Source: Dokdonia sinensis (lineage in GTDB: Bacteria; Bacteroidota; Bacteroidia; Flavobacteriales; Flavobacteriaceae). Taken from it: a stretch of DNA of 64,000 bases. A program made the translations under genes and the position numbers. The notes beneath the pieces were generated by a model. It was not told the origin of the DNA. It did no database searches and worked only from the letters and a program-made list of their open reading frames with translations. Location of the stretch: contig NZ_REFV01000007.1 of the NCBI RefSeq assembly GCF_003688895.1, positions 124,001 to 188,000 on the forward strand. Direction: 5' to 3'. Positions 1-64,000 of the stretch are shown here, in pieces (the stretch's first letter is position 1; every line of letters begins with the position of its first letter).

Positions 1-264
1 GTTGAGGTTCCCTTTGACAGAATAATGCTCAAAGAAGGGAGATTAAAACTTTATAAAGAAGAACGTTTAGATAATTTTAGAAAAGTAGTGCTCACTTGTG
101 ATACTACATTTTTTACAAAAGCTGGTAATCCTCGGTTTTGGTACGGAAAGAATAACGATAAAGAGTTAGAGTTCTTTACAGATCTAGCTCAACATCCCGA
201 AACAGGTAAATCATTAAAGCCTATTACCATATATATGATTAAGAAATATTTATGCGCAGAATAA
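1..264 (+). CDS. C-terminal end of an unidentified protein (partial, cut by window start)
   Basis: An open frame runs from the first base to a TAA at 262-264, giving 87 residues of a protein that begins outside the window. An internal ATG at 25 is available, but the frame is open upstream of it, so a longer gene is more likely. The fragment is soluble-looking, rich in aromatic and charged residues, and ends in an HPETGKSLKPITIYMIKKY stretch. I recognise no family and assign no function. It converges with rtcB; about 265 bp of non-coding DNA separates them. Confidence 0.55.
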   Translation, partial: VEVPFDRIMLKEGRLKLYKEERLDNFRKVVLTCDTTFFTKAGNPRFWYGKNNDKELEFFTDLAQHPETGKSLKPITIYMIKKYLCAE

Positions 265-477
265 AAAAGTGCCGTCCCAAGTGTTTATAATTTTGAATTT
301 ATAGAGAGCGCAAACCATTAGGAGCAGAATATAATATTTAATCGGCTCGATTGATAAATAATAAGAAAAAACAGGACTTGCTAGGCTTTACATATGTAGT
401 AGAAAATATAGAGGAGAAGGTATTGAATCTATTAATAAAGTGTGTGCCCAAATGGATATCTAGAGCGCTTAGATCAG

Positions 478-510
478 AAAAAAAAGTGACCCATCAAAAG
501 ATAGGTCACT
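478..510 (-). terminator. Rho-independent terminator of rtcB
   Basis: AGTGACC (485-491) pairs with GGTCACT (504-510). After one mismatch three more pairs close an AAAA loop. On the minus strand the stem is followed by eight T. It lies about 20 bp past the rtcB stop codon. Confidence 0.8.
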
Positions 511-530
511 CCAAAGACAATTATATAATT

Positions 531-1979
<1,449 letters not shown>

Positions 1980-2038
1980 TTAAAAAGAAGGTCTCATTCC
2001 AAAAACAACCTTCTTTCTTTCTCTGTACAAATATTTCC

Positions 2039-2071
2039 ATTCTACTACGCAATCTTTTTGCGTAGTAGAAT
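2039..2071. promoter_or_regulatory. Perfect inverted repeat between rtcB and the WYL regulator (candidate operator)
   Basis: Arms ATTCTACTACGCAA (2039-2052) and TTGCGTAGTAGAAT (2058-2071) are perfectly complementary over 14 bp around a 5-bp spacer. The repeat ends 32 bp before the WYL start codon and lies 113 bp upstream of rtcB. With no T-run and at a divergent promoter, an operator is more plausible than a terminator. This is inference from position. Confidence 0.6.
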
Positions 2072-2103
2072 TAATTTTCTAGATTCACAATATATTTTTA
2101 AAT

Positions 2104-3120
2104 ATGGCAATAAATAAAAATGCGCTCATACGTTATAAAACCATAGATAAGTGTTTGCAAAACAGGATGCGCGACTGGACACTTCAAGACTTAATAGAGG
2201 CTTGTAGTGATGCGCTCTATGACTTTGAGGGTAGAGATGTAAACGTAAGTACACGAACGGTACAGCTGGATATACAGATGCTACGTAGCGATAAGCTAGG
2301 ATATAATGCACCCATTGAAGTTTATGAGAGGAAATTTTATCACTATTCAGACCCTAATTATAGTATTACAAATATTCCGCTTACAGAGAATGATATGAAT
2401 GTGCTATCTGAAACCATGGATATGCTGCGCCAGTTCCAAGATTTTTCTTTATTTAATGAGTTTAAAGGAATCTTTAATAAGTTAGAGGATAAGATTTATA
2501 CCGAACGACATAAGAAACCTGCAGTAATTCATCTCGATAAGAATACTGACCTCAAAGGTTTAGAGCTCCTTGATGAATTATATCAGGCCATACTGAAAGA
2601 GGTGGTTCTAGATTTAATGTATCAATCTTTCAAGGCTAGAGTACCTCAGACATTTATTTTTCACCCTCATTTCCTCAAGGAGTTTAATAATCGCTGGTTT
2701 CTTGTTGGGCAACGTGCTGGGAGCAATATAGTTTTGACGCTGGCGCTGGATAGGATAATGGGGGTTGACTATGACTTTACAGTCCCTTACAAGTCATCAG
2801 AAATACGTGCAGATCAATATTATGCGAACACCATTGGCGTAACGGTTCTCAACGATGCTCAGCTACAAAACGTCATTTTTAAAGTGAATAAACAAAACGC
2901 TCCTTATATTGAAACAAAACCGTTTCATACTTCACAGCAATTGGTAGAGAAACATCGTGATGGGAGTGTTACCTTTCAGATACGAGTTCATCTCAATTTT
3001 GAGTTGGAAAGACTCTTACTAGGTTTTGGAGATTCACTTGAGGTTTTAGCACCGCGCCAGCTAAGACGCCGGATGCGAAATAAGTTTAGAGAAGGGCTAA
3101 AGTGTTATGAGCGTAATTGA
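2104..3120 (+). CDS. WYL-domain transcriptional regulator (YafY/PafC type)
   Basis: 338 residues. The N-terminal 80 or so resemble a winged helix-turn-helix (LQDLIEACSD...STRTVQLDIQMLR). The middle, near residues 155-250, is a WYL domain with the conserved core RWFLVGQ, a fold that in relatives binds ligands or nucleic acid. The C-terminus (FELERLLLGFGDSLEVLAP) is the usual WCX extension. It is transcribed away from rtcB, and a 14-bp inverted repeat sits just before its start. The arrangement suggests that it controls rtcB in response to RNA damage. WYL regulators beside RNA- or DNA-repair and defence genes are known, but the link here is inferred. Confidence 0.85.
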   Translation: MAINKNALIRYKTIDKCLQNRMRDWTLQDLIEACSDALYDFEGRDVNVSTRTVQLDIQMLRSDKLGYNAPIEVYERKFYHYSDPNYSITNIPLTENDMNVLSETMDMLRQFQDFSLFNEFKGIFNKLEDKIYTERHKKPAVIHLDKNTDLKGLELLDELYQAILKEVVLDLMYQSFKARVPQTFIFHPHFLKEFNNRWFLVGQRAGSNIVLTLALDRIMGVDYDFTVPYKSSEIRADQYYANTIGVTVLNDAQLQNVIFKVNKQNAPYIETKPFHTSQQLVEKHRDGSVTFQIRVHLNFELERLLLGFGDSLEVLAPRQLRRRMRNKFREGLKCYERN

Positions 3121-3133
3121 TTTTTTTTGTTGC

Positions 3134-3147
3134 GCTTTCGCGAAAGC
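3134..3147. repeat. Interspersed palindrome GCTTTCGCGAAAGC, intergenic copy
   Basis: Perfect 14-bp copy 13 bp after the WYL stop codon. It is one of few perfect copies outside a gene. Confidence 0.9.
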
Positions 3148-3305
3148 CTACCCTAAATACAAGTGCCACTTCCTAAGGCTGCTTTTGACTTTTCAGGTAT
3201 CATAAAGTTGCAGAAAACTTCCCTGAATTTTATGGTAGCAAGAATATAAGCAAATCTGGACCTAGGGTTTAAAAATGAAATTGTATTAGAATCGCGTCAC
3301 GGATA

Positions 3306-3339
3306 AAACAAAAAAAGCCTTTCCAAACAGGAAAAGCTT
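3306..3339 (-). terminator. Possible second minus-strand hairpin terminator
   Basis: AAGC-TTTCC (3315-3324) pairs with GGAAA-GCTT (3330-3339) with one mismatch and a 5-base loop. An A-rich run at 3307-3316 becomes a T-run on the minus strand. It lies beyond the stronger tRNA-Asp terminator and may back it up. Confidence 0.45.
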
Positions 3340-3396
3340 CTCATCGGATTCAACTACAAATCCTTACCACGTGTGACGTGGCCAACACAACACCTT

Positions 3397-3423
3397 AAAA
3401 AAAAAGCCCTCGAGTGAGGGCTT
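3397..3423 (-). terminator. Terminator of tRNA-Asp
   Basis: AAGCCCTC (3404-3411) and GAGGGCTT (3416-3423) form an 8-bp stem with a GAGT loop. Nine A at 3397-3405 give a T-run on the minus strand. It starts 8 bp past the tRNA 3' end. Confidence 0.85.
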
Positions 3424-3430
3424 AATTATG

Positions 3431-3504
3431 CGGTCTGGACGAGACTCGAACTCGCGACCCCCTGCGTGACAGGCAGATATTCTAACCAACTGAACTACCA
3501 GACC
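3431..3504 (-). tRNA. tRNA-Asp (anticodon GTC)
   Basis: The reverse complement folds as a 74-nt cloverleaf. The acceptor stem is GGTCTGG/CCAGACC with discriminator G. The anticodon stem TCTGC/GCAGG holds the loop CTGTCAC, giving anticodon GTC, and the T-loop reads GTTCGAG. The 3' CCA is not encoded, as is common in the phylum. A canonical promoter lies about 100 bp upstream and a terminator directly downstream, so it is a single-gene unit. Confidence 0.95.
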
Positions 3505-3603
3505 GTTACTCCACTTTTTGAGACTTTGAGTATGTCTTAATGTTTTCAATATTTCAACTCTAATTTCTTAAAGATGCAACTCGCTTTTGCTTTGTTGCGG
3601 GTG

Positions 3604-3634
3604 CAAATATACACGCCTTTTTTAATTGCACAAA
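3604..3634 (-). promoter_or_regulatory. Bacteroidota-type promoter of tRNA-Asp
   Basis: On the minus strand TTTG (3634-3631), 19 bases, then TATATTTG (3611-3604) match the -33 and -7 consensus of the primary sigma factor of Bacteroidota. This is the best promoter in the window and predicts transcription from about 3597. Confidence 0.85.
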
Positions 3635-3650
3635 CAAAAAAATAAACTTT

Positions 3651-4586
3651 TTACACAAATTTTTGACGCTCTACCAAAAAGGTGGTCAGAATAGGCGCAA
3701 ACCCCTTTTCGATAACCGCAGGAATATACTTTATACGGTACTGAGCACAGCGTAATTGCAGGTTTTTAAAGTAAGTTTCAATAGCTGCAGTGTAAATGTC
3801 CCTTATGTTATCTGCATAAAGATTCAAGGACTCACCACTTTCTACATCTACAAATTTCTTTGGACTATTGCTAAACTCAAAATTATATTCCTTTTCCTTA
3901 CTGTAGGTGTGAAAAAGCAACACCTCGTGCTTATTGTATTTTAAATGTTGTAGTGCTTCAAAGAGCTGTTCCTGTTCCACATCGTCTTGTAGCATATCTG
4001 AGAAAAGAAAAACGAGAGAACGCCTTTTTAACTTTTCGGCGATGAGGTGGAGGTGTGCGTAGGTGTTGGTTTTTTTTTCCGCTTTCGCGAAAGCGGAATC
4101 CAGAACCCCATTGAGTTGATCCAGCAACATATGATGATGCCTATCACTGCCCTTTTCGCCAGTATAAAACTCATAAGTATCACTGTAAATACTCATCCCA
4201 ACAGCGTCTCGCTGTTTTTTCATCAAATTCATAATTGCAGCGCTCGCTAGTGCCGAAAAACTGATCTTATTGAGATTTGACACGCTGTGCTCCTTAACGT
4301 GAGGAAAGTGCATCGAGCTACTATTGTCTAGGATAAGATGACAGCGCAGGTTTGTTTCTTCCTCGTAGCGCTTCGTATACAATCTATCAGTCTTCGCATA
4401 CAACTTCCAGTCGATGTGCTTTGTGCTTTCCCCCGGGTTGTAAATCTTATGCTCTGCAAACTCTGCTGAAAACCCGTGAAACGGACTCTTGTGCATTCCC
4501 GAAATGAAACCCTCTACTACCTGCTTTGCAAGCAACTCAAGGTTGCCAAATCCAGATGTTTTATTAAGTTCCTGTTTAATGTCCAT
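3651..4586 (-). CDS. DUF58 / von Willebrand A-like protein
   Basis: 311 residues. The DUF58 signature YNPGESTKHIDWKLYAKTD lies at 49-67, followed by a vWA-like strand with the MIDAS-type motif LDNSSSM near 86-92. In Bacteroidota such proteins usually accompany MoxR ATPase and Bat genes, but neither is in this window, so the gene stands apart from the usual cluster. Metal-dependent protein-protein interaction is likely; the specific role is unknown. Residues 165-169 (AFAKA) are encoded by an interspersed palindrome, which appears as an insert before a lysine-rich loop. The small membrane protein gene upstream is co-oriented, with a 62-bp gap. Confidence 0.85.
   Translation of the reverse strand: MDIKQELNKTSGFGNLELLAKQVVEGFISGMHKSPFHGFSAEFAEHKIYNPGESTKHIDWKLYAKTDRLYTKRYEEETNLRCHLILDNSSSMHFPHVKEHSVSNLNKISFSALASAAIMNLMKKQRDAVGMSIYSDTYEFYTGEKGSDRHHHMLLDQLNGVLDSAFAKAEKKTNTYAHLHLIAEKLKRRSLVFLFSDMLQDDVEQEQLFEALQHLKYNKHEVLLFHTYSKEKEYNFEFSNSPKKFVDVESGESLNLYADNIRDIYTAAIETYFKNLQLRCAQYRIKYIPAVIEKGFAPILTTFLVERQKFV
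4077..4098. repeat. Interspersed palindrome, 22-bp extended copy in the DUF58 gene
   Basis: The GCTTTCGCGAAAGC core at 4081-4094 extends to a 22-bp perfect palindrome with TTCC/GGAA flanks, the longest in the window. It reads AFAKA in the host frame. Confidence 0.9.
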
Positions 4587-4648
4587 AGATGGGAAGTACC
4601 TTCCTTTTTAAGCGCAGTGAGTATTGTGAAATGTAAAATGTGAAATGA

Positions 4649-4864
4649 CTAAACCAAACCTAAAATCCCAGTCCATTTTAAAACTCCGATGAGGAGCGCG
4701 GTAGATAAACCACCTATGAGCAATAACCAGTTCCAGTGATAAAACATACCATTTTTCCGCTCCTTCTTGCTTATGCTTTTTCCATACATCTTCATCGCTG
4801 CCAGATGCAGTGCAATAACTACACAGGCAAAAAATACGATAGCAATAATAAATATAAGTTCCAT
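4649..4864 (-). CDS. Small two-helix membrane protein
   Basis: 71 residues with hydrophobic segments at about 3-25 and 47-68, separated by a basic loop (KMYGKSISKKERKNGMFYHWN). The charge pattern suggests that this loop is cytoplasmic. No family is recognised. It lies between clpP and the DUF58 gene in the same orientation with short gaps, so co-transcription is plausible. The reading frame is clean, with a normal start and stop. Confidence 0.65.
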   Translation of the reverse strand: MELIFIIAIVFFACVVIALHLAAMKMYGKSISKKERKNGMFYHWNWLLLIGGLSTALLIGVLKWTGILGLV

Positions 4865-4925
4865 AAGCTTGTTTTAAATCGGAGGGATTGCCGCCTCTAA
4901 GGTATCAGTGCGTTTTAACAGCTTC

Positions 4926-5474
4926 TTAGCCTTCAAAAATCCCGTCTGCAATGCCGTAAGCAACGGATTCTTCTGCGCCCATCCAGTGGTCACGGTTAAA
5001 GTCTTTCATTACTTTATCGTAGTCCTGCCCACAATTATCGGCAAGAATACGAGCACTTAATTCCTTGGTTTTTAAAATCTCCTGAGCTGTAATTTCAATA
5101 TCAGATGCTTGTCCGCGTGCTCCTCCAGAGGGCTGGTGTATCATAACCCGTGCGTGTGGCTGGATAAAGCGACGTCCTTTTTCTCCCACAGAGAGCAAGA
5201 TTGAACCCATACTTGCTGCAAGGCCTGTACATATTGTAGAGACAGGGCTTTTTATCATCTTGATGGTATCATACATAGAGAACCCCGAAGTCACATATCC
5301 TCCTGGGCTATTAATAAATAGCTGTATCTCATCGTGGTTTTGCGCATCCAGATATAAAAGTCTATCTATGACGTGCTTTGCACTTTTATCATCTACCTGC
5401 CCCCACAAGAATATCTTGCGGTCGTTTAACAATTGGCTATCTATTGCGTCCTGTACTTTTGTTTTCTTTTCCAT
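4926..5474 (-). CDS. clpP: ATP-dependent Clp protease proteolytic subunit (ClpP family)
   Basis: A serine peptidase forming a double-ring chamber fed by a Clp ATPase. The catalytic triad is intact: Ser88 in GLAASMGS, His113 in MIHQP and Asp162 in FNRDHW. The spacing (25 and 49 residues) equals that of E. coli ClpP. At 182 residues it is shorter than the roughly 220-residue ClpP encoded with tig/clpX, and neither partner is here, so this is probably a second paralogue. Asn-Ser-Pro-Gly-Gly (NSPGGYVTSG) supplies the oxyanion region. Downstream on the same strand are the small membrane protein and the DUF58 gene. Confidence 0.93.
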   Translation of the reverse strand: MEKKTKVQDAIDSQLLNDRKIFLWGQVDDKSAKHVIDRLLYLDAQNHDEIQLFINSPGGYVTSGFSMYDTIKMIKSPVSTICTGLAASMGSILLSVGEKGRRFIQPHARVMIHQPSGGARGQASDIEITAQEILKTKELSARILADNCGQDYDKVMKDFNRDHWMGAEESVAYGIADGIFEG

Positions 5475-5785
5475 ACTTGTGCCCGCGAAGGCGGGTATCC
5501 TATTATTACTTTATCCTATCTTAATTACCGCAAAAGCGGATTTCTATTATGTCTTCCTCTCATTCGTGCCTCATTCGTCGGAGACAAAGCGAAGGCGGAA
5601 ATCTCATTATATTTCCATCAAAGAGGAAATCTCATTAATTTTCAAATTCATTTAATTTAAATAGCTTTGGTCGTGACATTTCAAATTTTCGCCAAAGCGA
5701 ACCGCCAAAACTTGTAGCTTACTAAAATACAAAAAGGCTCGGCACTACGCCAAACCTTTTTGATAATCTTATGTGGTACGAGTGA
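5475..5785. repeat. Repeat-rich gap between clpP and trxA
   Basis: About 310 bp without a gene. It holds several related units: CCCGCGAAGGCGGG near 5472, CCGCAAAAGCGG (5529-5540) followed by ATTTCTATTA, and GCGAAGGCGGAAATCTCATTA near 5589. A further GAGGAAATCTCATTA follows near 5624. A 30-bp stretch at 5570-5599 recurs in inverted orientation at 9537-9566 with two differences. The trxA terminator closes the gap. Confidence 0.75.
5731..5761 (-). terminator. Terminator of trxA
   Basis: AAAAAGG (5731-5737) pairs with CCTTTTT (5755-5761), with further GGC/GCC pairing inside. On the minus strand the stem ends in a T-run 25 bp after the trxA stop. Confidence 0.7.
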
Positions 5786-6103
5786 CTATAAAAGTCCGTC
5801 GATAGCCTCTGCATAAGTCGCTTTAGGAGCAACTCCTACTTGGCGTCCTACAACTTCTCCGTCCTTGAACATTAGTACGGTTGGGATGTTACGCACACCA
5901 TATTTTGCGGCAAACTCTTGATTTGCATCTACGTCTACTTTTCCTACAACGGCTTTTCCTTCATATTCCGTAGCGATTTCTTCGATCACGGGTCCTACCA
6001 TACGGCAAGGTCCACACCAAGCAGCCCAAAAGTCTACTAATACTGGCTTATCGCTCTTTAATACTTGCTCTTCAAAAGTTGCATCTGTGATTTCTAATGC
6101 CAT
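5786..6103 (-). CDS. trxA: Thioredoxin
   Basis: A 105-residue classical thioredoxin with active site WCGPC at 29-33, the preceding strand VLVDFWAA, the buried Asp (DFWA) and the cis-proline loop RNIPTVLMF. It reduces protein disulfides in the cytoplasm, normally with thioredoxin reductase. There is no signal peptide or lipobox, which separates it from periplasmic thioredoxin-like lipoproteins. A TAAGTTTG -7 element lies 39 bp upstream and a terminator just downstream, so it appears to be transcribed alone. Confidence 0.96.
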
Positions 6104-6141
6104 AATTATATCTTTTAATAATTGTAATTCTAATTAATATA

Positions 6142-6149
6142 CAAACTTA
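6142..6149 (-). promoter_or_regulatory. Probable -7 element of the trxA promoter
   Basis: The reverse complement reads TAAGTTTG, matching TAnnTTTG. A TTTGG about 15 bp upstream could serve as a loose -33 box. Confidence 0.5.
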
Positions 6150-6215
6150 GTCAATAATTTATCCAAAGCTTACACCCCGTTAATCAACTTTGATTATGCG
6201 GTCATTGTCTGTACT

Positions 6216-6310
6216 GATGTGGGCGTGACCCTCGCCCTCTCGCTACGCTCGGGACTCGGGTCGGGCTTTCGCTACTCGCTTCCTACGGAGAGCTCAGACA
6301 TACCGCTCTA
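6216..6310. repeat. GC-rich segment resembling a Bacteroidota intergenic repeat
   Basis: Strongly GC-rich against an AT-rich background, with short internal echoes (CTCGCCCTCTCGCTACGCTC, then CGGGCTTTCGCTACTCGC). I recall similar segments as multi-copy intergenic repeats in other Bacteroidota genomes. Only one copy is in this window, so repeat status is unproven here. Confidence 0.4.
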
Positions 6311-6314
6311 TCCC

Positions 6315-6836
6315 TCACGCTGTGGTATGACTGTGATATTCTGAAAGAGCGTTTTGTAAGGCTTCATAAACTTCATTTCCAGGTTTTTCAAGAGGTTTTG
6401 TAGGGATGGTGATACCCCCGCCAAAATATCGCTCATTTAACCGCATCATATATCGTTTGAGAAAATTTTTCTGTTTATTGATATAAGCTAGATTATCCTT
6501 AGTCTGAATATACAGAAATTGATGCGTTGCCATATTAGATGTTCTAATAGAAATGATATCATTCCAGGGAATGAACCCAGCACTCACGCCACTACCATTA
6601 TCTACTATACCTTTTTGCCCTATTTGAATTGCGGGTTTAGAACCTAAAGCTTTAATGCCCACAGATAATCCCGCAGCTCCAAAAAACAAAACAGAAAAAC
6701 TCCCCAATACAACCAGTCCAAATTCTCCTTTTATCATAAAAAGAACCCCAATAGCTACAAACGCTAAACTTCCCAGAAAATAAAGAGATAGCATCAGTTT
6801 ATTGAAGCCTATAGAAATCTGCTTGCTGTCATCCAT
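6315..6836 (-). CDS. STM3941-like membrane protein of unknown function
   Basis: 173 residues. Two transmembrane segments at about 12-35 and 40-62 are followed by a soluble domain containing IPWNDIISIRTS, a pattern typical of the STM3941 family (PH-like, 'W.DI..I'). Function is unknown. It is co-oriented with the zinc peptidase gene, 7 bp downstream of its stop codon, so the two probably form an operon. The C-terminus is hydrophilic and His-containing (SEYHSHTTA). Family assignment is from pattern memory only. Confidence 0.6.
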   Translation of the reverse strand: MDDSKQISIGFNKLMLSLYFLGSLAFVAIGVLFMIKGEFGLVVLGSFSVLFFGAAGLSVGIKALGSKPAIQIGQKGIVDNGSGVSAGFIPWNDIISIRTSNMATHQFLYIQTKDNLAYINKQKNFLKRYMMRLNERYFGGGITIPTKPLEKPGNEVYEALQNALSEYHSHTTA

Positions 6837-6843
6837 TTAGTTA

Positions 6844-7545
6844 TTATCTCCTGCTCCCCAAAACCTGCAACGCAAAATAAAGCAACGTCGCCAGCGACCC
6901 TATCGCAGCCACCACATACGTTCTGGCTGCCCATTTTAAGGCATCCTTGGCTCCCGCGTGCTCCTCTTGTGTTACCATATTTTCTGCTTCTAGCCAGGCC
7001 AGCGCTCGGTTACTTGCATCATATTCTACAGGTAACGTCACAAAGCTAAAAAGCGTTTGCATCGCATACATTCCTAATCCAATCAAGGCAATGGTGCCAC
7101 CTAAGGCTGTTGTAGCCATAAGCATAATACCACCTATAATAACCCATTGTGACATTTTAGATGAAATGCTCACGACAGGCACAAGTTTAGATCGCATTGT
7201 AAGCCAGCTGTATGCTCTCGCGTGCTGTACTGCGTGACCTACTTCGTGCGCGGCAACCGCAGCCGCTGCTGCGTTGCGCTGTGCATAAACGGCTTCACTT
7301 AAGTTTACAGTTTTATCTCTCGGATTATAATGATCCGTAAGTCTTCCTGCGACGGAGACTACGCGCACATCTGTAATACCATTATCTGCGAGCATTTTTT
7401 CGGCGATTTCGGCGCCAGAGAGGCCGTTGCGCAGGTGTAGTTTTGAGTAATGTTCAAACTTGCTTTTAAGCTTTCCGCTCACGAGCATACTTACTAATCC
7501 TATTGCTCCTACAATAATGTAGTAGCCCATATATCCTCCTAACAT
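6844..7545 (-). CDS. Membrane zinc metallopeptidase (YugP / Zn_peptidase_2 family)
   Basis: 233 residues. A transmembrane segment at the N-terminus is followed by the conserved GLSGAEIAEKML region, then the zinc motif HEVGH at 100-104, with VQHA directly after. Two or three hydrophobic segments occur at about 128-175 and 210-230. The layout matches the YugP-like neutral zinc metallopeptidases, about 230 residues long, found across Bacteroidota and Firmicutes. The active site is expected at the membrane surface, and substrates are unknown. It is followed 7 bp later by the STM3941-like gene. Confidence 0.85.
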   Translation of the reverse strand: MLGGYMGYYIIVGAIGLVSMLVSGKLKSKFEHYSKLHLRNGLSGAEIAEKMLADNGITDVRVVSVAGRLTDHYNPRDKTVNLSEAVYAQRNAAAAAVAAHEVGHAVQHARAYSWLTMRSKLVPVVSISSKMSQWVIIGGIMLMATTALGGTIALIGLGMYAMQTLFSFVTLPVEYDASNRALAWLEAENMVTQEEHAGAKDALKWAARTYVVAAIGSLATLLYFALQVLGSRR

Positions 7546-7676
7546 AATTTTCTGTTTTTGATATTTTAAAGTTACAAACTATCTGTCAGAAATAATGCCA
7601 AATCTTTTAACACCCATTTTGGCAGTTTGACAAAGTTTGTCATTTTCGTGCGAGGCATTTTCCATAGTTTAGCACC

Positions 7677-8429
7677 GTGAGAATTTATAATGACATAGTA
7701 AACGCAATTGACGAGGGTGGAAAACAATTGGCCATTCTCATAGATCCAGATAAATTTCTTGATGGAGAGGATGATGACGCTACTTCGACTGCGCTCAGGA
7801 CAAGTTTCGCGAAAGCGTACCTAAAAAAAATTCCCACAACAACCACACACATCCTTGTAGGCGGAAGCACGGATGGCGCAAATAAAACCGAAAAGGTTGT
7901 CTTAGCCATTAAAGCAAATACAAATTTGCCTGTACTTCTTTTTCCTGGAAATTATGCTCAAATCACAAAGGAGGCAGATGCTATCTTATACCTCTCCTTA
8001 CTCTCAGGTCGCAATCCAGAATACTTGATAGGACAACAGGTAAAAGGCGCCATCCCCGCAAAAGAAAGTGGTCTTGAAGTTATCCCAACAGGATATTTGC
8101 TCATAGATGGAGGCTCAGAAACTGCCGTGCAACGCGTGAGTGAGACTGCACCATTATCTCAAAAGGATATGGACACTATAGTGGCAACAGCCCTCGCCGG
8201 ACAGTTTACGGGAAAAAAATGTATCTACCTAGAAGCGGGAAGTGGGGCACAATTTCCTGTAAAACCAGCGGTAATTCGAGCTGTAAAAAATGCTGTTGAT
8301 ATTCCCTTAATTGTGGGTGGCGGGATTCGGTCGAGCGCACAATTAGAACTGGCCTATAACGCTGGGGCGGATATTGTCGTAATAGGCACGGCTTTTGAAA
8401 CAGATAGCTGGAATGAGACCTCGGTCTAA
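7677..8429 (+). CDS. pcrB: Geranylgeranylglyceryl/heptaprenylglyceryl phosphate synthase (GGGPS/PcrB family)
   Basis: A TIM-barrel prenyltransferase that joins glycerol-1-phosphate to a polyprenyl diphosphate to make an ether lipid precursor. Visible motifs are ILIDPDKF near 21-28, THILVGGST near 57, and the C-terminal phosphate-binding GGGIRS with IVVIGTAFE. The 250 residues match the Bacteroidota branch. The start is GTG at 7677; no better ATG keeps the N-terminus. Between DPDKF and THILVGG sits an apparent insert (DDATSTALRTSFAKAY) encoded by the long form of the interspersed palindrome. A TAGTTTAG just before the GTG would give an almost leaderless transcript. The symbol is by family; chain-length specificity cannot be read. 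Confidence 0.88.
   Translation: MRIYNDIVNAIDEGGKQLAILIDPDKFLDGEDDDATSTALRTSFAKAYLKKIPTTTTHILVGGSTDGANKTEKVVLAIKANTNLPVLLFPGNYAQITKEADAILYLSLLSGRNPEYLIGQQVKGAIPAKESGLEVIPTGYLLIDGGSETAVQRVSETAPLSQKDMDTIVATALAGQFTGKKCIYLEAGSGAQFPVKPAVIRAVKNAVDIPLIVGGGIRSSAQLELAYNAGADIVVIGTAFETDSWNETSV
7779..7818 (+). repeat. Long composite form of the interspersed palindrome, inside the GGGPS gene
   Basis: TTCGACTGCGCTCAGGACA is joined to TTTCGCGAAAGCG. The same two-part structure occurs at 25478-25515 and, more completely, at 41853-41900 and 43681-43720. Confidence 0.75.
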
Positions 8430-8434
8430 ACCCC

Positions 8435-8442
8435 TATTTTTG
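8435..8442 (+). promoter_or_regulatory. -7 promoter element abutting the 8447 start codon
   Basis: TATTTTTG ends 4 bp before the ATG. If used, transcription would start at or inside the start codon, giving a leaderless message. Confidence 0.4.
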
Positions 8443-8446
8443 TATT

Positions 8447-9406
8447 ATGAATAATCTATTACGTTCTCTTTTTCTTTTGTTTCCCGCTTTAATGACGGCT
8501 CAAATGACCTTTGTTAAGGATTCCATTACCAGCGATCCTGTATCGTTTGCTACGATTTCCTTTGGTGATGGTCGAGGTACATTTGCGGGAGCAGAAGGAG
8601 AATTTAATTTCTCAAAGGATAAATATGAGGATATTGATTCGCTGTTTATTTCGGCCATTGGGTATCGGGATATAGGTTTTGCGACAGATGAATTGCCTAA
8701 GGTTATAATACTCGCCCCAGAAGCAAGTCAGCTATCAGAAGTCATCCTAACTGCAGAGAAGAGAGGGAAGTTTAAAAAGCGCAAACTCAAGCCCACCACT
8801 CATACTGATTATTTTAGCTGTTGGTTACCCACCGTCGAAAGTGAGGTCGCGGTATTTTTCCAGCGACAAGATGGAAAATCTTCAAAAATCGCAAAACTCC
8901 TTCTCCCCATAAATGCCGAAGAGGAATACCGAAAAAAGGGAAATATGAAATTCTCGACCCTTTTCCGTATTCAGTTTTATACAAATGAGAATGGATTGCC
9001 AGGAAAAGCCATTAAATATGGTGATATCGTTTTCAACGTTACCCAGGATAACGATGAAATTTATGAGTTGGACCTTGAAAAATTCAATGTCTTCATTCCC
9101 AAAGATGGAATTTACGCATCGCTCCAGGTGCTAGGCTATGCAGACCCAGATGGAAAACTCATCCAGACTAAAAAGTATAACGAGATCAAGACCCGTCGTG
9201 GTATTACCAAAGTGTCCACCACCTTTAGACCCTTGTTGCCATTTACAGATGAGTTGGCAGGTCAGAAAACCTTTGTCAGACGTGTTTTTTTTAATAGTAA
9301 GAAATGGCAAGTTTTTGATAGAACGTACAACGAGAATAGTAAACTCATCCAGTCCGGACAGAACAATTACGGGATGGGAGCATTGTTGCACGTGTATCAG
9401 GAGTAA
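8447..9406 (+). CDS. Secreted protein with an N-terminal carboxypeptidase-regulatory-like domain
   Basis: 319 residues. A signal peptide (MNNLLRSLFLLFPALMTAQ) is followed by a CarboxypepD_reg-like beta domain at about 20-100 (DPVSFATISFGDGRGTFAGAEGEFNF...QLSEVILTAEK), as found at the N-terminus of TonB-dependent receptors. No beta-barrel follows; the rest is a roughly 200-residue beta-rich region with no recognised motif. It is probably periplasmic or outer-membrane associated. It lies 17 bp after the GGGPS stop but has its own candidate promoter. Function unknown. Confidence 0.7.
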   Translation: MNNLLRSLFLLFPALMTAQMTFVKDSITSDPVSFATISFGDGRGTFAGAEGEFNFSKDKYEDIDSLFISAIGYRDIGFATDELPKVIILAPEASQLSEVILTAEKRGKFKKRKLKPTTHTDYFSCWLPTVESEVAVFFQRQDGKSSKIAKLLLPINAEEEYRKKGNMKFSTLFRIQFYTNENGLPGKAIKYGDIVFNVTQDNDEIYELDLEKFNVFIPKDGIYASLQVLGYADPDGKLIQTKKYNEIKTRRGITKVSTTFRPLLPFTDELAGQKTFVRRVFFNSKKWQVFDRTYNENSKLIQSGQNNYGMGALLHVYQE

Positions 9407-9418
9407 TGATAATTTAGG

Positions 9419-9453
9419 GTCCTCCGGCGAGGTTTTGAAAACCTTGCAGGTGT
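9419..9453. repeat. Palindromic intergenic element around AGGTTTTGAAAACCT
   Basis: AGGTTTTGAAAACCT at about 9431-9445 is a near-perfect palindrome followed by TGCAGGT, close downstream of the 8447 gene. Similar sequences are, from memory, common between genes in Bacteroidota. It has no clear T-run, so a terminator role is uncertain. Confidence 0.4.
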
Positions 9454-9473
9454 GACAAAGCGACTAATTTTAA

Positions 9474-9548
9474 TGATAGATGTCCGATTTTGGCTTGGTT
9501 TTGAGATTGAGTTTGGGGGACTTTAACACAGAGATATCCGCCTGCGCT
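9474..9548 (+). repeat. Direct repeat, copy 1
   Basis: About 72 bp shared with 9593-9664 at roughly 90 percent identity by eye, including TAGATGTCCGA, GCTTGGTTTTGAGA and CACTTTAACACAGAGATA (one base different). Copies start 119 bp apart and each ends at a CCGCCTGCGC motif. Confidence 0.85.
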
Positions 9549-9566
9549 TTGTCTCCGACGAGTGAG
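9537..9566 (-). repeat. Inverted copy of the 5570-5599 repeat
   Basis: The reverse complement matches 5570-5599 at 28 of 30 positions, including TCGTCGGAGACAAAGCG. It is inserted at the end of direct-repeat copy 1. Confidence 0.8.
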
Positions 9567-9592
9567 GTGAGAGGTAGAAAGAAATATTGAAT

Positions 9593-9664
9593 AATAGATG
9601 TCCGACTCTAGCTTGGTTTTGAGACTGAGTTTGGGGCACTTTAACACAGAGATACCCGCCTGCG
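9593..9664 (+). repeat. Direct repeat, copy 2
   Basis: Second copy of the unit at 9474-9548. It ends at CCCGCCTGCGCGGG, a small palindrome 5 to 10 bp before the YkoF-like start codon. Confidence 0.85.
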
Positions 9665-9676
9665 CGGGTAATTAAT

Positions 9677-9937
9677 ATGAACATATCAGTAGACCTAACC
9701 TTCAGCCCGCTTCAGGACGACTATGAAGCACATATTATCGAGTTTATAAAGAAACTGCGAGCATCAGGATTGACCGTGATTGAGAATCCGCTGGCGACTC
9801 AAGTATATGGAGAGTACGATCTCGTGATGGATACTTTAAAAAGAGAAATAAAAACAAGCTTTGAGGCAATAGGAATAGGCCTTTTCTACCTTAAAATTGT
9901 AAAAACAGACCGTTCAGACTATGTCGCAGTTTTTTGA
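9677..9937 (+). CDS. YkoF/MTH1187-like thiamine-binding domain protein
   Basis: 86 residues forming one ferredoxin-like domain (ISVDLTFSPLQDDYEAHIIEFIKKLRASGLTVIENPLATQVYGEYDLVMDTLK, one continuous segment). It matches the YKOF / thiamine-binding family, in which small cytoplasmic proteins bind thiamine or a pyrimidine precursor. It starts an operon: the PnuC-like gene overlaps its end by 17 bp. That linkage suggests the transporter moves thiamine rather than a nicotinamide compound. No TPP-riboswitch signature was found upstream, where the interval is filled by repeats. Confidence 0.75.
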   Translation: MNISVDLTFSPLQDDYEAHIIEFIKKLRASGLTVIENPLATQVYGEYDLVMDTLKREIKTSFEAIGIGLFYLKIVKTDRSDYVAVF

Positions 9938-10553
9938 TTTCCTCTTTGGGCAATATGCAGATTATCCTGAGCATCAGATTTGGCTTGAGATATTAGCGGT
10001 AATTTTTGGTGGACTTTCGGTTTGGTTCAGTAAGCGCAATAATATTTTGGTGTATCCCACTGGGATTATAAGCACTATCATTTTTGTCTATCTCTGCTAT
10101 CAGTGGGGATTGCTGGGTGATATGATGATTAATGGTTATTATTTTGTAATGAGCATATACGGATGGTATGTATGGACACGCAAAGTAGATGATACGCACG
10201 TGACCCCAATTACTAGAACAACAGCTCAGGAGAAAAAATATAGCGTTCTCATATTTATCGCTACACTTATTTTTGTCGCCATTGTATATACGGCTTTTGA
10301 TCGCTGGACGAGTTGGGTGGCTTATGTAGATACCATTACGACTGCAATTTTCTTTGTTGGAATGTGGTTAATGGCACGGCGCAAGTTGGAGAACTGGATA
10401 TTTTGGATTGTGGGTGATTTGATTTCGGTGCCGCTTTATTTTTATAAAGGCTATACCTTTACCAGCCTGCAATATTTTGTATTTACTATAATTGCCATTT
10501 TTGGCTACCTCGCGTGGAAAAAGCACTTAAACAACAACCCAGTACTTGCATAA
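9921..10553 (+). CDS. PnuC-family vitamin transporter (thiamine or nicotinamide riboside)
   Basis: A 210-residue integral membrane protein with about seven hydrophobic segments. Family features are an N-terminal EILAVIFGGLSVWFSKRNN segment and, near the end, WIVGDLISVPLYFYKGY. PnuC proteins work by facilitated diffusion driven by phosphorylation of the substrate inside the cell. In Bacteroidota one branch (PnuT) carries thiamine. The upstream YkoF-like gene favours thiamine; the downstream NadR-type kinase would fit nicotinamide riboside. Start codons overlap neighbouring genes by 17 and 40 bp, so translation is probably coupled. I leave the symbol blank because the substrate is unresolved. 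Confidence 0.88.
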   Translation: MSQFFDFLFGQYADYPEHQIWLEILAVIFGGLSVWFSKRNNILVYPTGIISTIIFVYLCYQWGLLGDMMINGYYFVMSIYGWYVWTRKVDDTHVTPITRTTAQEKKYSVLIFIATLIFVAIVYTAFDRWTSWVAYVDTITTAIFFVGMWLMARRKLENWIFWIVGDLISVPLYFYKGYTFTSLQYFVFTIIAIFGYLAWKKHLNNNPVLA

Positions 10554-11074
10554 GAATCTGTCTCTTTGGGCCAGAAAGTAGTGGGAAGAGTACGCTTTCG
10601 CGAAAGCTTTCTCAGCATTACACCGCTCCTCTCGTTCCAGAATATGCTCGGGAATACCTGCAGGATCTCTGGGAAAGGGAACAAAAAATCTGCCGTCCAA
10701 AGGATTTATTACCCATCGCCGCAGGACAGATGAAATTAGAAAATCAAGCCGTTCAAGTCGCCAAAAAACTAATTATATGTGATACGGATCTGCTCACAAC
10801 CAAAGTGTACAGCGAGGCCTATTATCAAGGCTGGTGCCCACCGTTACTCTCTAAATACGCGCTAGAAAATAGATACGATTTATATTTACTTACTTATATT
10901 GACACACCTTGGACTCAGGATGATTTGAGAGATAGGCCGGAGCGACGAGAAGAAATGTTTTCGTATTTTAAAGCAGCTCTCGATGACAATAATAGACCGT
11001 ATGTGCTGTTAAAAGGAGGTGTGGAAGAGAGAATGAAGATGGCAATACAGTCAATAAACAACTTAAACTTTTGA
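10514..11074 (+). CDS. NadR kinase-domain-like ATPase (AAA_28)
   Basis: 186 residues with Walker A GPESSGKST at 19-27. Further kinase features are VPEYAREYL, the ICDTDLLTTKVY strand and DLRDRPERREEMF. This is the C-terminal ribosylnicotinamide-kinase module of NadR without the adenylyltransferase or repressor domains. It would phosphorylate a nucleoside-like vitamin entering through the PnuC-like protein and trap it. Whether the substrate is nicotinamide riboside or thiamine is undecided. A palindrome copy directly after Walker A encodes TLSRKL. That may be the native helix sequence re-coded or a tolerated insertion. It overlaps the preceding gene by 40 bp. Confidence 0.82.
   Translation: MEKALKQQPSTCIRICLFGPESSGKSTLSRKLSQHYTAPLVPEYAREYLQDLWEREQKICRPKDLLPIAAGQMKLENQAVQVAKKLIICDTDLLTTKVYSEAYYQGWCPPLLSKYALENRYDLYLLTYIDTPWTQDDLRDRPERREEMFSYFKAALDDNNRPYVLLKGGVEERMKMAIQSINNLNF
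10594..10607. repeat. Interspersed palindrome in the NadR-like gene
   Basis: Perfect GCTTTCGCGAAAGC, read in the frame that gives LSRK. The left side carries the TAC flank of the 20-bp form. Confidence 0.9.
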
Positions 11075-12624
11075 AACTAACAACCTCAGATAAAGAGCAA
11101 CTTGCTAGAAAAGGAATCTCTGAAGAAACGCTGGATAAGCAATTAGCCATTTTTCAAACGGGAATCCCCTTTGTAAATCTGCAAAAACCTGCAACGATTG
11201 GGAATGGTATTCATAAGTTTTCTAAAGAGCAGGAAGAGGAGTTGATATCACTTTTTGAATCGCATAGAAGTTCCTTAAATCTCTTAAAGTTCACACCAGC
11301 TTCTGGCGCAGCGACGAGAATGTTCAAATTCTTATTTCAATTTCTGGATGATTTTAATCCGGAGGAACAAACCGTAAATGCATATATCAATAATAAGAAA
11401 GCCCAAGATTTACGCTTGTTTTTTGTTGGACTAGACAGCTTTCCATTTTATAAAGAAGTACGGAAGAAGCTGGTCGAAGTGTATGGAGAGGAAGAAACCG
11501 ATATCAATATAAATCGCTATCGTTTTGTAAAGATGATGTTAGAAAAAGATGGGCTTGATCTCGGAAACCAGCCCAAGGGCTTGTTCCCTTTTCACAAATA
11601 CAAGCGTCACAATGCTTCGGCGTTTGAGGAGCATCTTTTTGAGGGAGCACTTTATGCTTGTAATGATGGTCTTTCTAGATTGCATTTCACAATCTCACCA
11701 CAGCATAAGGAAAAATTTGAGGCTGCCTTTAAACGCGCACAATCTCGTATTGCAAAAAAAACAGCTACAAGATTTGATGTTACGTACTCTTTTCAGGCTG
11801 AAAGCACGGATACGGTGGCGGTGCATCCAGATAACTCCATTTTTCGCGAAAGCGGAATAGATATCCACTTCCGCCCAGGTGGTCACGGGGCTTTAATTAA
11901 AAATCTCAATGAGCAGGATGCAGACATTATCTTTATAAAAAATATAGATAATGTGGTAACCTATTCTTTTGAGAATGAGGTGGCTCGAAGTAAAAAAATC
12001 CTTGCAGGTAAGTTAATTGGACTGCAATCGCGAGTATTCCATTTTCTGAAAATGATGGACGAAAGCCCTAAGCTCTCTGGAGAACAAATTCAAGATATCC
12101 TACAATTTCTAGAGGATGATTTTAATCTCAAACTAGCCGTAGATTTTAATAAATACGCTCCTGAAAATCAGGTCGAATACCTGCGTGAGCAGTTAGATAG
12201 GCCCATCCGTGTGTGTGGTATGGTGCGCAACGAGGGAGAACCAGGCGGAGGGCCATTTTGGGTAAAGCGCGAGAGTGGTCGTATTAATCTAGAAATAATT
12301 GAAAGCGTACAGATAGACAAAAAGAACAAAAAACAACAAGAAATCCTTCAGGCATCGACCCATTTTAATCCTGTAGATGTGGTATGTGGCATTAAGAATT
12401 ACAAAAGCGAAAAGTATGACCTACTTAAATTTGTAGATCCTAAGGCAGGTTTTATTTCAGAAAAAACTGTAAACGGAAAACCGATAAAAGCATTAGAACA
12501 TCCCGGACTTTGGAACGGAGCTATGGCGTATTGGAACACCATTTTTGTTGAGGTGCCACTCATTACTTTTAATCCTGTAAAAACGGTGAACGATTTATTG
12601 AAACCTGCGCATCAGGTAAAATAA
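11071..12624 (+). CDS. DUF4301 family protein
   Basis: 517 residues. The family pattern is clear (LLKFTPASGAATRMFKFL, LFPFHKYKRHNASAFEEHLFEGA, FRPGGHGALIKNLN and RVCGMVRNEGEPGGGPFWV), and length is normal. The Gly-rich PASGAATRM segment and FRPGGHGAL recall nucleotidyltransferase-like phosphate binding, but no activity is established to my knowledge. Start is TTG at 11071, whose last two bases overlap the TGA of the NadR-like gene, implying translational coupling. Its place in the vitamin operon is the only functional clue. A palindrome variant near 11842 reads IFRESGI. Confidence 0.85.
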   Translation: MKLTTSDKEQLARKGISEETLDKQLAIFQTGIPFVNLQKPATIGNGIHKFSKEQEEELISLFESHRSSLNLLKFTPASGAATRMFKFLFQFLDDFNPEEQTVNAYINNKKAQDLRLFFVGLDSFPFYKEVRKKLVEVYGEEETDININRYRFVKMMLEKDGLDLGNQPKGLFPFHKYKRHNASAFEEHLFEGALYACNDGLSRLHFTISPQHKEKFEAAFKRAQSRIAKKTATRFDVTYSFQAESTDTVAVHPDNSIFRESGIDIHFRPGGHGALIKNLNEQDADIIFIKNIDNVVTYSFENEVARSKKILAGKLIGLQSRVFHFLKMMDESPKLSGEQIQDILQFLEDDFNLKLAVDFNKYAPENQVEYLREQLDRPIRVCGMVRNEGEPGGGPFWVKRESGRINLEIIESVQIDKKNKKQQEILQASTHFNPVDVVCGIKNYKSEKYDLLKFVDPKAGFISEKTVNGKPIKALEHPGLWNGAMAYWNTIFVEVPLITFNPVKTVNDLLKPAHQVK

Positions 12625-12629
12625 AAATC

Positions 12630-12637
12630 TACTTTTG
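12630..12637 (+). promoter_or_regulatory. -7 promoter element just before arfB
   Basis: TACTTTTG ends 7 bp before the ATG, which would place the transcript start at or next to the start codon. Confidence 0.45.
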
Positions 12638-12644
12638 CCAGACG

Positions 12645-13046
12645 ATGGATAAAAATCAACTTCTTTCTGAACTTTCCTATAAAGCGACGCGCAGTAGTGG
12701 CGCTGGAGGACAGCACGTAAATAAAACAAGTACAAGAGTTGAACTGTACTGGTCATTAGAAAATACGCAAGCTTTTTCTGAAAATGAAATTTCCCGCTTG
12801 CGCGAAAGATTAAGTCACCGCCTTACAAAAGACGGCGAACTCCAACTAGCATCACAGGACTCCCGCAGCCAGCATCGTAATAAAGATGATGTTACTAAAA
12901 GATTTTTTGCACTCCTAGAAGTGGCCATCATCCCACCCATCATCCGGAAAAAGCGTCGTCCATCAAAAATGGCAAAGCTCAAACGGCTGAAAGCCAAAAA
13001 GCAACACGCAGAGAAGAAGGCAAATAGGAAGAAGCCGGAGTACTAA
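12645..13046 (+). CDS. arfB: Alternative ribosome-rescue peptidyl-tRNA hydrolase ArfB (YaeJ)
   Basis: 133 residues. The GGQ motif (21-23, in SSGAGGQHVNKTSTR) is that of class I release factors and hydrolyses peptidyl-tRNA. The C-terminus from about 100 is a basic tail (KKRRPSKMAKLKRLKAKKQHAEKKANRKKPEY) that in ArfB enters the empty mRNA channel of stalled ribosomes. No codon-recognition domain is present, which separates it from RF1/RF2. A palindrome variant (CGCTTGCGCGAAAG, 12795-12808) encodes RLRER and appears native to the helix. Confidence 0.93.
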   Translation: MDKNQLLSELSYKATRSSGAGGQHVNKTSTRVELYWSLENTQAFSENEISRLRERLSHRLTKDGELQLASQDSRSQHRNKDDVTKRFFALLEVAIIPPIIRKKRRPSKMAKLKRLKAKKQHAEKKANRKKPEY

Positions 13047-13047
13047 A

Positions 13048-13320
13048 CTATTTTCTCTTTGAATACTTTAATTTAAAGTAAACGAGCATAAAAGACAGGA
13101 CAACAGTAACTGTGTTTGCAAGAATAATGGATATACTATTGCTGTATATCCCATAAATAAGCCACAGAATAATCCCGAGGGTGAACATAGAAAACATAGG
13201 TAGGCTCAGTCCTGAAACATCCTTTGTTTTCCAAGTCTTGTATACTTGGGGCACAAAGGATGCTGTAGTGAGAAAGGCTGCAATGAGCCCTATGATTTCG
13301 ATGTTGTTTATTTCAGGCAT
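13048..13320 (-). CDS. SemiSWEET-type sugar transporter
   Basis: 90 residues with three hydrophobic helices at about 6-26, 38-58 and 64-84. The PQ-loop signature TTASFVPQVYKTWKTKDVSGLSL lies in the first helix and loop. This is one triple-helix bundle, so it must dimerise to form a sugar channel, as known SemiSWEETs do. It is convergent with arfB (1-bp gap) and its start codon directly abuts the end of leuS on the same strand, suggesting read-through from leuS. Confidence 0.9.
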   Translation of the reverse strand: MPEINNIEIIGLIAAFLTTASFVPQVYKTWKTKDVSGLSLPMFSMFTLGIILWLIYGIYSNSISIILANTVTVVLSFMLVYFKLKYSKRK

Positions 13321-16300
13321 CTATCCTACGATGTTCACAATTTTCCCAGGCACCACAATGACCTTTTTTGGCTCGCGGCCGTTTAAGTACATCTGTGTTT
13401 TCTCGTGTGCCATCACCGTTTTCTCGATTTCATCCTTTGACATATCAAGAGGTAGTTCTAACGTGAACTTCATTTTTCCATTAAATGAAATAGGATAGTT
13501 CTTTGTGCTTTCAACGAGATGACTTGCGTCAAAAATTGGGAATACTGCTTCCGAAATTGATTCATTGTGTCCCAGTTTTTCCCAGAGCTCCTCAGCAATG
13601 TGTGGCGCGTAGGGTGCGATAAGAATAACCAGTGGTTCAAGAATTGCACGAGAAGTACATTTTTGAGACGTAAGCTCATTTACTGCAATCATAAATGTAG
13701 AAACCGAAGTGTTAAATGAGAAGTTTTCGATATCCTCTTCTACTTTTTTAATGGTTTTATGAAGGGTCTTTAAGCTGTCTTTGCTTGCGCTTTCGTCCGT
13801 AACATTAAAAGACTCGTCTGCTCCAGAATGGTAGAGTTTCCATAATTTTTTAAGGAAGTTGTGTACCCCAGAGATTCCTGCGGTATTCCAAGGTTTTGCT
13901 TGTTCCAGTGGTCCAAGGAACATCTCGTACATACGTAAGGTGTCTGCTCCGTATTGCTCGCAAATCTCGTCTGGGTTTACCACATTACCTTTTGATTTAG
14001 ACATTTTTTCAATCTCTCTCTCAACGAGATAAATTCCGTCCTTGGAAATAACTTGAAAATCTTTGTAATGTTTAAACATTTCAGAGTTTTTGAAGTCCTC
14101 TACGTTTAGCTCATTCGTAAATCCTTTTAGGAAATTAAGAAAAACTCTGACCTTTATTCTCGGGTCATAGTTTATTTCGAAATCCCACTGCTTTTTATCT
14201 CCGTATTTCTTTTCTAACCAAGATTCTAATTCTGCTGGAGTTTCTCCATTTTCAAGATTTTCATAATCCTTTTTTGAAATAAAAAATTTTTCTATTTTAC
14301 TTTCCGAGTCCGAGAGTTTTATTTTGCATCCATATGCAAAAGCACTCTCCCCCAAAATCATACCTTGATTGATCATCTTTTGGAAAGGCTCATCCACACC
14401 CACAAAACCTCTGTCTTTTAAGAATTTCACCCAAAAACGAGAGTATAATAAGTGCCCCGTACCGTGCTCGGAGCCTCCTATGTATAGATCTACGTTGCCC
14501 CAATAGTCCAGTGCTTCTTTGCTGGCAAAAACTTCATCGCGCTTTGCCTTTTCCATATATCTAAAGAAATACCAGCTACTTCCTGCCCAACCGGGCATCG
14601 TGTTAAGCTCAAGAGGGTAAACTCCATTATCCTCGGAGTTCTCGACTGCGCTCGAACGGACAAGATCATTTGAAACTACTTTATTGTTCTTTGTATCCCA
14701 CGCCCAAACATCGGCACGTCCTAACGGTGGCTCTCCTTCTTCGGTAGGAAGATATTTTTCTACTTCAGGGAGGACGATAGGTAAGTGCTGCGCATCTATC
14801 ATTTTAGGAATACCATTCTTATAATACACTGGGAATGGCTCTCCCCAATAACGTTGACGGCTAAAAACTGCATCACGCAATCTATAGTTCGTTTTTCCTG
14901 TTCCTGCGCCTATTTTCTCTAACTCATAAATGGCAAGTTTTACAGCTTTCTTATATTTTAAACCGTTAAGAAAATCTGAGTTTGTGATTACGGTCGCTGC
15001 CTTATCTGAAAAGGCTTCTTCAGAAATATCTACGCCCTCAAAAACATTAGGAATAGGAATCCCAAAGTGTTTTGCAAAGTTATAATCTCGCTGGTCACCG
15101 CAAGGAACGGCCATCACGGCTCCGGTGCCATATCCTGCTAAAACATAATCGCCTATCCAGATAGGAATAGGCTCCTTTGTAAATGGATGCTCAGCATAAG
15201 CACCTGTAAATGCTCCAGAGATGGTCTTTACATCTGCCATACGGTCACGTTCAGAGCGTTTTGCAGTGACTTCGATATAAGCGTCAACTTCAGCTTTTTG
15301 TTCTGGGGTTGTGATTTCGTGAACTAAATCCAATTCTGGCGCAAGGGTCATAAACGAAACGCCAAAAATGGTGTCTGGACGTGTGGTAAATACTTCTATA
15401 AACGAGTTCTCGACTGTGCTCGAACGGACATCATTCTTAATTTTGAATTTTACTTGAGCACCAACCGATTTTCCAATCCAGTTACGCTGCACTTCTTTTA
15501 TGGATTCGCTCCAGTCTATATTTTCTAGACCTTGTAATAATCGCTCTGCATACGCTGAGATTCGCATAGACCATTGGGTCATTTTCTTTCGGACTACGGG
15601 ATGTCCTCCACGCTCGGAAACACCATTTACAATCTCATCGTTTGCAAGTACGGTTCCTAGTGCTGGGCACCAGTTTACTTCAGTTTCGGCAAGGTAGGTG
15701 AGGCGGTAGCCTAATAAGATATCTTGTTGTTCTTTTTCTGAAAAGGCATTCCATTCTTCGGCTGTAAAGGTTGCTATGCCTTCATCGCAAGCGGCATTTA
15801 TTTGTGCGTTCCCCGCTTTCGCGAAAGCGGAAACCAAATCTTCAATATCCTCTGCTTTATTTGTATCATAATTGTACCAAGACTCAAACAGTTGGATAAA
15901 AATCCATTGTGTCCACTTGTAATATTGTGGATCTGAGGTGCGTACCTCGCGACTCCAGTCAAAGGAGAAACCTATTTTATCTAACTGTGCGCGGTATCCT
16001 GCAATCGTATTGCCTTGATTATCCACACCACCTTCGATGTTTACTTTTGTCGTTACGGCTGGGTGCTGTCCTGTCTGGATTGCATATTGCTCGGCTGGTA
16101 ATCCAAAAGAGTCGTATCCCTGTGGATGCAGTACATTAAAGCCTTTTAACCGCTTGTAGCGTGCATATACATCACTCGCAATATATCCCAGTGGATGCCC
16201 TACGTGAAGCCCTGCGCCAGATGGGTAAGGAAACATATCGAGCACGTAATATTTAGGCTTTTCGCTCTCGTTAGAAGCGTGAAAAGTGCCTTTTTCTGCC

Positions 16301-16347
16301 CAGTATTTCTGCCATTTGGCTTCTATTGCATTAAAGTGGTATTTCAT
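13321..16347 (-). CDS. leuS: Leucyl-tRNA synthetase
   Basis: Charges tRNA-Leu. 1008 residues from ATG at 16347 (MKYHFNAIEAKWQKYW); an upstream ATG at 16401 would add 18 atypical residues encoded by a palindrome variant. Visible are the HIGH-type motif LHVGHPLGY, the editing-domain sequence EVFTTRPDTIFG, the WGEPFPVYY region, TMPGWAGSSWYF, and KMSKSKGNVV. A Bacteroidota-type insert precedes KMSKS. The gene carries three interspersed-repeat inserts. VRSSTVENS lies just before EVFTTRPDT, VRSSAVENS just before the TMPGWAGS region, and AFAKA in the loop near residue 175. The gene is otherwise intact. Confidence 0.96.
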   Translation of the reverse strand: MKYHFNAIEAKWQKYWAEKGTFHASNESEKPKYYVLDMFPYPSGAGLHVGHPLGYIASDVYARYKRLKGFNVLHPQGYDSFGLPAEQYAIQTGQHPAVTTKVNIEGGVDNQGNTIAGYRAQLDKIGFSFDWSREVRTSDPQYYKWTQWIFIQLFESWYNYDTNKAEDIEDLVSAFAKAGNAQINAACDEGIATFTAEEWNAFSEKEQQDILLGYRLTYLAETEVNWCPALGTVLANDEIVNGVSERGGHPVVRKKMTQWSMRISAYAERLLQGLENIDWSESIKEVQRNWIGKSVGAQVKFKIKNDVRSSTVENSFIEVFTTRPDTIFGVSFMTLAPELDLVHEITTPEQKAEVDAYIEVTAKRSERDRMADVKTISGAFTGAYAEHPFTKEPIPIWIGDYVLAGYGTGAVMAVPCGDQRDYNFAKHFGIPIPNVFEGVDISEEAFSDKAATVITNSDFLNGLKYKKAVKLAIYELEKIGAGTGKTNYRLRDAVFSRQRYWGEPFPVYYKNGIPKMIDAQHLPIVLPEVEKYLPTEEGEPPLGRADVWAWDTKNNKVVSNDLVRSSAVENSEDNGVYPLELNTMPGWAGSSWYFFRYMEKAKRDEVFASKEALDYWGNVDLYIGGSEHGTGHLLYSRFWVKFLKDRGFVGVDEPFQKMINQGMILGESAFAYGCKIKLSDSESKIEKFFISKKDYENLENGETPAELESWLEKKYGDKKQWDFEINYDPRIKVRVFLNFLKGFTNELNVEDFKNSEMFKHYKDFQVISKDGIYLVEREIEKMSKSKGNVVNPDEICEQYGADTLRMYEMFLGPLEQAKPWNTAGISGVHNFLKKLWKLYHSGADESFNVTDESASKDSLKTLHKTIKKVEEDIENFSFNTSVSTFMIAVNELTSQKCTSRAILEPLVILIAPYAPHIAEELWEKLGHNESISEAVFPIFDASHLVESTKNYPISFNGKMKFTLELPLDMSKDEIEKTVMAHEKTQMYLNGREPKKVIVVPGKIVNIVG
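14636..14664 (-). repeat. Second-family interspersed repeat inside leuS, copy 1
   Basis: Core TTCTCGACTGCGCTCGAAC followed by GGACA. On the leuS strand it encodes VRSSAVENS. It differs by one base in the core from 15404-15430. Confidence 0.85.
15404..15430 (-). repeat. Second-family interspersed repeat inside leuS, copy 2
   Basis: Same element as at 14636-14664 in the same orientation and same reading frame, encoding VRSSTVENS before the editing-domain motif. Confidence 0.85.
15813..15830. repeat. Interspersed palindrome in leuS
   Basis: Perfect 18-bp palindrome with CC/GG flanks around GCTTTCGCGAAAGC. It reads AFAKA in leuS. Confidence 0.9.
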
Positions 16348-16707
16348 AATTTTATGTTTTTTCCGCTTGCGCGAAAGGGATTCAAGATTTAATAGAGTCA
16401 AGAATCAGAACTAATTTAGTACTGGTTTTGCTGTCCTTAAAACAAGTTTAGGAGGAATAGCAAAAGCCTTGTTTAAGCGGGCAAATTTACAATTATTTAC
16501 GTGGAAAAGCTGGAGGATAATACAGCAGTCCGAATGAGATTTTGTTGCGTAACAGTGATCACAAAGAAAGCATTACCTAAAATTGACTTAAATATGAAAT
16601 AAACTGTCCATTACTAAATACTATGACGATTTCATATCAATATGATTTTAAACCTTTAACTACTATTTGTCGTAAAATTATATATTTAAGCTTTTTATAC
16701 ATTTACT
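16348..16707. other. Non-coding interval upstream of leuS and the DUF2306 gene
   Basis: 360 bp between divergent genes. It contains a palindrome variant (CCGCTTGCGCGAAAGG near 16363) close to the leuS start and a minus-strand TAAATTTG near 16482-16489 as a possible leuS promoter. The rest is AT-rich with no recognisable structure. Confidence 0.5.
16482..16489 (-). promoter_or_regulatory. Possible -7 element of the leuS promoter
   Basis: The reverse complement reads TAAATTTG, followed by CC. No good -33 box was seen. Confidence 0.4.
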
Positions 16708-17334
16708 ATGGCATTGAGAAATAAGAAAATACCATTCTGGATCATTACTATGGTGGTTCTTGCTGTTGTCATTAGCTTATATCCTATTGCTTTTGCATTG
16801 ATACCTGGCGCAGATGGGCTCTTTCGAAGTAAGGCAGACGCACTTTTAAATAGCGCTTGGTACAAACCTATATTTTACGTTCATACTAGTTTTGGTGGAG
16901 TTGCGCTTCTTGTGGGTAGTACTCAGTTTTTTAAAAAGCTCAGACAGCGTAGGCTCAAACTGCATAGAACGCTGGGTAAAATCTATGTTATTTCTGTGAT
17001 GATTAGTGGTCTTTCGGGACTTGTCGTTGCGGGGTATGCAACTGGAGGATGGATCGCTGTTTCTGGATTTACATTGCTCGGTATTGGCTGGCTTTGGACA
17101 ACGGCATTGGCATATATCTCCGTAAGAAAAGTAAATATAAAAGCCCACGAACGATGGATGATATATAGTTATGCATTTTGTTTTAGTGCGGTGACATTGC
17201 GTATTTATCTTGGTTTAGGCATCGCTTCTGGAATGACCTTTATGGATTTCTATCCATACCTAGCCTGGCTGTGCTGGGTGCCTAATATTTTGTTTGCCAG
17301 ATGGCGAGTTTCAGCGTTGCCCAGTACATTGTAA
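16708..17334 (+). CDS. DUF2306 membrane protein
   Basis: 208 residues with about six hydrophobic segments, matching the DUF2306 layout: HTSFGGVALLVGSTQFFKKLRQRRLKLHRTLGKIYV in the middle and KAHERWMIYSYA later. The paired His residues (HTSFGG, LHR, HERWM) recall haem-binding cytochrome-b561-like folds, but binding is unproven. Function unknown. The S9 peptidase start lies 38 bp downstream on the same strand, so co-expression is possible. Confidence 0.8.
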   Translation: MALRNKKIPFWIITMVVLAVVISLYPIAFALIPGADGLFRSKADALLNSAWYKPIFYVHTSFGGVALLVGSTQFFKKLRQRRLKLHRTLGKIYVISVMISGLSGLVVAGYATGGWIAVSGFTLLGIGWLWTTALAYISVRKVNIKAHERWMIYSYAFCFSAVTLRIYLGLGIASGMTFMDFYPYLAWLCWVPNILFARWRVSALPSTL

Positions 17335-17371
17335 TTACTTTTCTGTAATTTTAGGAAAAACATCAATCCTT

Positions 17372-19825
17372 ATGAAAATTATAATCCAAAGTATGTTGCT
17401 ATTTTTCTTAATTGCAACATCGAGCGTCATTGCACAAGTTAATCTCGACTATCAAAAACCTCCTAAAGAAATTCTGGATCTTGTAGATGTACCTCGGACA
17501 CCTACAGTGGTAATGAATACAGAAGGAAATAAAATGCTTTTACTTTACCGTGATAGCTATAAAGACATCGCCACCCTATCTGAAGAAGAATTGAGACTGG
17601 GAGGCCTACGTATCAACCCAAAAACGAACATCGGGAGTAGGACCACCTATTACAACAACGTTAAAATCAAAGGCCTGGACGGTGCTCCTATGCAGGTAAA
17701 GGGACTTCCAGCAAATCCGAAACTGGCAAATTTCAGTTGGTCACCAGATGAAAGCAAGATGGCACTTACAAACACGGTTTCAAACGGTGTTGAGGTATGG
17801 GTGCTAGATGTGGCAACCGCTCAGGTTTCTAAAATTTCTGAACCTAAGGTCAATGCAAATATGGGAAATCCCATACGCTGGTTTAAGGATGGTAACGCTT
17901 TGCTGGTTAGGATGATTCCGCTTTCGCGAAAGGAGTTAATTAACACAGCCGCCGCAGTACCCACAGGACCTACAATATCTGTAAGTGACGGTGCCAAGGC
18001 TCAAAATAGAACCTATCAAGATCTATTACAAAATCCAAATGACGTGTTCAACTTTGAACAGCTGGCAACCTCTGCTCTTGTAAAGATTGATATGCAGGGT
18101 AAGACAACTCCATTTATGGATGCAGCAATGTATAGCGGGATTTCAGATTCTCCAGATGGGAAGTACTGGATGATAACAACTATCGAGAAGCCGTTTTCTT
18201 ATATCGTGCCATACCGTCGCTTCCCCCAGGTGTCCGTGATTTATGATACGGATGGAAAGATGATAAAAGAAGTAAATAATGTGCCGCTTATCGAGGAGTT
18301 GCCTAAAGGATTTATGGCGGCCCGCAAGGGAAAACGCTCGATGCAGTGGCGTGATGACAAGCCAGCAACGCTGGTTTGGGCCGAAGTTTTAGATAGTGGT
18401 GACCCAGAGATTGATGTGGCTTTTAGAGATCAGGTGTGGATGCAAGAGGCTCCTTTCGCGCAAGCGCCACAAAAAGTATTAAAAACCATAAACCGTTTTA
18501 GTGGGATTGAATGGGGAGACGACAACACAGCAATTGCTTATGATTACTGGTGGAACACGCGTAATACAAAACAATACCTTTTTAATCCGTCAGACGGGAG
18601 CAACGAGGGAAAAGTGATTGTAGACCGGAATTACCAAGATGTGTACAGCGATCCCGGAGACTTTATGTCGCAGGAAAATGAATTTGGCCGCAATGTTCTT
18701 ACGCTAGTAAAGGGAAAAGCGTACCGAATGGGAGATGGGTATACCGATAAAGGACAGTTTCCATTTATAGATGAGGTAAATCTCAAAACACAACAAACGA
18801 AGCGATTATACGAGTCAAAATACACTGATAAACTAGAGAATTTACAAGAGGCAATCGATATGAAAAAGGGTGAGATACTCGTTCGTATTGAGTCGCCTAC
18901 GGAGTACCCTAATTATTACGTTCGCAATATCAAGAACGGAAAGTTAAAGCAGATTACGGCTTTTGACAATCCATTTGCAAGTATTCAAGATGTACATAAG
19001 GAAGTGATTACCTATAAACGTGATGACGGACTCGAGCTTACGGGGACCTTATACTTACCTGTAGGTTATGACAAAGTAAAAAAGGAGAAAAAGCCTATGA
19101 TACTCTGGGCATATCCACGTGAATTTAAGGATAAGAATAGTGCTTCGCAGAGTACAGCAAACCCCAATGAGTTTACATATCCCTATTATGGAAGTATGCT
19201 CTACTGGGTAACTCGTGGTTACGTAGTGCTGGATGATGCGTCGTTTCCCATTGTAGGAGAAGGTGATGAAGAGCCTAATGATAGTTTTAGAAAGCAACTC
19301 GTAGCAAATGGTAAAGCAGCAATAGATGCGGTAGATGAACTAGGGTACATTGATCGGAATAGAGTAGGAGTAGGTGGTCATTCGTATGGCGCGTTTATGA
19401 CGGCAAACTTGCTGTCGCATTCTGACCTTTTTGCAGCCGGTATTGCTCGCAGTGGGGCTTATAATAGGACATTGACACCCTTTGGTTTTCAGAGTGAGGA
19501 GCGCAGCTACTGGGAAGCCCCAGACGTGTACAACACGATGTCACCCTTTATGCATGCAGATAAAATGAAAACACCGTTACTTCTCGTACACGGTATTGCC
19601 GATAATAATTCTGGAACCTACCCACTACAAAGTGAACGCTACTTTAATGCGCTTAAGGGACTTGGAGCAACTGCCCGTCTTGTTATGTTGCCTAAAGAAA
19701 GTCACGGCTATGCGGCCAAAGAGTCTATACTTCATATGTTGTGGGAGCAAGACCAATGGCTAGAAAAGTATGTAAAAAATAGAGAAGTTTCTGAGATTAA
19801 GGATGAAGAAGAAATGAAAAATTAA
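17372..19825 (+). CDS. Secreted prolyl-oligopeptidase-family (S9) peptidase
   Basis: 817 residues. I chose ATG at 17372 because it gives a signal peptide (MKIIIQSMLLFFLIATSSVIAQ); the ATG at 17294 lies inside the upstream gene. An N-terminal beta-propeller-like region to about 560 precedes an alpha/beta-hydrolase domain. Its catalytic elements are the nucleophile in GGHSYGAF (Ser near 670), Asp in HGIADNNSG (near 745) and His in ESHGYA (near 778). The order and DDASFPIVGEGDEEPND resemble the glutamyl-endopeptidase-like S9D subgroup, but specificity is not certain. A palindrome variant at 17920-17932 encodes PLSRKE. It ends at a terminator, so it closes the unit. Confidence 0.9.
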   Translation: MKIIIQSMLLFFLIATSSVIAQVNLDYQKPPKEILDLVDVPRTPTVVMNTEGNKMLLLYRDSYKDIATLSEEELRLGGLRINPKTNIGSRTTYYNNVKIKGLDGAPMQVKGLPANPKLANFSWSPDESKMALTNTVSNGVEVWVLDVATAQVSKISEPKVNANMGNPIRWFKDGNALLVRMIPLSRKELINTAAAVPTGPTISVSDGAKAQNRTYQDLLQNPNDVFNFEQLATSALVKIDMQGKTTPFMDAAMYSGISDSPDGKYWMITTIEKPFSYIVPYRRFPQVSVIYDTDGKMIKEVNNVPLIEELPKGFMAARKGKRSMQWRDDKPATLVWAEVLDSGDPEIDVAFRDQVWMQEAPFAQAPQKVLKTINRFSGIEWGDDNTAIAYDYWWNTRNTKQYLFNPSDGSNEGKVIVDRNYQDVYSDPGDFMSQENEFGRNVLTLVKGKAYRMGDGYTDKGQFPFIDEVNLKTQQTKRLYESKYTDKLENLQEAIDMKKGEILVRIESPTEYPNYYVRNIKNGKLKQITAFDNPFASIQDVHKEVITYKRDDGLELTGTLYLPVGYDKVKKEKKPMILWAYPREFKDKNSASQSTANPNEFTYPYYGSMLYWVTRGYVVLDDASFPIVGEGDEEPNDSFRKQLVANGKAAIDAVDELGYIDRNRVGVGGHSYGAFMTANLLSHSDLFAAGIARSGAYNRTLTPFGFQSEERSYWEAPDVYNTMSPFMHADKMKTPLLLVHGIADNNSGTYPLQSERYFNALKGLGATARLVMLPKESHGYAAKESILHMLWEQDQWLEKYVKNREVSEIKDEEEMKN

Positions 19826-19849
19826 GTAGTTACTTATTTTATAAAATGT

Positions 19850-19882
19850 AAACCACTTGACGTATGTTGAGTGGTTTTTTTT
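19850..19882 (+). terminator. Terminator of the S9 peptidase gene
   Basis: AAACCACT (19850-19857) pairs with AGTGGTTT (19870-19877), followed by a further T-run, 25 bp after the stop codon. Confidence 0.75.
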
Positions 19883-20077
19883 GCTTTTTATAAATACGTT
19901 TTTAGCGTATCGCAAAAGCGTAATAAGTTTTAAAAATGCTAATTTGTAACAAATTTATCATTTAACACACTTATTGTCATATATTTATGAGCGCAATTCC
20001 CTCTTCCTGCGTTTCTATTGTTGGGCACTCCTTGTCTAGCGATACTGTATTTATCATATAAACTCAAATGCACGACT

Positions 20078-20407
20078 ATGAACAATAATCAATGGACTAA
20101 GGAAGAATTAAAAATCTACACTTTACTGCTTTGCGCTAAGGCAGATAATAATATATCTAAGGAGCAGCTAGACCTTATCAAGTCAAAAGTGGATACGGAA
20201 ACTTTTGAAAAAATGCACCAAGAAATCCTCAAGGATTCCCAAGATGAGGGCCTATATAAAATTCAGAAAAATGTATCGTGGCTCCATTACACCGCTATGG
20301 AGCTGGGACAATTTAAGAAAGAAGTACATCAGGTTTTTATGACAGATAATAAGATGATGATGCGAGAAAGTATTGTCGATGAGATTCTAGACAATATCTT
20401 ATATTAA
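20078..20407 (+). CDS. Small helical protein of unknown function (TerB-like pattern)
   Basis: 109 residues from ATG 20078 (MNNNQWTKEELKIYTLLLCAKADN, broken here). An upstream in-frame ATG at 20018 adds 20 residues from the leader and is less likely. The pattern of an early LLLCAKADNNISKEQLDLI segment followed by helices recalls the TerB-like fold, where an Asp-rich loop follows the first helix; this is a weak resemblance. It is soluble with no motif for catalysis. It stands alone between the S9 terminator and a long non-coding stretch. Confidence 0.6.
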   Translation: MNNNQWTKEELKIYTLLLCAKADNNISKEQLDLIKSKVDTETFEKMHQEILKDSQDEGLYKIQKNVSWLHYTAMELGQFKKEVHQVFMTDNKMMMRESIVDEILDNILY

Positions 20408-20567
20408 GATGCTTCTACGATGCGACTTCTGTCCAACAAGGTAGAGCTATTCAAATGTATTTTACATTTTTGATGAGTAATCTTATAAAAGAAGAAAAAC
20501 ATAAGAATCTTATTTACACATATTTATACACGCAGTTCCCTCCTCTGGCGTGATAACCACCACCACA

Positions 20568-20717
20568 ATGATCAAATTCTTTCGACGGATACGGCAACGT
20601 CTTTCTGACCCGAACGAAGGTAATAGCTCCTTACGAGCGAAAAACAATTCAGTAAATATCTGCTATCAATCATTGACAAAACGAGTCTTGTCGCGGGTAG
20701 ATTTCTCATTGAATTAA
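20568..20717 (+). pseudogene. Remnant resembling the N-terminus of a DUF6090-type membrane protein
   Basis: ATG at 20568 opens a 49-residue frame starting MIKFFRRIRQRL, the typical first residues of DUF6090-like proteins in Flavobacteriaceae. In those, a transmembrane segment (AIGEIVLVVIGILIAL type) should follow within about 30 residues. Here the frame instead continues as polar sequence and stops. The rest of the gene is absent from the window. It could be a decayed gene or, less likely, a genuine small basic protein. Confidence 0.45.
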
Positions 20718-20973
20718 TCACTCAATAACGGATTTAATAACTAAAAGACGAAAAAGAAAAATAGCATTCACCATAAAACGGGCAAGCCGAAAACTGGATC
20801 AAAGTAGGCACAAATTGAAATAAAATGCTCTATAGAAAAACATCTAGTTGTGTTTTAGCGCAAGCGGACTCCCATTAAAAAAACAAAAGCAATAGGAAAT
20901 CCCTAAGTTCTTAAACTTATATTAATTCCCTATGAATAAGCAATAACCATACTGCTATCCATAACAAGATATG

Positions 20974-20981
20974 TAATTTTG
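20974..20981 (+). promoter_or_regulatory. -7 element of the mscS-like gene
   Basis: TAATTTTG followed by C, 14 bp before the ATG, which implies a very short leader. Confidence 0.45.
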
Positions 20982-20995
20982 CCTAAAATAATTCA

Positions 20996-22261
20996 ATGCA
21001 AAAAATCGGGCACTTCTTTTACGATTATCTTATAAACTTGGGTCTTTCAGAGAATGGTGCAAAGTATATAAATGCACTTATTCTAGGGATAATCCTTATG
21101 ACGCTTGTCATTGTTGTCGATACGCTATTTAGAAAAGTGTTGCGTCGCGTGGCGTACAGGATTTCTAAACGTTCTAAAACGAATTTTGACGATTTGCTCA
21201 TCAAGAATCGAGCACCTAGACGGGTGGCGCATCTTCTGCCATTGTATATGCTCTTGGTTTTGTTGCCAGTGGTACTCATCGATTTTCCAGAGACCCACCG
21301 CTTATTTTCTATTATGCTCACATTGGTGGGAATTGTGCTTGCATTGCGTATTATTAGGGCCTTCCTCCATACGCTTAGAGACTATTTTAAGACAGTTCCC
21401 GGACTAAGAGATAAACCCATAGACAGTTATATCCAGGTCTTTATGATCTTTGCCTGGGTGTTTATGATATTCTTTGCTATCAGTTTAGTGACGCCTATTT
21501 CCCTTAAAGAGGCGCTTACCACTTTTGGGGCGGCATCAGCAATTATATTATTGATTTTTAAGGATACGATTCTTGGTTTTGTAGCCAGTATTCAAGTGTC
21601 CATAAACGATATGGTACGTATAGGAGACTGGGTTACCTTCGATAAATATGGAGCAGATGGCGATGTGATCGAGATCAATCTTGCAACCGTTAAGGTGCAA
21701 AACTTTGATATGACCATCACAACCATCCCGACCTACGCGCTTATTGCCGACTCTTTTAAAAACTGGCGCGGGATGACAGATAGTGAAGGTCGCCGTATTA
21801 AGCGTTCACTACTCATTAAACAAGACAGCATCAAGTTCCTTTCTGATGATGAAATAGAGCGTTTTAAAAAAATCCATCTCGTGTCTTCCTACTTATCAAA
21901 TATGGAGGATAAAATAGATAAGATGAATGAAGAGAGCAATGCGGATAAGTCGCTATTGCTTAACGGTACAAATCTCACAAACGTAGGCGTTTTCCGTAAA
22001 TACATGGAAACCTATATTCAAGGTCACAGCGCCATCCACAAGGAAATGCTGTTAATGTGTCGCCAGCTAGCACCTACGGCACAGGGTGTTCCTCTAGAAG
22101 TATACTGTTTTAGTAAAGACAAAAAGTGGGAAAACTACGAGTATATAATGGCAGATCTCTTTGACCATTTTCTAGCAGCAGTCCCTTACTTTGATCTTGA
22201 GCTTTTCGAATATCCAAGCAGTCAGAAAGAAGCGCCGTTCGTGCCAGGGGAGATGGAGTAG
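20996..22261 (+). CDS. MscS-family mechanosensitive channel (YbdG-like)
   Basis: 421 residues. About four to five N-terminal membrane helices are followed by the MscS pore helix (EALTTFGAASAIILLIFKDTILGFVASIQV) and the beta domain (DMVRIGDWVTFDKYGADGDVIEINLATVKVQNFDMTITTIPTYALI). The length and a domain with HLVSSYL...VFRKYMETYIQGH after the beta domain match the YbdG/medium-size branch rather than the 286-residue MscS. It relieves turgor on osmotic downshock from the inner membrane. No operon partner is evident; a DUF4407 membrane protein follows after 203 bp. Confidence 0.92.
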   Translation: MQKIGHFFYDYLINLGLSENGAKYINALILGIILMTLVIVVDTLFRKVLRRVAYRISKRSKTNFDDLLIKNRAPRRVAHLLPLYMLLVLLPVVLIDFPETHRLFSIMLTLVGIVLALRIIRAFLHTLRDYFKTVPGLRDKPIDSYIQVFMIFAWVFMIFFAISLVTPISLKEALTTFGAASAIILLIFKDTILGFVASIQVSINDMVRIGDWVTFDKYGADGDVIEINLATVKVQNFDMTITTIPTYALIADSFKNWRGMTDSEGRRIKRSLLIKQDSIKFLSDDEIERFKKIHLVSSYLSNMEDKIDKMNEESNADKSLLLNGTNLTNVGVFRKYMETYIQGHSAIHKEMLLMCRQLAPTAQGVPLEVYCFSKDKKWENYEYIMADLFDHFLAAVPYFDLELFEYPSSQKEAPFVPGEME

Positions 22262-22464
22262 CTCCATACGATGGAAATTACTTTTTGGATCATCTTCTGT
22301 AACATTTTATATTTTTTTGCGTTCTTATAGTCTCACAATGAGCTTGTCTGGCTATGATAACTTGTCGTGATTATTCATCAATCAATCTTTTGTTGTGGAT
22401 TTTTCTTTCGCTTACGCGAAAATTTTAAAGAAGCCACACAAAACCAACCTAACGAACCAAAGTT

Positions 22465-23568
22465 ATGATCCAATCCTTCTTTATCCTCTGCTCTGGAGCA
22501 GACCGTGACGTGCTCGACACTTGCTCCCGAGGCGAAAAAACAAAGTACGCAGGCATAGGCGCCACCGTTTTCTTTACAGCCGTACTCGCAACCATTGCGG
22601 CTACTTACGCACTTTTTACTGTTTTTGACAACATCTATCGTGCTATTTTATTTGGCATCCTTTGGGGATTTGTCATCTTTAATCTAGATCGTTTTATTGT
22701 TTCGACACTAAAAAAACGCAATCAATGGTGGAAGGAGTTCGGGATGGCCATCCCGCGATTAATCCTCGCGGTTATAATCGCAATAGTCATCTCAAAACCA
22801 CTAGAACTTAAAATTTTTGAAAAGGAAATTGACAGGGTAATGCTTTCGCAAAAAAATGAGTTTACCGTTCAGAACCAGGGCGAAATCCTAGCGCAGTTCA
22901 CACCTGAAACAAACAAACTGGATGCTCAAATCGCCGATTTAAAATCTGAAATCACCACTAAAGAAACCGAAGTAAATAACCTCTACGACATCTACATCGC
23001 CGAAGCCGAAGGAACCGCAGGCACAGAACTTTTGGGCAAAGGTCCCGTCTATCAAGAAAAGCGAGACAAGCACGACGCCGCTTTAGCCGAACTCACGGCC
23101 CTCAAAGCAGAAAACGCGCAGAAAATCGCTTTCGCGGAAGCGGAAAAAATAGGGTTAAGAGATGAATTTAACACCGCAGTGAGTACCAGCCAGCCTATTA
23201 TCAACAACTTTGATGGACTGATGGCACGCATCGATGCTATGAACGAATTGCCATGGTTGCCATCACTCTTTATTTTCTTATTGTTTCTGGCGATTGAAAC
23301 CGCACCCATTTTCTCAAAACTAATCTCCCCTATGGGCGAGTACGATATTAAACTTGCAGACCACGAGATGACCATTAAGGAGTGGAGCGCTCAGAAGGCC
23401 GCACAGCGCAAGGTTCTCACACAAACGGACCATATCCTTAACGACCGCATCTACACGGACATTGCAAATGATGAGGAACTGTACAACTACAAAAAGAAAA
23501 TGGCAAAAGAAATTATGAAACGCCAGCAAGATGCCTTTTATCGCAGGCAGACTAAGATTTTGGGCTAG
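22465..23568 (+). CDS. DUF4407 membrane protein
   Basis: 367 residues. Two membrane segments near 30-80 are followed by a third near 95-112, a long alpha-helical, coiled-coil-like region (about 130-245, rich in Glu, Lys and Ala) and a further hydrophobic segment near 265-285 (LPWLPSLFIFLLFLAIETAPIFSKL). The N-terminal FFILCSGADRDVLD and NLDRFIVSTL are characteristic of DUF4407. Function is unknown; the layout suggests a membrane-anchored coiled coil. A palindrome variant (GCTTTCGCGGAAGCGG) at about 23128 encodes AFAEAE in the helix. It is preceded by another variant (CTTTCGCTTACGCGAAAA) near 22405. Confidence 0.85.
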   Translation: MIQSFFILCSGADRDVLDTCSRGEKTKYAGIGATVFFTAVLATIAATYALFTVFDNIYRAILFGILWGFVIFNLDRFIVSTLKKRNQWWKEFGMAIPRLILAVIIAIVISKPLELKIFEKEIDRVMLSQKNEFTVQNQGEILAQFTPETNKLDAQIADLKSEITTKETEVNNLYDIYIAEAEGTAGTELLGKGPVYQEKRDKHDAALAELTALKAENAQKIAFAEAEKIGLRDEFNTAVSTSQPIINNFDGLMARIDAMNELPWLPSLFIFLLFLAIETAPIFSKLISPMGEYDIKLADHEMTIKEWSAQKAAQRKVLTQTDHILNDRIYTDIANDEELYNYKKKMAKEIMKRQQDAFYRRQTKILG

Positions 23569-23612
23569 AGTAACCTCTCCGTTTGAGCGCAATTAAATAT
23601 TCAGTTTAGCGC

Positions 23613-23638
23613 GTCTGTTCGAGCGCAGTCGAGAACTC
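23613..23638 (+). repeat. Second-family interspersed repeat, intergenic copy
   Basis: The reverse complement contains TTCTCGACTGCGCTCGAAC, exactly the core found in leuS at 14639. It lies between the DUF4407 gene and the fusion gene. Confidence 0.8.
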
Positions 23639-23758
23639 GATTGGGCTTGCATATTGTGAATGAATCTATCTGCCTTAAAAGTACTATTGTTGTAGTCAAT
23701 TTACTTTTCAAACATTTCTTGATTGTATATCTTGGCTATATAAAATCGATGTATTTAT

Positions 23759-26700
23759 ATGGCCATTACTCACACCGTTTTTTCAACTGCACAAGTAACA
23801 GAAATCCTAAATAATAATTATGGATTGAAGGGTAAAGCGACCATTTTACCAGGCGAACTCGACCAGAATTTTAAAATCGTTTCTGATAATGGAGGCACCT
23901 TTATTCTAAAAATATCACGTCCAAATACGGATTCTGATGAACTCGAGTTTCAGAATGCACTTTTACAATATCTAGAAAAAACGCGGCCCAATATTCCTGC
24001 GCCCCGAGTAAAAAATACTTTAAATAATCGGGATTTATTGCAACTTAAAGATGAGCAAGGAAACAGTCGCTACATTAGATTAATCACTTGGATAGACGGT
24101 CGTTTGTGGAATCACGTAAATCCTAAAACAGAAAACCTCACTCTAAGTTTGGGTCGTAAAGCAGGAGACATCACGATGGCTCTCGCGGGATTTGACCATC
24201 CTTTTGCACATCGGGAGTTAGCTTGGGATACTGCGCAATCCCTTTGGATAAAGGAAAAGTTGTCTCTTTTTAATGGAGAGGAATTAGCAATCGTTTCTGG
24301 TCTAGTTTCTAGATTTGATGAAGTACAAACGACCTATCAGGAATTGCCAAAACAGGTTGTACATAATGATGCAAACGAGAATAACATCTTAGTTTCTACA
24401 GATGTTAGAAAACCTGAGGTAGCGGCAATTATAGATTTTGGCGACGCAATTTACACCCAGCGCATTAATGATCTAGGCATCGCCTGTGCTTATGCAAGTA
24501 TGGGGCATCTGGAGCCGTTGCGAGCAATTTTACCACTCATAAATGGATATCACGAGCAATGCATACTAACTGAGGCAGAGCTAGAGCATCTTTACATCAC
24601 CATCCAGATGCGGCTGGCCACCACGGTCACAAAAGCCGCAATGAATCGTCTTTCCGAACCTGAAAACACGTATCATTTTGTAAGCGAGCAACCTGCTTGG
24701 GAAGCATTGAAAAAATGGCAAAAGATAGACGAGGAATTTGCTTTGGTGCGCTTTCGCGAAATATGCGGTCTCACGCCACACCCATCAAGAAGAGCGTTTG
24801 ACGAATGGATCTCACAACAAGATTTTAATTTAGAACAACTTTTCCCGACCATTAATCGAACCGAAGTGCATCCGCTGGATTTAAGTGTTTTCAGCACTTG
24901 GATAGGACACGAAATAGACTTCAATAATCTAGACTGGTTTCAGTATAAAATAGATCAACTACAAAAGGAGGTGCCAGATAAAATTATTGCAGGCGGATAC
25001 CTAGAACCCAGACCGCTCTATACTGATGATAGTTTTGATACAAAAGGCGATTATGGAAATCAGAGTAGGAGCGTACATCTAGGGGTAGACTTTTGGCTTC
25101 CAGCAGGAACTCCTGTGCACGCTATTTTAGAAGGAGAAGTGGTCACGGCAACCTACCAAAAACAGCATAAAAACTACGGTGGTCTTATTATTCTAAAACA
25201 CCAAGAAGGCGAACTTACATTTTACACTTTGTACGGTCATTTGTCTCGAGTGATTACGGAGGCTGTGCGCGTAGGCGATCTTGTCAAAAGTGGAGGATGC
25301 ATAGGCTATTTAGGCGCACCGGACGATAACGGTGCTTGGGCGCCACATTTGCATTTTCAGGTGCATCTTTCGCTATTAAATTATGTAGATGATTTTCCTG
25401 GCGTAGCCTTTCAGCACGAGATTGAGAGTTGGCAAAGTATCTGTCCCGACCCGATGCAGTTGTTTGGGATAGATACGCTACTTCGACCCCGCTCAGCACA
25501 GGTTTCGCGAAATCGAGCTTGCGAGATTCACGACCAAAGGGAGAGCGAAGCGGTAAAGCGTAAAAAACAACCTTCAAAAGAGCATATTAAAAACTACCGC
25601 TCTGAGCATCTAGGCCGAGGAATGAGCCTGCAATACAAAGAGCCGCTCCATATCGTAAGGGGTAACGGGGCATACTTGTTGGACGAGAACGGAAGAAAAT
25701 ATCTGGATACTGTAAATAATGTAGCGCACGTAGGTCACGAGCATCGGGCTGTGGTGGAAGCAGGGCGCGATCAAATGGCAGTCCTAAACACAAACTCAAG
25801 ATATCTGCATCAGAATATTGTAGATTTTTCTGAGGCTTTGCTGGAAACGCTTCCATCAGAACTTTCTGTTTTGCATTTTGTAAATTCTGGAAGTGAGGCA
25901 AACGAACTCGCTATCCGAATGGCAAGAGCAGTAACGGGAAGTCGGCAAGTGATCGCCTCAGAAATAGGCTACCACGGGAATACAAATATGACTGTGGATA
26001 TAAGCTCCTATAAATTTGATGGAAAAGGAGGGACGGGAGCTCCAGATTTCACCCATATTTTTCCATTGCCAGACGCTTTTAGAGGAAAACATCGAGGGGC
26101 AAACGCTGGCGCAAAATATCTGGCTGAAGTTGAGAATTGTATTAAAAACATTCATAACAAAAACGAAAGTGTAGGAGCGTTTATCATAGAGAGTATCATT
26201 AGCTGTGGAGGGCAAATTGAACTTCCAGAAGGGTTTTTAAAAGGAGCCTTTGACGCAGTTAGAAAAGCGGGAGGTATTTGTATTTCTGATGAGGTACAAA
26301 CTGGTGTAGGTCGTGTGGGAAAAAACTTTTGGGGATTTGAGTTGCACGATGTGGTTCCAGATATTGTAACCATAGGAAAACCTATAGGTAATGGGCACCC
26401 ACTTGCAGTCGTCGCCTGTACTCGAGAAGTGGCAGATGCTTTTGCAAACGGGATGGAATTCTTTAATACATTTGGTGGGAACCCTGTTTCCTGCGCGATA
26501 GGAAAAACAGTATTAGATACTGTTAGAAATGAGAATCTTCAACAACACGCGTTTGATGTAGGTGCGTTCCTAAAAACCGAATTACAAAATCTCGCCAAAG
26601 ATTTCCCGATCATTGCAGACGTAAGAGGACAAGGATTATTTCTAGGTTTTGAACTGCTAGACACTACGATGAGACCATTACCAGACCATGCAGATTATCT

Positions 26701-26860
26701 CGTAAACAGAATGAAGGAACACAGCATCCTTATGAGCACAGATGGTGCAGACCATAATGTGATTAAAATCAAACCACCTATGGTGTTTTCAAAAGAGAAT
26801 GCGGAGACGTTGCTTTATTATTTGAGAAAGGTGTTTCAAGAGGATTTTATGCGTGTATGA
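23759..26860 (+). CDS. Fusion: APH-type kinase, M23 peptidase-like domain and PLP-dependent ammoniophospholyase
   Basis: 1033 residues in three parts. Residues 1-340 are a homoserine/choline-kinase-like domain with HNDANENN (202-209) and IDFGDA (225-230). Residues about 400-560 are an M23/LytM-like domain ([11 protein letters not shown] near 438, HLHFQVH near 530), which keeps the metal-binding His and Asp. Residues about 600-1033 are a class III aminotransferase-fold enzyme with PLP lysine in [11 protein letters not shown] near 874. In humans, separate proteins of these kinase and lyase families degrade hydroxylysine (HYKK, PHYKPL) or phosphoethanolamine (ETNPPL). The neighbouring hydroxyproline operon favours hydroxylysine. 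The linker at about 575-605 carries a long-form interspersed repeat ([13 protein letters not shown]). Cellular location is uncertain, as no signal peptide is seen. Confidence 0.85.
25478..25515 (+). repeat. Long composite palindrome form in the fusion-gene linker
   Basis: CTACTTCGACCCCGCTCAGC is followed by ACAGGTTTCGCGAAATCG, matching the arrangement at 7779-7818. It sits in the linker before the aminotransferase domain. Confidence 0.65.
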
Positions 26861-26871
26861 AATGCACAAAA

Positions 26872-26909
26872 TCATCACAGGTGCGAAATTAATTCCGCAC
26901 CTGTGATGA
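26872..26909. terminator. Strong hairpin between convergent genes
   Basis: TCATCACAGGTGCG (26872-26885) pairs perfectly with 26896-26909 around a 10-base loop. On the minus strand it is followed by GATTTTG, a short T-run. It probably ends transcription from both sides. Confidence 0.7.
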
Positions 26910-26925
26910 ATAATTAATTCGCAGA

Positions 26926-28179
26926 TTAAAACTTCCTATCTGGATGAAAAGCATCAATCCCCATACTTAAAGATGCTTCATCTATAATTTCCTGCACTAA
27001 TTTCCCCGTACTCGGACCCAGACTCCAGCCCATCATCGCGTGCCCTGTGGCAATCGTAAGGTTTTTGCATTTCTCACTCTTACCTATAAAGGGCATCCCA
27101 TCTGGAGAAACAGGACGCAATCCGCAGGCGGCGTCACTTTTTTCTTCGGAGGTGACGTGTACGTTTGGGAAGTATTTTGATACACCTTCGGCGATGGAGT
27201 CTACACGTTTTTTGTTGATGCTGTGATTTATTCCCGCGATTTCCATTGTTCCCGCAAAACGGGTAAATCCATTCATAGGTGTGATGGCGACCTTAGCTTC
27301 GGCGAGAATAGAAGGGTAGGTAATTCCCGTTTCTTTTGTAGTCTGTATGCGATATCCTTTTCCTGCTTGAAGGAGTAGTTTGAGGTTTAGCTTTCGCGAA
27401 AGCGTACTCGTCCAACTCCCAGCCGCAAGGACAAATTCGTCTGCTTTTAATGTTTCTTTATTTGTAATGACGGAAGTAATTTTGCCATTATCAGTATTCA
27501 AATCCACAACCTTTTCCTCTTGCCGAATGATAACACCTTTCTTTAAAAGATGCGTTTTCATCTCCCTCATAAATTCACCCGGAGTAGTATGGTGGTCACA
27601 TTCAAAATAGGAAGCACCCACGATATCCAGCGTAGTATCTGGCATCATTTCTTGAACCTCCTTTGCCGAAATAGTGCGTGCAACAAGCCCTTCTTTTACT
27701 GCAATTTGGGCGAGTTCATCCTCGTGATGTAAGGCCTGTTCCGTCTTACAAAGCATTAGTAATCCTTTCTTCTCCAGCTGAAAATTAAAACCTTCCTCTT
27801 GCTTGATTTGGTGATACAAATCCCTGCCCAAAACCGCAATTTCCTTCATCACAGGAATAGATTTGCGTACGTGAGTCGCATTACAAGACCGATTAAAAGC
27901 CAGCGACCATTTTATAAAATCAGGATTCAATCGTGGCTTTATGTACAGCGGACTTTTAGGATTAAACATCCACTTTATCCCTTGCTTCATCACTCCAGGT
28001 GCTGCGAGCGGTACGAGGTGGCTGGGGGAAAGATATCCCGCATTTACATAGGAGGCTCCGCCATCCATTTTTGAGGCGTCAATCACGGTTACCTGATGTC
28101 CAGATTTTTCTAAAAAATAAGCACAGGAAAGACCAATGATGCCACCACCTACTACTATTATGTTTTTTTGAACTGCCAC
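26926..28179 (-). CDS. FAD-dependent D-amino-acid / D-hydroxyproline dehydrogenase (DadA-like)
   Basis: 417 residues with an N-terminal FAD-binding GGGIIGLSCAYFLEKSGHQVTVID and a C-terminal CGLRPVSPDGMPFIGK motif of the DadA/DAO family. In trans-4-hydroxyproline degradation the epimerase makes cis-4-hydroxy-D-proline, and this type of enzyme oxidises it to the pyrroline carboxylate. It is the last gene of the operon, 23 bp after the epimerase stop, which supports that role over a generic D-alanine dehydrogenase. A perfect palindrome at 27390 encodes STLSRKL next to the FAD domain. Confidence 0.9.
   Translation of the reverse strand: MAVQKNIIVVGGGIIGLSCAYFLEKSGHQVTVIDASKMDGGASYVNAGYLSPSHLVPLAAPGVMKQGIKWMFNPKSPLYIKPRLNPDFIKWSLAFNRSCNATHVRKSIPVMKEIAVLGRDLYHQIKQEEGFNFQLEKKGLLMLCKTEQALHHEDELAQIAVKEGLVARTISAKEVQEMMPDTTLDIVGASYFECDHHTTPGEFMREMKTHLLKKGVIIRQEEKVVDLNTDNGKITSVITNKETLKADEFVLAAGSWTSTLSRKLNLKLLLQAGKGYRIQTTKETGITYPSILAEAKVAITPMNGFTRFAGTMEIAGINHSINKKRVDSIAEGVSKYFPNVHVTSEEKSDAACGLRPVSPDGMPFIGKSEKCKNLTIATGHAMMGWSLGPSTGKLVQEIIDEASLSMGIDAFHPDRKF
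27390..27403. repeat. Interspersed palindrome in the DadA-like gene
   Basis: Perfect GCTTTCGCGAAAGC with a CGTA flank on one side. It reads LSRK. Confidence 0.9.
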
Positions 28180-28202
28180 TTATCTATAAATTACAGTCTT
28201 AA

Positions 28203-29207
28203 TTAGATCACCGAAAACCCAAACGCATACGGATCTTCTTCATCTATTGTGATTGTATTATGTCCATATACCCTCGCCCATCCCTGAATGCTCGGGATAA
28301 TGGCTTTATATACTCCTAAAGTCATTTCTTTTTCCACCCGTCCTACAAAAGTCGACCCTATAAAACTTTCGTGTACAAAAGGTTGTCCTATTTCTAGTTT
28401 TCCTCTAGCATACAATTGAGCCAGCCTCGCCGAAGTTCCCGTCCCACAGGGACTACGATCAATCGCTTTATCTCCATAAAAAACGGCATTGCGCCCGTCT
28501 GAAGTAATATCTATTGGGTTTCCTGTCCACAGCATATGAGTAACATCCTTTATAGTTGGATTTTCTGGGTGGATAAATTGATTGGGATATTTTTTATTAA
28601 TCAGTTCGCGCAGCACTTGGCTCAATGAAATTATCTCGCTTGCGCGAAAGTCATGAACGCCAGAAAAGTTCTCTTGAGGATCAACAATCGCATAATAATT
28701 CCCACCATAAGCAACGTCAAAAGTGATCTTGCCCAAAGTAGGACATTTGATGGTTAAATCCTTAGCCGCAAGAAAGGAAGGAACATTTGTGAGCTTTACC
28801 CAGTCTACCTTATCTCCAGTTTGCTGATAATCAATTTCTACAAGACCAGCGGGAGCTTCCATCCTGATTTTCCCTGGGGTTTTAGGTTTTACGATTCCTT
28901 CTTCTATAGCAATCGTAATCGTACCTATCGTACCGTGACCGCACATAGGGAGACAGCCGGAAGTCTCAATAAAGAGTATCGCAAAGTCATTTTTTGGATC
29001 GTGAGGTGGAAAAAGAATGCTCCCACTCATCATATCGTGACCGCGAGGCTCAAACATCAACCCTTTGCGTATCCAGTCGTACTCTTTGAGGAAATGTTGT
29101 CTTTTCTCACTCATTGTATTTCCTATGAGTTGTGGGCCTCCTTGTACTACAAGTCTCACAGGATTGCCACAAGTGTGGGCGTCTATGCAGGTGAAGGTGT
29201 GTTTCAT
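28203..29207 (-). CDS. 4-hydroxyproline 2-epimerase (proline-racemase fold)
   Basis: 334 residues from ATG 29207 (MKHTFTCIDAHTCGNPVR); an ATG at 29246 would add 13 residues encoded by a repeat. Both catalytic cysteines are present: Cys89 in MCGHGTIG and Cys near 253 in SPCGTGTSA. Having Cys at the first position argues for an epimerase and against trans-3-hydroxyproline dehydratase, which carries Thr or Ser there. It converts trans-4-hydroxy-L-proline to cis-4-hydroxy-D-proline. Neighbours encode the next three steps of the pathway. A palindrome variant (GCTTGCGCGAAAG) lies near 28638. Confidence 0.93.
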   Translation of the reverse strand: MKHTFTCIDAHTCGNPVRLVVQGGPQLIGNTMSEKRQHFLKEYDWIRKGLMFEPRGHDMMSGSILFPPHDPKNDFAILFIETSGCLPMCGHGTIGTITIAIEEGIVKPKTPGKIRMEAPAGLVEIDYQQTGDKVDWVKLTNVPSFLAAKDLTIKCPTLGKITFDVAYGGNYYAIVDPQENFSGVHDFRASEIISLSQVLRELINKKYPNQFIHPENPTIKDVTHMLWTGNPIDITSDGRNAVFYGDKAIDRSPCGTGTSARLAQLYARGKLEIGQPFVHESFIGSTFVGRVEKEMTLGVYKAIIPSIQGWARVYGHNTITIDEEDPYAFGFSVI

Positions 29208-29219
29208 AGTTTTATTAAA

Positions 29220-29245
29220 TTTCCGCGAAGGCGGAAATCTCATCA
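29220..29245. repeat. Third-family repeat upstream of the epimerase gene
   Basis: TTCCGCGAAGGCGGAA is followed by ATCTCATC, as in the clpP-trxA gap near 5589. It forms a short palindrome in the untranslated region of the operon. Confidence 0.75.
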
Positions 29246-29261
29246 AGGTTATACTAATTTT

Positions 29262-30971
29262 TTATTTTTTCTCCTTCTCAATCCACTCCCGAACCCGTCT
29301 ATCTAAAATAGCTAAAGTCACCGTACCTTGCTCCAGCACTATCTCGTGAAATTCTCGGATGTCAAATTGTGCTCCTAATTCTTCCTCGGCAAGTGTTCGT
29401 AGTTCTCTAATTTTGAGTTCGCCCATTTTGTAGGCAAGTGCTTGTCCGGGCCACGAGATATAGCGGTCTGTTTCTGTGTTTACTTCGTGTATGGACAGCG
29501 CTGTGTTTTGAGACATATAATCTACCACCTGCTGGCGGGTCCAGCCTTTGGCATGTATTCCAGTATCGACTACCAGACGGCAAGCGCGCCACATCTCGTA
29601 GGTGAGTTGGCCAAAACGCTCATAGGGCGTGGTGTACATTCCCATTTCGGCGGCGAGGTATTCACAGTAGAGTCCCCAGCCTTCGCCATACGCATTTACA
29701 TACATATTACGTCGAAATTGCGGTATGCTATCGCCCAATTCTTGTGTGAGCGAACCCTGTAAATGATGTCCAGGAACAGCCTCGTGTACGGTAAGCGCTG
29801 GCAATGTGTATAATGTCCGGCTTGGTAGGTCGTAAGTATTTACCCAATAATATCCTGGGCTTGTGCTGCCCTTTGCACTTCCTACGTAGCGACCTCCTGT
29901 ATATTTGGGAGCGATGGCATCTGGTACGGGGGCAACACCATAGGGTTTGCGAGGTAGTGTTTTGAAGAATCTAGGTAATTGCGCATCTGCTCGTTTTGCC
30001 ATATCCCGGGCAATCATTAAAAGTTCTTCTGGTGTTTTTGCATAAAATTGCTCGTCTGTACGCAGGAATTGTAGGAAATCTGCAAAGGAGCCTTTAAAGT
30101 TTACCTCCTTGATAATGTCCTCCATTTGCGCTTTGATACGGGCAACTTCGGATAATCCTTTGTTATGAATTTCGTCTGCGGTTATGTCTAGCGTTGTGTA
30201 ATAGTTGATGCGGTTTTGATAGTATTCCTTGCCGTTTGGCGTGTCAGATACGCCTATGGATGTTCGTGTTTTTGGGAAATATTCTGTTTCAAAGAAGGTC
30301 TTTACTTTCTTGAAGGAAGGAACCACGCTCTTTTCTATAGCCACTTTTGCTTGAGCGAGAAGTGAATCTTTTTGCTTTCGCGAAAGCGTACTCGGCAATG
30401 TCAGAAAAGGCTCATAATAAAAGCTCGTTTTATGATCGTCTACAATCTGAGAGTCGTAGGTGCTTTCATAACCGTTAAATATAACGCGAGGTTGCGACAT
30501 TCCTTTTTCTAATCCTTCGCGTAGCAAGGGCAAATACTGCTCGACTACATCTGGAAGCGCATTGAGTCTGTTGAGATAGGATTTTGCTTGCTCGTAACTT
30601 GTGATGGGGCGTACCATATAATTCCAACTACTATGAAATCCAGAGTCAGACAACAGCGGATTCAGATAGCTTTCATATTCAAAATAATCTATGGTTTCCT
30701 GCAGTCTGAATTTGAGCAATTCTAGCGATATCGATTCTGTTTCGGTCAATGATTCTGGCGAGATGGCGTTTAATGTTGCAAGTTGCGCTTTCGCAAAAGC
30801 GGCATCATCTTCAAACACCTTTTTTGAAAACAGTCCCATAGGGTACTTCCCATAGTCCACACTATTTCGGTTTTGAACCGTATCAATTACTGCCGAAAGT
30901 CGCTCCGAGGCCGTCTGCGCCGAAAGTGGAAGAAAAAATAGTGCTAGCAAAAAGGTATTGACTGCTTTCAT
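29262..30971 (-). CDS. Secreted DUF885 family metallopeptidase-like protein
   Basis: 569 residues with a signal peptide (MKAVNTFLLALFFLPLSAQ). The family hallmark HEAVPGHHLQG with the downstream Glu-rich AYGEGWGLYCEYLAAEMG gives a plausible zinc site (His, Glu, His and a distal Glu). DUF885 proteins behave as metallocarboxypeptidase or dipeptidase-like enzymes in the few studied cases. Here it sits inside the hydroxyproline operon, so cutting hydroxyproline-containing peptides outside the cytoplasm is a reasonable guess. It holds a perfect palindrome (30374-30387, TLSRKQ) and a variant near 30787 (AFAKAQ). Confidence 0.85.
   Translation of the reverse strand: MKAVNTFLLALFFLPLSAQTASERLSAVIDTVQNRNSVDYGKYPMGLFSKKVFEDDAAFAKAQLATLNAISPESLTETESISLELLKFRLQETIDYFEYESYLNPLLSDSGFHSSWNYMVRPITSYEQAKSYLNRLNALPDVVEQYLPLLREGLEKGMSQPRVIFNGYESTYDSQIVDDHKTSFYYEPFLTLPSTLSRKQKDSLLAQAKVAIEKSVVPSFKKVKTFFETEYFPKTRTSIGVSDTPNGKEYYQNRINYYTTLDITADEIHNKGLSEVARIKAQMEDIIKEVNFKGSFADFLQFLRTDEQFYAKTPEELLMIARDMAKRADAQLPRFFKTLPRKPYGVAPVPDAIAPKYTGGRYVGSAKGSTSPGYYWVNTYDLPSRTLYTLPALTVHEAVPGHHLQGSLTQELGDSIPQFRRNMYVNAYGEGWGLYCEYLAAEMGMYTTPYERFGQLTYEMWRACRLVVDTGIHAKGWTRQQVVDYMSQNTALSIHEVNTETDRYISWPGQALAYKMGELKIRELRTLAEEELGAQFDIREFHEIVLEQGTVTLAILDRRVREWIEKEKK
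30374..30387. repeat. Interspersed palindrome in the DUF885 gene
   Basis: Perfect GCTTTCGCGAAAGC, LSRK frame. Confidence 0.9.
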
Positions 30972-30981
30972 AATATTGATA

Positions 30982-32481
30982 TTATTTTAAATACTCTGGT
31001 AACAGCGCTTCAGGAAAATCCTGAAAACTAAACGGACGTACCCAGCGCAGGATGCTATGATTCCCCACCGCCGTAAACCGGCTGTCTGTACTCGCAGGAT
31101 AAGGACCACCGTGTGTCATTGCATCCTCCACGGCAACTCCTGTGGGAACACCATTAAAAATAATACGACCCACTTTTTCTTGTAACCCTGTTGTGATTTC
31201 TTGTAATTCATTTAATTCTTCATCTTCGGCAATCAGGGTTGCCGTGAGCTGTCCTTCTAAGGTGTGAATAATTTTGAGGAGCTCATCTGTATCTTGCGAC
31301 TGAACAACGAGCGAGAAAGGGCCAAAAACCTCTTGCTGTAAGGTGGAATTCTTAAGAAAATGCTTTCCAGAAACTGTTGCTATTTGTGCTTGAGCCATAT
31401 TATCTCCCGATGCATTCTGGGTGGTAGCAACTATTTTTAAGCCCTCTTGAGATTGCATTTCCTGAGTATTTTTTACGTATGTTTTTACAATGTTGGGACC
31501 TAACATACATTGTGCATCTAGCGCGGCGGTCTTATCTGCAAGATCTTGAACAAAGGCGGTTGTTTCGTCGCTCACTACTGTAAGAATGAGTCCTGGGTTT
31601 GTACAAAATTGTCCTGCGCCCATCGTAATGGAACCTGCATAGGTTTCGGCAAGTTCGGCACCTCTTTTTTTGATGGCTTTTGTGGTAATTATGACGGGAT
31701 TGATGCTACCCATTTCGGCAAAAACCGGGATGGGGGAATCCCGTTTTGCTGCCAAATTGAACAGCGCCCTCCCGCCTTTATGACTTCCTGTAAAACCAAC
31801 CGCTTTTATGGCTGGATGTTTTACGAGTTGTTCTCCCACTTCAATCCCAGAACTGTTTAGATTTGAGAAAACTCCATCTGGAATATCGCAAGATTGCGCC
31901 GCTTTTGTAATTGCTGTGGCAATCATTTCTCCTGTTCCTGAATGCATAGGGTGTGACTTTACAATTACGGGACACCCAGAAGCAAGGGCACTAGCCGTGT
32001 CTCCTCCTGCTGTAGAAAATGCCAATGGGAAATTACTAGCTCCAAAAACGGCAATAGGTCCGATAGGGATCAAGGCTTTTCTAAGCCCATTGTTTTCTCC
32101 AGTCTTGGTGGGGTTGCGCCAGTCGTCATTTTCTACAAGGTCTGCAAACATTCTGAGTTGGCCCAGGGTGCGTCCTCGCTCTCCATTAGCCCTTCCTTCT
32201 GGCAATGCACTTTCGGTAGTGTACATCTGGATGAGCGATTCGCCTAGTGCTTCAATTTCGGAGGCAATGGTTCTTAAAAATTTGGCACGTTCAGTACCTG
32301 TAGTTTTGGAATAGGAAGTGAAGGCATCTTTTGCTTTTGCGCAAGCGGTATCAATTTCCGATTGCGTCGCTTCGTGGAATGTAGTAGGATTAGTAGCGTT
32401 TGTTTTTGGATTTATAGTGTGATAGGTCTTTGAGCCTTGGGCACTTTGATTAAAACCTATTTGATTTTTTCCTGTTATCAT
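30982..32481 (-). CDS. 2,5-dioxovalerate (alpha-ketoglutarate semialdehyde) dehydrogenase
   Basis: 499-residue NAD(P)-dependent aldehyde dehydrogenase with the nucleotide-binding GASNFPLAFS and VGFTGSHKGG segments, Glu in FAEMGSINPV and the catalytic Cys in GAGQFCTNPG. The GSINPV and QFCTNPGL pattern is that of the alpha-ketoglutarate semialdehyde branch. It performs the last step of hydroxyproline degradation, giving 2-oxoglutarate. The DUF1272 gene upstream overlaps its start by 4 bp (ATGA), and the DUF885 gene follows after 10 bp. A weak palindrome variant lies near 32336. Confidence 0.93.
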   Translation of the reverse strand: MITGKNQIGFNQSAQGSKTYHTINPKTNATNPTTFHEATQSEIDTACAKAKDAFTSYSKTTGTERAKFLRTIASEIEALGESLIQMYTTESALPEGRANGERGRTLGQLRMFADLVENDDWRNPTKTGENNGLRKALIPIGPIAVFGASNFPLAFSTAGGDTASALASGCPVIVKSHPMHSGTGEMIATAITKAAQSCDIPDGVFSNLNSSGIEVGEQLVKHPAIKAVGFTGSHKGGRALFNLAAKRDSPIPVFAEMGSINPVIITTKAIKKRGAELAETYAGSITMGAGQFCTNPGLILTVVSDETTAFVQDLADKTAALDAQCMLGPNIVKTYVKNTQEMQSQEGLKIVATTQNASGDNMAQAQIATVSGKHFLKNSTLQQEVFGPFSLVVQSQDTDELLKIIHTLEGQLTATLIAEDEELNELQEITTGLQEKVGRIIFNGVPTGVAVEDAMTHGGPYPASTDSRFTAVGNHSILRWVRPFSFQDFPEALLPEYLK

Positions 32482-32741
32482 AAGTTGTGTTTCTTTTTAT
32501 GTGCCTCTATATCTACGGGCTTGTAAACCCGCTTCGTCGAAACGGGATATTTTTCTAGTAATTCTTTTGGTCTAACGGGTCTCCTTTCAAAACCACCACC
32601 GCAATTAGGGCAAATTTTGCGTAAAACATTTTCCACACAGTCCTTGCAAAACGTACATTCAAACGTACATATCATTGCCTCTGTTGAATCGTAGGGTAAT
32701 GATTTGTCACAATGTTCACAAGAGGGTCTTATCTCTAACAT
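32478..32741 (-). CDS. DUF1272 zinc-ribbon protein
   Basis: 87 residues. Eight cysteines in CEHC, CTFECTFCKDC and CPNC form two probable zinc knuckles, matching DUF1272 (MLEIRPSCEHCDKSLP at the start is typical). Function unknown. It overlaps the dehydrogenase by 4 bp, so the two are translationally coupled. Its presence in a hydroxyproline operon is unusual and may indicate only shared regulation. The basic C-terminus (RVYKPVDIEAHKKKHNL) could bind nucleic acid, but that is speculation. Confidence 0.85.
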   Translation of the reverse strand: MLEIRPSCEHCDKSLPYDSTEAMICTFECTFCKDCVENVLRKICPNCGGGFERRPVRPKELLEKYPVSTKRVYKPVDIEAHKKKHNL

Positions 32742-32791
32742 TATAGATTAAATTTCTCGTTCCTCCGCCCCAAAGAGTGGAGAAGTGAATC

Positions 32792-33703
32792 TTACAGATT
32801 TTTATAATCGGGTAACGTTGGTCTATTCTTAATTCCAGTTTTTATGACTGAAAGCACGTGCTCACGTTCTGCACCAGATAATGGAAGTCGAGGTGCACGA
32901 ACTGTTTCTGTGCCGATTCCCGTGTGGACTTCTGCCAGTTTTATGTTTTGTACTAATTTCGGGTTTATATCTAACTCTAGCAAGGGAAGGAACCATCTGT
33001 ATATTTCTAGTGCTTCTTTGATCTTTCCAGCTTTTTGAAGTTCGTAAATCGCAACTGTTTCTGCTGGAAATGCGCATACAAGTCCTGCAACCCATCCGTC
33101 TGCACCCATAAGTAATGACTCTAATGCGAGCGTGTCTACACCTGTCATAATTTTGAGCCTATCGCCAAAGTTGTTTTTGATACGCGTCACATTTGAGATA
33201 TCCCGAGTACTTTCTTTTACGGCTTGAATATTATCGCACTTAAGCAGGTCGTCAAACATATCCAGCGTGACTTCAATCTTATAATCTACAGGGTTGTTGT
33301 ATACCATAATGGGTAGGTCCGTACTATTTGCCACTGCTTTAAAATACGTGACCACTTCGTGATCGCCCGCTTTGTAGCGCATAGGAGGCAACATCATTAA
33401 ACCTGTTGCTCCATCATCTTGCGCCTTTTGAGCGGCGGCAATGGCGCCCTTAGTCGTTTGCTCTGCAATGTTTATGAGCACAGGCACTTTACCATTTACA
33501 AGTTTTACAGTCTCTGTAGTTAGAGTCCTTTTCTCGTGATCTTCCAGTGTACTGGCTTCTCCTAATGTTCCGCCCAGGACGATCCCGTGAACTCCAGCGT
33601 CTAACTGTGCTTTTATATTTACGGCAAACATATCTAGGTCTAACTCGTCGTTATCTGTAAATTTTGTGGTTACTGCGGGCATCACGCCTTTCCATTGTAT
33701 CAT
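32792..33703 (-). CDS. Pyrroline-4-hydroxy-2-carboxylate deaminase (DapA superfamily)
   Basis: 303 residues from ATG 33703 (MIQWKGVMPAVTTKFTDN); an upstream ATG adds 21 atypical residues. DapA-family features include GTLGEASTLEDHEK, VYNNP (Tyr) and the Schiff-base lysine in QAVKESTRD near residue 163. In the bacterial hydroxyproline pathway a DapA relative deaminates the pyrroline to 2-oxoglutarate semialdehyde. Operon position with epimerase, D-amino-acid dehydrogenase and semialdehyde dehydrogenase supports this over lysine biosynthesis. It is the first gene of the operon, controlled from the divergent region next to araC. Confidence 0.92.
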   Translation of the reverse strand: MIQWKGVMPAVTTKFTDNDELDLDMFAVNIKAQLDAGVHGIVLGGTLGEASTLEDHEKRTLTTETVKLVNGKVPVLINIAEQTTKGAIAAAQKAQDDGATGLMMLPPMRYKAGDHEVVTYFKAVANSTDLPIMVYNNPVDYKIEVTLDMFDDLLKCDNIQAVKESTRDISNVTRIKNNFGDRLKIMTGVDTLALESLLMGADGWVAGLVCAFPAETVAIYELQKAGKIKEALEIYRWFLPLLELDINPKLVQNIKLAEVHTGIGTETVRAPRLPLSGAEREHVLSVIKTGIKNRPTLPDYKNL

Positions 33704-33741
33704 AGTGTAAAATGTAAATTTTGTTGGTAGGTTTTCTATGT

Positions 33742-33749
33742 CAAAAATA
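33742..33749 (-). promoter_or_regulatory. -7 element of the hydroxyproline operon promoter
   Basis: The reverse complement reads TATTTTTG, 39 bp before the DapA-like start. The direct repeats at 33779-33808 lie just upstream of it. Confidence 0.5.
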
Positions 33750-33778
33750 GTAGTTCGAGGTTTCAATCTTTCCCCTCC

Positions 33779-33808
33779 AATTATCCATTACTATGCGTAA
33801 ATTATCCA
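33779..33808. promoter_or_regulatory. Direct repeats AATTATCCA spaced 21 bp (candidate AraC-regulator operator)
   Basis: Two identical 9-bp units start at 33779 and 33800, exactly two helical turns apart. They lie between the divergent operon and regulator, upstream of both -7 elements. AraC-type dimers commonly bind such direct repeats. Confidence 0.65.
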
Positions 33809-33844
33809 AAAATCAACTATAGTGTTCTTATTGAGTTAAAAAAG

Positions 33845-33852
33845 TATCTTTG
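33845..33852 (+). promoter_or_regulatory. -7 element of the AraC-type regulator gene
   Basis: TATCTTTG ends 4 bp before the GTG start, predicting a leaderless message. Confidence 0.5.
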
Positions 33853-33856
33853 ATGC

Positions 33857-34681
33857 GTGAAAGTTCTGCCTTTTAAAATACCCAAACCCTCAAACGCTGC
33901 ACTACTATTTCAAGTAGATAGTGGGTCGTTGTATGGTTTTTTACATCAACATAAAGAGGTGCAGATAAGCTTGATTATAAAGGGAGAAGGAACGCTTTTA
34001 GTAGGTGATGCGGTGCATACGTACCGCGCGGGAGATGTTATCATCATAGGTGGGCAGCAACCCCACGTTTTTCGCAATACAGATACTTCGGCGATGATGC
34101 ATTCTGTTTTTTTTAGTGTTGAGGCCTTCGGCGATTTGTTTTTACAATTAGATGAAGGGAAGGGGATTGGGGATTTTTATGCTTTCGCGAAAGCGGGCTT
34201 TAAAACAACCACCACACCAGCTCTAAATATATTATTTCAGAGTATCGCAAGTGCTCAAGGAATGCACAAGCTGAAACATTTTATTGATTTAGTCGCAGTC
34301 CTTCAGGTGGCCAAAGGGGAACATCTTTCTCAATTTGTGCAGGATAAAATGCTTTCCGAAAAAGAGGGTAAAAAAATGAGCGCAATTTTTGAATATTCGC
34401 TAGAGAACTATCGAAGACAAATTACCTTAAATGACGTTGCCGAAGTTGCCACAATGACGCCCAATGCCTTCTGCAAGTACTTTAAGAAAAGAACGAATAA
34501 AACCTACTTCCGGTTTCTTATGGAGTTGCGTGTAGAGAAATCCTGTGAGTTGCTACTTACCAGTAAAGAACTCCCCGTCGCAGTAGTTGCAGAACAATCT
34601 GGATTCCAGACATTATCTCATTTTAATCGCACTTTTAAAGAGTTAAAAGGAACGGTGCCAACGCAGTTTAGAGGTCAATAG
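33857..34681 (+). CDS. AraC-family transcriptional regulator of the hydroxyproline operon
   Basis: 274 residues from GTG 33857; the only nearby ATG is out of frame. An N-terminal cupin sensor domain (about 20-110, QISLIIKGEGTLLVGDAVHTYRAGDVIIIGGQQPHVF) precedes a C-terminal pair of helix-turn-helix units (about 185-274, NDVAEVATMTPNAFCKYFKKRTNKTYFRFLMELRVEKSC and PVAVVAEQSGFQTLSHFNRTFK). It is divergent from the operon, with direct repeats between them, so it probably senses hydroxyproline or an intermediate. A perfect palindrome (34181-34194) encodes AFAKA in the linker after the cupin. Confidence 0.9.
   Translation: MKVLPFKIPKPSNAALLFQVDSGSLYGFLHQHKEVQISLIIKGEGTLLVGDAVHTYRAGDVIIIGGQQPHVFRNTDTSAMMHSVFFSVEAFGDLFLQLDEGKGIGDFYAFAKAGFKTTTTPALNILFQSIASAQGMHKLKHFIDLVAVLQVAKGEHLSQFVQDKMLSEKEGKKMSAIFEYSLENYRRQITLNDVAEVATMTPNAFCKYFKKRTNKTYFRFLMELRVEKSCELLLTSKELPVAVVAEQSGFQTLSHFNRTFKELKGTVPTQFRGQ
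34181..34194. repeat. Interspersed palindrome in the AraC-type gene
   Basis: Perfect GCTTTCGCGAAAGC, AFAKA frame, between sensor and DNA-binding domains. Confidence 0.9.
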
Positions 34682-34820
34682 TGTTCTATTTTTCTGATAC
34701 AATTACATTATACCTCAAATGTTAAATCTTTTCTGAAAATCTTAAGATTTAAAAAGGTAGGTGATTTTGTTTAACGTTTATCTTTACGCGGTATACTGAT
34801 CACCAATCAATACTTACCTT

Positions 34821-35369
34821 ATGATAGATACTCCTTTACGTATTTTAATTGTAGAAGACCTTGTGTCGGATGCATTTTTAGTTCAGAAACAGATCAAGAA
34901 ATTTTGTAGCAATGCAGAAATTAGTATTTCAGATAAAGAGCTGTCTCTTTCTGTGGCACTCAAACAAATGGTGCCAGACATTGTGATAAGTGATTTTAAC
35001 CTTGTAGGGTTTACAGGTTTTGATGTAATAAAAGCTGTAAAAGAATTTAACAAGGAAATCCCTGTTATTATTATTACTGGAAACCTTAACAATGAGGAAA
35101 AGGCCGCTAGACTTATTATGGAAGGCGCATCAGCATTTTTTCTTAAGGAAAATCTTTCTAATCTTAGTGAAAAACTAGAGCCCCTTTTCCAGAGATTCAT
35201 ACAGGAAAAGCAGGAGCTTATGGAGCGTTTACAGCGCCAGCACGACAAGGAAGCCAAGGCAAAAGAGCTTTCTGATTTTTTGAGAGAGTATGATTATGAA
35301 GCTGCCGAAGATAAAATGGCGTTAGAGTCTTTTAAAGACAAAGTCCTTAAATTCCTCTCTTTTCGTTAA
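34821..35369 (+). CDS. Response regulator without DNA-binding domain
   Basis: 182 residues. A receiver domain at 1-125 has the acidic pocket (VED), phospho-acceptor Asp58 (VISDFN) and the Thr and Lys signature positions (IIITGN, FFLKE). A helical, charged tail from about 130 (QEKQELMERLQRQHDKEAKAKELSDF) replaces an output domain. It may dimerise or act on the kinase encoded next. The stop and the next start overlap (TAATG), so translation is coupled. Confidence 0.9.
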   Translation: MIDTPLRILIVEDLVSDAFLVQKQIKKFCSNAEISISDKELSLSVALKQMVPDIVISDFNLVGFTGFDVIKAVKEFNKEIPVIIITGNLNNEEKAARLIMEGASAFFLKENLSNLSEKLEPLFQRFIQEKQELMERLQRQHDKEAKAKELSDFLREYDYEAAEDKMALESFKDKVLKFLSFR

Positions 35370-36781
35370 TGGAACACGAACATTCTGATAAGATTATAAA
35401 GTCCATTTACACCAGCTTTTTTGCAACCCTTTCTGTAGTTGTAATGGTGGCGGTAATGTATTTTGCATCACAATATGCTCAAGATTGGGTTACGCATACA
35501 AGTGAAGTTAAGTCTACGATTATTAATCTTTCAGAGAAGGTTATTAAAGCAGAAAGCTTACACCGAGGATATATCCTTACTAAGGATGAAGAATATAGAA
35601 TTGACTATAAGGTTGAGATAAATAAAATTCAACCTATAATTGATGTGCTTCAATCAAAAATTCAGGATAATGATGTGCAAATGAAGTCATTATCGACTTT
35701 AAATGAACTCATCAACGAGCGTATTCTCATTATGGATGAGAATATAAAAAGTTATGTAGTTGGGTCTGCAAGTGAAAATATAAACAGGAGTAATAGAGAT
35801 GAAGTAAAAGGGCTTATAAAAAGTATTGAGAATCTACGAGATACGATGCTTATGGAAGAAAATATGCTTTTAGAAGAGCGTAAATCTACCGCAGACTTGA
35901 TTTACATCATTGGCCTAATTTTAATTATAATTGGTTTAGGTATTATGTTTTTCAGCCTTTTTATGTTGAGAAAACGATTATTTCCATTATTCCTAATGAT
36001 GGAAGAAAGTAACGATATGTTGTCTGATATGGTTACTTCACGAGATGAGGAAATAAAAGAGAAAGAAAAACAAGTTTTAATAAACGAAGATTTGCTACTC
36101 CAGATGGAGGATAAGAACAAACAGCTCAATCAATTTGCATACATAGCATCTCACGATTTACAGGAGCCGTTAAGAACAGTAGATAATTTTATAGATATTT
36201 TTGAAGAGGAATATAAGGATAAGCTGGATGAAGAAGCAGGTCAGTACTTTGGTTTTATAAAAGGTGCTACTTCTAGGATGAAAGATTTGATAACGGGGCT
36301 TCTTAATTATAGTAGATTAGGTAAGTCTGGTGTGAAAGCAGATGTCTTTCTCAACGAATTAATTACAAATATTAAAGAAGATCTTAGCGTTCGTATAAAT
36401 GAAAGAGGAGTTGTTATCACTCAAGATGACCTCCCTAAGGTAAACGGGTATCCTGTTGAACTTAGGCAATTGTTTATGAATTTGATTAACAATGCCATTA
36501 AATTTACTCCACCAGAGCGATCACCTAAAATTCACATCGCTTATAAAGAACTTAAGAGCTTCCACGAGTTTAAAATTATAGACAACGGCCTAGGGATTAA
36601 GGAAGAACATATCGATAAAATTTTTAATATGTTTACTCGTCTTCATAGTGCTAAGGACTACGAGGGTACGGGAATAGGGCTTGCCTTTTGTCAAAAAATT
36701 ATAGAATTACATCGCGGTAAAATAAGTGTGACTTCTACATTAGGCGAGGGCAGCACTTTTAAATTTACCCTTAAAAAATAG
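35369..36781 (+). CDS. Membrane sensor histidine kinase (CHASE3-like)
   Basis: 470 residues. Transmembrane helices at about 17-37 and 178-198 enclose a periplasmic helical region with LHRGYILTKDEEYRIDY, typical of CHASE3 sensors. The H-box ASHDLQEPLRTVDNF puts the phosphorylated His near 261, followed by N (LINNAIKF), G1 (DNGLGI), F and G2 (GTGIGLAFCQKI) boxes. It belongs to the HPK group often paired with small receivers (Rcp1-like). The input signal is unknown. It forms a three-gene unit with receivers on both sides. Confidence 0.92.
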   Translation: MEHEHSDKIIKSIYTSFFATLSVVVMVAVMYFASQYAQDWVTHTSEVKSTIINLSEKVIKAESLHRGYILTKDEEYRIDYKVEINKIQPIIDVLQSKIQDNDVQMKSLSTLNELINERILIMDENIKSYVVGSASENINRSNRDEVKGLIKSIENLRDTMLMEENMLLEERKSTADLIYIIGLILIIIGLGIMFFSLFMLRKRLFPLFLMMEESNDMLSDMVTSRDEEIKEKEKQVLINEDLLLQMEDKNKQLNQFAYIASHDLQEPLRTVDNFIDIFEEEYKDKLDEEAGQYFGFIKGATSRMKDLITGLLNYSRLGKSGVKADVFLNELITNIKEDLSVRINERGVVITQDDLPKVNGYPVELRQLFMNLINNAIKFTPPERSPKIHIAYKELKSFHEFKIIDNGLGIKEEHIDKIFNMFTRLHSAKDYEGTGIGLAFCQKIIELHRGKISVTSTLGEGSTFKFTLKK

Positions 36782-36786
36782 ATCAT

Positions 36787-37206
36787 ATGAAAAAATTAAG
36801 AGAAATCCTTTTGATAGACGACTCAGAGTCGGACAACTTCGTACATTCTAGAGTAATTAAAAAAGCACAGGTTACAGATAAGATAACAATCAAATATTCT
36901 GGCGAAGAGGGTATAGATTACCTCAAGACGTTGATCAATGAGAATTATCCACGTCCTAGTTTGATATTTTTGGACATCAATATGCCAGGGATGGACGGCT
37001 GGGAATTTCTTGAGCACTACGAGAAGCTGGAAGATATACAAAAGGCAGACGTTGTCATTGCAATGCTTACAACATCTACCTCTCCAGTAGATAGAGAAAA
37101 GGCCGCAGGGTTTAAACTCTTACAGCATTTTGATAACAAGCCGCTTACCGAAGAAAATTTGATGAAAGTCATAAAAGGTCATTTTCCTCAAAATTTTGAA
37201 GACTAA
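36787..37206 (+). CDS. Single-domain response regulator (Rcp1-like)
   Basis: 139 residues. Receiver domain only, with acidic residues DDSESD at 11-16 and phospho-acceptor Asp63 in FLDINMPGMDGWEFL; the Thr and Lys positions are in MLTTSTSP and DNKPLTEEN. It starts 5 bp after the kinase stop, so it probably receives phosphate from that kinase, but has no output domain. Its last four bases overlap the convergent DUF457 gene. Confidence 0.92.
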   Translation: MKKLREILLIDDSESDNFVHSRVIKKAQVTDKITIKYSGEEGIDYLKTLINENYPRPSLIFLDINMPGMDGWEFLEHYEKLEDIQKADVVIAMLTTSTSPVDREKAAGFKLLQHFDNKPLTEENLMKVIKGHFPQNFED

Positions 37207-38204
37207 TTCCCTTTAATACGCTCCCAGAGCGTTCCTAAAACAGCATCCATATTTTCAGTTTCTGGACGATCTTCGGTTGCGATGATGGTGCCGTTTTCTT
37301 CGGTTAATTTATAGCGAAATACAAATTGAGGATTCTCAGGATCTATTGGGATTAACCCAAAACGGAGATCATTGTATATCCACGTTCCATCTTCTTTTTC
37401 TAGAATATACCACCCCTCAGAAATATTGATGAGACGCTTTACCTCATCACGACTTGCAAGTTTTTCTGAGGCTTTACGATTTTTTGGGTATGCTTTAAAT
37501 GAGACTGGTTCACTATCAAATAACGAGTAGTCCCCAATCAAATAGTTGTCTCCAGCATCCACATTTGCATTCCATAAGACAGTGTTCATAGGAGCAGGAC
37601 GGGTAGAAATTTGCGTGTATGCAATGTTTTGGTTTTCTAAAGCTTCGGTGATTTTTGTGTGTGCGACCCACTTGAGCAATAAGGTAATGGCAAGATAGCC
37701 GGTGCTTAAATATATACCGAGGTTGTTTATACGCTTTCGCGAAAGCGTACCTCGCCTCCTCGTCATTGCAATAATCACACACGTCAAGAACGGAAGCGTA
37801 TACAAAGGATCAATCACAAAAATATTATTGAATGCGAGCCGTGTTTCAAAAGGCCAAAACAGTTGCGTTCCCCAAGTCGTAAAAGCATCCAAAAGCGGAT
37901 GCGTAAAAAGTCCCCAAAAGAACAACCAAGACCATCCTTTCCAGCCGACATCAGGTCGTTTCTTGATTTGATGCACGAGCCAACCTAAAATAGGAGCCAT
38001 CAAGATGGAGAAAACTATGGAGTGGCTAAAACCACGGTGCATTTCTGTAGCCGTAATCGTGTCTGTAAGGTAGCGCGCAATGACATCTAGATCTGGTATA
38101 GTTCCAGCAATGGCACCCCAGAGCATCGCACGATTTCCTATTTTCTTGCCAAGAACGGCTTCGCCCACCGCGGCGCCGAGCACTATTTGTGTAAGACTGT
38201 CCAA
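37203..38204 (-). CDS. YbcI/DUF457-type membrane-bound metal-dependent hydrolase
   Basis: 333 residues. The family hallmark is at the N-terminus (MDSLTQIVLGAAVGEAVLGKK, AGTIPDLDV, HRGFSHS), with His and Asp residues at membrane faces. About four to five helices lie at 1-180. The C-terminal third is soluble (FRYKLTEENGTIIATEDRPE). Substrate unknown; related proteins are annotated as metal-dependent hydrolases by motif. A 20-bp palindrome at 37730-37749 encodes TLSRKR in a basic loop after the fourth helix. Confidence 0.85.
   Translation of the reverse strand: MDSLTQIVLGAAVGEAVLGKKIGNRAMLWGAIAGTIPDLDVIARYLTDTITATEMHRGFSHSIVFSILMAPILGWLVHQIKKRPDVGWKGWSWLFFWGLFTHPLLDAFTTWGTQLFWPFETRLAFNNIFVIDPLYTLPFLTCVIIAMTRRRGTLSRKRINNLGIYLSTGYLAITLLLKWVAHTKITEALENQNIAYTQISTRPAPMNTVLWNANVDAGDNYLIGDYSLFDSEPVSFKAYPKNRKASEKLASRDEVKRLINISEGWYILEKEDGTWIYNDLRFGLIPIDPENPQFVFRYKLTEENGTIIATEDRPETENMDAVLGTLWERIKGN
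37730..37749. repeat. Interspersed palindrome, 20-bp TACG/CGTA form, in the DUF457-type gene
   Basis: Perfect palindrome with TAC/GTA flanks around the 14-bp core. It encodes LSRK in the host frame. Confidence 0.9.
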
Positions 38205-38266
38205 TGTTTTTTAATTATGGGGTTATATAATGTAATGGGGGCCTTGGACATTTTAAATGCTCTCAT

Positions 38267-38638
38267 TTAAACGTGCTGGTCTATAAGAATAGCATTACCG
38301 TCTGGGTCAGAAAGTACGATACTTCCTGGGCCTTCGCCATCTTCATCTGCTTCTCTTTCTAATGTTAATCCTTTTGCTTTTAGGTCTTTTTGAATTGCTC
38401 TTACATCATCAAATGTATCAACAGGGTCTGCATTTTCGTCCCAACCTGGATTAAAGGTTAAAATATTCTGGTCAAACATTCCCTGAAAAAGTCCAATGAG
38501 CGCATTCCCATTTTTCATAATGAGGTAGTTGTGCTCTGGATCACCAGCAAAAACTGAAAATCCTAACTTCTCATAAAATTCCTGAGATACTTGCAAGTCC
38601 TTCACACTCAAACTTGCCGAAAATGCTCCTAGTTTCAT
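38267..38638 (-). CDS. VOC-family (glyoxalase-like) protein
   Basis: 123 residues with two beta-alpha-beta-beta-beta halves: [25 protein letters not shown] in the first and [11 protein letters not shown] in the second. The metal-binding pattern resembles the glyoxalase/bleomycin-resistance/dioxygenase superfamily. The substrate cannot be read from sequence. It is a single gene with no close operon partner, and its length is normal for the family. Confidence 0.85.
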
Positions 38639-38709
38639 AATCTATGGATTTGGATTGGAGTTAAAGTTAAACAAACAAGATTGAACCGCTTGTGTAAAGT
38701 CAAAATGGC

Positions 38710-40482
38710 TTAATCAACAATTTCCATTTTCTTGAGTAGGAAACTGGCATTCATATTTTGACAAATCCCTTTTTTAAAGGTGTAGTCAAAGAAGAGTTCG
38801 TCGTCTATAATCTGGGCGTCAAAGTAATAATTTGTTACTTCTGGTAAAGTCTCTGACGCTTCACACAGGCTTAAGTCGTGCGTGGCAATAATTCCCGTGG
38901 CACCACCTTGAACAAGCTTGTCCACAAACTTGCGAGAACCTGTAGCCTTATCCGTGCTATTTGTGCCCTTCAATATTTCGTCCAGAATGATAAAGTATTC
39001 ATCTTCTTTAATCGCATCTACAATAAACTTAAGGCGTTTTAACTCTGAGAAAAAGTAACTCTCATCATCCGTAAGACTATCTGTGGTGCGCATACTCGTG
39101 ATGAGTTTTATGGGTGTGTATGTAGTAGCTGTCGCTCTTACGGGTAGACCAGCATTTGCCATAACAATCTGCAACGCTACCGTGCGCAGGAAGGTACTTT
39201 TACCCGCCATATTTGCACCTGTGATAATAAAAAACTCATTTCGGTTTATAGCTATGTCGTTAGGAACGGCCGTTGTTGCTTTTAAAAGCGGGTGAACTGC
39301 TTCTGTAGCGTGAATGGTCGTTTTTGAATCTGTAATTTCTGGATAGGTGTGCTCGGGATGATTAAAGGCATAGTTGCCTAAGCTATTGTATCCGTCAAAA
39401 AACGCGATGGTCTCAAACCATACTTCGGCATCTTGACCATACGTTTTAATCCATTGCTCGATATTACTTGCAATGATAAGGTCGCGCAGGAAAAATCCGT
39501 TTACAAAAACCGCTACCAGTACATTATTGCGCTGATCGAGTGCATCCAGATAACGCGAAAATTTTTTTAATATTCCAGAACTTGAACGGTCTGTAGAAAT
39601 AATTTTTTTACGCTTTCGCGAAAGCGTACTACTCAAAAATTCCTGCTCCTCAATTTCAAACAACAATTGCGCATACTGCTGAAAGGTAGTTTGTACCTCT
39701 GAAGCTTTGTTGTGCAACATACTCACCTTTCCCATAAATCGCGCAGAGATAAAGAGGCCAAGACCAAAAATCACAAACACCCAATACCCGCTTATGATAC
39801 TGAACCCATAAAGCGCACAAATCAGTACTGAGAGTATGCCGAAAATACGCGCAATAGTTTTTATGTGTTTGGGAGTAAACGGTTTGTAATTATCAAGCCA
39901 ACTTACGACATCACCTGCTGGAATTTCTGTTTTTACAAGACTTGCAATAGCCGAGAATCTTTGTCGCCACTCTGGAAGGTTGCTGAGTTCTTTTATGGCT
40001 TCCTGTTTCTCTGGAATATGGTCTATATCATTAGCAAGAAGTGTATCTGCAAAAACCTGAGCACCACTCTCGAGCGCCGTACGATTTGCATATTGATAAA
40101 ATGACCCTCGCCCAAAGAGGTCTATATCCTGACTGTAAAAGTGCTCTGGATTGTAAAACTGGTTGCCGTCTGGGAAGTTTTGATAGATTCCTTCCAGCGC
40201 TTGCAATTCCTTAGTATTTATAGCTATAAGGGCTTTCGTCAGATCACGTTGTAATTTAAGTTTTGCGTGACGGGTCACTAGAAATAGAAAGAATGCAATT
40301 CCTGCTATCGCAATCACACCAGCGAGCTTTGGGGTGTTGAAAGTAAAGTATACCATCACACCTATTCCTATAAATAGCAGTAATCGAACACTACTAGAAA
40401 GGTTGAGCTTTTTCTTGAGTGTGCTCAGGGTAGTCTTGTGTGACTTAAGTTGTATTTTATAAAATGAAGCAGGTTGTTGCAT
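38710..40482 (-). CDS. Membrane-anchored MutS-family ATPase
   Basis: 590 residues from ATG 40482 (MQQPASFYKIQLKSHKTTL); an ATG at 40512 overlaps the preceding gene by 23 bp and adds residues unlike relatives. Two hydrophobic segments near 40-80 and another pair near 225-265 suggest membrane attachment. The C-terminal MutS domain V has Walker A GANMAGKST, Walker B IILDEILKGTN, and GIIATHDLSLCE. No mismatch-recognition domain is present, so it is not the repair MutS. Bacteroidota have such proteins; their function is not established to me. A 20-bp palindrome encodes STLSRKRKK in the central domain. Confidence 0.88.
   Translation of the reverse strand: MQQPASFYKIQLKSHKTTLSTLKKKLNLSSSVRLLLFIGIGVMVYFTFNTPKLAGVIAIAGIAFFLFLVTRHAKLKLQRDLTKALIAINTKELQALEGIYQNFPDGNQFYNPEHFYSQDIDLFGRGSFYQYANRTALESGAQVFADTLLANDIDHIPEKQEAIKELSNLPEWRQRFSAIASLVKTEIPAGDVVSWLDNYKPFTPKHIKTIARIFGILSVLICALYGFSIISGYWVFVIFGLGLFISARFMGKVSMLHNKASEVQTTFQQYAQLLFEIEEQEFLSSTLSRKRKKIISTDRSSSGILKKFSRYLDALDQRNNVLVAVFVNGFFLRDLIIASNIEQWIKTYGQDAEVWFETIAFFDGYNSLGNYAFNHPEHTYPEITDSKTTIHATEAVHPLLKATTAVPNDIAINRNEFFIITGANMAGKSTFLRTVALQIVMANAGLPVRATATTYTPIKLITSMRTTDSLTDDESYFFSELKRLKFIVDAIKEDEYFIILDEILKGTNSTDKATGSRKFVDKLVQGGATGIIATHDLSLCEASETLPEVTNYYFDAQIIDDELFFDYTFKKGICQNMNASFLLKKMEIVD
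39609..39628. repeat. Interspersed palindrome, 20-bp TACG/CGTA form, in the MutS-family gene
   Basis: Same 20-bp form as 37730-37749. It reads LSRK. Confidence 0.9.
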
Positions 40483-40489
40483 TCTTAAA

Positions 40490-41734
40490 TTATCTGTTGT
40501 AAGGAGTTTCATTTACCCAATGAAAACCACGATTAAGGAGCTCAATTTTTGAGAGGTCCTTTGCTTTAAAATCTACACGTAATGTATCCTTATAAAAAAT
40601 ACCGTCGATGTGCAATGTAGAATCTCTGCGTGCAAATTTAAAGGTATTTACCGCTGTACTGTCTACTTTTCTGTAAATGGATAGGCTTTGGTTGGGTTTG
40701 TCTACTTCAAAGTCGTACCAGACCATTTTGTCAGTCATATATTTTATGGTTGCGCTTCCTTTTCGGTCTACGATGAGGTATCGCCAGCGGTTTTGATCTG
40801 TGAGGAGTGGTGGTAGGGTATCTGCATTTTTTACGAAAGTGGAAACCTCCCAAATCCCATACAACTCGGGTTTCTCTCTTTTGTCCCCAAAACTGCGCTC
40901 TCTGGAATATCCCTGCCAACACATTAAACCAATAAGAATGGAAGCGACAATAACTTTAAACCAGAAGATGAGTTTCTTGTAGTGCGGATCTCGAGAGACT
41001 TCGTAATATTTTAGGGATGAAGCAGTCTCGTTTTTAATGAAGACTTGACTGAACCTTTTCCAGTCTGCCAGAAAAATTATGAGTGCTATTATCACAAGAT
41101 GGGCAGAAAGTAACTTTACAGGAATATCAAAAAAGAAATTCATCATCATCACTTGCGTCATCACTCCTATTGTGATAAATGCGCCCAGCGTTTGCGTCCT
41201 ACGTGGGATGAGCAACAATCCGCCCAGCACTTCCATAATTCCCACAAACATATTGAACCCCTCGCTGTGTCCCATATATGTCCACGCAAGTCCCATAGGT
41301 GACATATCGCCTATAGGCATTAATAGCCGTGCTAGGGATGTTGTGGGGAATTGGACTTTATAGATTTTGGCAAAACCGTAAATGAACATTTGGAGGATGA
41401 GAAACATCCTGAGAATTACTAAAAACCAATAAAAAAACTGATTGTAAGAAGGTCGTTTTCTATCCAGAATACTCCATATTATCGTGAGCGGTGGAGTTAT
41501 AAGGGCTAAAAATAATAGCTGGAGATACGCCATAGTCGTGTCACCACTCCCCGTGGGAAAGCGTTCCAGTCGTCCCTCGCTTCCTATGGCTTGGCCTAAT
41601 TTTACGAGGATAGGTGTGAGCAATGATCCAGCGACAAAGAAGAAAAGAAAGAGGGAGAAGTAAATAAAAAGAAGCCTAAAAAGAACTTTACTCGATGTGC
41701 TCCATTGCTCGCGGTACTCGTGACTTAATCGCAT
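40490..41734 (-). CDS. DoxX-like membrane protein
   Basis: 414 residues from ATG 41734 (MRLSHEYREQWSTSSK). About seven hydrophobic helices at 18-240 include FLILQMFIYGFAKIYKVQFP and the GGLLLIPRRTQTLGAFITIGVM segment typical of DoxX/SURF4-like proteins. The C-terminus (about 270-414) is soluble and beta-rich (FEVDKPNQSLSIYRKVDSTAVNTF). Function unknown. The MutS-family start codon lies 8 bp past this gene's stop, so they probably share a transcript. Confidence 0.8.
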   Translation of the reverse strand: MRLSHEYREQWSTSSKVLFRLLFIYFSLFLFFFVAGSLLTPILVKLGQAIGSEGRLERFPTGSGDTTMAYLQLLFLALITPPLTIIWSILDRKRPSYNQFFYWFLVILRMFLILQMFIYGFAKIYKVQFPTTSLARLLMPIGDMSPMGLAWTYMGHSEGFNMFVGIMEVLGGLLLIPRRTQTLGAFITIGVMTQVMMMNFFFDIPVKLLSAHLVIIALIIFLADWKRFSQVFIKNETASSLKYYEVSRDPHYKKLIFWFKVIVASILIGLMCWQGYSRERSFGDKREKPELYGIWEVSTFVKNADTLPPLLTDQNRWRYLIVDRKGSATIKYMTDKMVWYDFEVDKPNQSLSIYRKVDSTAVNTFKFARRDSTLHIDGIFYKDTLRVDFKAKDLSKIELLNRGFHWVNETPYNR

Positions 41735-41852
41735 AAAAAAGGTTGATTGGTATATCGAAGATGCAAAAACCAAGCTTTGGTTGCAAGTTTTGGGGAGCGA
41801 TTGAAGATTTTGTAACTACTTTAATTTTAGCAAATGTGTGGAGGAAATTATG

Positions 41853-41900
41853 TTTACGCTTTCGCGATTTATCCTGAGCTCGACTCAGCGAAAGCGTAAA
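41853..41900 (-). repeat. Split (Y-shaped) long palindrome upstream of the muiA-like gene
   Basis: Outer arms TTTACGCTTTCG (41853-41864) and CGAAAGCGTAAA (41889-41900) are perfect 12-bp inverted repeats. The 24-bp inner part carries its own CTGAG/CTCAG arms. It would fold as a nested or Y-shaped structure. The reverse complement matches 43681-43720. Confidence 0.85.
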
Positions 41901-42030
41901 AAACAAAAACTTCTTTAGTCTAATTTACAGCTCGGACTTCTCACTTTACGCGTTCAAAAGACCATTTTACTCATTTATGTTTTTTTGAGGATAAGGTACT
42001 GCCTAATTTTACGGTATTAAATAAAAGATT

Positions 42031-43629
42031 ATGAGAACACTACACATTATACTACTATTCCTTGTTACGGCGATTACTTACGGACAAGATAAAACGGTCA
42101 AAACGAAGCCTGAGGCTGTGACGGTCTATTTGCAATCTGCAAAGGTGGAGGAAAGTGGTACTGTTTCTTTAGTGAAAGGTAAGAACACAATCACTATAGA
42201 AAACCTGTCTAATTACATTGATACTAATACGTATCAGATAGGATTGTCTAGCGGAGCCACTTTATTGTCTGTAACTCCTGGAAACAACTATCTACAAGCA
42301 GATACCTTTTCAGAAAGCGAGCAGGCGCTGATGGACGAGCGCGATGCACTTAACCTTGCGATAAAATATAAAGAAGCAGAAAAAAGTGCGCTCGCAGGGG
42401 AAATACAACTTATAGAAGAGAATCGTAAAATAGGAAATACAAACGAAGGTTGGAGTACCACTCAACTCGCCGAACTGGCAACCTTTTATGCCCAGCGTAT
42501 TCCAGAAATCACTAAGAAACAGATAAAGCTGGACGTGGAGTTAAAAGAACTGCGCGATTCCATAACTAAGGTAAACAAGCAACTTACAGAGACAAACACA
42601 GAACGTAATGAGAATAGACAGTTAGTTACCCTTGAGATAGAAGCATCCAGGAGTATGACAACAACAGTTTCTCTGGCCTATGTGGTAAATAACGCAGGAT
42701 GGCAACCTTTATATGACATAAGAGCGACCTCGTTAGAGGCTCCGTTATCACTTGTAACAAAAGGGAAAATATATCAAAATACAGGTAAGGACTGGGATAA
42801 TGTACAGCTTAAGGTGTCTACTTATTTACCTAAAGGGAACCAAAACCGACCTATTCTCAATCCATTTTACATACGCGAGCAACCCACTTATGCTTATGCT
42901 AGAGAGGATGCTTTAGAAGAAGTAGTGGTTATTGCTCCAGAAATGGTAAATTCCGTACAGATGCGTGCTAAGAATAAAAAAGCACTAGGAGATGTAGCCG
43001 TGACGGAGGTTGTAGAACAGCAGTTTAATGCTGTTTATGTGCTCAACTCAGAACAATCTATAGCTTCTACTGGAAAAGGGCAGACGATTATTTTAGACAC
43101 AAAAGAGGTAAATGCCGAGTATGTGCACCATACCATCCCAAAACTTACGGAGGAAACGTTCCTAATCGCCAAAATAAAAAATTGGAGATCTCTTAATCTA
43201 TTACTCACGGAAGCAAACCTTTATTTTGAAGGGAATTTTATAGGAAAAACGACCATTAACCCTAATTACACAAAAGATGAGTATCCTCTTTCTCTGGGTG
43301 TAGATGAACGCGTTGTTGTAAAGTATCGATTACTAGATAATCTTTCTACAAAAAGAACTTTGAGCTCTAAGAAAGTGGAAGCCTTTGGCTATGAGATTGC
43401 GGTGCGCAACAATGGTCCTAAGGCAATTAGTATTGAGATTTTTGACCAACTGCCTATATCGCAAAATAATAAGATAGAGATAGAGGCGCTCGATCTTGCA
43501 GGAGGTGACTATGATAAAGGCACGGGAAGTATTCTTTGGGAAAAATCTCTAGATGCCGGAGCAGGAACTACCATTAATTTTAATTACGAAGTAAAATACC
43601 CTAAAGATATGGTGTTGCAGTATTATTAA
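42031..43629 (+). CDS. MuiA-like (DUF4139) secreted protein
   Basis: 532 residues with a signal peptide (MRTLHIILLFLVTAITYGQ). An N-terminal DUF4140 domain (AVTVYLQSAKVEESGTVSLVKGKNTI) and coiled-coil region (about 90-200) precede a DUF4139 domain (YDIRATSLEAPLSLVTKGKIYQNTGKDWDNVQLKVST). The middle contains DALEEVVVIAPEMVNS, a TonB-box-like remnant. Members are called mucoidy inhibitor A after an early phenotype; biochemistry is unknown. It is a single gene flanked by inverted split palindromes, with a bidirectional terminator after the second. Confidence 0.85.
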   Translation: MRTLHIILLFLVTAITYGQDKTVKTKPEAVTVYLQSAKVEESGTVSLVKGKNTITIENLSNYIDTNTYQIGLSSGATLLSVTPGNNYLQADTFSESEQALMDERDALNLAIKYKEAEKSALAGEIQLIEENRKIGNTNEGWSTTQLAELATFYAQRIPEITKKQIKLDVELKELRDSITKVNKQLTETNTERNENRQLVTLEIEASRSMTTTVSLAYVVNNAGWQPLYDIRATSLEAPLSLVTKGKIYQNTGKDWDNVQLKVSTYLPKGNQNRPILNPFYIREQPTYAYAREDALEEVVVIAPEMVNSVQMRAKNKKALGDVAVTEVVEQQFNAVYVLNSEQSIASTGKGQTIILDTKEVNAEYVHHTIPKLTEETFLIAKIKNWRSLNLLLTEANLYFEGNFIGKTTINPNYTKDEYPLSLGVDERVVVKYRLLDNLSTKRTLSSKKVEAFGYEIAVRNNGPKAISIEIFDQLPISQNNKIEIEALDLAGGDYDKGTGSILWEKSLDAGAGTTINFNYEVKYPKDMVLQYY

Positions 43630-43680
43630 TCTGTAGTAAACTAGAGGTGTAGTAGGCTTGCGGTGTGAGATATGGTTTTT

Positions 43681-43720
43681 CCGCTTTCGCTGAGTCGTAC
43701 TCAGGATACATCGCAAAAGC
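43681..43720 (+). repeat. Split long palindrome downstream of the muiA-like gene
   Basis: GCTTTCGCTGAGTCG, then TACTCAGGATACATCGC, then AAAAGC. It is about 90 percent identical to the reverse complement of 41853-41900 over 38 bp. Confidence 0.85.
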
Positions 43721-43735
43721 AAACAATACCCTATA

Positions 43736-43774
43736 AAAAAATGGTCAGTAGTATAAAGCTATTGACCATTTTTT
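43736..43774. terminator. Bidirectional terminator between the muiA-like and M20 genes
   Basis: AAAAAATGGTCA (43736-43747) pairs with TGACCATTTTTT (43763-43774), with TAG/CTA pairing inside. A-run and T-run on the two sides serve both convergent genes. Confidence 0.85.
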
Positions 43775-43796
43775 GGTTTGAGTAAGCATAAATTTA

Positions 43797-45182
43797 CTAG
43801 CTCATCTCTGTGAAATATTCGTAAAAATAAGGAATGGTTTCAATTCCTTTCAGGTAATTCCATATTCCAAAATGCTCGTTAGGCGAATGAATCGCATCGC
43901 TGTCTAATCCAAATCCCATAAGAATCGTTTTACTCTTAAGTTCCTTTTCAAACAAGGCGACTATAGGAATACTCCCACCACTGCGCTGTGGAATAGGCGA
44001 CTTGCCAAAGGTCTTTTCGTAAGCCTTTTCGGCAGCTTGGTATGCGATGTTGTCTATCGGGGTAACATAGCCTTGTCCTCCGTGATGTGGAGATACCTTT
44101 ACTTTTACACCTGCGGGAGCGATACTTTCAAAATGGGTTTTGAAGAGCTCAGTAATTTCTTTCCAATCTTGATTTGGCACGAGACGCATTGAGATTTTTG
44201 CATAAGCTTTGCTTGCGATTACTGTTTTTGCACCTTCACCTGTATAACCTCCCCAGATTCCGTTTACGTCTAAGGTGGGGCGTATGGAGTTGCGCTCGTT
44301 TGTGGTGTATCCTTTTTCTCCATAAACAGCGTCTATGTCTAGCGCTTTCTTGTAATTTTCTAAAGAGAAAGGTGCCTCTGCCATTTTCTCGCGTTCGGCT
44401 GTCGAGAGTTCTTCTACTTTATCGTAAAACCCTTTTACTGTGATGTGATTGTTTTCATCGTGTAGGGAAGCAATCATTTTGGCGAGCACATTAATAGGAT
44501 TTGCTACTGCTCCTCCATACAATCCAGAATGTAAATCTCTGTTTGGTCCTGTCACTTCTACTTCCACATAACTTAGACCACGTAACCCTGTGGTTATAGA
44601 CGGAATATCATTTGCAATCATTCCTGTATCTGAAATTAAAATAACATCATTTGCCAGTTTTTCCTGATTACGCTCTACATACCAAGCGAGGTTCTCACTG
44701 CCTACTTCTTCCTCACCCTCGATCATAAACTTCACGTTGCACGGCAGTTGATCGTTTGCCGTCATATATTCCATCGCTTTCACGTGCATATACATCTGCC
44801 CTTTGTCATCACAGGCACCGCGGGCATAAATGGCTCCGTCTGGGTGTAGCTCTGTTTTTTTGACGACGGGTTCAAAAGGTGGCGAATCCCAAAGTTCCAC
44901 AGGATCTGGTGGTTGCACATCGTAATGTCCGTAAACTAGTACCGTGGGTAATTCTGGGTCTATGATTTTATCGGCATAAACGATAGGATATCCTGGGGTC
45001 TCACATATTTCGACACAATCACACCCAGCTTTGCGCAGGCTTTCGGCTACGACAGAGGCGGTTTGGTGGGTCGCTTTCGCGAAAGCGGAATCTGCACTCA
45101 CGCTAGGAATCTTGAGTAATTCTATGAGTTCGTTTATAAAACGATCCTTGTGTTGATCGATATAATCTTTTGGGTTTTGCAT
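43797..45182 (-). CDS. M20-family dipeptidase
   Basis: 461 residues. Zinc-ligand motifs are VYGHYDVQPPDP (first His and the Asp after it), ACDDKGQMYMH (bridging Asp) and MIEGEEEVGSENL (Glu base and metal ligand), followed by LHSGLYGG in the dimerisation region. It belongs to the CNDP-like branch of cytoplasmic dipeptidases. No signal peptide is present. A palindrome at residues 37-41 encodes AFAKA in DSAFAKATHQ; relatives have a short loop there. A possible -7 element (TATTTTTG, 45209-45202) lies 20 bp upstream. Confidence 0.93.
   Translation of the reverse strand: MQNPKDYIDQHKDRFINELIELLKIPSVSADSAFAKATHQTASVVAESLRKAGCDCVEICETPGYPIVYADKIIDPELPTVLVYGHYDVQPPDPVELWDSPPFEPVVKKTELHPDGAIYARGACDDKGQMYMHVKAMEYMTANDQLPCNVKFMIEGEEEVGSENLAWYVERNQEKLANDVILISDTGMIANDIPSITTGLRGLSYVEVEVTGPNRDLHSGLYGGAVANPINVLAKMIASLHDENNHITVKGFYDKVEELSTAEREKMAEAPFSLENYKKALDIDAVYGEKGYTTNERNSIRPTLDVNGIWGGYTGEGAKTVIASKAYAKISMRLVPNQDWKEITELFKTHFESIAPAGVKVKVSPHHGGQGYVTPIDNIAYQAAEKAYEKTFGKSPIPQRSGGSIPIVALFEKELKSKTILMGFGLDSDAIHSPNEHFGIWNYLKGIETIPYFYEYFTEMS
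45073..45086. repeat. Interspersed palindrome in the M20 gene
   Basis: Perfect GCTTTCGCGAAAGC, extendable to 16 bp. AFAKA frame. Confidence 0.9.
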
Positions 45183-45245
45183 TATAAAAAGGTGTTTTCC
45201 TCAAAAATACGAAATCTGAAAGCGAATTTTTATTCAAAAAATTAT

Positions 45246-45274
45246 TTTGGAATTGAAAATATGTTTTATATTTG
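45246..45274 (+). promoter_or_regulatory. Promoter of tRNA-Leu
   Basis: TTTG (45246-45249), 17 bases, then TATATTTG (45267-45274), followed by CACCCC. Transcription should start near 45281. Confidence 0.75.
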
Positions 45275-45314
45275 CACCCCGTTACAAAACAATGTGTAAC
45301 GATCTTATTGAAAT

Positions 45315-45396
45315 GCGGGCGTGGTGGAATTGGTAGACACGCCAGACTTAGGATCTGGTGCCTCACGGTGTGGAAGTTCGAGTCTTCTCGCCCGTA
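45315..45396 (+). tRNA. tRNA-Leu (anticodon TAG)
   Basis: An 82-nt cloverleaf with acceptor GCGGGCG/CGCCCGT (a G-U closing pair), D-loop TTGGTAGAC, anticodon stem CCAGA/TCTGG around CTTAGGA (anticodon TAG), a variable arm of class II size and T-loop GTTCGAG. The discriminator is A, as required for leucine identity. CCA is not encoded. It has its own promoter and a strong terminator. Confidence 0.95.
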
Positions 45397-45404
45397 CAAC
45401 GAAG

Positions 45405-45434
45405 AAAAGCTAACTTATTAAAGTTAGCTTTTTT
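45405..45434 (+). terminator. Terminator of tRNA-Leu
   Basis: AAAAGCTAACTT (45405-45416) and AAGTTAGCTTTT (45421-45432) form a 12-bp perfect stem with an ATTA loop and two further T. Confidence 0.9.
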
Positions 45435-45544
45435 CTGTTATAGGGCACCTTTATTGTAGCAAGAGCAAAAATGTGGTGTGTAACTATCAAAAGATTTTCC
45501 GAATCGAAAAATAGAAGTTGCAAATGCTTTATTTGCAAGTAATC

Positions 45545-46381
45545 TTATATTTTAAAAGTGATCACGGGTCTATTTGCGTGATTTACAAGACCCTCGCTTA
45601 GGGATCCGTTTAGAAAGTGAGCAAGCCCTTTACGACCGTGAGTGGCAATACCAACAAGACCGGAATTTACCATTTCTGCAAAATGTAGGATACCACTTTC
45701 TACGGTGGAGTCATTGTAGATATTAAGAGTATAATTGTCTATAGCTCCATATTCATCAATAAATTTCTTCATCTGGGCTTCAACTTCATGCGTGGATCTA
45801 AAGTCACCTGGAGTATTTACATACAGCCCGTGTAGTTTTACATCGTTTATTTTTGCAAAAGCAATAGCTTGCTTGAAGGCATTGTGGTTTTCGGCCTGAA
45901 AGTCAAGGGCATAAACAAAGTTTTTGATCTCAAATTTCTCGTGTCTGTTTTTAATAACCAGTACAGGAATTTCAGAGTTGCGCACAACTTTTTCTGTGTT
46001 TGAGCCTACAAAAAATTCCTGAAGACCACTTGCTCCGTGGGTGCCCATGACAATCATGTCTGCTTCATACTTTTTTGCGTAGTCCATTATTCCTTCAAAT
46101 GCACCATCAAACTCAGCTGTCTCGATGACTGTAATTCCATCAAGAAAAGGAGAGGCCATCATTGCTTGAAATTTTTGATGTGCAAGCTTCATAAAAAAGA
46201 TTGCCTCAGGCAGCTCGCTTTTTGCGCCGCCATATGCCCCATCTACTAATTGCATAGGTAGTTCTAGCATGTGTAATAGGTTAATTTCTGCGTCGTGACG
46301 TTTGGCAAGGTCTGCCGCAACACGTAGTGCATTTTCTGCTTGAACAGAAAAGTCAGTTGGGACGAGTATTTTTTTTATCAT
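45545..46381 (-). CDS. Tandem-domain universal stress protein
   Basis: 278 residues with two UspA-like domains, about 1-145 and 150-278. The first carries VPTDFSVQAENAL and VMGTHGASGLQEFFVGSNTEKVVRNSEIPVLVIK, matching the ATP-binding G-2x-G-9x-G(S/T) pattern. The second has GIATHGRKGLAHFLNGSLSEGLVNHANRPVITFK. It is probably cytoplasmic and stress-induced. It is a single gene divergent from rimP across 176 bp. Confidence 0.92.
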   Translation of the reverse strand: MIKKILVPTDFSVQAENALRVAADLAKRHDAEINLLHMLELPMQLVDGAYGGAKSELPEAIFFMKLAHQKFQAMMASPFLDGITVIETAEFDGAFEGIMDYAKKYEADMIVMGTHGASGLQEFFVGSNTEKVVRNSEIPVLVIKNRHEKFEIKNFVYALDFQAENHNAFKQAIAFAKINDVKLHGLYVNTPGDFRSTHEVEAQMKKFIDEYGAIDNYTLNIYNDSTVESGILHFAEMVNSGLVGIATHGRKGLAHFLNGSLSEGLVNHANRPVITFKI

Positions 46382-46490
46382 AATTTGAGGTTTGTCATAA
46401 TTTAGATCACACTTTCGATATGGTTAAAGCTTCTTAAAGTTACGAAATTATGCCATTGCAAACCTTCTTTTATAAATCGAAAATTTATAG

Positions 46491-46498
46491 TATATTTG
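46491..46498 (+). promoter_or_regulatory. -7 element of the rimP-nusA-infB promoter
   Basis: TATATTTG followed by CACCG, nearly identical to the tRNA-Leu promoter -7 region. It lies 59 bp before the rimP ATG. No clear -33 box was seen. Confidence 0.6.
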
Positions 46499-46557
46499 CA
46501 CCGTTGAATTAAGAAAATTAACGAGGGGACGCATGTCCCCTCTTTTTATACTTCAAT

Positions 46558-47022
46558 ATGTTTAGAGAAAAAGTACAAGAATTATTGCAAGAAGTGATGG
46601 ATGAAAATCCGTCGTTATTTCTTATAGATCTTGATATACATGGGGCTAATGAGGTAAAGGTTGTGATAGATGGCGATAATGGTGTAACTGTTGAAGATTG
46701 TATAATGGTAAGCCGCAAAGTTGAGCACAATCTGGACCGAGATGAAGAGGATTTTTCTCTTGAAGTAATGTCTTATGGGGCTGCCGGTCCTATATTAAAC
46801 ATGCGACAGTATAAAAAGAATATAGGTCGCACTCTTACGATAAAGCTGGAAAATGGAGATAAAATTGAAGGTGAGCTGGAAGATGTGACAGACGATAGTG
46901 TTACCCTATACTGGAAAACGCGTGAGCCTAAGCCAGTAGGAAAAGGGAAAGTAACTGTTGAGAAAACAGAAACGTTTCTTGTAAAAGAAATAACAGAAGC
47001 AAAAGTTAAAATAAAATTTTAA
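46558..47022 (+). CDS. rimP: Ribosome maturation factor RimP
   Basis: 154 residues of the two-domain RimP type, with an N-terminal alpha-beta domain (FLIDLDIHGANEVKVVIDGDNGVTVEDCIMVSRKVEHNLD) and a C-terminal SH3-like barrel from about 90 (YKKNIGRTLTIKLENGDKIEGELEDVTDDSVTL). It assists 30S maturation. It leads the conserved rimP-nusA-infB operon with a 10-bp gap to nusA, which supports both start and identity. Confidence 0.95.
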   Translation: MFREKVQELLQEVMDENPSLFLIDLDIHGANEVKVVIDGDNGVTVEDCIMVSRKVEHNLDRDEEDFSLEVMSYGAAGPILNMRQYKKNIGRTLTIKLENGDKIEGELEDVTDDSVTLYWKTREPKPVGKGKVTVEKTETFLVKEITEAKVKIKF

Positions 47023-47032
47023 GCTAGTTGAT

Positions 47033-48265
47033 ATGGAGAATCTCGCATTAATCGATTCTTTTTCAGAATTTAAAGACGATAAGTTAATCGATCGTGTAAC
47101 GCTTATGGCGATACTCGAAGAGGTATTTAGAAGTACGTTAAAAAGACGTTTTGGAAGTGACGATAATTTTGATATTATTATAAACCCAGACAAAGGCGAT
47201 CTAGAAATCTGGCGTAACCGCGTTGTTGTGGCAGATGGAGAAGTAGAGGATAAAAATGCTGAAATATCACTAACCGCAGCACGTAAAATTGAAGAAGATT
47301 TTGAGGTAGGAGAAGATGTGTCTGAAGAGGTGAAGTTAATTGATCTTGGACGTCGTTCTATTTTGGCTTTACGCCAAAACTTGATCAGTAAGATTCACGA
47401 GCACGATAATACGAATATCTACAAGCAGTTTAAAGAGCTTGAAGGTGAAATGTATACAGCAGAGGTGCACCACATTCGCCATAGAGCAATTATTCTATTA
47501 GACGATGAAGGGAATGAAGTAATTTTGCCTAAAGATCGTCAGATACCATCTGATTTTTTCCGTAAAGGAGAAAACGTAAGAGGTATTATTGAGAGTGTTG
47601 AGCTTAAAGGAAACAAACCATCTATAGTGATGTCTCGTACGTCTCCTTTATTTCTTGAAAAATTATTTGAATCCGAAATTCCAGAAGTTTTTGACGGTTT
47701 GATTTCTATCAAAAAAGTAGTGCGTATCCCAGGGGAAAAGGCAAAAGTAGCCGTAGACTCTTATGATGACCGTATAGATCCAGTAGGAGCCTGTGTAGGA
47801 ATGAAAGGATCACGTATTCACGGTATCGTACGTGAGCTTGGAAATGAGAATATAGATGTAATCAATTATACAAATAATCTTAACTTGTACATTACAAGAG
47901 CTTTGAGTCCTGCACGTATCACAAGCATTAAAATAGATGAAGAGGCAAAAACCGCTCAGGTAATGCTTAAGCCAGAAGAAGTGAGCAAGGCCATAGGTCG
48001 AGGTGGACACAATATCCGTCTAGCGGGTCAACTCACAGGTTACGAAATTGACGTATATAGAGAAGGTGTAGAGGAAGATGTGGAGCTTACAGAATTCTCA
48101 GATGAAATCGAAGGATGGATTATTGAGGAATTTGCAAAAATAGGTCTAGATACTGCGCGCAGTATATTAGAACAGGAAGTTGAAGATTTAGTACGTCGTA
48201 CAGATCTAGAAGAAGAAACAGTGCTTGAGGTTATGAATGTCCTCAAGGCAGAATTTGAAGATTAA
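47033..48265 (+). CDS. nusA: Transcription termination/antitermination factor NusA
   Basis: 410 residues: an RNA polymerase-binding N-terminal domain (1-135), an S1 domain (about 140-205, GEMYTAEVHHIRHRAIILLDDEGNEVILPK) and two KH domains (about 210-350, DPVGACVGMKGSRIHGI and AIGRGGHNIRLAGQLTG). A short acidic tail follows; the E. coli-type C-terminal repeats are absent, as usual in the phylum. It acts with RNA polymerase on pausing and termination. Central gene of the rimP-nusA-infB operon. Confidence 0.97.
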   Translation: MENLALIDSFSEFKDDKLIDRVTLMAILEEVFRSTLKRRFGSDDNFDIIINPDKGDLEIWRNRVVVADGEVEDKNAEISLTAARKIEEDFEVGEDVSEEVKLIDLGRRSILALRQNLISKIHEHDNTNIYKQFKELEGEMYTAEVHHIRHRAIILLDDEGNEVILPKDRQIPSDFFRKGENVRGIIESVELKGNKPSIVMSRTSPLFLEKLFESEIPEVFDGLISIKKVVRIPGEKAKVAVDSYDDRIDPVGACVGMKGSRIHGIVRELGNENIDVINYTNNLNLYITRALSPARITSIKIDEEAKTAQVMLKPEEVSKAIGRGGHNIRLAGQLTGYEIDVYREGVEEDVELTEFSDEIEGWIIEEFAKIGLDTARSILEQEVEDLVRRTDLEEETVLEVMNVLKAEFED

Positions 48266-48327
48266 ACATTCCTACAGTACATTTGACGTAGGAAAGCAAT
48301 AAAAATTACAATTACAGCAAGCAGTCT

Positions 48328-51051
48328 ATGGCAGCAACAATGCGATTAAACAAAGTTTTACGAGAACTGAACATTTCTCTAGATCGTGCCGTTGAGTTTT
48401 TGAACTCAAAGGGTCATGATATAGAGGCGCGTCCGACCACAAAAATTTCAGCCGAGATTTATGGGGTGCTTTCGGATGAGTTTCAGACGGACGCAAACAA
48501 AAAAATTGAGTCCAAAGAAGTTGCTGTAGAAAAGCAAAAGGAAAAAGAGGCTCTGCGAATTGCTCGTGAGGTGGAGATCGAGGCCAAGCAAGAGTCTAAG
48601 AAGCCTGAGGTTGTAAAAGCAAAAGCACAGCTTACTGGTCCTAAACAGGTAGGTAAAATTGACCTTGGCAAGAAAGAGACTCCTGCCACAAAAGAGAAAC
48701 CTGTTCAAGTAGAGGTTAAAAAAGAGGAGGTCAAAAAGGAAGAATCTCCCAAAGTAGAAAAGCCAATAGCCGAAAAAGTTATTCCTAAGAAAAAGGATGT
48801 GCCCGCTTCCGCGAAAGCAAAAGAAGTAGACAAACCTGTTGCAAAAAAAGAAGAGGCTGTCAAAGAAGTAACTCCTGCTGAACCTGAAAAAGAAGTTCTT
48901 AAGACGGATTATAAAAAATTAGATGGACCTAATTTTACAGGACAAAAAATAGATCTCTCTCAATTTAAGAAACCAGAGAAAAAGAAAAGGGAAAGTGCTT
49001 CTAGTGCTGATAATAAGAAACGTCGTAAGCGTATAACTAAGCCAGGATCTGGAGGAGGTGCTAATACCGGAGGTCGTGGAGGCAACAATAACCAGCGTGG
49101 CGGACGTAAAGGAGGAGGACGTGCTCAAGTAGCAAAAGTCGAGCCTACAGAAGAAGAAGTACAAAAACAAATACGTGAGACTCTTGAAAAACTTCAAGGG
49201 AAATCAAATAAAGGAAAAGGAGCTAAATATCGTCGAGACAAGCGTGATCAACACCGTCAGAAATCTGACGATGACCTCGCAGCTCAGGAATTAGAGAGCA
49301 AAATACTTAAGGTGACAGAGTTTGTTACCGTAAGTGAGGTTGCTACAATGATGGAAGTTCCCGTAACTAATATCATTTCGGCGTGTATGTCGCTTGGGAT
49401 GATGGTAACGATGAACCAGCGTCTCGATGCAGAAACACTATCTATCGTTGCAGACGAGTTTGGATATTCTGTTGAGTTTGTAACCGCAGATATTGAGGAC
49501 TCTATCCTCGATGTAGAAGATGCTCCAGAAGATTTAAAGGAACGCGCTCCTATCGTAACTGTAATGGGGCACGTAGATCACGGTAAAACATCGTTACTGG
49601 ATTATGTGCGTAACGAGAATGTGATTGCAGGAGAGAGTGGAGGAATAACGCAGCACATAGGTGCTTATGGTGTGCAACTTAAGAACGGTCAGAAGATTGC
49701 TTTCTTAGATACTCCAGGTCACGAAGCCTTTACAGCGATGCGTGCACGTGGTGCTCAAGTAACAGATATTGCTGTAATTGTTGTTGCTGCAGATGATGAT
49801 ATCATGCCACAAACGAAAGAGGCTATTGCTCACGCACAAGCGGCGAGCGTACCTATCGTTTTTGCAATAAATAAAGTGGATTTGCCAGCGGCAAACCCAG
49901 AGAAAATAAAAGAGGGTCTTGCTCAGATGAACCTTCTGGTCGAAGATTGGGGAGGAAAAATTCAATCACAAGAAATTTCGGCTAAGACAGGACAAGGCGT
50001 TAAGGAATTGCTTGAAAAAGTCCTTCTTGAAGCTGAACTTTTAGAGCTTAAAGCAAACCCAGATAAGAATGCAACTGGAACGGTAGTAGAGGCCTTCCTT
50101 GATAAGGGACGTGGGTATGTATCTACAATTCTTGTCCAAGCCGGAACGCTTTCGGTAGGGGACTATATGCTTGCAGGTACGTGCTCTGGTAAAGTTAAAG
50201 CGATGCACGATGAGCGAGGTAAGAAAATTAAGAAGGCCGGGCCTTCTACTCCAGTTTCAATTTTAGGATTGGACGGTGCTCCTCAAGCTGGTGATAAGTT
50301 TAATGTAATGGAAGATGAGCGCGAAGCAAAAGATATTGCTTCGAAGCGCACGCAATTGCAACGTGAGCAGAATGTTCGTACACATCGCCACATAACACTT
50401 GACGAAATTGGACGTCGTATTGCATTAGGTGACTTTAAAGAACTTAACATTATCCTAAAAGGAGACGTGGATGGCTCTGTGGAAGCACTTACAGATAGTT
50501 TCCAGAAACTTTCTACAGAGGAGATTGCCGTAAATATCATACATAAAGGTGTTGGTGCCATTACAGAAAGTGATGTGCTTCTAGCATCTGCTTCTGATGC
50601 GATAATCATCGGATTTAATGTGCGTCCTGCTGGAAACGCAAGACAAATTGCAGATAAGGAAGAAATCGATATACGTACGTATTCTATTATCTACGCAGCG
50701 ATTAATGATCTTAAGGATGCGATGGAGGGAATGCTATCTCCAGAAATTAAAGAGGAGATTACAGGAACAGCAGAGATTCGTGAGACCTTTAAGATATCTA
50801 AAGTTGGTGTAATTGCCGGTTGTATGGTGCTAACAGGTAAAATTTATAGAAACTCAGGAATCCGTATCATACGCGATGGTGTCGTCGTGCACGAAGGCAC
50901 ACTAACAGCATTAAAGCGCTTTAAGGATGATGTAAGAGAAGTGGCTAAAGGTTACGACTGTGGTATGCAAATAAAGAATTACAACGACATTGTGATAGGT
51001 GATACTATTGAAGCTTACCAAGAAGTAGAAGTTAAGAAAAAGCTTAAGTAA
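48328..51051 (+). CDS. infB: Translation initiation factor IF-2
   Basis: 907 residues. The N-terminal domain (1-50) precedes a long Lys/Glu/Pro-rich linker to about 310, with a Gly/Arg-rich stretch ([24 protein letters not shown]). The GTPase domain has GHVDHGKT near 413, DTPGHE and NKVD, and is followed by the beta-barrel and C-terminal fMet-tRNA-binding domains. It delivers initiator tRNA to the ribosome. The linker contains a degenerate palindrome (GCTTCCGCGAAAGC near 48803, ASAKA), a region that tolerates insertion. Terminated at 51079-51107. Confidence 0.97.
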
Positions 51052-51078
51052 TATAAGCTCATTTCAATAGAGTAAAAG

Positions 51079-51107
51079 GCTCTCGACTAAGGTCGGGAGC
51101 TTTTTTT
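51079..51107 (+). terminator. Terminator of the rimP-nusA-infB operon
   Basis: GCTCTCGAC (51079-51087) and GTCGGGAGC (51092-51100), loop TAAG, one G-T pair, then seven T. Confidence 0.9.
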
Positions 51108-51269
51108 GTTACTTTTTACAAAAGTATTCGAGGATTTCTACCTTATTGACTATTACTATAGGTCCTGTTTTTTAATCCAACAGAAATTCTTTTTGTAAAA
51201 GGCCTTGCTGTTAAATTTCATAAAAGAAGGTGCTTTCGCGCAGGAGAGCAACGAGAATTTTTGATTTTT

Positions 51270-51325
51270 CGTCTACCGTCTACCGTCTACCGTCTACCGT
51301 CTACCGTCTACCGTCTACCGTCTAC
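51270..51325 (-). repeat. Tandem array of a 7-bp unit (CGTCTAC x 8)
   Basis: Eight uninterrupted copies, then a partial CGT, end 2 bp before the stop codon of the SPOR gene (TAA at 51330-51328 on the minus strand). The unit length is not a multiple of three. Confidence 0.95.
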
Positions 51326-51327
51326 CG

Positions 51328-51711
51328 TTACGGTTTAAAAATAAAGGCACTAGGAAATACCTTCTTGATTTTCATTAGAGCTCTGTCTGCCTCTAATCTA
51401 CTTCTAAAATTCCCTATCCATACTTTATAGTTAGGAGTTTGGAATTTGATAGTAGATTTCCAAGTTCCAACTTTATTTAGATAAGTTTTTAATTGGCTAT
51501 TTGCGCGAGTGAGATTGCCAGAGTAAATTTGGATCTTATACCGATCATTCAGTTCTCCTTCCACACTCATTTCTGCTTTTAAGGAAATCAATTCATTTAT
51601 GAGGGGGTCTTGGTTAACTGTTGTTTGGGAAGATTGCGCTTTCGCGAAAGCGAACAAACTCACAAAAAAAATGAAAGTTAAAAAGGATTTTTTACGAGGC
51701 AAAAAGGTCAT
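51328..51711 (-). CDS. Secreted SPOR-domain protein
   Basis: 127 residues. A signal peptide (MTFLPRKKSFLTFIFFVSLFAFAKA) precedes a short helical linker and a C-terminal SPOR domain (about 55-127, YKIQIYSGNLTRANSQL...YKVWIGNFRSRLEADRALMKIKKVFPSAFIFKP), which in relatives binds glycan strands lacking stem peptides. It is probably periplasmic or outer-membrane-associated, acting on peptidoglycan. The interspersed palindrome supplies the AFAKA at the predicted cleavage site. A tandem 7-bp array begins immediately after the stop. It lies between infB and the act operon, as often seen in this family. Confidence 0.88.
   Translation of the reverse strand: MTFLPRKKSFLTFIFFVSLFAFAKAQSSQTTVNQDPLINELISLKAEMSVEGELNDRYKIQIYSGNLTRANSQLKTYLNKVGTWKSTIKFQTPNYKVWIGNFRSRLEADRALMKIKKVFPSAFIFKP
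51638..51651. repeat. Interspersed palindrome in the SPOR signal-peptide region
   Basis: Perfect GCTTTCGCGAAAGC (16 bp with CG flanks), AFAKA frame, ending at the predicted signal-peptidase site. Confidence 0.9.
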
Positions 51712-51832
51712 ATTTACGTATTTTCAACAAAGGTATGTTATTCAAACGAAAAGAAATTTATTTTCTTATTTAGACGAATTATAAATTAGTATTAAGCCGA
51801 TTTGCACATAAGGTTAAACGGGTTCTAAGTAT

Positions 51833-51840
51833 TATTTTTG
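51833..51840 (+). promoter_or_regulatory. Possible -7 element of the act operon
   Basis: TATTTTTG followed by C, 90 bp upstream of actA. No well-placed -33 box was identified. Confidence 0.4.
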
Positions 51841-51930
51841 CATACAATTTACTGGTGTAATTAACGCCTTCTTAGCAGTAGGTAGGTAGGATGACACTAG
51901 ATTTTTTTTGAAGCTAATTCAATCCAAACT

Positions 51931-53220
51931 ATGATACAGGTTAAACGCCGTAATTCATTTTATAGAATTATCACGCTAAGTGCAGCATTTCTGCTCACGT
52001 TAACTACTTCTCTTTTTGCTCAAGATACTGCTGGTGACGCTGTTGCCGGTGAGGCGCTCTTTAAGTCTAATTGTGGTGCTTGTCACAAATTGTACAAGCC
52101 TATGACGGGTCCTGCGCTCTACAATGTAGTCGAAAAATATGATGGAGATTACGAGTGGTTATATAAGTGGATCAAAAATTCGCAAGCGCTTATTAAATCA
52201 GGCGACGCACGTGCTGTGCAAGTATACGAAGAGAACGGTAAGAAAGTAATGAATGCTTTTCCTGCATTGAGTAATGCAGATATTGATAATATTCTAGCCT
52301 ATACAAATACGCCGCAGCCTGCGCCTCCTGAGAAAACGATTGTTGAAGGTGAAGCTGTTGGAGGAGGGGTTTCAAACAACATTATTCTAGGTGTTCTTGC
52401 TCTTGTATTTGTTCTGCTTGTTGCGGTACTTTTCCTAGTAAACAATACCCTTAAGAAATTTGCAACTGCACAAGGAATTGAGGTTGAGGAGCCTACTAAG
52501 CGCACACCTATCTGGAAAGCTTTTGTTCAGAATCAATTTTTAGTTTTAGTTACTTCTATACTATTGCTTTTAGGGAGTGCTTATTTTGCTTATGGAGCCT
52601 TAATGTCTGTAGGTGTAGAGCAAGGATATGCTCCTATACAACCTATACACTATTCACACAGAATTCACGCGGGTGAAAATGCCATTGAGTGTAAATACTG
52701 TCACTCAAGTGCACGCGTTTCTAAGCACTCTGGCATACCATCTTTAAATGTTTGTATGAATTGTCATAAATCTATTGCCGAGGTAGCTGGAGATGGAGAC
52801 TATGCAAGTGTGACTGAAGATTACAGTAAAGAATTTTACGATGGTGAGATTCAAAAACTTTATAAGGCTGTAGGTTGGGATCCTGCGACGCAATCCTACA
52901 CGGGTGAAACGCAGCCAGTAGAATGGGTTCGTATTCACAACCTTCCAGATTTTGCATACTTTAATCACTCACAGCACGTAACAGTTGCTGGAATCGAATG
53001 TCAAAAATGTCACGGTCCTGTAGAGGAGATGGAAGTGATGTATCAATACGCTCCACTTACGATGGGATGGTGTATTAACTGTCACCGTGAGACGAACGTA
53101 AAAATTGAAGGAAATCCTTATTACGAGAAAATACACGAACAGCTTTCTGAGAAATATGGTGTTGAGCAGTTAACTGCCGCACAAATGGGAGGTCTGGAAT
53201 GTGGTAAGTGTCACTATTAA
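51931..53220 (+). CDS. actA: Alternative complex III subunit ActA (multihaem cytochrome c) with extra N-terminal haem domain
   Basis: 429 residues. A signal peptide (to about residue 30, LFAQ) is followed by a monohaem domain with CGACH at 48-52 and a possible Met ligand later. A transmembrane helix lies near 150-168 and a second near 200-220. Five further CxxCH motifs follow: CKYCH, CMNCH, CQKCH, CINCH and CGKCH (from about 255 to 428). Canonical ActA is pentahaem, so six motifs are present here. The subunit accepts electrons inside the menaquinol-oxidising complex. It leads the act operon. Confidence 0.93.
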   Translation: MIQVKRRNSFYRIITLSAAFLLTLTTSLFAQDTAGDAVAGEALFKSNCGACHKLYKPMTGPALYNVVEKYDGDYEWLYKWIKNSQALIKSGDARAVQVYEENGKKVMNAFPALSNADIDNILAYTNTPQPAPPEKTIVEGEAVGGGVSNNIILGVLALVFVLLVAVLFLVNNTLKKFATAQGIEVEEPTKRTPIWKAFVQNQFLVLVTSILLLLGSAYFAYGALMSVGVEQGYAPIQPIHYSHRIHAGENAIECKYCHSSARVSKHSGIPSLNVCMNCHKSIAEVAGDGDYASVTEDYSKEFYDGEIQKLYKAVGWDPATQSYTGETQPVEWVRIHNLPDFAYFNHSQHVTVAGIECQKCHGPVEEMEVMYQYAPLTMGWCINCHRETNVKIEGNPYYEKIHEQLSEKYGVEQLTAAQMGGLECGKCHY

Positions 53221-53318
53221 TTTTGTGACATCTGCTTTTGCGAAAGCATAAAAAGTGCAACAAAAAAAGTCCTGGTTCATCTTTAAAAGGAGCTAAAAAC
53301 ATTATAACTATTATTTAT

Positions 53319-56300
53319 ATGTCATCAAACAAGAAATACTGGAAAAGCGACGATCAACTGCACGGGAATCCGGCAGTGGAGGCGCTAAGTCAGAATGAGT
53401 TTGTACAGGAAATTCCGACGGACGAGTTTTTAGGAGATAAGAAAACTCTTGATTCTACAGAGACTACGCGTCGTGATTTTTTGAAATACGTGGGATTTTC
53501 TACTGCTGCTGCATCTCTTGCTGCTTGTGAGGGGCCAGTAAAAAAATCTATTCCTTACGTTGTGCAGCCTGAGCAGATTGTTCCAGGTGTTGCAGATTAT
53601 TATGCAACGACAATGGCAGATGGATTTGACTTTGCAAGTGTTTTGATCAAAACACGCGAGGGACGTCCTATCAAAGTAGAAAACAATAACCTTGCGAAGG
53701 GTGGCTTTGGGGCAAATGCTCGTGTTCATGCATCTGTACTTTCTTTGTATGATATGAAACGTGCAACTTCTCCACTAGCAAATGGTCAAGAAGTATCCTG
53801 GGATGACATAGATCAAGGTATAATCAATGCCTTAAATGGAGGTAAGAAAGCCGTGTTGCTCACGCAGACTTTTGCGAGTCCAACAACAGATAAGTTGATT
53901 GCTGAGTTTACAGCAAAATTCCCAAATGCTTCACACATTACATACGATGCTGTAGGAGAGCAAGATGCCCTAGACGCTTTTGAATTAAAATATGGTCGCC
54001 GAGCCCTAGCAGATTATGATTTCTCAAAAGCAGAAGTTATAGTTTCTGTAGGTGCAGACTTTTTAGGTGACTGGCAAGGTGGGGGCTATGATTCCGGTTA
54101 CGGAAAGAGTCGTGTGCCGAAAAATGGTAGAATGTCTCGCCACATTCAGTTTGAGGCAAATATGTCTCTTTCTGGAGCAAATGCAGATAAGAGAGTGCCT
54201 ACTACTCCATCACAGCAAAAACTTGTGGTGCAGGCTCTAGCTGGTGGTTCTGCCTCTGGCCTTCCTGAAAACATAAAAACAGCAGTAGCTTTTGCAAAAA
54301 AGAAACTTGCCGAAGCTGGTAGCAAAGGAGTTGTGGTAACAGGTGTTCAGGATGTGGCAACTCAACGCATCGTACTAGATTTAAATGCAAATAGCGAGGT
54401 AATGGACACGGCTAACCCTAAACTTACACGTTCGGGAGATGCACGCAAAGTTGCTCAGTTAGTAAAAGATATGAATGCAGGTCAAATCGGCCTCTTGATT
54501 ACTGCTGGTGTAAATCCAGCATATAGTCTTCCAAATGCTGATGAGTTTGTCGCTGGACTTGGTAAAGTTGCTGTTTCTGTAGCTTGCTCTATGAAGGTGG
54601 ATGAGACTGCAGTAAAAATGACGCACGTAGCGCCAGCACCACATTACTTAGAATCTTGGAGAGATGTGCAGATTAAGCAAGGAGAAATCAGCTTAATGCA
54701 GCCTACGATTCGTCCGTTGTTTGATACGCGTCAGTTTCAAGATAATCTCTTGAAATGGATGGGTAGCGATCAGCCGTACTATGAATATATGAAGAGCACA
54801 ATGCAGGCGGCAGGTGTCACTTCTTTTAATAAGGCAGTTCAAGATGGTGTTGTTTATACTGACGCTTTCGCGAAAGCGGCACCTTCATCACAAGAAGATT
54901 CGTCTTTAACAGCTGATGCAGGTCTTGCGGTAGATACTTTGCAAGGTGACGGAAACTTTGAGCTGACTCTTTATACTAAAACATCAATGGGTGACGGAAG
55001 TCAGGCTAACAATCCTTGGTTACAAGAGATGCCTGATCCTATCACAAGAGCAACTTGGGATAATTACCTTACCATGTCTGAGGCAGATGCTAAAGAGCTG
55101 GGACTTTGGTTAGATCGTAGCACATTCTTTACAGAGGCTCGCCACGATGCAAACGGAGGTCTTAACGGTCGCTATGCTGAAGTTACTGTAGATGGAGTTT
55201 CTGTTGTGGTGCCGGTTATGGTCCAGCCAGGGCAGGCAAACGGAACTGTAGGTTTAGCGCTAGGTTACGGAAAGAAAGAGGCGATTCAAGAAGACATGCA
55301 GACAGGCGTAAATGCTTATCCATTAATGCAGGGTTTTAAGAATACTCAAAAAGTATCTGTTAAGAAAGCTAATGAGGATGTGCACGAGTTTGCATTAATC
55401 CAGCTGCACAATACATTAATGGGTCGTGGTGATATCGTAAGAGAGACTACCCTTGAAATATTTAATACTAAAGACAAGCACTATTGGAATCCAGTTCCAG
55501 AAGTGACTAAGAATCACATAGAATACGAAGTAACTTCACCAGAAGTTGACCTTTGGGATTCCTTTGATCGTTCTATCGGGCACCATTTCAATCTTTCGAT
55601 TGATATGAACGCTTGTACAGGTTGTGGTGCTTGTGTCATTGCTTGTCACTCGGAAAATAATGTTCCTGTAGTGGGTAAGTCTGAGGTTCGTCGCAGTCGT
55701 GATATGCACTGGTTGCGTATCGATAGATACTACTCATCTGAAGATACTTTCCAACTGGATGATACTAAGAAAAATGATTTCAGCGGACTAGGAGGGGACA
55801 ATGGCTCTTTAGGAGGTTTTTCAGAAATGGAAGATCCTGCTGCAAATCCTCAAATTGCGTTCCAGCCGGTAATGTGTCAGCACTGTAACCACGCTCCTTG
55901 TGAGACGGTTTGTCCAGTTGCTGCGACTTCACATAGCCGTCAAGGCCAGAATCATATGGCGTACAACCGTTGTGTAGGTACACGTTACTGTGCAAACAAC
56001 TGTCCATATAAAGTACGTCGTTTTAACTGGTTCTTGTATAATGGTAATGATGAGTTTGATTACCACATGAATAATGACCTAGGACGTATGGTATTAAATC
56101 CAGACGTAACAGTACGTTCTCGTGGAGTTATTGAGAAATGTTCTATGTGTATCCAAATGACACAAAAAACAATCCTTGATGCAAAACGTGAAGGACGTCA
56201 AATTAAAGATGGAGAGTTTGCAACTGCTTGTTCTAATGCTTGTACCTCTGGGGCACTTGTCTTTGGAGATGTAAATGATGAGCAGAGTGAAGTTAAAAAA

Positions 56301-56399
56301 CTATCTCAAGATGATAGAATGTATCACTTACTTGAGCACGTAGGTACGAAGCCTAATGTCTTCTACCACGCGATTGTAAGAAATACTGAAGAAGCTTAA
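53319..56399 (+). CDS. actB: Alternative complex III subunit ActB (molybdopterin-like plus iron-sulfur)
   Basis: 1026 residues from ATG 53319 (MSSNKKYWKSDDQLHG); the ATG at 53238 is unlikely. A twin-arginine motif (RRDFLK, 51-56) is followed by AAC at 68-70, a possible lipidation site. The N-terminal part is a molybdopterin-oxidoreductase-like fold that in characterised ActB binds no molybdopterin. The C-terminal domain from about 766 binds iron-sulfur clusters (CTGCGACVIAC, CQHCNHAPCETVC, CVGTRYCANNC, CSMC and CSNAC). It is exported by Tat. A palindrome at 54864 encodes AFAKA in the linker. The start lies 98 bp after actA. Confidence 0.95.
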   Translation: MSSNKKYWKSDDQLHGNPAVEALSQNEFVQEIPTDEFLGDKKTLDSTETTRRDFLKYVGFSTAAASLAACEGPVKKSIPYVVQPEQIVPGVADYYATTMADGFDFASVLIKTREGRPIKVENNNLAKGGFGANARVHASVLSLYDMKRATSPLANGQEVSWDDIDQGIINALNGGKKAVLLTQTFASPTTDKLIAEFTAKFPNASHITYDAVGEQDALDAFELKYGRRALADYDFSKAEVIVSVGADFLGDWQGGGYDSGYGKSRVPKNGRMSRHIQFEANMSLSGANADKRVPTTPSQQKLVVQALAGGSASGLPENIKTAVAFAKKKLAEAGSKGVVVTGVQDVATQRIVLDLNANSEVMDTANPKLTRSGDARKVAQLVKDMNAGQIGLLITAGVNPAYSLPNADEFVAGLGKVAVSVACSMKVDETAVKMTHVAPAPHYLESWRDVQIKQGEISLMQPTIRPLFDTRQFQDNLLKWMGSDQPYYEYMKSTMQAAGVTSFNKAVQDGVVYTDAFAKAAPSSQEDSSLTADAGLAVDTLQGDGNFELTLYTKTSMGDGSQANNPWLQEMPDPITRATWDNYLTMSEADAKELGLWLDRSTFFTEARHDANGGLNGRYAEVTVDGVSVVVPVMVQPGQANGTVGLALGYGKKEAIQEDMQTGVNAYPLMQGFKNTQKVSVKKANEDVHEFALIQLHNTLMGRGDIVRETTLEIFNTKDKHYWNPVPEVTKNHIEYEVTSPEVDLWDSFDRSIGHHFNLSIDMNACTGCGACVIACHSENNVPVVGKSEVRRSRDMHWLRIDRYYSSEDTFQLDDTKKNDFSGLGGDNGSLGGFSEMEDPAANPQIAFQPVMCQHCNHAPCETVCPVAATSHSRQGQNHMAYNRCVGTRYCANNCPYKVRRFNWFLYNGNDEFDYHMNNDLGRMVLNPDVTVRSRGVIEKCSMCIQMTQKTILDAKREGRQIKDGEFATACSNACTSGALVFGDVNDEQSEVKKLSQDDRMYHLLEHVGTKPNVFYHAIVRNTEEA
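54864..54877. repeat. Interspersed palindrome in actB
   Basis: Perfect GCTTTCGCGAAAGC, AFAKA frame, in a Ser/Thr-rich segment that looks like a surface loop. Confidence 0.9.
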
Positions 56400-56433
56400 A
56401 CAACTAATCAAAAGAACTAATTAATATAGGATT

Positions 56434-58200
56434 ATGGCGCATTACGAAGCACCTATAAGAAGACCACTCGTTACCGGAGATAAGACCTATCACGATGTGA
56501 CTTTGGATGTAGTCGCTCCAGTGGAGGGACGTGCAAACAAGCACTGGTGGATTGTTTTTGGTATCGCTCTTACTGCTTTCCTTTGGGGAATAGGTTGTAT
56601 TATTTATACGATCACAAATGGTATCGGTAGCTGGGGTCTTAATAAAACTGTAAACTGGGCGTGGGATATTACTAACTTCGTATGGTGGGTAGGTATCGGT
56701 CACGCGGGAACTCTGATTTCTGCCGTCCTCTTGCTTTTCCGTCAGAAATGGAGAATGGCGATTAACCGTTCTGCAGAGGCAATGACTATTTTCTCAGTAG
56801 TTCAAGCAGGTCTCTTCCCGATCATACATATGGGACGTCCGTGGTTGGCATATTGGGTACTTCCTATTCCTAACCAGTTTGGTTCTTTGTGGGTAAACTT
56901 TAACTCACCGCTTCTTTGGGACGTATTTGCAATATCAACATATTTATCTGTTTCACTGGTATTCTGGTGGACTGGATTGCTTCCTGATTTTGCGATGATA
57001 CGCGATAGAGCGGTAAAGCCTTTCCAAAAGAAAATATATAGCTTACTATCCTTTGGGTGGTCTGGACGTGCAAAGGACTGGCAACGATTTGAAGAAGTAT
57101 CACTGGTACTTGCGGGACTTGCAACGCCTCTTGTACTATCTGTACATACGATTGTATCCTTTGACTTTGCAACTTCAGTTATTCCTGGATGGCACACGAC
57201 TATTTTCCCTCCGTACTTCGTTGCGGGAGCGGTATTTTCAGGATTTGCAATGGTAAACACATTACTTATTGTAATGCGTAAAGTTTCTAATCTAGAGGCA
57301 TACATCACGATACAGCACATCGAGTTAATGAATATTGTAATCATGATTACAGGTTCTATCGTAGGTGTGGCATATATTACAGAGCTTTTTATGGCTTGGT
57401 ATTCAGGAGTAGAATATGAGCAGTATGCATTCTTAAATAGAGCAACTGGACCTTATGCTTGGTCTTATTGGGCGATGATGACCTGTAATGTTTTCTCACC
57501 ACAGTTTATGTGGTTTCCTAAACTAAGACGGAGTATCATGTTCTCTTTCTTTATTTCGATTGTTGTAAATATTGGAATGTGGTTTGAGCGTTTCGTGATT
57601 ATTGTAACTTCATTACACCGTGATTACTTGCCATCTTCTTGGTCTATGTTCTCGCCTACGTTCGTAGATATTGGAATTTTTATTGGAACTATAGGATTCT
57701 TCTTCGTGTTGTTCCTATTATATGCACGCACCTTCCCAGTGATTGCACAAGCAGAGGTAAAAACTATTATGAAGTCTTCTGGAGAGCGTTACAAGAAGTT
57801 GCGCGAGTCAGGACAGAGCCTTGTAGGTTCTGGAGCAGACCCGAGAACTTCTGGTGGACCAGTAAAGATAAATCTGGATGGTCATTATCAAGCAGCTCAA
57901 GCTGAAGTAGTATCGGATGAACCTATGATCCCTGAGGATACGCATGGAAACGATGTGCTTATTAATTCTCTAGGGGCGTTTGACGCAGCAACTCAAAAGG
58001 CAGATGACCTTCAGAAAGTGAACGGCATCGGTCCAAAAATGGAGGAGAAATTAAATCAGCTAGGTATTTATACGTTTGCACAAGTTGCTCGTATGACAAA
58101 AGCAGATTATGACCTTTTAGATAGTATCACTGGATCTTTCCCAGGACGTGCAGAGCGCGACGATTGGGCGGGACAGGCAGCAACACTTAACAACAACTAG
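56434..58200 (+). CDS. actC: Alternative complex III subunit ActC (NrfD-like) with C-terminal helix-hairpin-helix
   Basis: 588 residues. About nine to ten membrane helices to residue 440 carry the NrfD/PsrC signature (WVGIGHAGTLISAVLLLFRQKWR and FPIIHMGRPWLAYWVLPIP), which forms the menaquinol site and proton path. After residue 525 there is a soluble domain with DLQKVNGIGPKMEEKLNQLGIYTFAQVARM, a helix-hairpin-helix pattern seen otherwise in nucleic-acid-binding or L21-like proteins. Canonical ActC lacks it. Located between actB and actD, 1 bp before actD. Confidence 0.93.
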   Translation: MAHYEAPIRRPLVTGDKTYHDVTLDVVAPVEGRANKHWWIVFGIALTAFLWGIGCIIYTITNGIGSWGLNKTVNWAWDITNFVWWVGIGHAGTLISAVLLLFRQKWRMAINRSAEAMTIFSVVQAGLFPIIHMGRPWLAYWVLPIPNQFGSLWVNFNSPLLWDVFAISTYLSVSLVFWWTGLLPDFAMIRDRAVKPFQKKIYSLLSFGWSGRAKDWQRFEEVSLVLAGLATPLVLSVHTIVSFDFATSVIPGWHTTIFPPYFVAGAVFSGFAMVNTLLIVMRKVSNLEAYITIQHIELMNIVIMITGSIVGVAYITELFMAWYSGVEYEQYAFLNRATGPYAWSYWAMMTCNVFSPQFMWFPKLRRSIMFSFFISIVVNIGMWFERFVIIVTSLHRDYLPSSWSMFSPTFVDIGIFIGTIGFFFVLFLLYARTFPVIAQAEVKTIMKSSGERYKKLRESGQSLVGSGADPRTSGGPVKINLDGHYQAAQAEVVSDEPMIPEDTHGNDVLINSLGAFDAATQKADDLQKVNGIGPKMEEKLNQLGIYTFAQVARMTKADYDLLDSITGSFPGRAERDDWAGQAATLNNN

Positions 58201-58201
58201 T

Positions 58202-58735
58202 ATGGCACATTCAGTTATACACGCAATATACACTGACGACGACGTTCTTATGAACGCTGTAAAGGAAGTGAAGAAAAAGCACTTGCACATCAACGAGATT
58301 TACTCTCCGTTTCCTGTGCACGGTTTAGATAAGGCAATGGGCCTTGCTCCTACACGTATCGCTATCACGGCATTTATGTACGGGTGTTTAGGACTAACCG
58401 TAGCTATCGTAATGATGAATTTCATTATGATTGAAGACTGGCCTCAAGATATTGGAGGAAAGCCTAGTTTTAGCTATATCGAGAATATGCCAGCATTCGT
58501 GCCTATCATGTTCGAGCTTACGGTGTTTTTTGCAGCTCACTTAATGGTTATTACTTTTTATATGAGAAGTAAGCTATGGCCTTTCAAAAAGGCCGAAAAT
58601 CCTGATCTACGCACAACGGATGATCACTTTCTTATGGAAATCGACGCCGATGGACAGAACGCTCAAGAGCTTGCAGATTTCTTAGTAACGACAGGTGCAA
58701 CCGAAATTAATTTAGTAGCAAACGAAGAAGCATAA
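58202..58735 (+). CDS. actD: Alternative complex III subunit ActD (DUF3341)
   Basis: 177 residues from ATG 58202 (MAHSVIHAIYTDDDVLMNAVKEV); an ATG at 58148 lies in actC. Two transmembrane helices near 58-80 and 100-122 (FMYGCLGLTVAIVMMNFIM and FELTVFFAAHLMVITFYM) follow a soluble N-terminal domain, as in ActD of other Bacteroidota. It is a structural subunit without known cofactors. It begins 1 bp after the actC stop and ends 1 bp before actE, so translation is coupled. Confidence 0.94.
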   Translation: MAHSVIHAIYTDDDVLMNAVKEVKKKHLHINEIYSPFPVHGLDKAMGLAPTRIAITAFMYGCLGLTVAIVMMNFIMIEDWPQDIGGKPSFSYIENMPAFVPIMFELTVFFAAHLMVITFYMRSKLWPFKKAENPDLRTTDDHFLMEIDADGQNAQELADFLVTTGATEINLVANEEA

Positions 58736-58736
58736 G

Positions 58737-59468
58737 ATGAAGAATAGTTTGAATTTTATTTTAGGTCTCGTTCTTTTGGCGGTTGTATCTTGCGATAGCA
58801 ATGATAGAAAGCCAGGCTTTGAGTATATGCCTAATATGTATGAATCTGTCCCTTATGACACGTATGGCGAATATGATATTTTCCAGACAGTGACAGGAGG
58901 TTCTGAAGCAATGAAGCCTGCAGAGGGCTCAGTAATGAGAGGATGGCTACCTTACGAAATAGAAGATAATCAAGATGGTTATGCTTTCGCGAAAGCGAAC
59001 TTAACAAATCCTCTACCTTATACAGAAGAGAATCTTGCAAAGGGTACAGAACTTTATAATATTTATTGTGGTATTTGCCACGGGAATAAAGGAGATGGTC
59101 AGGGGACTCTTGCAAAGCGCGAAAAGATTCTTGGTGTGCCTGCGTACAATGATGCTGGCCGTGCAATCACAGAAGGTAGCGTCTATCACGTGATGTATTA
59201 CGGTATCAATTCTATGGGTTCTTATGCCTCTCAAATGACTGAAGAGGAGTTATGGCAAGTAAATCACTATGTTATGTCGCTTAAGGACGCTCTTGATAAA
59301 AAAGAGCCTAGACCCACTATCGACGTTGGTGCTGTACTGGAACCTAATACGATGATGATGACAGACGATCTTGAGGTGTTAGAAGATACACAATCTGATA
59401 ATCAAGGTGAGGCAATGCAACAGGCAGGAGAAGAAAATCCTGCAACTAATTTAGATGGAAACGAGTAA
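58737..59468 (+). CDS. actE: Alternative complex III subunit ActE (monohaem cytochrome c lipoprotein)
   Basis: 243 residues. A lipoprotein signal (LAVVSCDSND) predicts lipid attachment at Cys about 19. The haem motif CGICH lies near 111 with the usual ETELYNIY lead-in, and a Met ligand is probable near 160 (SYASQMTEEELW). It passes electrons from ActB/ActA to the oxidase. A palindrome at 58983 encodes AFAKA in the loop before the haem motif (GYAFAKANL). The C-terminus is long and acidic, and likely flexible. Confidence 0.93.
   Translation: MKNSLNFILGLVLLAVVSCDSNDRKPGFEYMPNMYESVPYDTYGEYDIFQTVTGGSEAMKPAEGSVMRGWLPYEIEDNQDGYAFAKANLTNPLPYTEENLAKGTELYNIYCGICHGNKGDGQGTLAKREKILGVPAYNDAGRAITEGSVYHVMYYGINSMGSYASQMTEEELWQVNHYVMSLKDALDKKEPRPTIDVGAVLEPNTMMMTDDLEVLEDTQSDNQGEAMQQAGEENPATNLDGNE
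58983..58996. repeat. Interspersed palindrome in actE
   Basis: Perfect GCTTTCGCGAAAGC, AFAKA frame. Confidence 0.9.
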
Positions 59469-59503
59469 CGCAACGAACTAACTGATAAAGAGAATACACA
59501 GAT

Positions 59504-60934
59504 ATGTATACATTATCTAAAAATTTAAAACTTTCGGCTATCATTTTTATGGTGGTAGGTGCTGTGTTATTTGCAGTAGACTATGTGATGCTCCCAAAAA
59601 GCACCGCAGATATAGAAGCAATGGAAGCTGCCCACGGTGGTGGTCACGGTGATACTGCTCACGAGGTCGATGGTGGAACACATACTGAAAAAGGTCATTC
59701 AACAGAAATCCACGGAGAAAGTAACCACGCAAGTGGTGTTGCGCACGGAGATTCACAATTGGCAGATTCGCACGATGGTGACCACGCCGACGGCGGACAC
59801 GTTATGTCAAAGGAAGAACACCTAGAACATACATTACACCAATATCAAAACAAGCCTTGGTCAGCAATCTATATTGCAGCCTTCTTTTTCTTTATGATAG
59901 CGTTAGCCTGTCTTGCATTTTATGCTGTACAGTACGTTGCTCAGGCAGGATGGTCTCCCTTACTTCTAAGAGTAATGGAAGGAATTACGGGGTATTTATT
60001 ACCAGGTAGTATTATAATGTTTGTTTTATTAGCATTGTCTGGATTCCACTTAAACCATTTGTTTCATTGGATGGATCCTGACTTATTAGTAGAAGGTGGC
60101 GATAAATATGATAAACTGATTGCGGGTAAATCGGGTTACTTAAATGTTACAGGTTTATTAATACGTGCAGCTGTTTTTATAGCAGGTTGGAATATCTACA
60201 GATTTTTTGCAGTAAAATTCTCTAAGAATCAAGACGAAGGAGCAGATAATAGATGGCATAAGAAGTCATTTAAGGCTGCGGCTGGATTCTTAGTATTCTT
60301 TATTTATACAGAATCTATTATGTCTTGGGATTGGATTATGTCTCTTGATCCGCATTGGTTTAGTACATTATTTGGGTGGTATGTATTTGCAGGAATGATG
60401 GTTTGTGCTATTACTGTAATTGCTATGGTTACCATTTATTTGAAGTCTATTGGACTTCTTGAAAATGTAAACGACAGTCACATACATGATCTTGCTAAGT
60501 TTATGTTTGCTTTTAGTATTTTCTGGACTTATTTATGGTTTTCACAATTTATGCTTATCTGGTACTCCAACATACCAGAAGAAGTAACATACTATATCAC
60601 TAGAATTGAGGATTATAACTTACCATTCTTTGGTATGCTAGCAATGAATTTTGTATTCCCGCTACTACTATTAATGAATAGTGAATACAAGCGTATCAAC
60701 TGGTTCGTTATGATGGCTGGAGTTGTTATATTATTAGGTCATTATTTAGACCTATTTAATATGGTAATGCCAGCGACAGTTGGGAAATCGTGGTCGATTG
60801 GATTTGTAGAGATAGGATCATTAATGTTCTTCTTCGGACTTTTTATTTTTGTAGTGTTTTCTTCACTTGCAAAACGTCCATTGGAGCCTAAGCGTAACCC
60901 GCTTATAGAAGAGAGTAAACATTTTCACTATTAA
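59504..60934 (+). CDS. actF: Alternative complex III subunit ActF with a His-rich loop
   Basis: 476 residues, about ten membrane helices, homologous in layout to ActC. Between helix 1 (about 10-30) and helix 2 (about 118-140) is a 70-residue loop rich in His, Gly, Asp and Glu (HGGGHGDTAHEVDGG, GHSTEIHGESNH and SHDGDHADGGH). This loop is unusual and could bind metal. Later SWDWIMSLDPHWFSTLFGWYVFAG and FSQFMLIWYSNIPEE match the ActF/NrfD-like core. Next is coxB after 28 bp. Confidence 0.93.
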   Translation: MYTLSKNLKLSAIIFMVVGAVLFAVDYVMLPKSTADIEAMEAAHGGGHGDTAHEVDGGTHTEKGHSTEIHGESNHASGVAHGDSQLADSHDGDHADGGHVMSKEEHLEHTLHQYQNKPWSAIYIAAFFFFMIALACLAFYAVQYVAQAGWSPLLLRVMEGITGYLLPGSIIMFVLLALSGFHLNHLFHWMDPDLLVEGGDKYDKLIAGKSGYLNVTGLLIRAAVFIAGWNIYRFFAVKFSKNQDEGADNRWHKKSFKAAAGFLVFFIYTESIMSWDWIMSLDPHWFSTLFGWYVFAGMMVCAITVIAMVTIYLKSIGLLENVNDSHIHDLAKFMFAFSIFWTYLWFSQFMLIWYSNIPEEVTYYITRIEDYNLPFFGMLAMNFVFPLLLLMNSEYKRINWFVMMAGVVILLGHYLDLFNMVMPATVGKSWSIGFVEIGSLMFFFGLFIFVVFSSLAKRPLEPKRNPLIEESKHFHY

Positions 60935-60962
60935 GAATTTAGGTTAAAGAAGTTAGAAAGCA

Positions 60963-62051
60963 ATGACAGGTTTATTAGCACTCATCGTAGTAATTCTTTT
61001 TGTAGTCACACTTTGGCAAATGTCAAAGATTTTTAAGCTGTCTCAGCTTAAAAACAAGAATGTCAATAGTGAAACTGCACAAGTAGCAAATGACAAAGAC
61101 AATCGTGTAAACGGGAAGTTATTTGTAATGTTTATGGTATTCCTTTACGGGATTACAATATATTGTTTCTGGAACTACAGTAAGTTTTATTTGCCAGAAG
61201 CATCATCAGAGCACGGAACAGATTATGACTATTTAATGTTCATTTCTCTTGCACTAATTATGTTTGTGCAAGTTATAACTCAAGCTTTACTGCACTACTT
61301 TGCCTACAAATACCAAGGAAAGAAGGGTAATAGGGCTTTGTTTTATGCAGATAACGATAAGCTTGAATTTATCTGGACCATTATTCCAGTAATTGTTCTT
61401 GCGGGCCTCATTATCTATGGTCTTTTTACGTGGTCTGATATTATGAATTTTGAAGAGGAAGAGGATGCTATTGTTGTTGAGCTTTATGCAAAACGCTTTG
61501 TATGGGAAGCTCGCTACGCTGGTGAAGACAGAACATTAGGTAATGCCAATGTTCGCTTTATCGAAGGAGCAAATACTGTAGGTATAGATGCTTCTGATTC
61601 TGACGCTATGGATGATGTCGTGACAACTGAGTTGCACCTTCCTGTAGGACGACAAGTCATCTTTAAGCTTCGTTCTCAAGATGTTCTGCACTCTGCCTAT
61701 ATGCCTCACTTTCGTGCACAAATGAATGTTGTTCCTGGAATGATAACTCAATTCTCATTTACTCCTTCTGTAACCACAGAAGAAATTAGAGAAACGGAGT
61801 ATATGCAGGATAAGATGTACAACATCAAAGAAATTAGAAAAGAAAAAAATAAGCAATCTATTGCTGCTGGTGACGGTCCTTTAGATGCTTATGATGAATT
61901 TGACTATTACTTGCTATGTAATAAAATTTGTGGTGCTTCCCATTACAATATGCAAATGAAAATTGTTGTAGAAACCCAAGAAGAATACGACGCTTGGATG
62001 GCAGAACAAAAGACGTTTGCACAGACGATTGCGGAAGCAACTCAGGAATAG
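60963..62051 (+). CDS. coxB: Cytochrome c oxidase subunit II
   Basis: 362 residues. Three hydrophobic helices: one at the start (LLALIVVILFVVTLW), one near 55-75 and one near 145-160 (FIWTIIPVIVLAGLIIYGLF). The CuA domain follows, with LRSQDVLHSAYMPHF and the copper ligands in CNKICGASHYNM near 319-330. It passes electrons from cytochrome c to subunit I. The C-terminus lacks a fused cytochrome c domain, so electrons probably come from ActA or ActE. The length of the helix-2 to CuA stretch is normal for Bacteroidota. Confidence 0.95.
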   Translation: MTGLLALIVVILFVVTLWQMSKIFKLSQLKNKNVNSETAQVANDKDNRVNGKLFVMFMVFLYGITIYCFWNYSKFYLPEASSEHGTDYDYLMFISLALIMFVQVITQALLHYFAYKYQGKKGNRALFYADNDKLEFIWTIIPVIVLAGLIIYGLFTWSDIMNFEEEEDAIVVELYAKRFVWEARYAGEDRTLGNANVRFIEGANTVGIDASDSDAMDDVVTTELHLPVGRQVIFKLRSQDVLHSAYMPHFRAQMNVVPGMITQFSFTPSVTTEEIRETEYMQDKMYNIKEIRKEKNKQSIAAGDGPLDAYDEFDYYLLCNKICGASHYNMQMKIVVETQEEYDAWMAEQKTFAQTIAEATQE

Positions 62052-62082
62052 AAAAAGAAAAATTAATTAAAGTATTAAGATT

Positions 62083-63912
62083 ATGTCAGCACACGCAGCA
62101 AACATAGATCACGCTCACGACGAAGATCACGGACATCATCATCACGAGCCAACATTTATTGAGAAGTACATCTTTAGTACGGATCATAAAATGATATCTA
62201 AGCAGTACCTAATTACTGGTTTAATTATGGGTATTATCGGTATAGCAATGTCATTGTTATTCAGACTACAACTTGCTTGGCCTGATCATAACTTTACCGT
62301 TTATGAGGTATTGTTGGGTGATTGGGGTAAAGATGGTGTTATGGACCCGAATATTTACTTAGCCCTTGTGACCATACACGGTACTATTATGGTATTTTTT
62401 GTTCTTACTGCCGGGTTATCAGGAACTTTTAGTAACCTGCTTATACCGTTGCAGATAGGCGCACGTGATATGGCATCTGGATTCCTAAACATGGTATCCT
62501 ATTGGCTATTCTTTGTTTCTTCTGTTATTATGGTGCTGTCTCTGTTTGTGGAGTCTGGGCCAGCAGCGGCAGGATGGACCATTTATCCTCCATTAAGTGC
62601 TTTGCCAGATAGTATTCCTGCTTCTGGAATGGGAATGACTCTTTGGTTAGTGTCTATGGCAATATTCATTGCATCTTCACTTTTAGGATCACTAAATTAT
62701 ATAGTAACCGTTATAAACTTGCGCACTAAAGGAATGTCTATGACGAGACTTCCACTAACAATTTGGGCATTCTTTGTAACTGCTATTATTGGAGTTGTAT
62801 CTTTCCCAGTATTACTTTCTGCAGCGTTAATGTTAATTATGGATAGAAGTTTCGGTACTTCATTTTTCCTATCAGACATTTATATCGGTGGCGAGGTGTT
62901 GCATAACTCTGGAGGTTCTCCAGTATTGTTTGAGCACCTGTTTTGGTTTTTAGGTCACCCTGAGGTTTATATTGTATTACTCCCAGCACTTGGAATTACA
63001 TCAGAAATTATATCTACAAATGCACGTAAACCAATTTTTGGATATCGCGCGATGGTAGCCTCTATACTTGCTATTGCATTCTTGTCTACAATTGTATGGG
63101 GACATCATATGTTTATTTCTGGAATGAATCCATTCTTGGGATCTGTATTTACGTTTACTACGCTTTTAATCGCAATTCCATCTGCTGTAAAAGCATTTAA
63201 TTATATCACAACGCTATGGAAAGGTAATCTCCAGTTTAATCCTGCAATGTTATTCTCAATAGGTTTAGTATCTACATTTATCTCTGGAGGTCTTACGGGA
63301 ATTATTCTTGGAGATAGTACACTTGATATTAATGTACATGATACGTATTTCGTAGTGGCTCACTTTCACTTAGTGATGGGTATATCTGCACTATATGGGC
63401 TATTTGCGGGTGTATACCATTGGTTCCCAAAAATGTTCGAGGGGAAAATGATGAATAAGAACTTAGGATATGTTCACTTTTGGGTAACTGTAATTGGGGC
63501 TTATGGAATCTTCTTCCCGATGCACTTTATAGGAATGGCAGGATTACCTAGACGTTATTACACAAATACGGCGTTCCCTTATTTTGATGATCTTGCAGAT
63601 GTAAATGTCGCAATCACGATATTTGCCTTTATTACCGCATCTGCTCAGCTTGTATTCTTATATAACTTTGTGAGTTCTATTTTTTACGGAAAGGTTGGGG
63701 AAAAGAATCCTTGGAAATCTAATACCTTAGAGTGGACTACTGAGCACAAGCATATTCACGGAAACTGGGCTGGAGCAATCCCTCACGTACACCGTTGGCC
63801 TTATGATTACAGTAAATTGAATAAGGATGAATCTGACTATGTAATTCCTGGTCAGGATTTTGTACCACAACATATACCACTTCAAGAAAACGAAGAAGAG
63901 ATGCATCATTAA
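62083..63912 (+). CDS. coxA: Cytochrome c oxidase subunit I
   Basis: 609 residues, about twelve membrane helices. Visible features are the haem ligands in IHGTIMVFF and VVAHFHLVMG, the CuB/Tyr region WFLGHPEVYIVLLPALG, and the HHMFISGM pair. The core length is typical for A-type oxidases. The N-terminus is His-rich (HAANIDHAHDEDHGHHHHEP), which could bind copper. It reduces oxygen and pumps protons in the inner membrane. Its stop is followed by a terminator at 63957. Confidence 0.96.
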   Translation: MSAHAANIDHAHDEDHGHHHHEPTFIEKYIFSTDHKMISKQYLITGLIMGIIGIAMSLLFRLQLAWPDHNFTVYEVLLGDWGKDGVMDPNIYLALVTIHGTIMVFFVLTAGLSGTFSNLLIPLQIGARDMASGFLNMVSYWLFFVSSVIMVLSLFVESGPAAAGWTIYPPLSALPDSIPASGMGMTLWLVSMAIFIASSLLGSLNYIVTVINLRTKGMSMTRLPLTIWAFFVTAIIGVVSFPVLLSAALMLIMDRSFGTSFFLSDIYIGGEVLHNSGGSPVLFEHLFWFLGHPEVYIVLLPALGITSEIISTNARKPIFGYRAMVASILAIAFLSTIVWGHHMFISGMNPFLGSVFTFTTLLIAIPSAVKAFNYITTLWKGNLQFNPAMLFSIGLVSTFISGGLTGIILGDSTLDINVHDTYFVVAHFHLVMGISALYGLFAGVYHWFPKMFEGKMMNKNLGYVHFWVTVIGAYGIFFPMHFIGMAGLPRRYYTNTAFPYFDDLADVNVAITIFAFITASAQLVFLYNFVSSIFYGKVGEKNPWKSNTLEWTTEHKHIHGNWAGAIPHVHRWPYDYSKLNKDESDYVIPGQDFVPQHIPLQENEEEMHH

Positions 63913-63956
63913 AATTGCGTTTATAGCAATTGTTTTGATGTATATAATTTCATTTT

Positions 63957-63986
63957 AAAACCCATTCGGTAACGGATGGGTTTTTT
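63957..63986 (+). terminator. Terminator of the act-cox operon
   Basis: CCCATTCG (63961-63968) pairs with CGGATGGG (63973-63980), one G-T pair, GTAA loop, flanked by AAAA and a T-run. Confidence 0.9.
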
Positions 63987-63992
63987 GTTTCC

Positions 63993-64000
63993 GCTTTCGC
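63993..64000. repeat. Interspersed palindrome cut by the window end
   Basis: CCGCTTTCGC at 63991-64000 is the left half of the 18-bp form; the right half lies outside the window. Confidence 0.6.

Follow-up and report, generated by a model that had tools for sequence, protein, structure and literature searches.

What maintains a 14-bp palindrome that recurs unchanged along a 64-kb stretch of the Dokdonia sinensis genome, mostly inside genes? The whole stretch of 64,000 nucleotides is called the window here. The original prediction counted thirteen exact copies in it and a fourteenth cut by its end; all thirteen were found, and the fourteenth is complete in the genome beyond the end. The features are given below in window coordinates. 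No strand is assigned to the palindrome, the signs are those of the open reading frames (ORFs), and window ORFs were counted at a length of at least 80 aa.

3134..3147, no strand: copy 1, exact palindrome, intergenic, with a stop codon 13 bp before it
4081..4094, no strand: copy 2, exact, in ORF 3651-4586(-), in the frame giving AFAKA
10594..10607, no strand: copy 3, exact, in ORF 10514-11074(+)
15815..15828, no strand: copy 4, exact, in ORF 13321-16401(-)
27390..27403, no strand: copy 5, exact, in ORF 26926-28179(-)
30374..30387, no strand: copy 6, exact, in ORF 29262-30971(-)
34181..34194, no strand: copy 7, exact, in ORF 33857-34681(+)
37733..37746, no strand: copy 8, exact, in ORF 37203-38204(-)
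39612..39625, no strand: copy 9, exact, in ORF 38710-40512(-)
45073..45086, no strand: copy 10, exact, in ORF 43797-45182(-)
51638..51651, no strand: copy 11, exact, in ORF 51328-51711(-), with AFAKA closing a signal-peptide-like N terminus
54864..54877, no strand: copy 12, exact, in ORF 53238-56399(+)
58983..58996, no strand: copy 13, exact, in ORF 58737-59468(+)
63993..64000, no strand: copy 14, truncated by the window end, whole in the genome
45048..45111, no strand: example extent of the full site of about 60 bp, core plus about 25 bp on either side (a C-poor left and a G-poor right side belong to the set of sites, not to this single example)

Copy number, spread and anatomy of the word

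The genome of 3.65 Mb holds 857 exact copies of the palindrome, while the reversed pattern, used as a control, gave none. Within the window 34 matches were found at up to three mismatches, whereas 100 shuffles gave 2.9 on average (sd 1.7). The comparison with a Markov model that had been proposed for this word gave counts far over expectation, with 103 exact copies in 464 kb of the same genome where an order-2 model predicts 0.0019; the earlier rough estimate of 0.0001 chance copies per 64 kb was of the right order. It can be concluded that the word, already described as highly iterated and above chance, is real and far larger in extent than the window. It was present in 18/18 Dokdonia genomes examined (369-905 copies each), in 3/3 genomes of a second genus (578-664 copies) and in the one genome of a third genus (408 copies), whereas the remaining genomes of the same family held only 0-19 copies. 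Its density is 0.24 per kb in D. sinensis and 0.13-0.27 across the 18 Dokdonia genomes, and the G+C content of 20-kb pieces had no predictive value for the number of sites (rho 0.12, P 0.28, 76 pieces).

The near-invariant core is CGCTTTCGCGAAAGCG, mostly framed by TA...TA. Each side of it carries an arm of about 20 bp. On the strand that enters the core in the 5' to 3' direction, the arm is nearly free of C, so that the two arms mirror each other, both being C-poor and G/T-rich on the strand pointing into the core. This avoidance of C is strand-specific and extends across some 16-18 adjacent arm positions. In coding orientation the upstream and downstream arms are of roughly equal strength. 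The word is also present in G230, a genome of another genus, where the arms are weak. In the arms of non-coding sites, T showed a suggestive three-base periodicity (P 0.02 by position shuffling, 173 arms).

Exact copies dominate, with 103 against 24 one-mismatch copies in 464 kb (about 4:1). Symmetric double variants of the 14-mer were represented by a single copy in the same 464 kb, and beyond position 4 the arms of one site paired no better than arms taken from different sites (282 sites). The earlier view that palindromy is kept for its own sake therefore holds only in part: maintenance applies to the exact word together with the mirror-symmetric base composition of its flanks. An extended hairpin was considered as well and rejected, as arm pairing within a site equals that between sites beyond position 4.

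Copies also occur in island DNA of other genera, and shared island DNA retains copies with good arms inside genomes otherwise lacking the word. In viral contigs at least 120 stretches with an exact match were found; at 132 viral-contig sites, however, the outer C/G was present on 40% of sides in comparison to 87% in the genome, and most viral matches thus look like chance.

Placement, conservation and turnover of the sites

Spacing was measured in four Dokdonia genomes (G000, G016, G008 and G006, the last two being orthologous to each other), where its mean is 3.5-4.5 kb; whole-genome counts give 3.6-7.6 kb for the 18 Dokdonia genomes. The spacing is even, with a CV of 0.62-0.66 in these four. 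Gaps shorter than 500 bp were absent (0/309 vs about 37 expected), and gaps shorter than 1 kb were rare (8/309 vs about 69 expected). Counts per 20 kb were under-dispersed, with a variance/mean ratio of 0.62 over 76 Dokdonia pieces and 0.32 over 19 pieces of G230, in which 2 of the 54 measured gaps were below 500 bp. By eye, no chromosome-wide trend in site number was seen in 20 samples of G016 and 19 of G230 (origins unmapped).

Over 1.18 Mb of Dokdonia DNA, 183 of 282 sites (65%) lie inside ORFs, on both strands. Since ORFs cover 90% of this DNA, the sites are enriched between genes. The statement that twelve of thirteen copies are genic is correct for the window and does not hold generally. 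Among the 99 intergenic sites the nearest gene end is a 3' end in 66. We agree that a simple regulator site is unlikely.

Comparison of G006 with G008 showed 61 of 68 comparable sites intact, whereas random aligned 14-mers remained intact in 30%. The differences at these 68 sites are base substitutions alone, with no indel among them (0/68). Between close species sites are lost and gained by point mutation, and in genes as well as between them they are kept at orthologous positions in the face of mutation; some intergenic DNA is barely alignable, yet palindrome positions in it are conserved. Conservation within genes was assessed at copy 10 (45073..45086), and ordinary conserved codons do not account for it: of the 15 Dokdonia genomes readable there, seven have the word, one encodes the same peptide through other codons and seven encode other peptides. 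The word-bearing and other-peptide versions align at equal length, and the word stands at this locus in G230 too. At greater divergence, gaps at the site occurred in 12 of 132 alignments, with broken surroundings or compensating gaps, and such alignments are uninformative on insertion. One gapped alignment, of G004 at 74891 with G008, leaves room for a short deletion at the site.

Blocks of identity are mosaic among three Dokdonia genomes, which suggests frequent homologous exchange. Site density showed no clear rise in high-identity, recently exchanged DNA, and identity steps were not in excess at 64-66 sites relative to shifted positions (280 kb, P 0.15-0.39, with limited power). A recombination hotspot at the sites thus found no support, as steps at sites did not exceed those at shifted positions in 80 kb and 280 kb, despite striking single examples.

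A possible self-recognition word

Our preferred reading, to which we assign a probability of roughly 40%, is a genome-wide, dyad-symmetric protein-recognition site acting like a DNA uptake or self-recognition word. The core would be the target of a lineage-specific homodimeric protein, and DNA fragments bearing one site would be favoured during uptake or homologous-recombination processing. Under such a bias the word would accumulate by molecular drive, a second copy less than about 1 kb away would be superfluous, and in tolerant protein regions the word would prevail over the choice of amino acid. The strand-specific avoidance of C over some 16-18 positions suggests that one strand is exposed or unwound next to the core.

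The copy number and the presence of the word throughout Dokdonia are consistent with this reading, as are the even, under-dispersed placement, the non-coding enrichment, the predominance of exact copies, the 61 of 68 intact sites and the mosaic identity blocks. The two settings in which highly iterated words are understood best are DNA uptake (Neisseriaceae, Pasteurellaceae) and the methylation-linked HIP1 of cyanobacteria, and the original prediction rightly named both as the class of phenomenon. For H. influenzae, one report places 65% of uptake words in ORFs, and it describes non-coding enrichment and even spacing for uptake words (PMC1939737). As described, the DUS of Neisseriaceae and the USS of Pasteurellaceae share several traits with the Dokdonia word: an exact word in hundreds of evenly spaced copies, denser between genes but frequent in ORFs too, restricted to a clade, and with flanks whose composition matters (AT-tracts in USS).

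Known uptake words, however, are described as non-palindromic, whereas the Dokdonia word is a perfect palindrome with symmetric arms, a symmetry one would sooner expect in the target of a dimeric protein that binds DNA inside the cell. Its density reaches no more than about a quarter of the roughly 1 per kb reported for the H. influenzae USS. Moreover, the Neisseria and Haemophilus words are described as working with type IV pili. Gene content was searched for pili, ComEC and methyltransferases in the 16 of 22 carriers with a listed completeness of at least 99%. PF00437 (the pilus/T2SS ATPase) was over cut-off in just 6/16 carriers and in 3/20 non-carriers, leaving 10/16 carriers with no match over cut-off. 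ComEC was present in 26/26 genomes tested, carriers and non-carriers alike, and is thus permissive evidence only. The lack of a clearly higher site density in recently exchanged DNA also speaks against the reading, as do the weak arms and two short gaps of G230. For the suggested DNA-uptake word, the dynamics fit but the usual machinery does not.

More tentatively, the features may together describe a genome passport in Bacteroidota: a dyad site of about 60 bp, its palindromic core exact and its C-poor arms polarised by single strand, whose putative reader would depend neither on type IV pili nor on a methyltransferase common to the carriers. Through it kin DNA would be favoured in acquisition or recombination, and the word would be strong enough to shape proteins and would stamp its origin on islands moving between genera. 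The longer exact palindrome and strand-polarised arms of this Flavobacteriaceae case add a clean system for asking what drives such words, and part of its value is that most carriers are without the usual pilus ATPase and that none of the four methyltransferase families tested is common to all carriers searched. Experimental work is feasible, as D. donghaensis DSW-1T is cultured and fully sequenced. The word may also trace imported islands in genomes otherwise without it.

Competing explanations

The self-recognition word is rated slightly above a chromosome-architecture site, which is possible but doubtful. Here a dimeric nucleoid, segregation, division or topology protein would act on evenly spaced copies around the chromosome, with functional parallels in Noc, SlmA, MatP and a strong gyrase site. 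The perfect dyad with symmetric arms, the even, under-dispersed and by eye trendless distribution, and the positions conserved in barely alignable intergenic DNA all agree with it. The sites of Noc, SlmA, MatP and parS are palindromic targets of dimeric proteins at several chromosome places, as this word would be. Those sites, however, number in the tens, are more degenerate and are tied to chromosome parts, unlike the Dokdonia word with its hundreds of exact copies spread over the samples taken. Unlike Noc/ParB systems, 11 of the 12 carriers searched have no dedicated extra ParB-family gene, with one ParB_N protein each (two in G011), and most non-carriers also have one. Strand-specific avoidance of C would be hard to explain for a pure double-strand binder, other genera of the family have the word rarely or not at all, and well-armed copies persist in islands of genomes otherwise without it.

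It is improbable that the word is HIP1-like and owes its maintenance to an orphan DNA methyltransferase with the core TCGCGA as its target. The word is palindromic, highly iterated, found in coding DNA and clade-specific, as HIP1 is (PMC4390886); HIP1 and alternate HIPs are also highly iterated palindromes of coding and non-coding DNA, often symmetrically extended and missing in some relatives. HIP1 has 8 bp and its one-off copies are common in many cyanobacteria, whereas the Dokdonia word has 14-20 bp, long composition arms and few one-off copies. Where HIP1 is frequent, its cognate methyltransferase is generally found as well. In the Dokdonia case none of four methyltransferase families was present in all 16 carriers (PF00145 in 7, PF01555 in 2 over cut-off, PF02086 in 10, PF02384 in 15), which argues against the proposed modification target. 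Over cut-off, G006 had PF02384 alone and G230 PF01555 alone; G006 and G008 gave weak PF01555 matches under cut-off.

Equally hard to favour is a Chi-like site, at which a RecBCD/AddAB-type enzyme would receive its signal for RecA loading in both directions; the strand to be coated would be the G/T-rich one, with its 3' side towards the core. RecA prefers G/T-rich DNA and the strand polarity is right, and the density resembles that of E. coli Chi at about 0.25 per kb (0.24 per kb here vs 0.26 per kb over 250 kb of E. coli DNA). Known Chi sites, however, are short and asymmetric; in the same 250 kb the E. coli 8-mer is without such arms and unevenly spaced (CV 1.42), and the identity steps described above are not in excess at our sites.

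An RNA element, for instance a terminator, a hairpin in mRNA or a target of RNase, is very unlikely: gene 3' ends do lie nearest to most intergenic sites, but 65% of sites are in ORFs on both strands, the T-rich side precedes the palindrome on either strand and never follows it (no terminator geometry), the arms of one site do not pair, and upstream and downstream arms are about equal. Least probable is a mobile palindrome, REP- or MITE-like, inserting its own copies, which would suit the high copy number and the copies in islands of other genera but which, judged by sequence comparison, appears refuted for the recent copies compared, given substitutions only at the 68 comparable sites and equal-length alignments at copy 10. 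The original prediction, which had listed it among its candidates, is partly supported overall.

In the open-licence literature we found no paper on the 14-mer and none on overrepresented palindromes in Flavobacteri-. Palindromes were also counted in sister genera, over the 74 of 80 named loci that exceed 8 kb, for words containing at least two G or C and thus none that is all AT. Apart from L009, a Dokdonia locus, none of these 74 loci had a 14-bp palindrome twice; a 12-bp palindrome was present twice in two of them.

Abundance, exactness and distribution of the word

The original prediction placed thirteen exact copies of the 14-bp palindrome (the word; core TCGCGA) in the window, with one more cut by the window end, and all of these were recovered. 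The 3.65-Mb Dokdonia sinensis genome (G000) holds 857 copies; the backwards-read pattern has a count of 0. In 464 kb of this genome we found 103 exact copies against 0.0019 expected under an order-2 Markov model, 24 one-mismatch copies against 0.08 expected, and a single symmetric double variant. The target is the exact word. Nine of the 24 one-mismatch copies carry T instead of C in the CpG of TTTCGC, the most frequent single change, as expected for CpG transitions or for a change tolerated by a putative reader protein.

In a survey of 59 genomes, the word was present at 369-905 copies per genome in 18 of 18 Dokdonia, at 578 in G027 (of a further genus, g11), at 6 in G029 and at 0 in the remaining 39. 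A wider family survey (397 genomes from 237 genera, a subset of a larger group) gave any match in 80 genomes; the word-rich ones beyond Dokdonia were those of g11 (578, 664 and 609 copies) and G230 of genus g210 (408), and outside these three genera no genome exceeded 19 copies. The longer 16-mer was matched in 11 of 395 phylum genomes (630 times in G000, 1-2 times in each of the others). In a one-protein tree, G230 was the neighbour of Dokdonia (support 90), whereas g11 branched in another part, thus the word-carrying label requires at least two changes on this tree, which, being built on a single gene, may mislead.

Strand-polarised arms and conservation of the core

The word is embedded in arms of biased composition. 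At 103 sites of G000 (symmetrised), C directly precedes the 14-mer in 87%, with A or C next outward and T beyond that. Between -4 and -19 the share of C at each position drops to 2-13%, against 20% genome-wide, while G and T rise; the bias fades by about -25 and the opposite side is its mirror image. The same pattern was observed at 76 sites from four other Dokdonia genomes, at 14 g11 sites, and at 35 sites of other genera, many of them homologous among themselves. In G230 the arms were weak beyond -7 (75 sites) and C preceded the core in only 57%, perhaps a dialect of the site. As the bias was also seen in 136 arms lying wholly outside ORFs of at least 50 aa, and in 173 non-ORF arms of a larger set with near-copies removed, it is not merely a codon effect. 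With respect to coding orientation both arms were of about equal strength, and their protein-level trace was a deficit of T, Q and P upstream and of G, V and D downstream. Of all the features, the polarised arms hint most strongly at a step that would expose one strand.

We compared two Dokdonia genomes, G006 (71 sites) and G008 (73 sites), over 280 kb each, of which 250 kb aligned at 89%. Among the 68 sites deep enough within the alignment, 61 were intact in both and 7 differed by 1-4 substitutions, with no indel differences at any of the 68; random aligned 14-mers were identical in 30%. At the 52 sites with gap-free alignment out to 30 bp, differences per position reached 0-1% in the core and about 9% in the arms. 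Substitutions involving C made up 25% in the arms versus 43% elsewhere, consistent with arms held to composition rather than to sequence. In a four-genome set, 132 directed comparisons, with every pair counted from both sides, gave 101 intact sites, 19 with substitutions only and 12 gapped at the site. At site 45073 the word was present in 7 of 15 readable Dokdonia genomes (G007 is incomplete there) and in G230, and absent from three g11 genomes; G006 encodes AFAKA, the peptide read from the word in one frame, by other codons, and seven Dokdonia have other peptides of equal length. In a separate observation, G008:C1:1449000-1519000 formed a sharp mosaic against G016 and G006, with blocks of about 1-20 kb at 70-75% and 95-98% identity, pointing to probable homologous exchange between Dokdonia species.

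Placement in genes and spacing

In 1.18 Mb of Dokdonia DNA, some stretches of which are mutually orthologous, 183 of 282 sites (65%) lay inside ORFs of at least 80 aa, although such ORFs make up 90% of the DNA. The other 99 were closest to a 3' end (66) or a 5' end (33). In-ORF sites fell into the three frames 98, 33 and 52 times, the first frame being that of AFAKA; 8 genes held two sites and 167 held one, and 29 of the 183 lay no more than 90 bp from the called ORF start. In the AFAKA frame the word was seen to end signal-peptide-like N-terminal stretches (...FAKAQ), a place that apparently tolerates it:
Window 51328-51711, minus strand
L090 (a stretch from another genus) 11498-12715, minus strand
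L091 (likewise) 9389-10606, plus strand

Spacing was more even than random. G000 gaps (n=101, mean 4470 bp) had a CV of 0.65 versus 0.98 for random placement; values for other Dokdonia were 0.62 (G016, n=66), 0.62 (G008, n=72) and 0.66 (G006, n=70, a set orthologous to that of G008). These four sets contained no gap below 500 bp against about 37 expected, and 8 below 1 kb against about 69. Close spacing is not excluded absolutely, since 2 of 54 within-piece gaps in G230 were below 500 bp, the shortest measuring 447 bp; site counts in G230 were the most regular of all (variance/mean 0.32, 19 pieces). Mean density within Dokdonia varied from one site per 3.6 to one per 7.6 kb (whole-genome counts). 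Twenty G016 chromosome samples held 1-8 sites each. The two poorest start at 2,040,001 and 2,205,001, a PF02384 methyltransferase gene ending shortly before the latter, and the third poorest (3,195,001) holds a PF00145 gene, which would fit foreign DNA. L286 (G016:C1:2876454-2879836) carries four intergenic copies in 3.4 kb. Behind every copy lies similar DNA that ends in ...caaatactc, and the locus looks like a tandem duplication crowding the usual spacing.

Candidate readings and copies in other genera

Such features mark a word that is under drive or selection and that a putative protein reads at the DNA level. It behaves most like a DNA uptake or self-recognition word, to which we give a probability of roughly 0.4. 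Even spacing, 65% of sites in ORFs and non-coding enrichment fit published accounts of uptake words (PMC1939737); however, the Dokdonia word is palindromic and the pilus ATPase is missing from most of the word-rich genomes searched. Machinery was searched in 16 of 22 word-rich genomes (carriers): ComEC was found in all 26 genomes tested, including these 16, and the pilus ATPase family PF00437 passed its cut-off in 6 of the 16 carriers and in 3 of 20 non-carriers. The naturally competent relative Riemerella columbina is reported to prefer its own DNA, and the commonest 10-mers listed for it, R. anatipestifer and F. johnsoniae are A-rich and not the Dokdonia word (PMC7965970, Table 3). A chromosome-architecture site is a close second, only slightly less probable; ParB_N was present in a single copy in 11 of 12 carriers and in two in G011. 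Given uptake-like features together with a palindrome and a missing pilus ATPase, we liken the word to uptake words and place it in neither the uptake nor the architecture class. As to a HIP1-like methyltransferase word, PF02384 occurred in 15 of 16 carriers, PF02086 in 10, PF00145 in 7 and PF01555, above cut-off, in 2; across the four families and counting matches above cut-off, G006 had PF02384 only and G230 PF01555 only. As to a Chi-like site, 64 E. coli Chi in 250 kb were irregularly spaced and had no arms.

We also considered copies in few-copy genomes, using 16 non-randomly chosen stretches (L089-L104, 20 kb each) from ten genomes (G127, G118, G254, G376, G029, G133, G141, G216, G067 and G386). 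Here the word may mark islands originating from, or circulating through, word-carrying hosts: 12 of the 16 shared blocks longer than 3 kb with another stretch, and two sites separated by 933 bp within one gene recurred in four genera (L090, L091, L092 and L100) at 77-95% pairwise identity. ORFs of three stretches resemble putative cation-efflux pumps and a copper-type ATPase.
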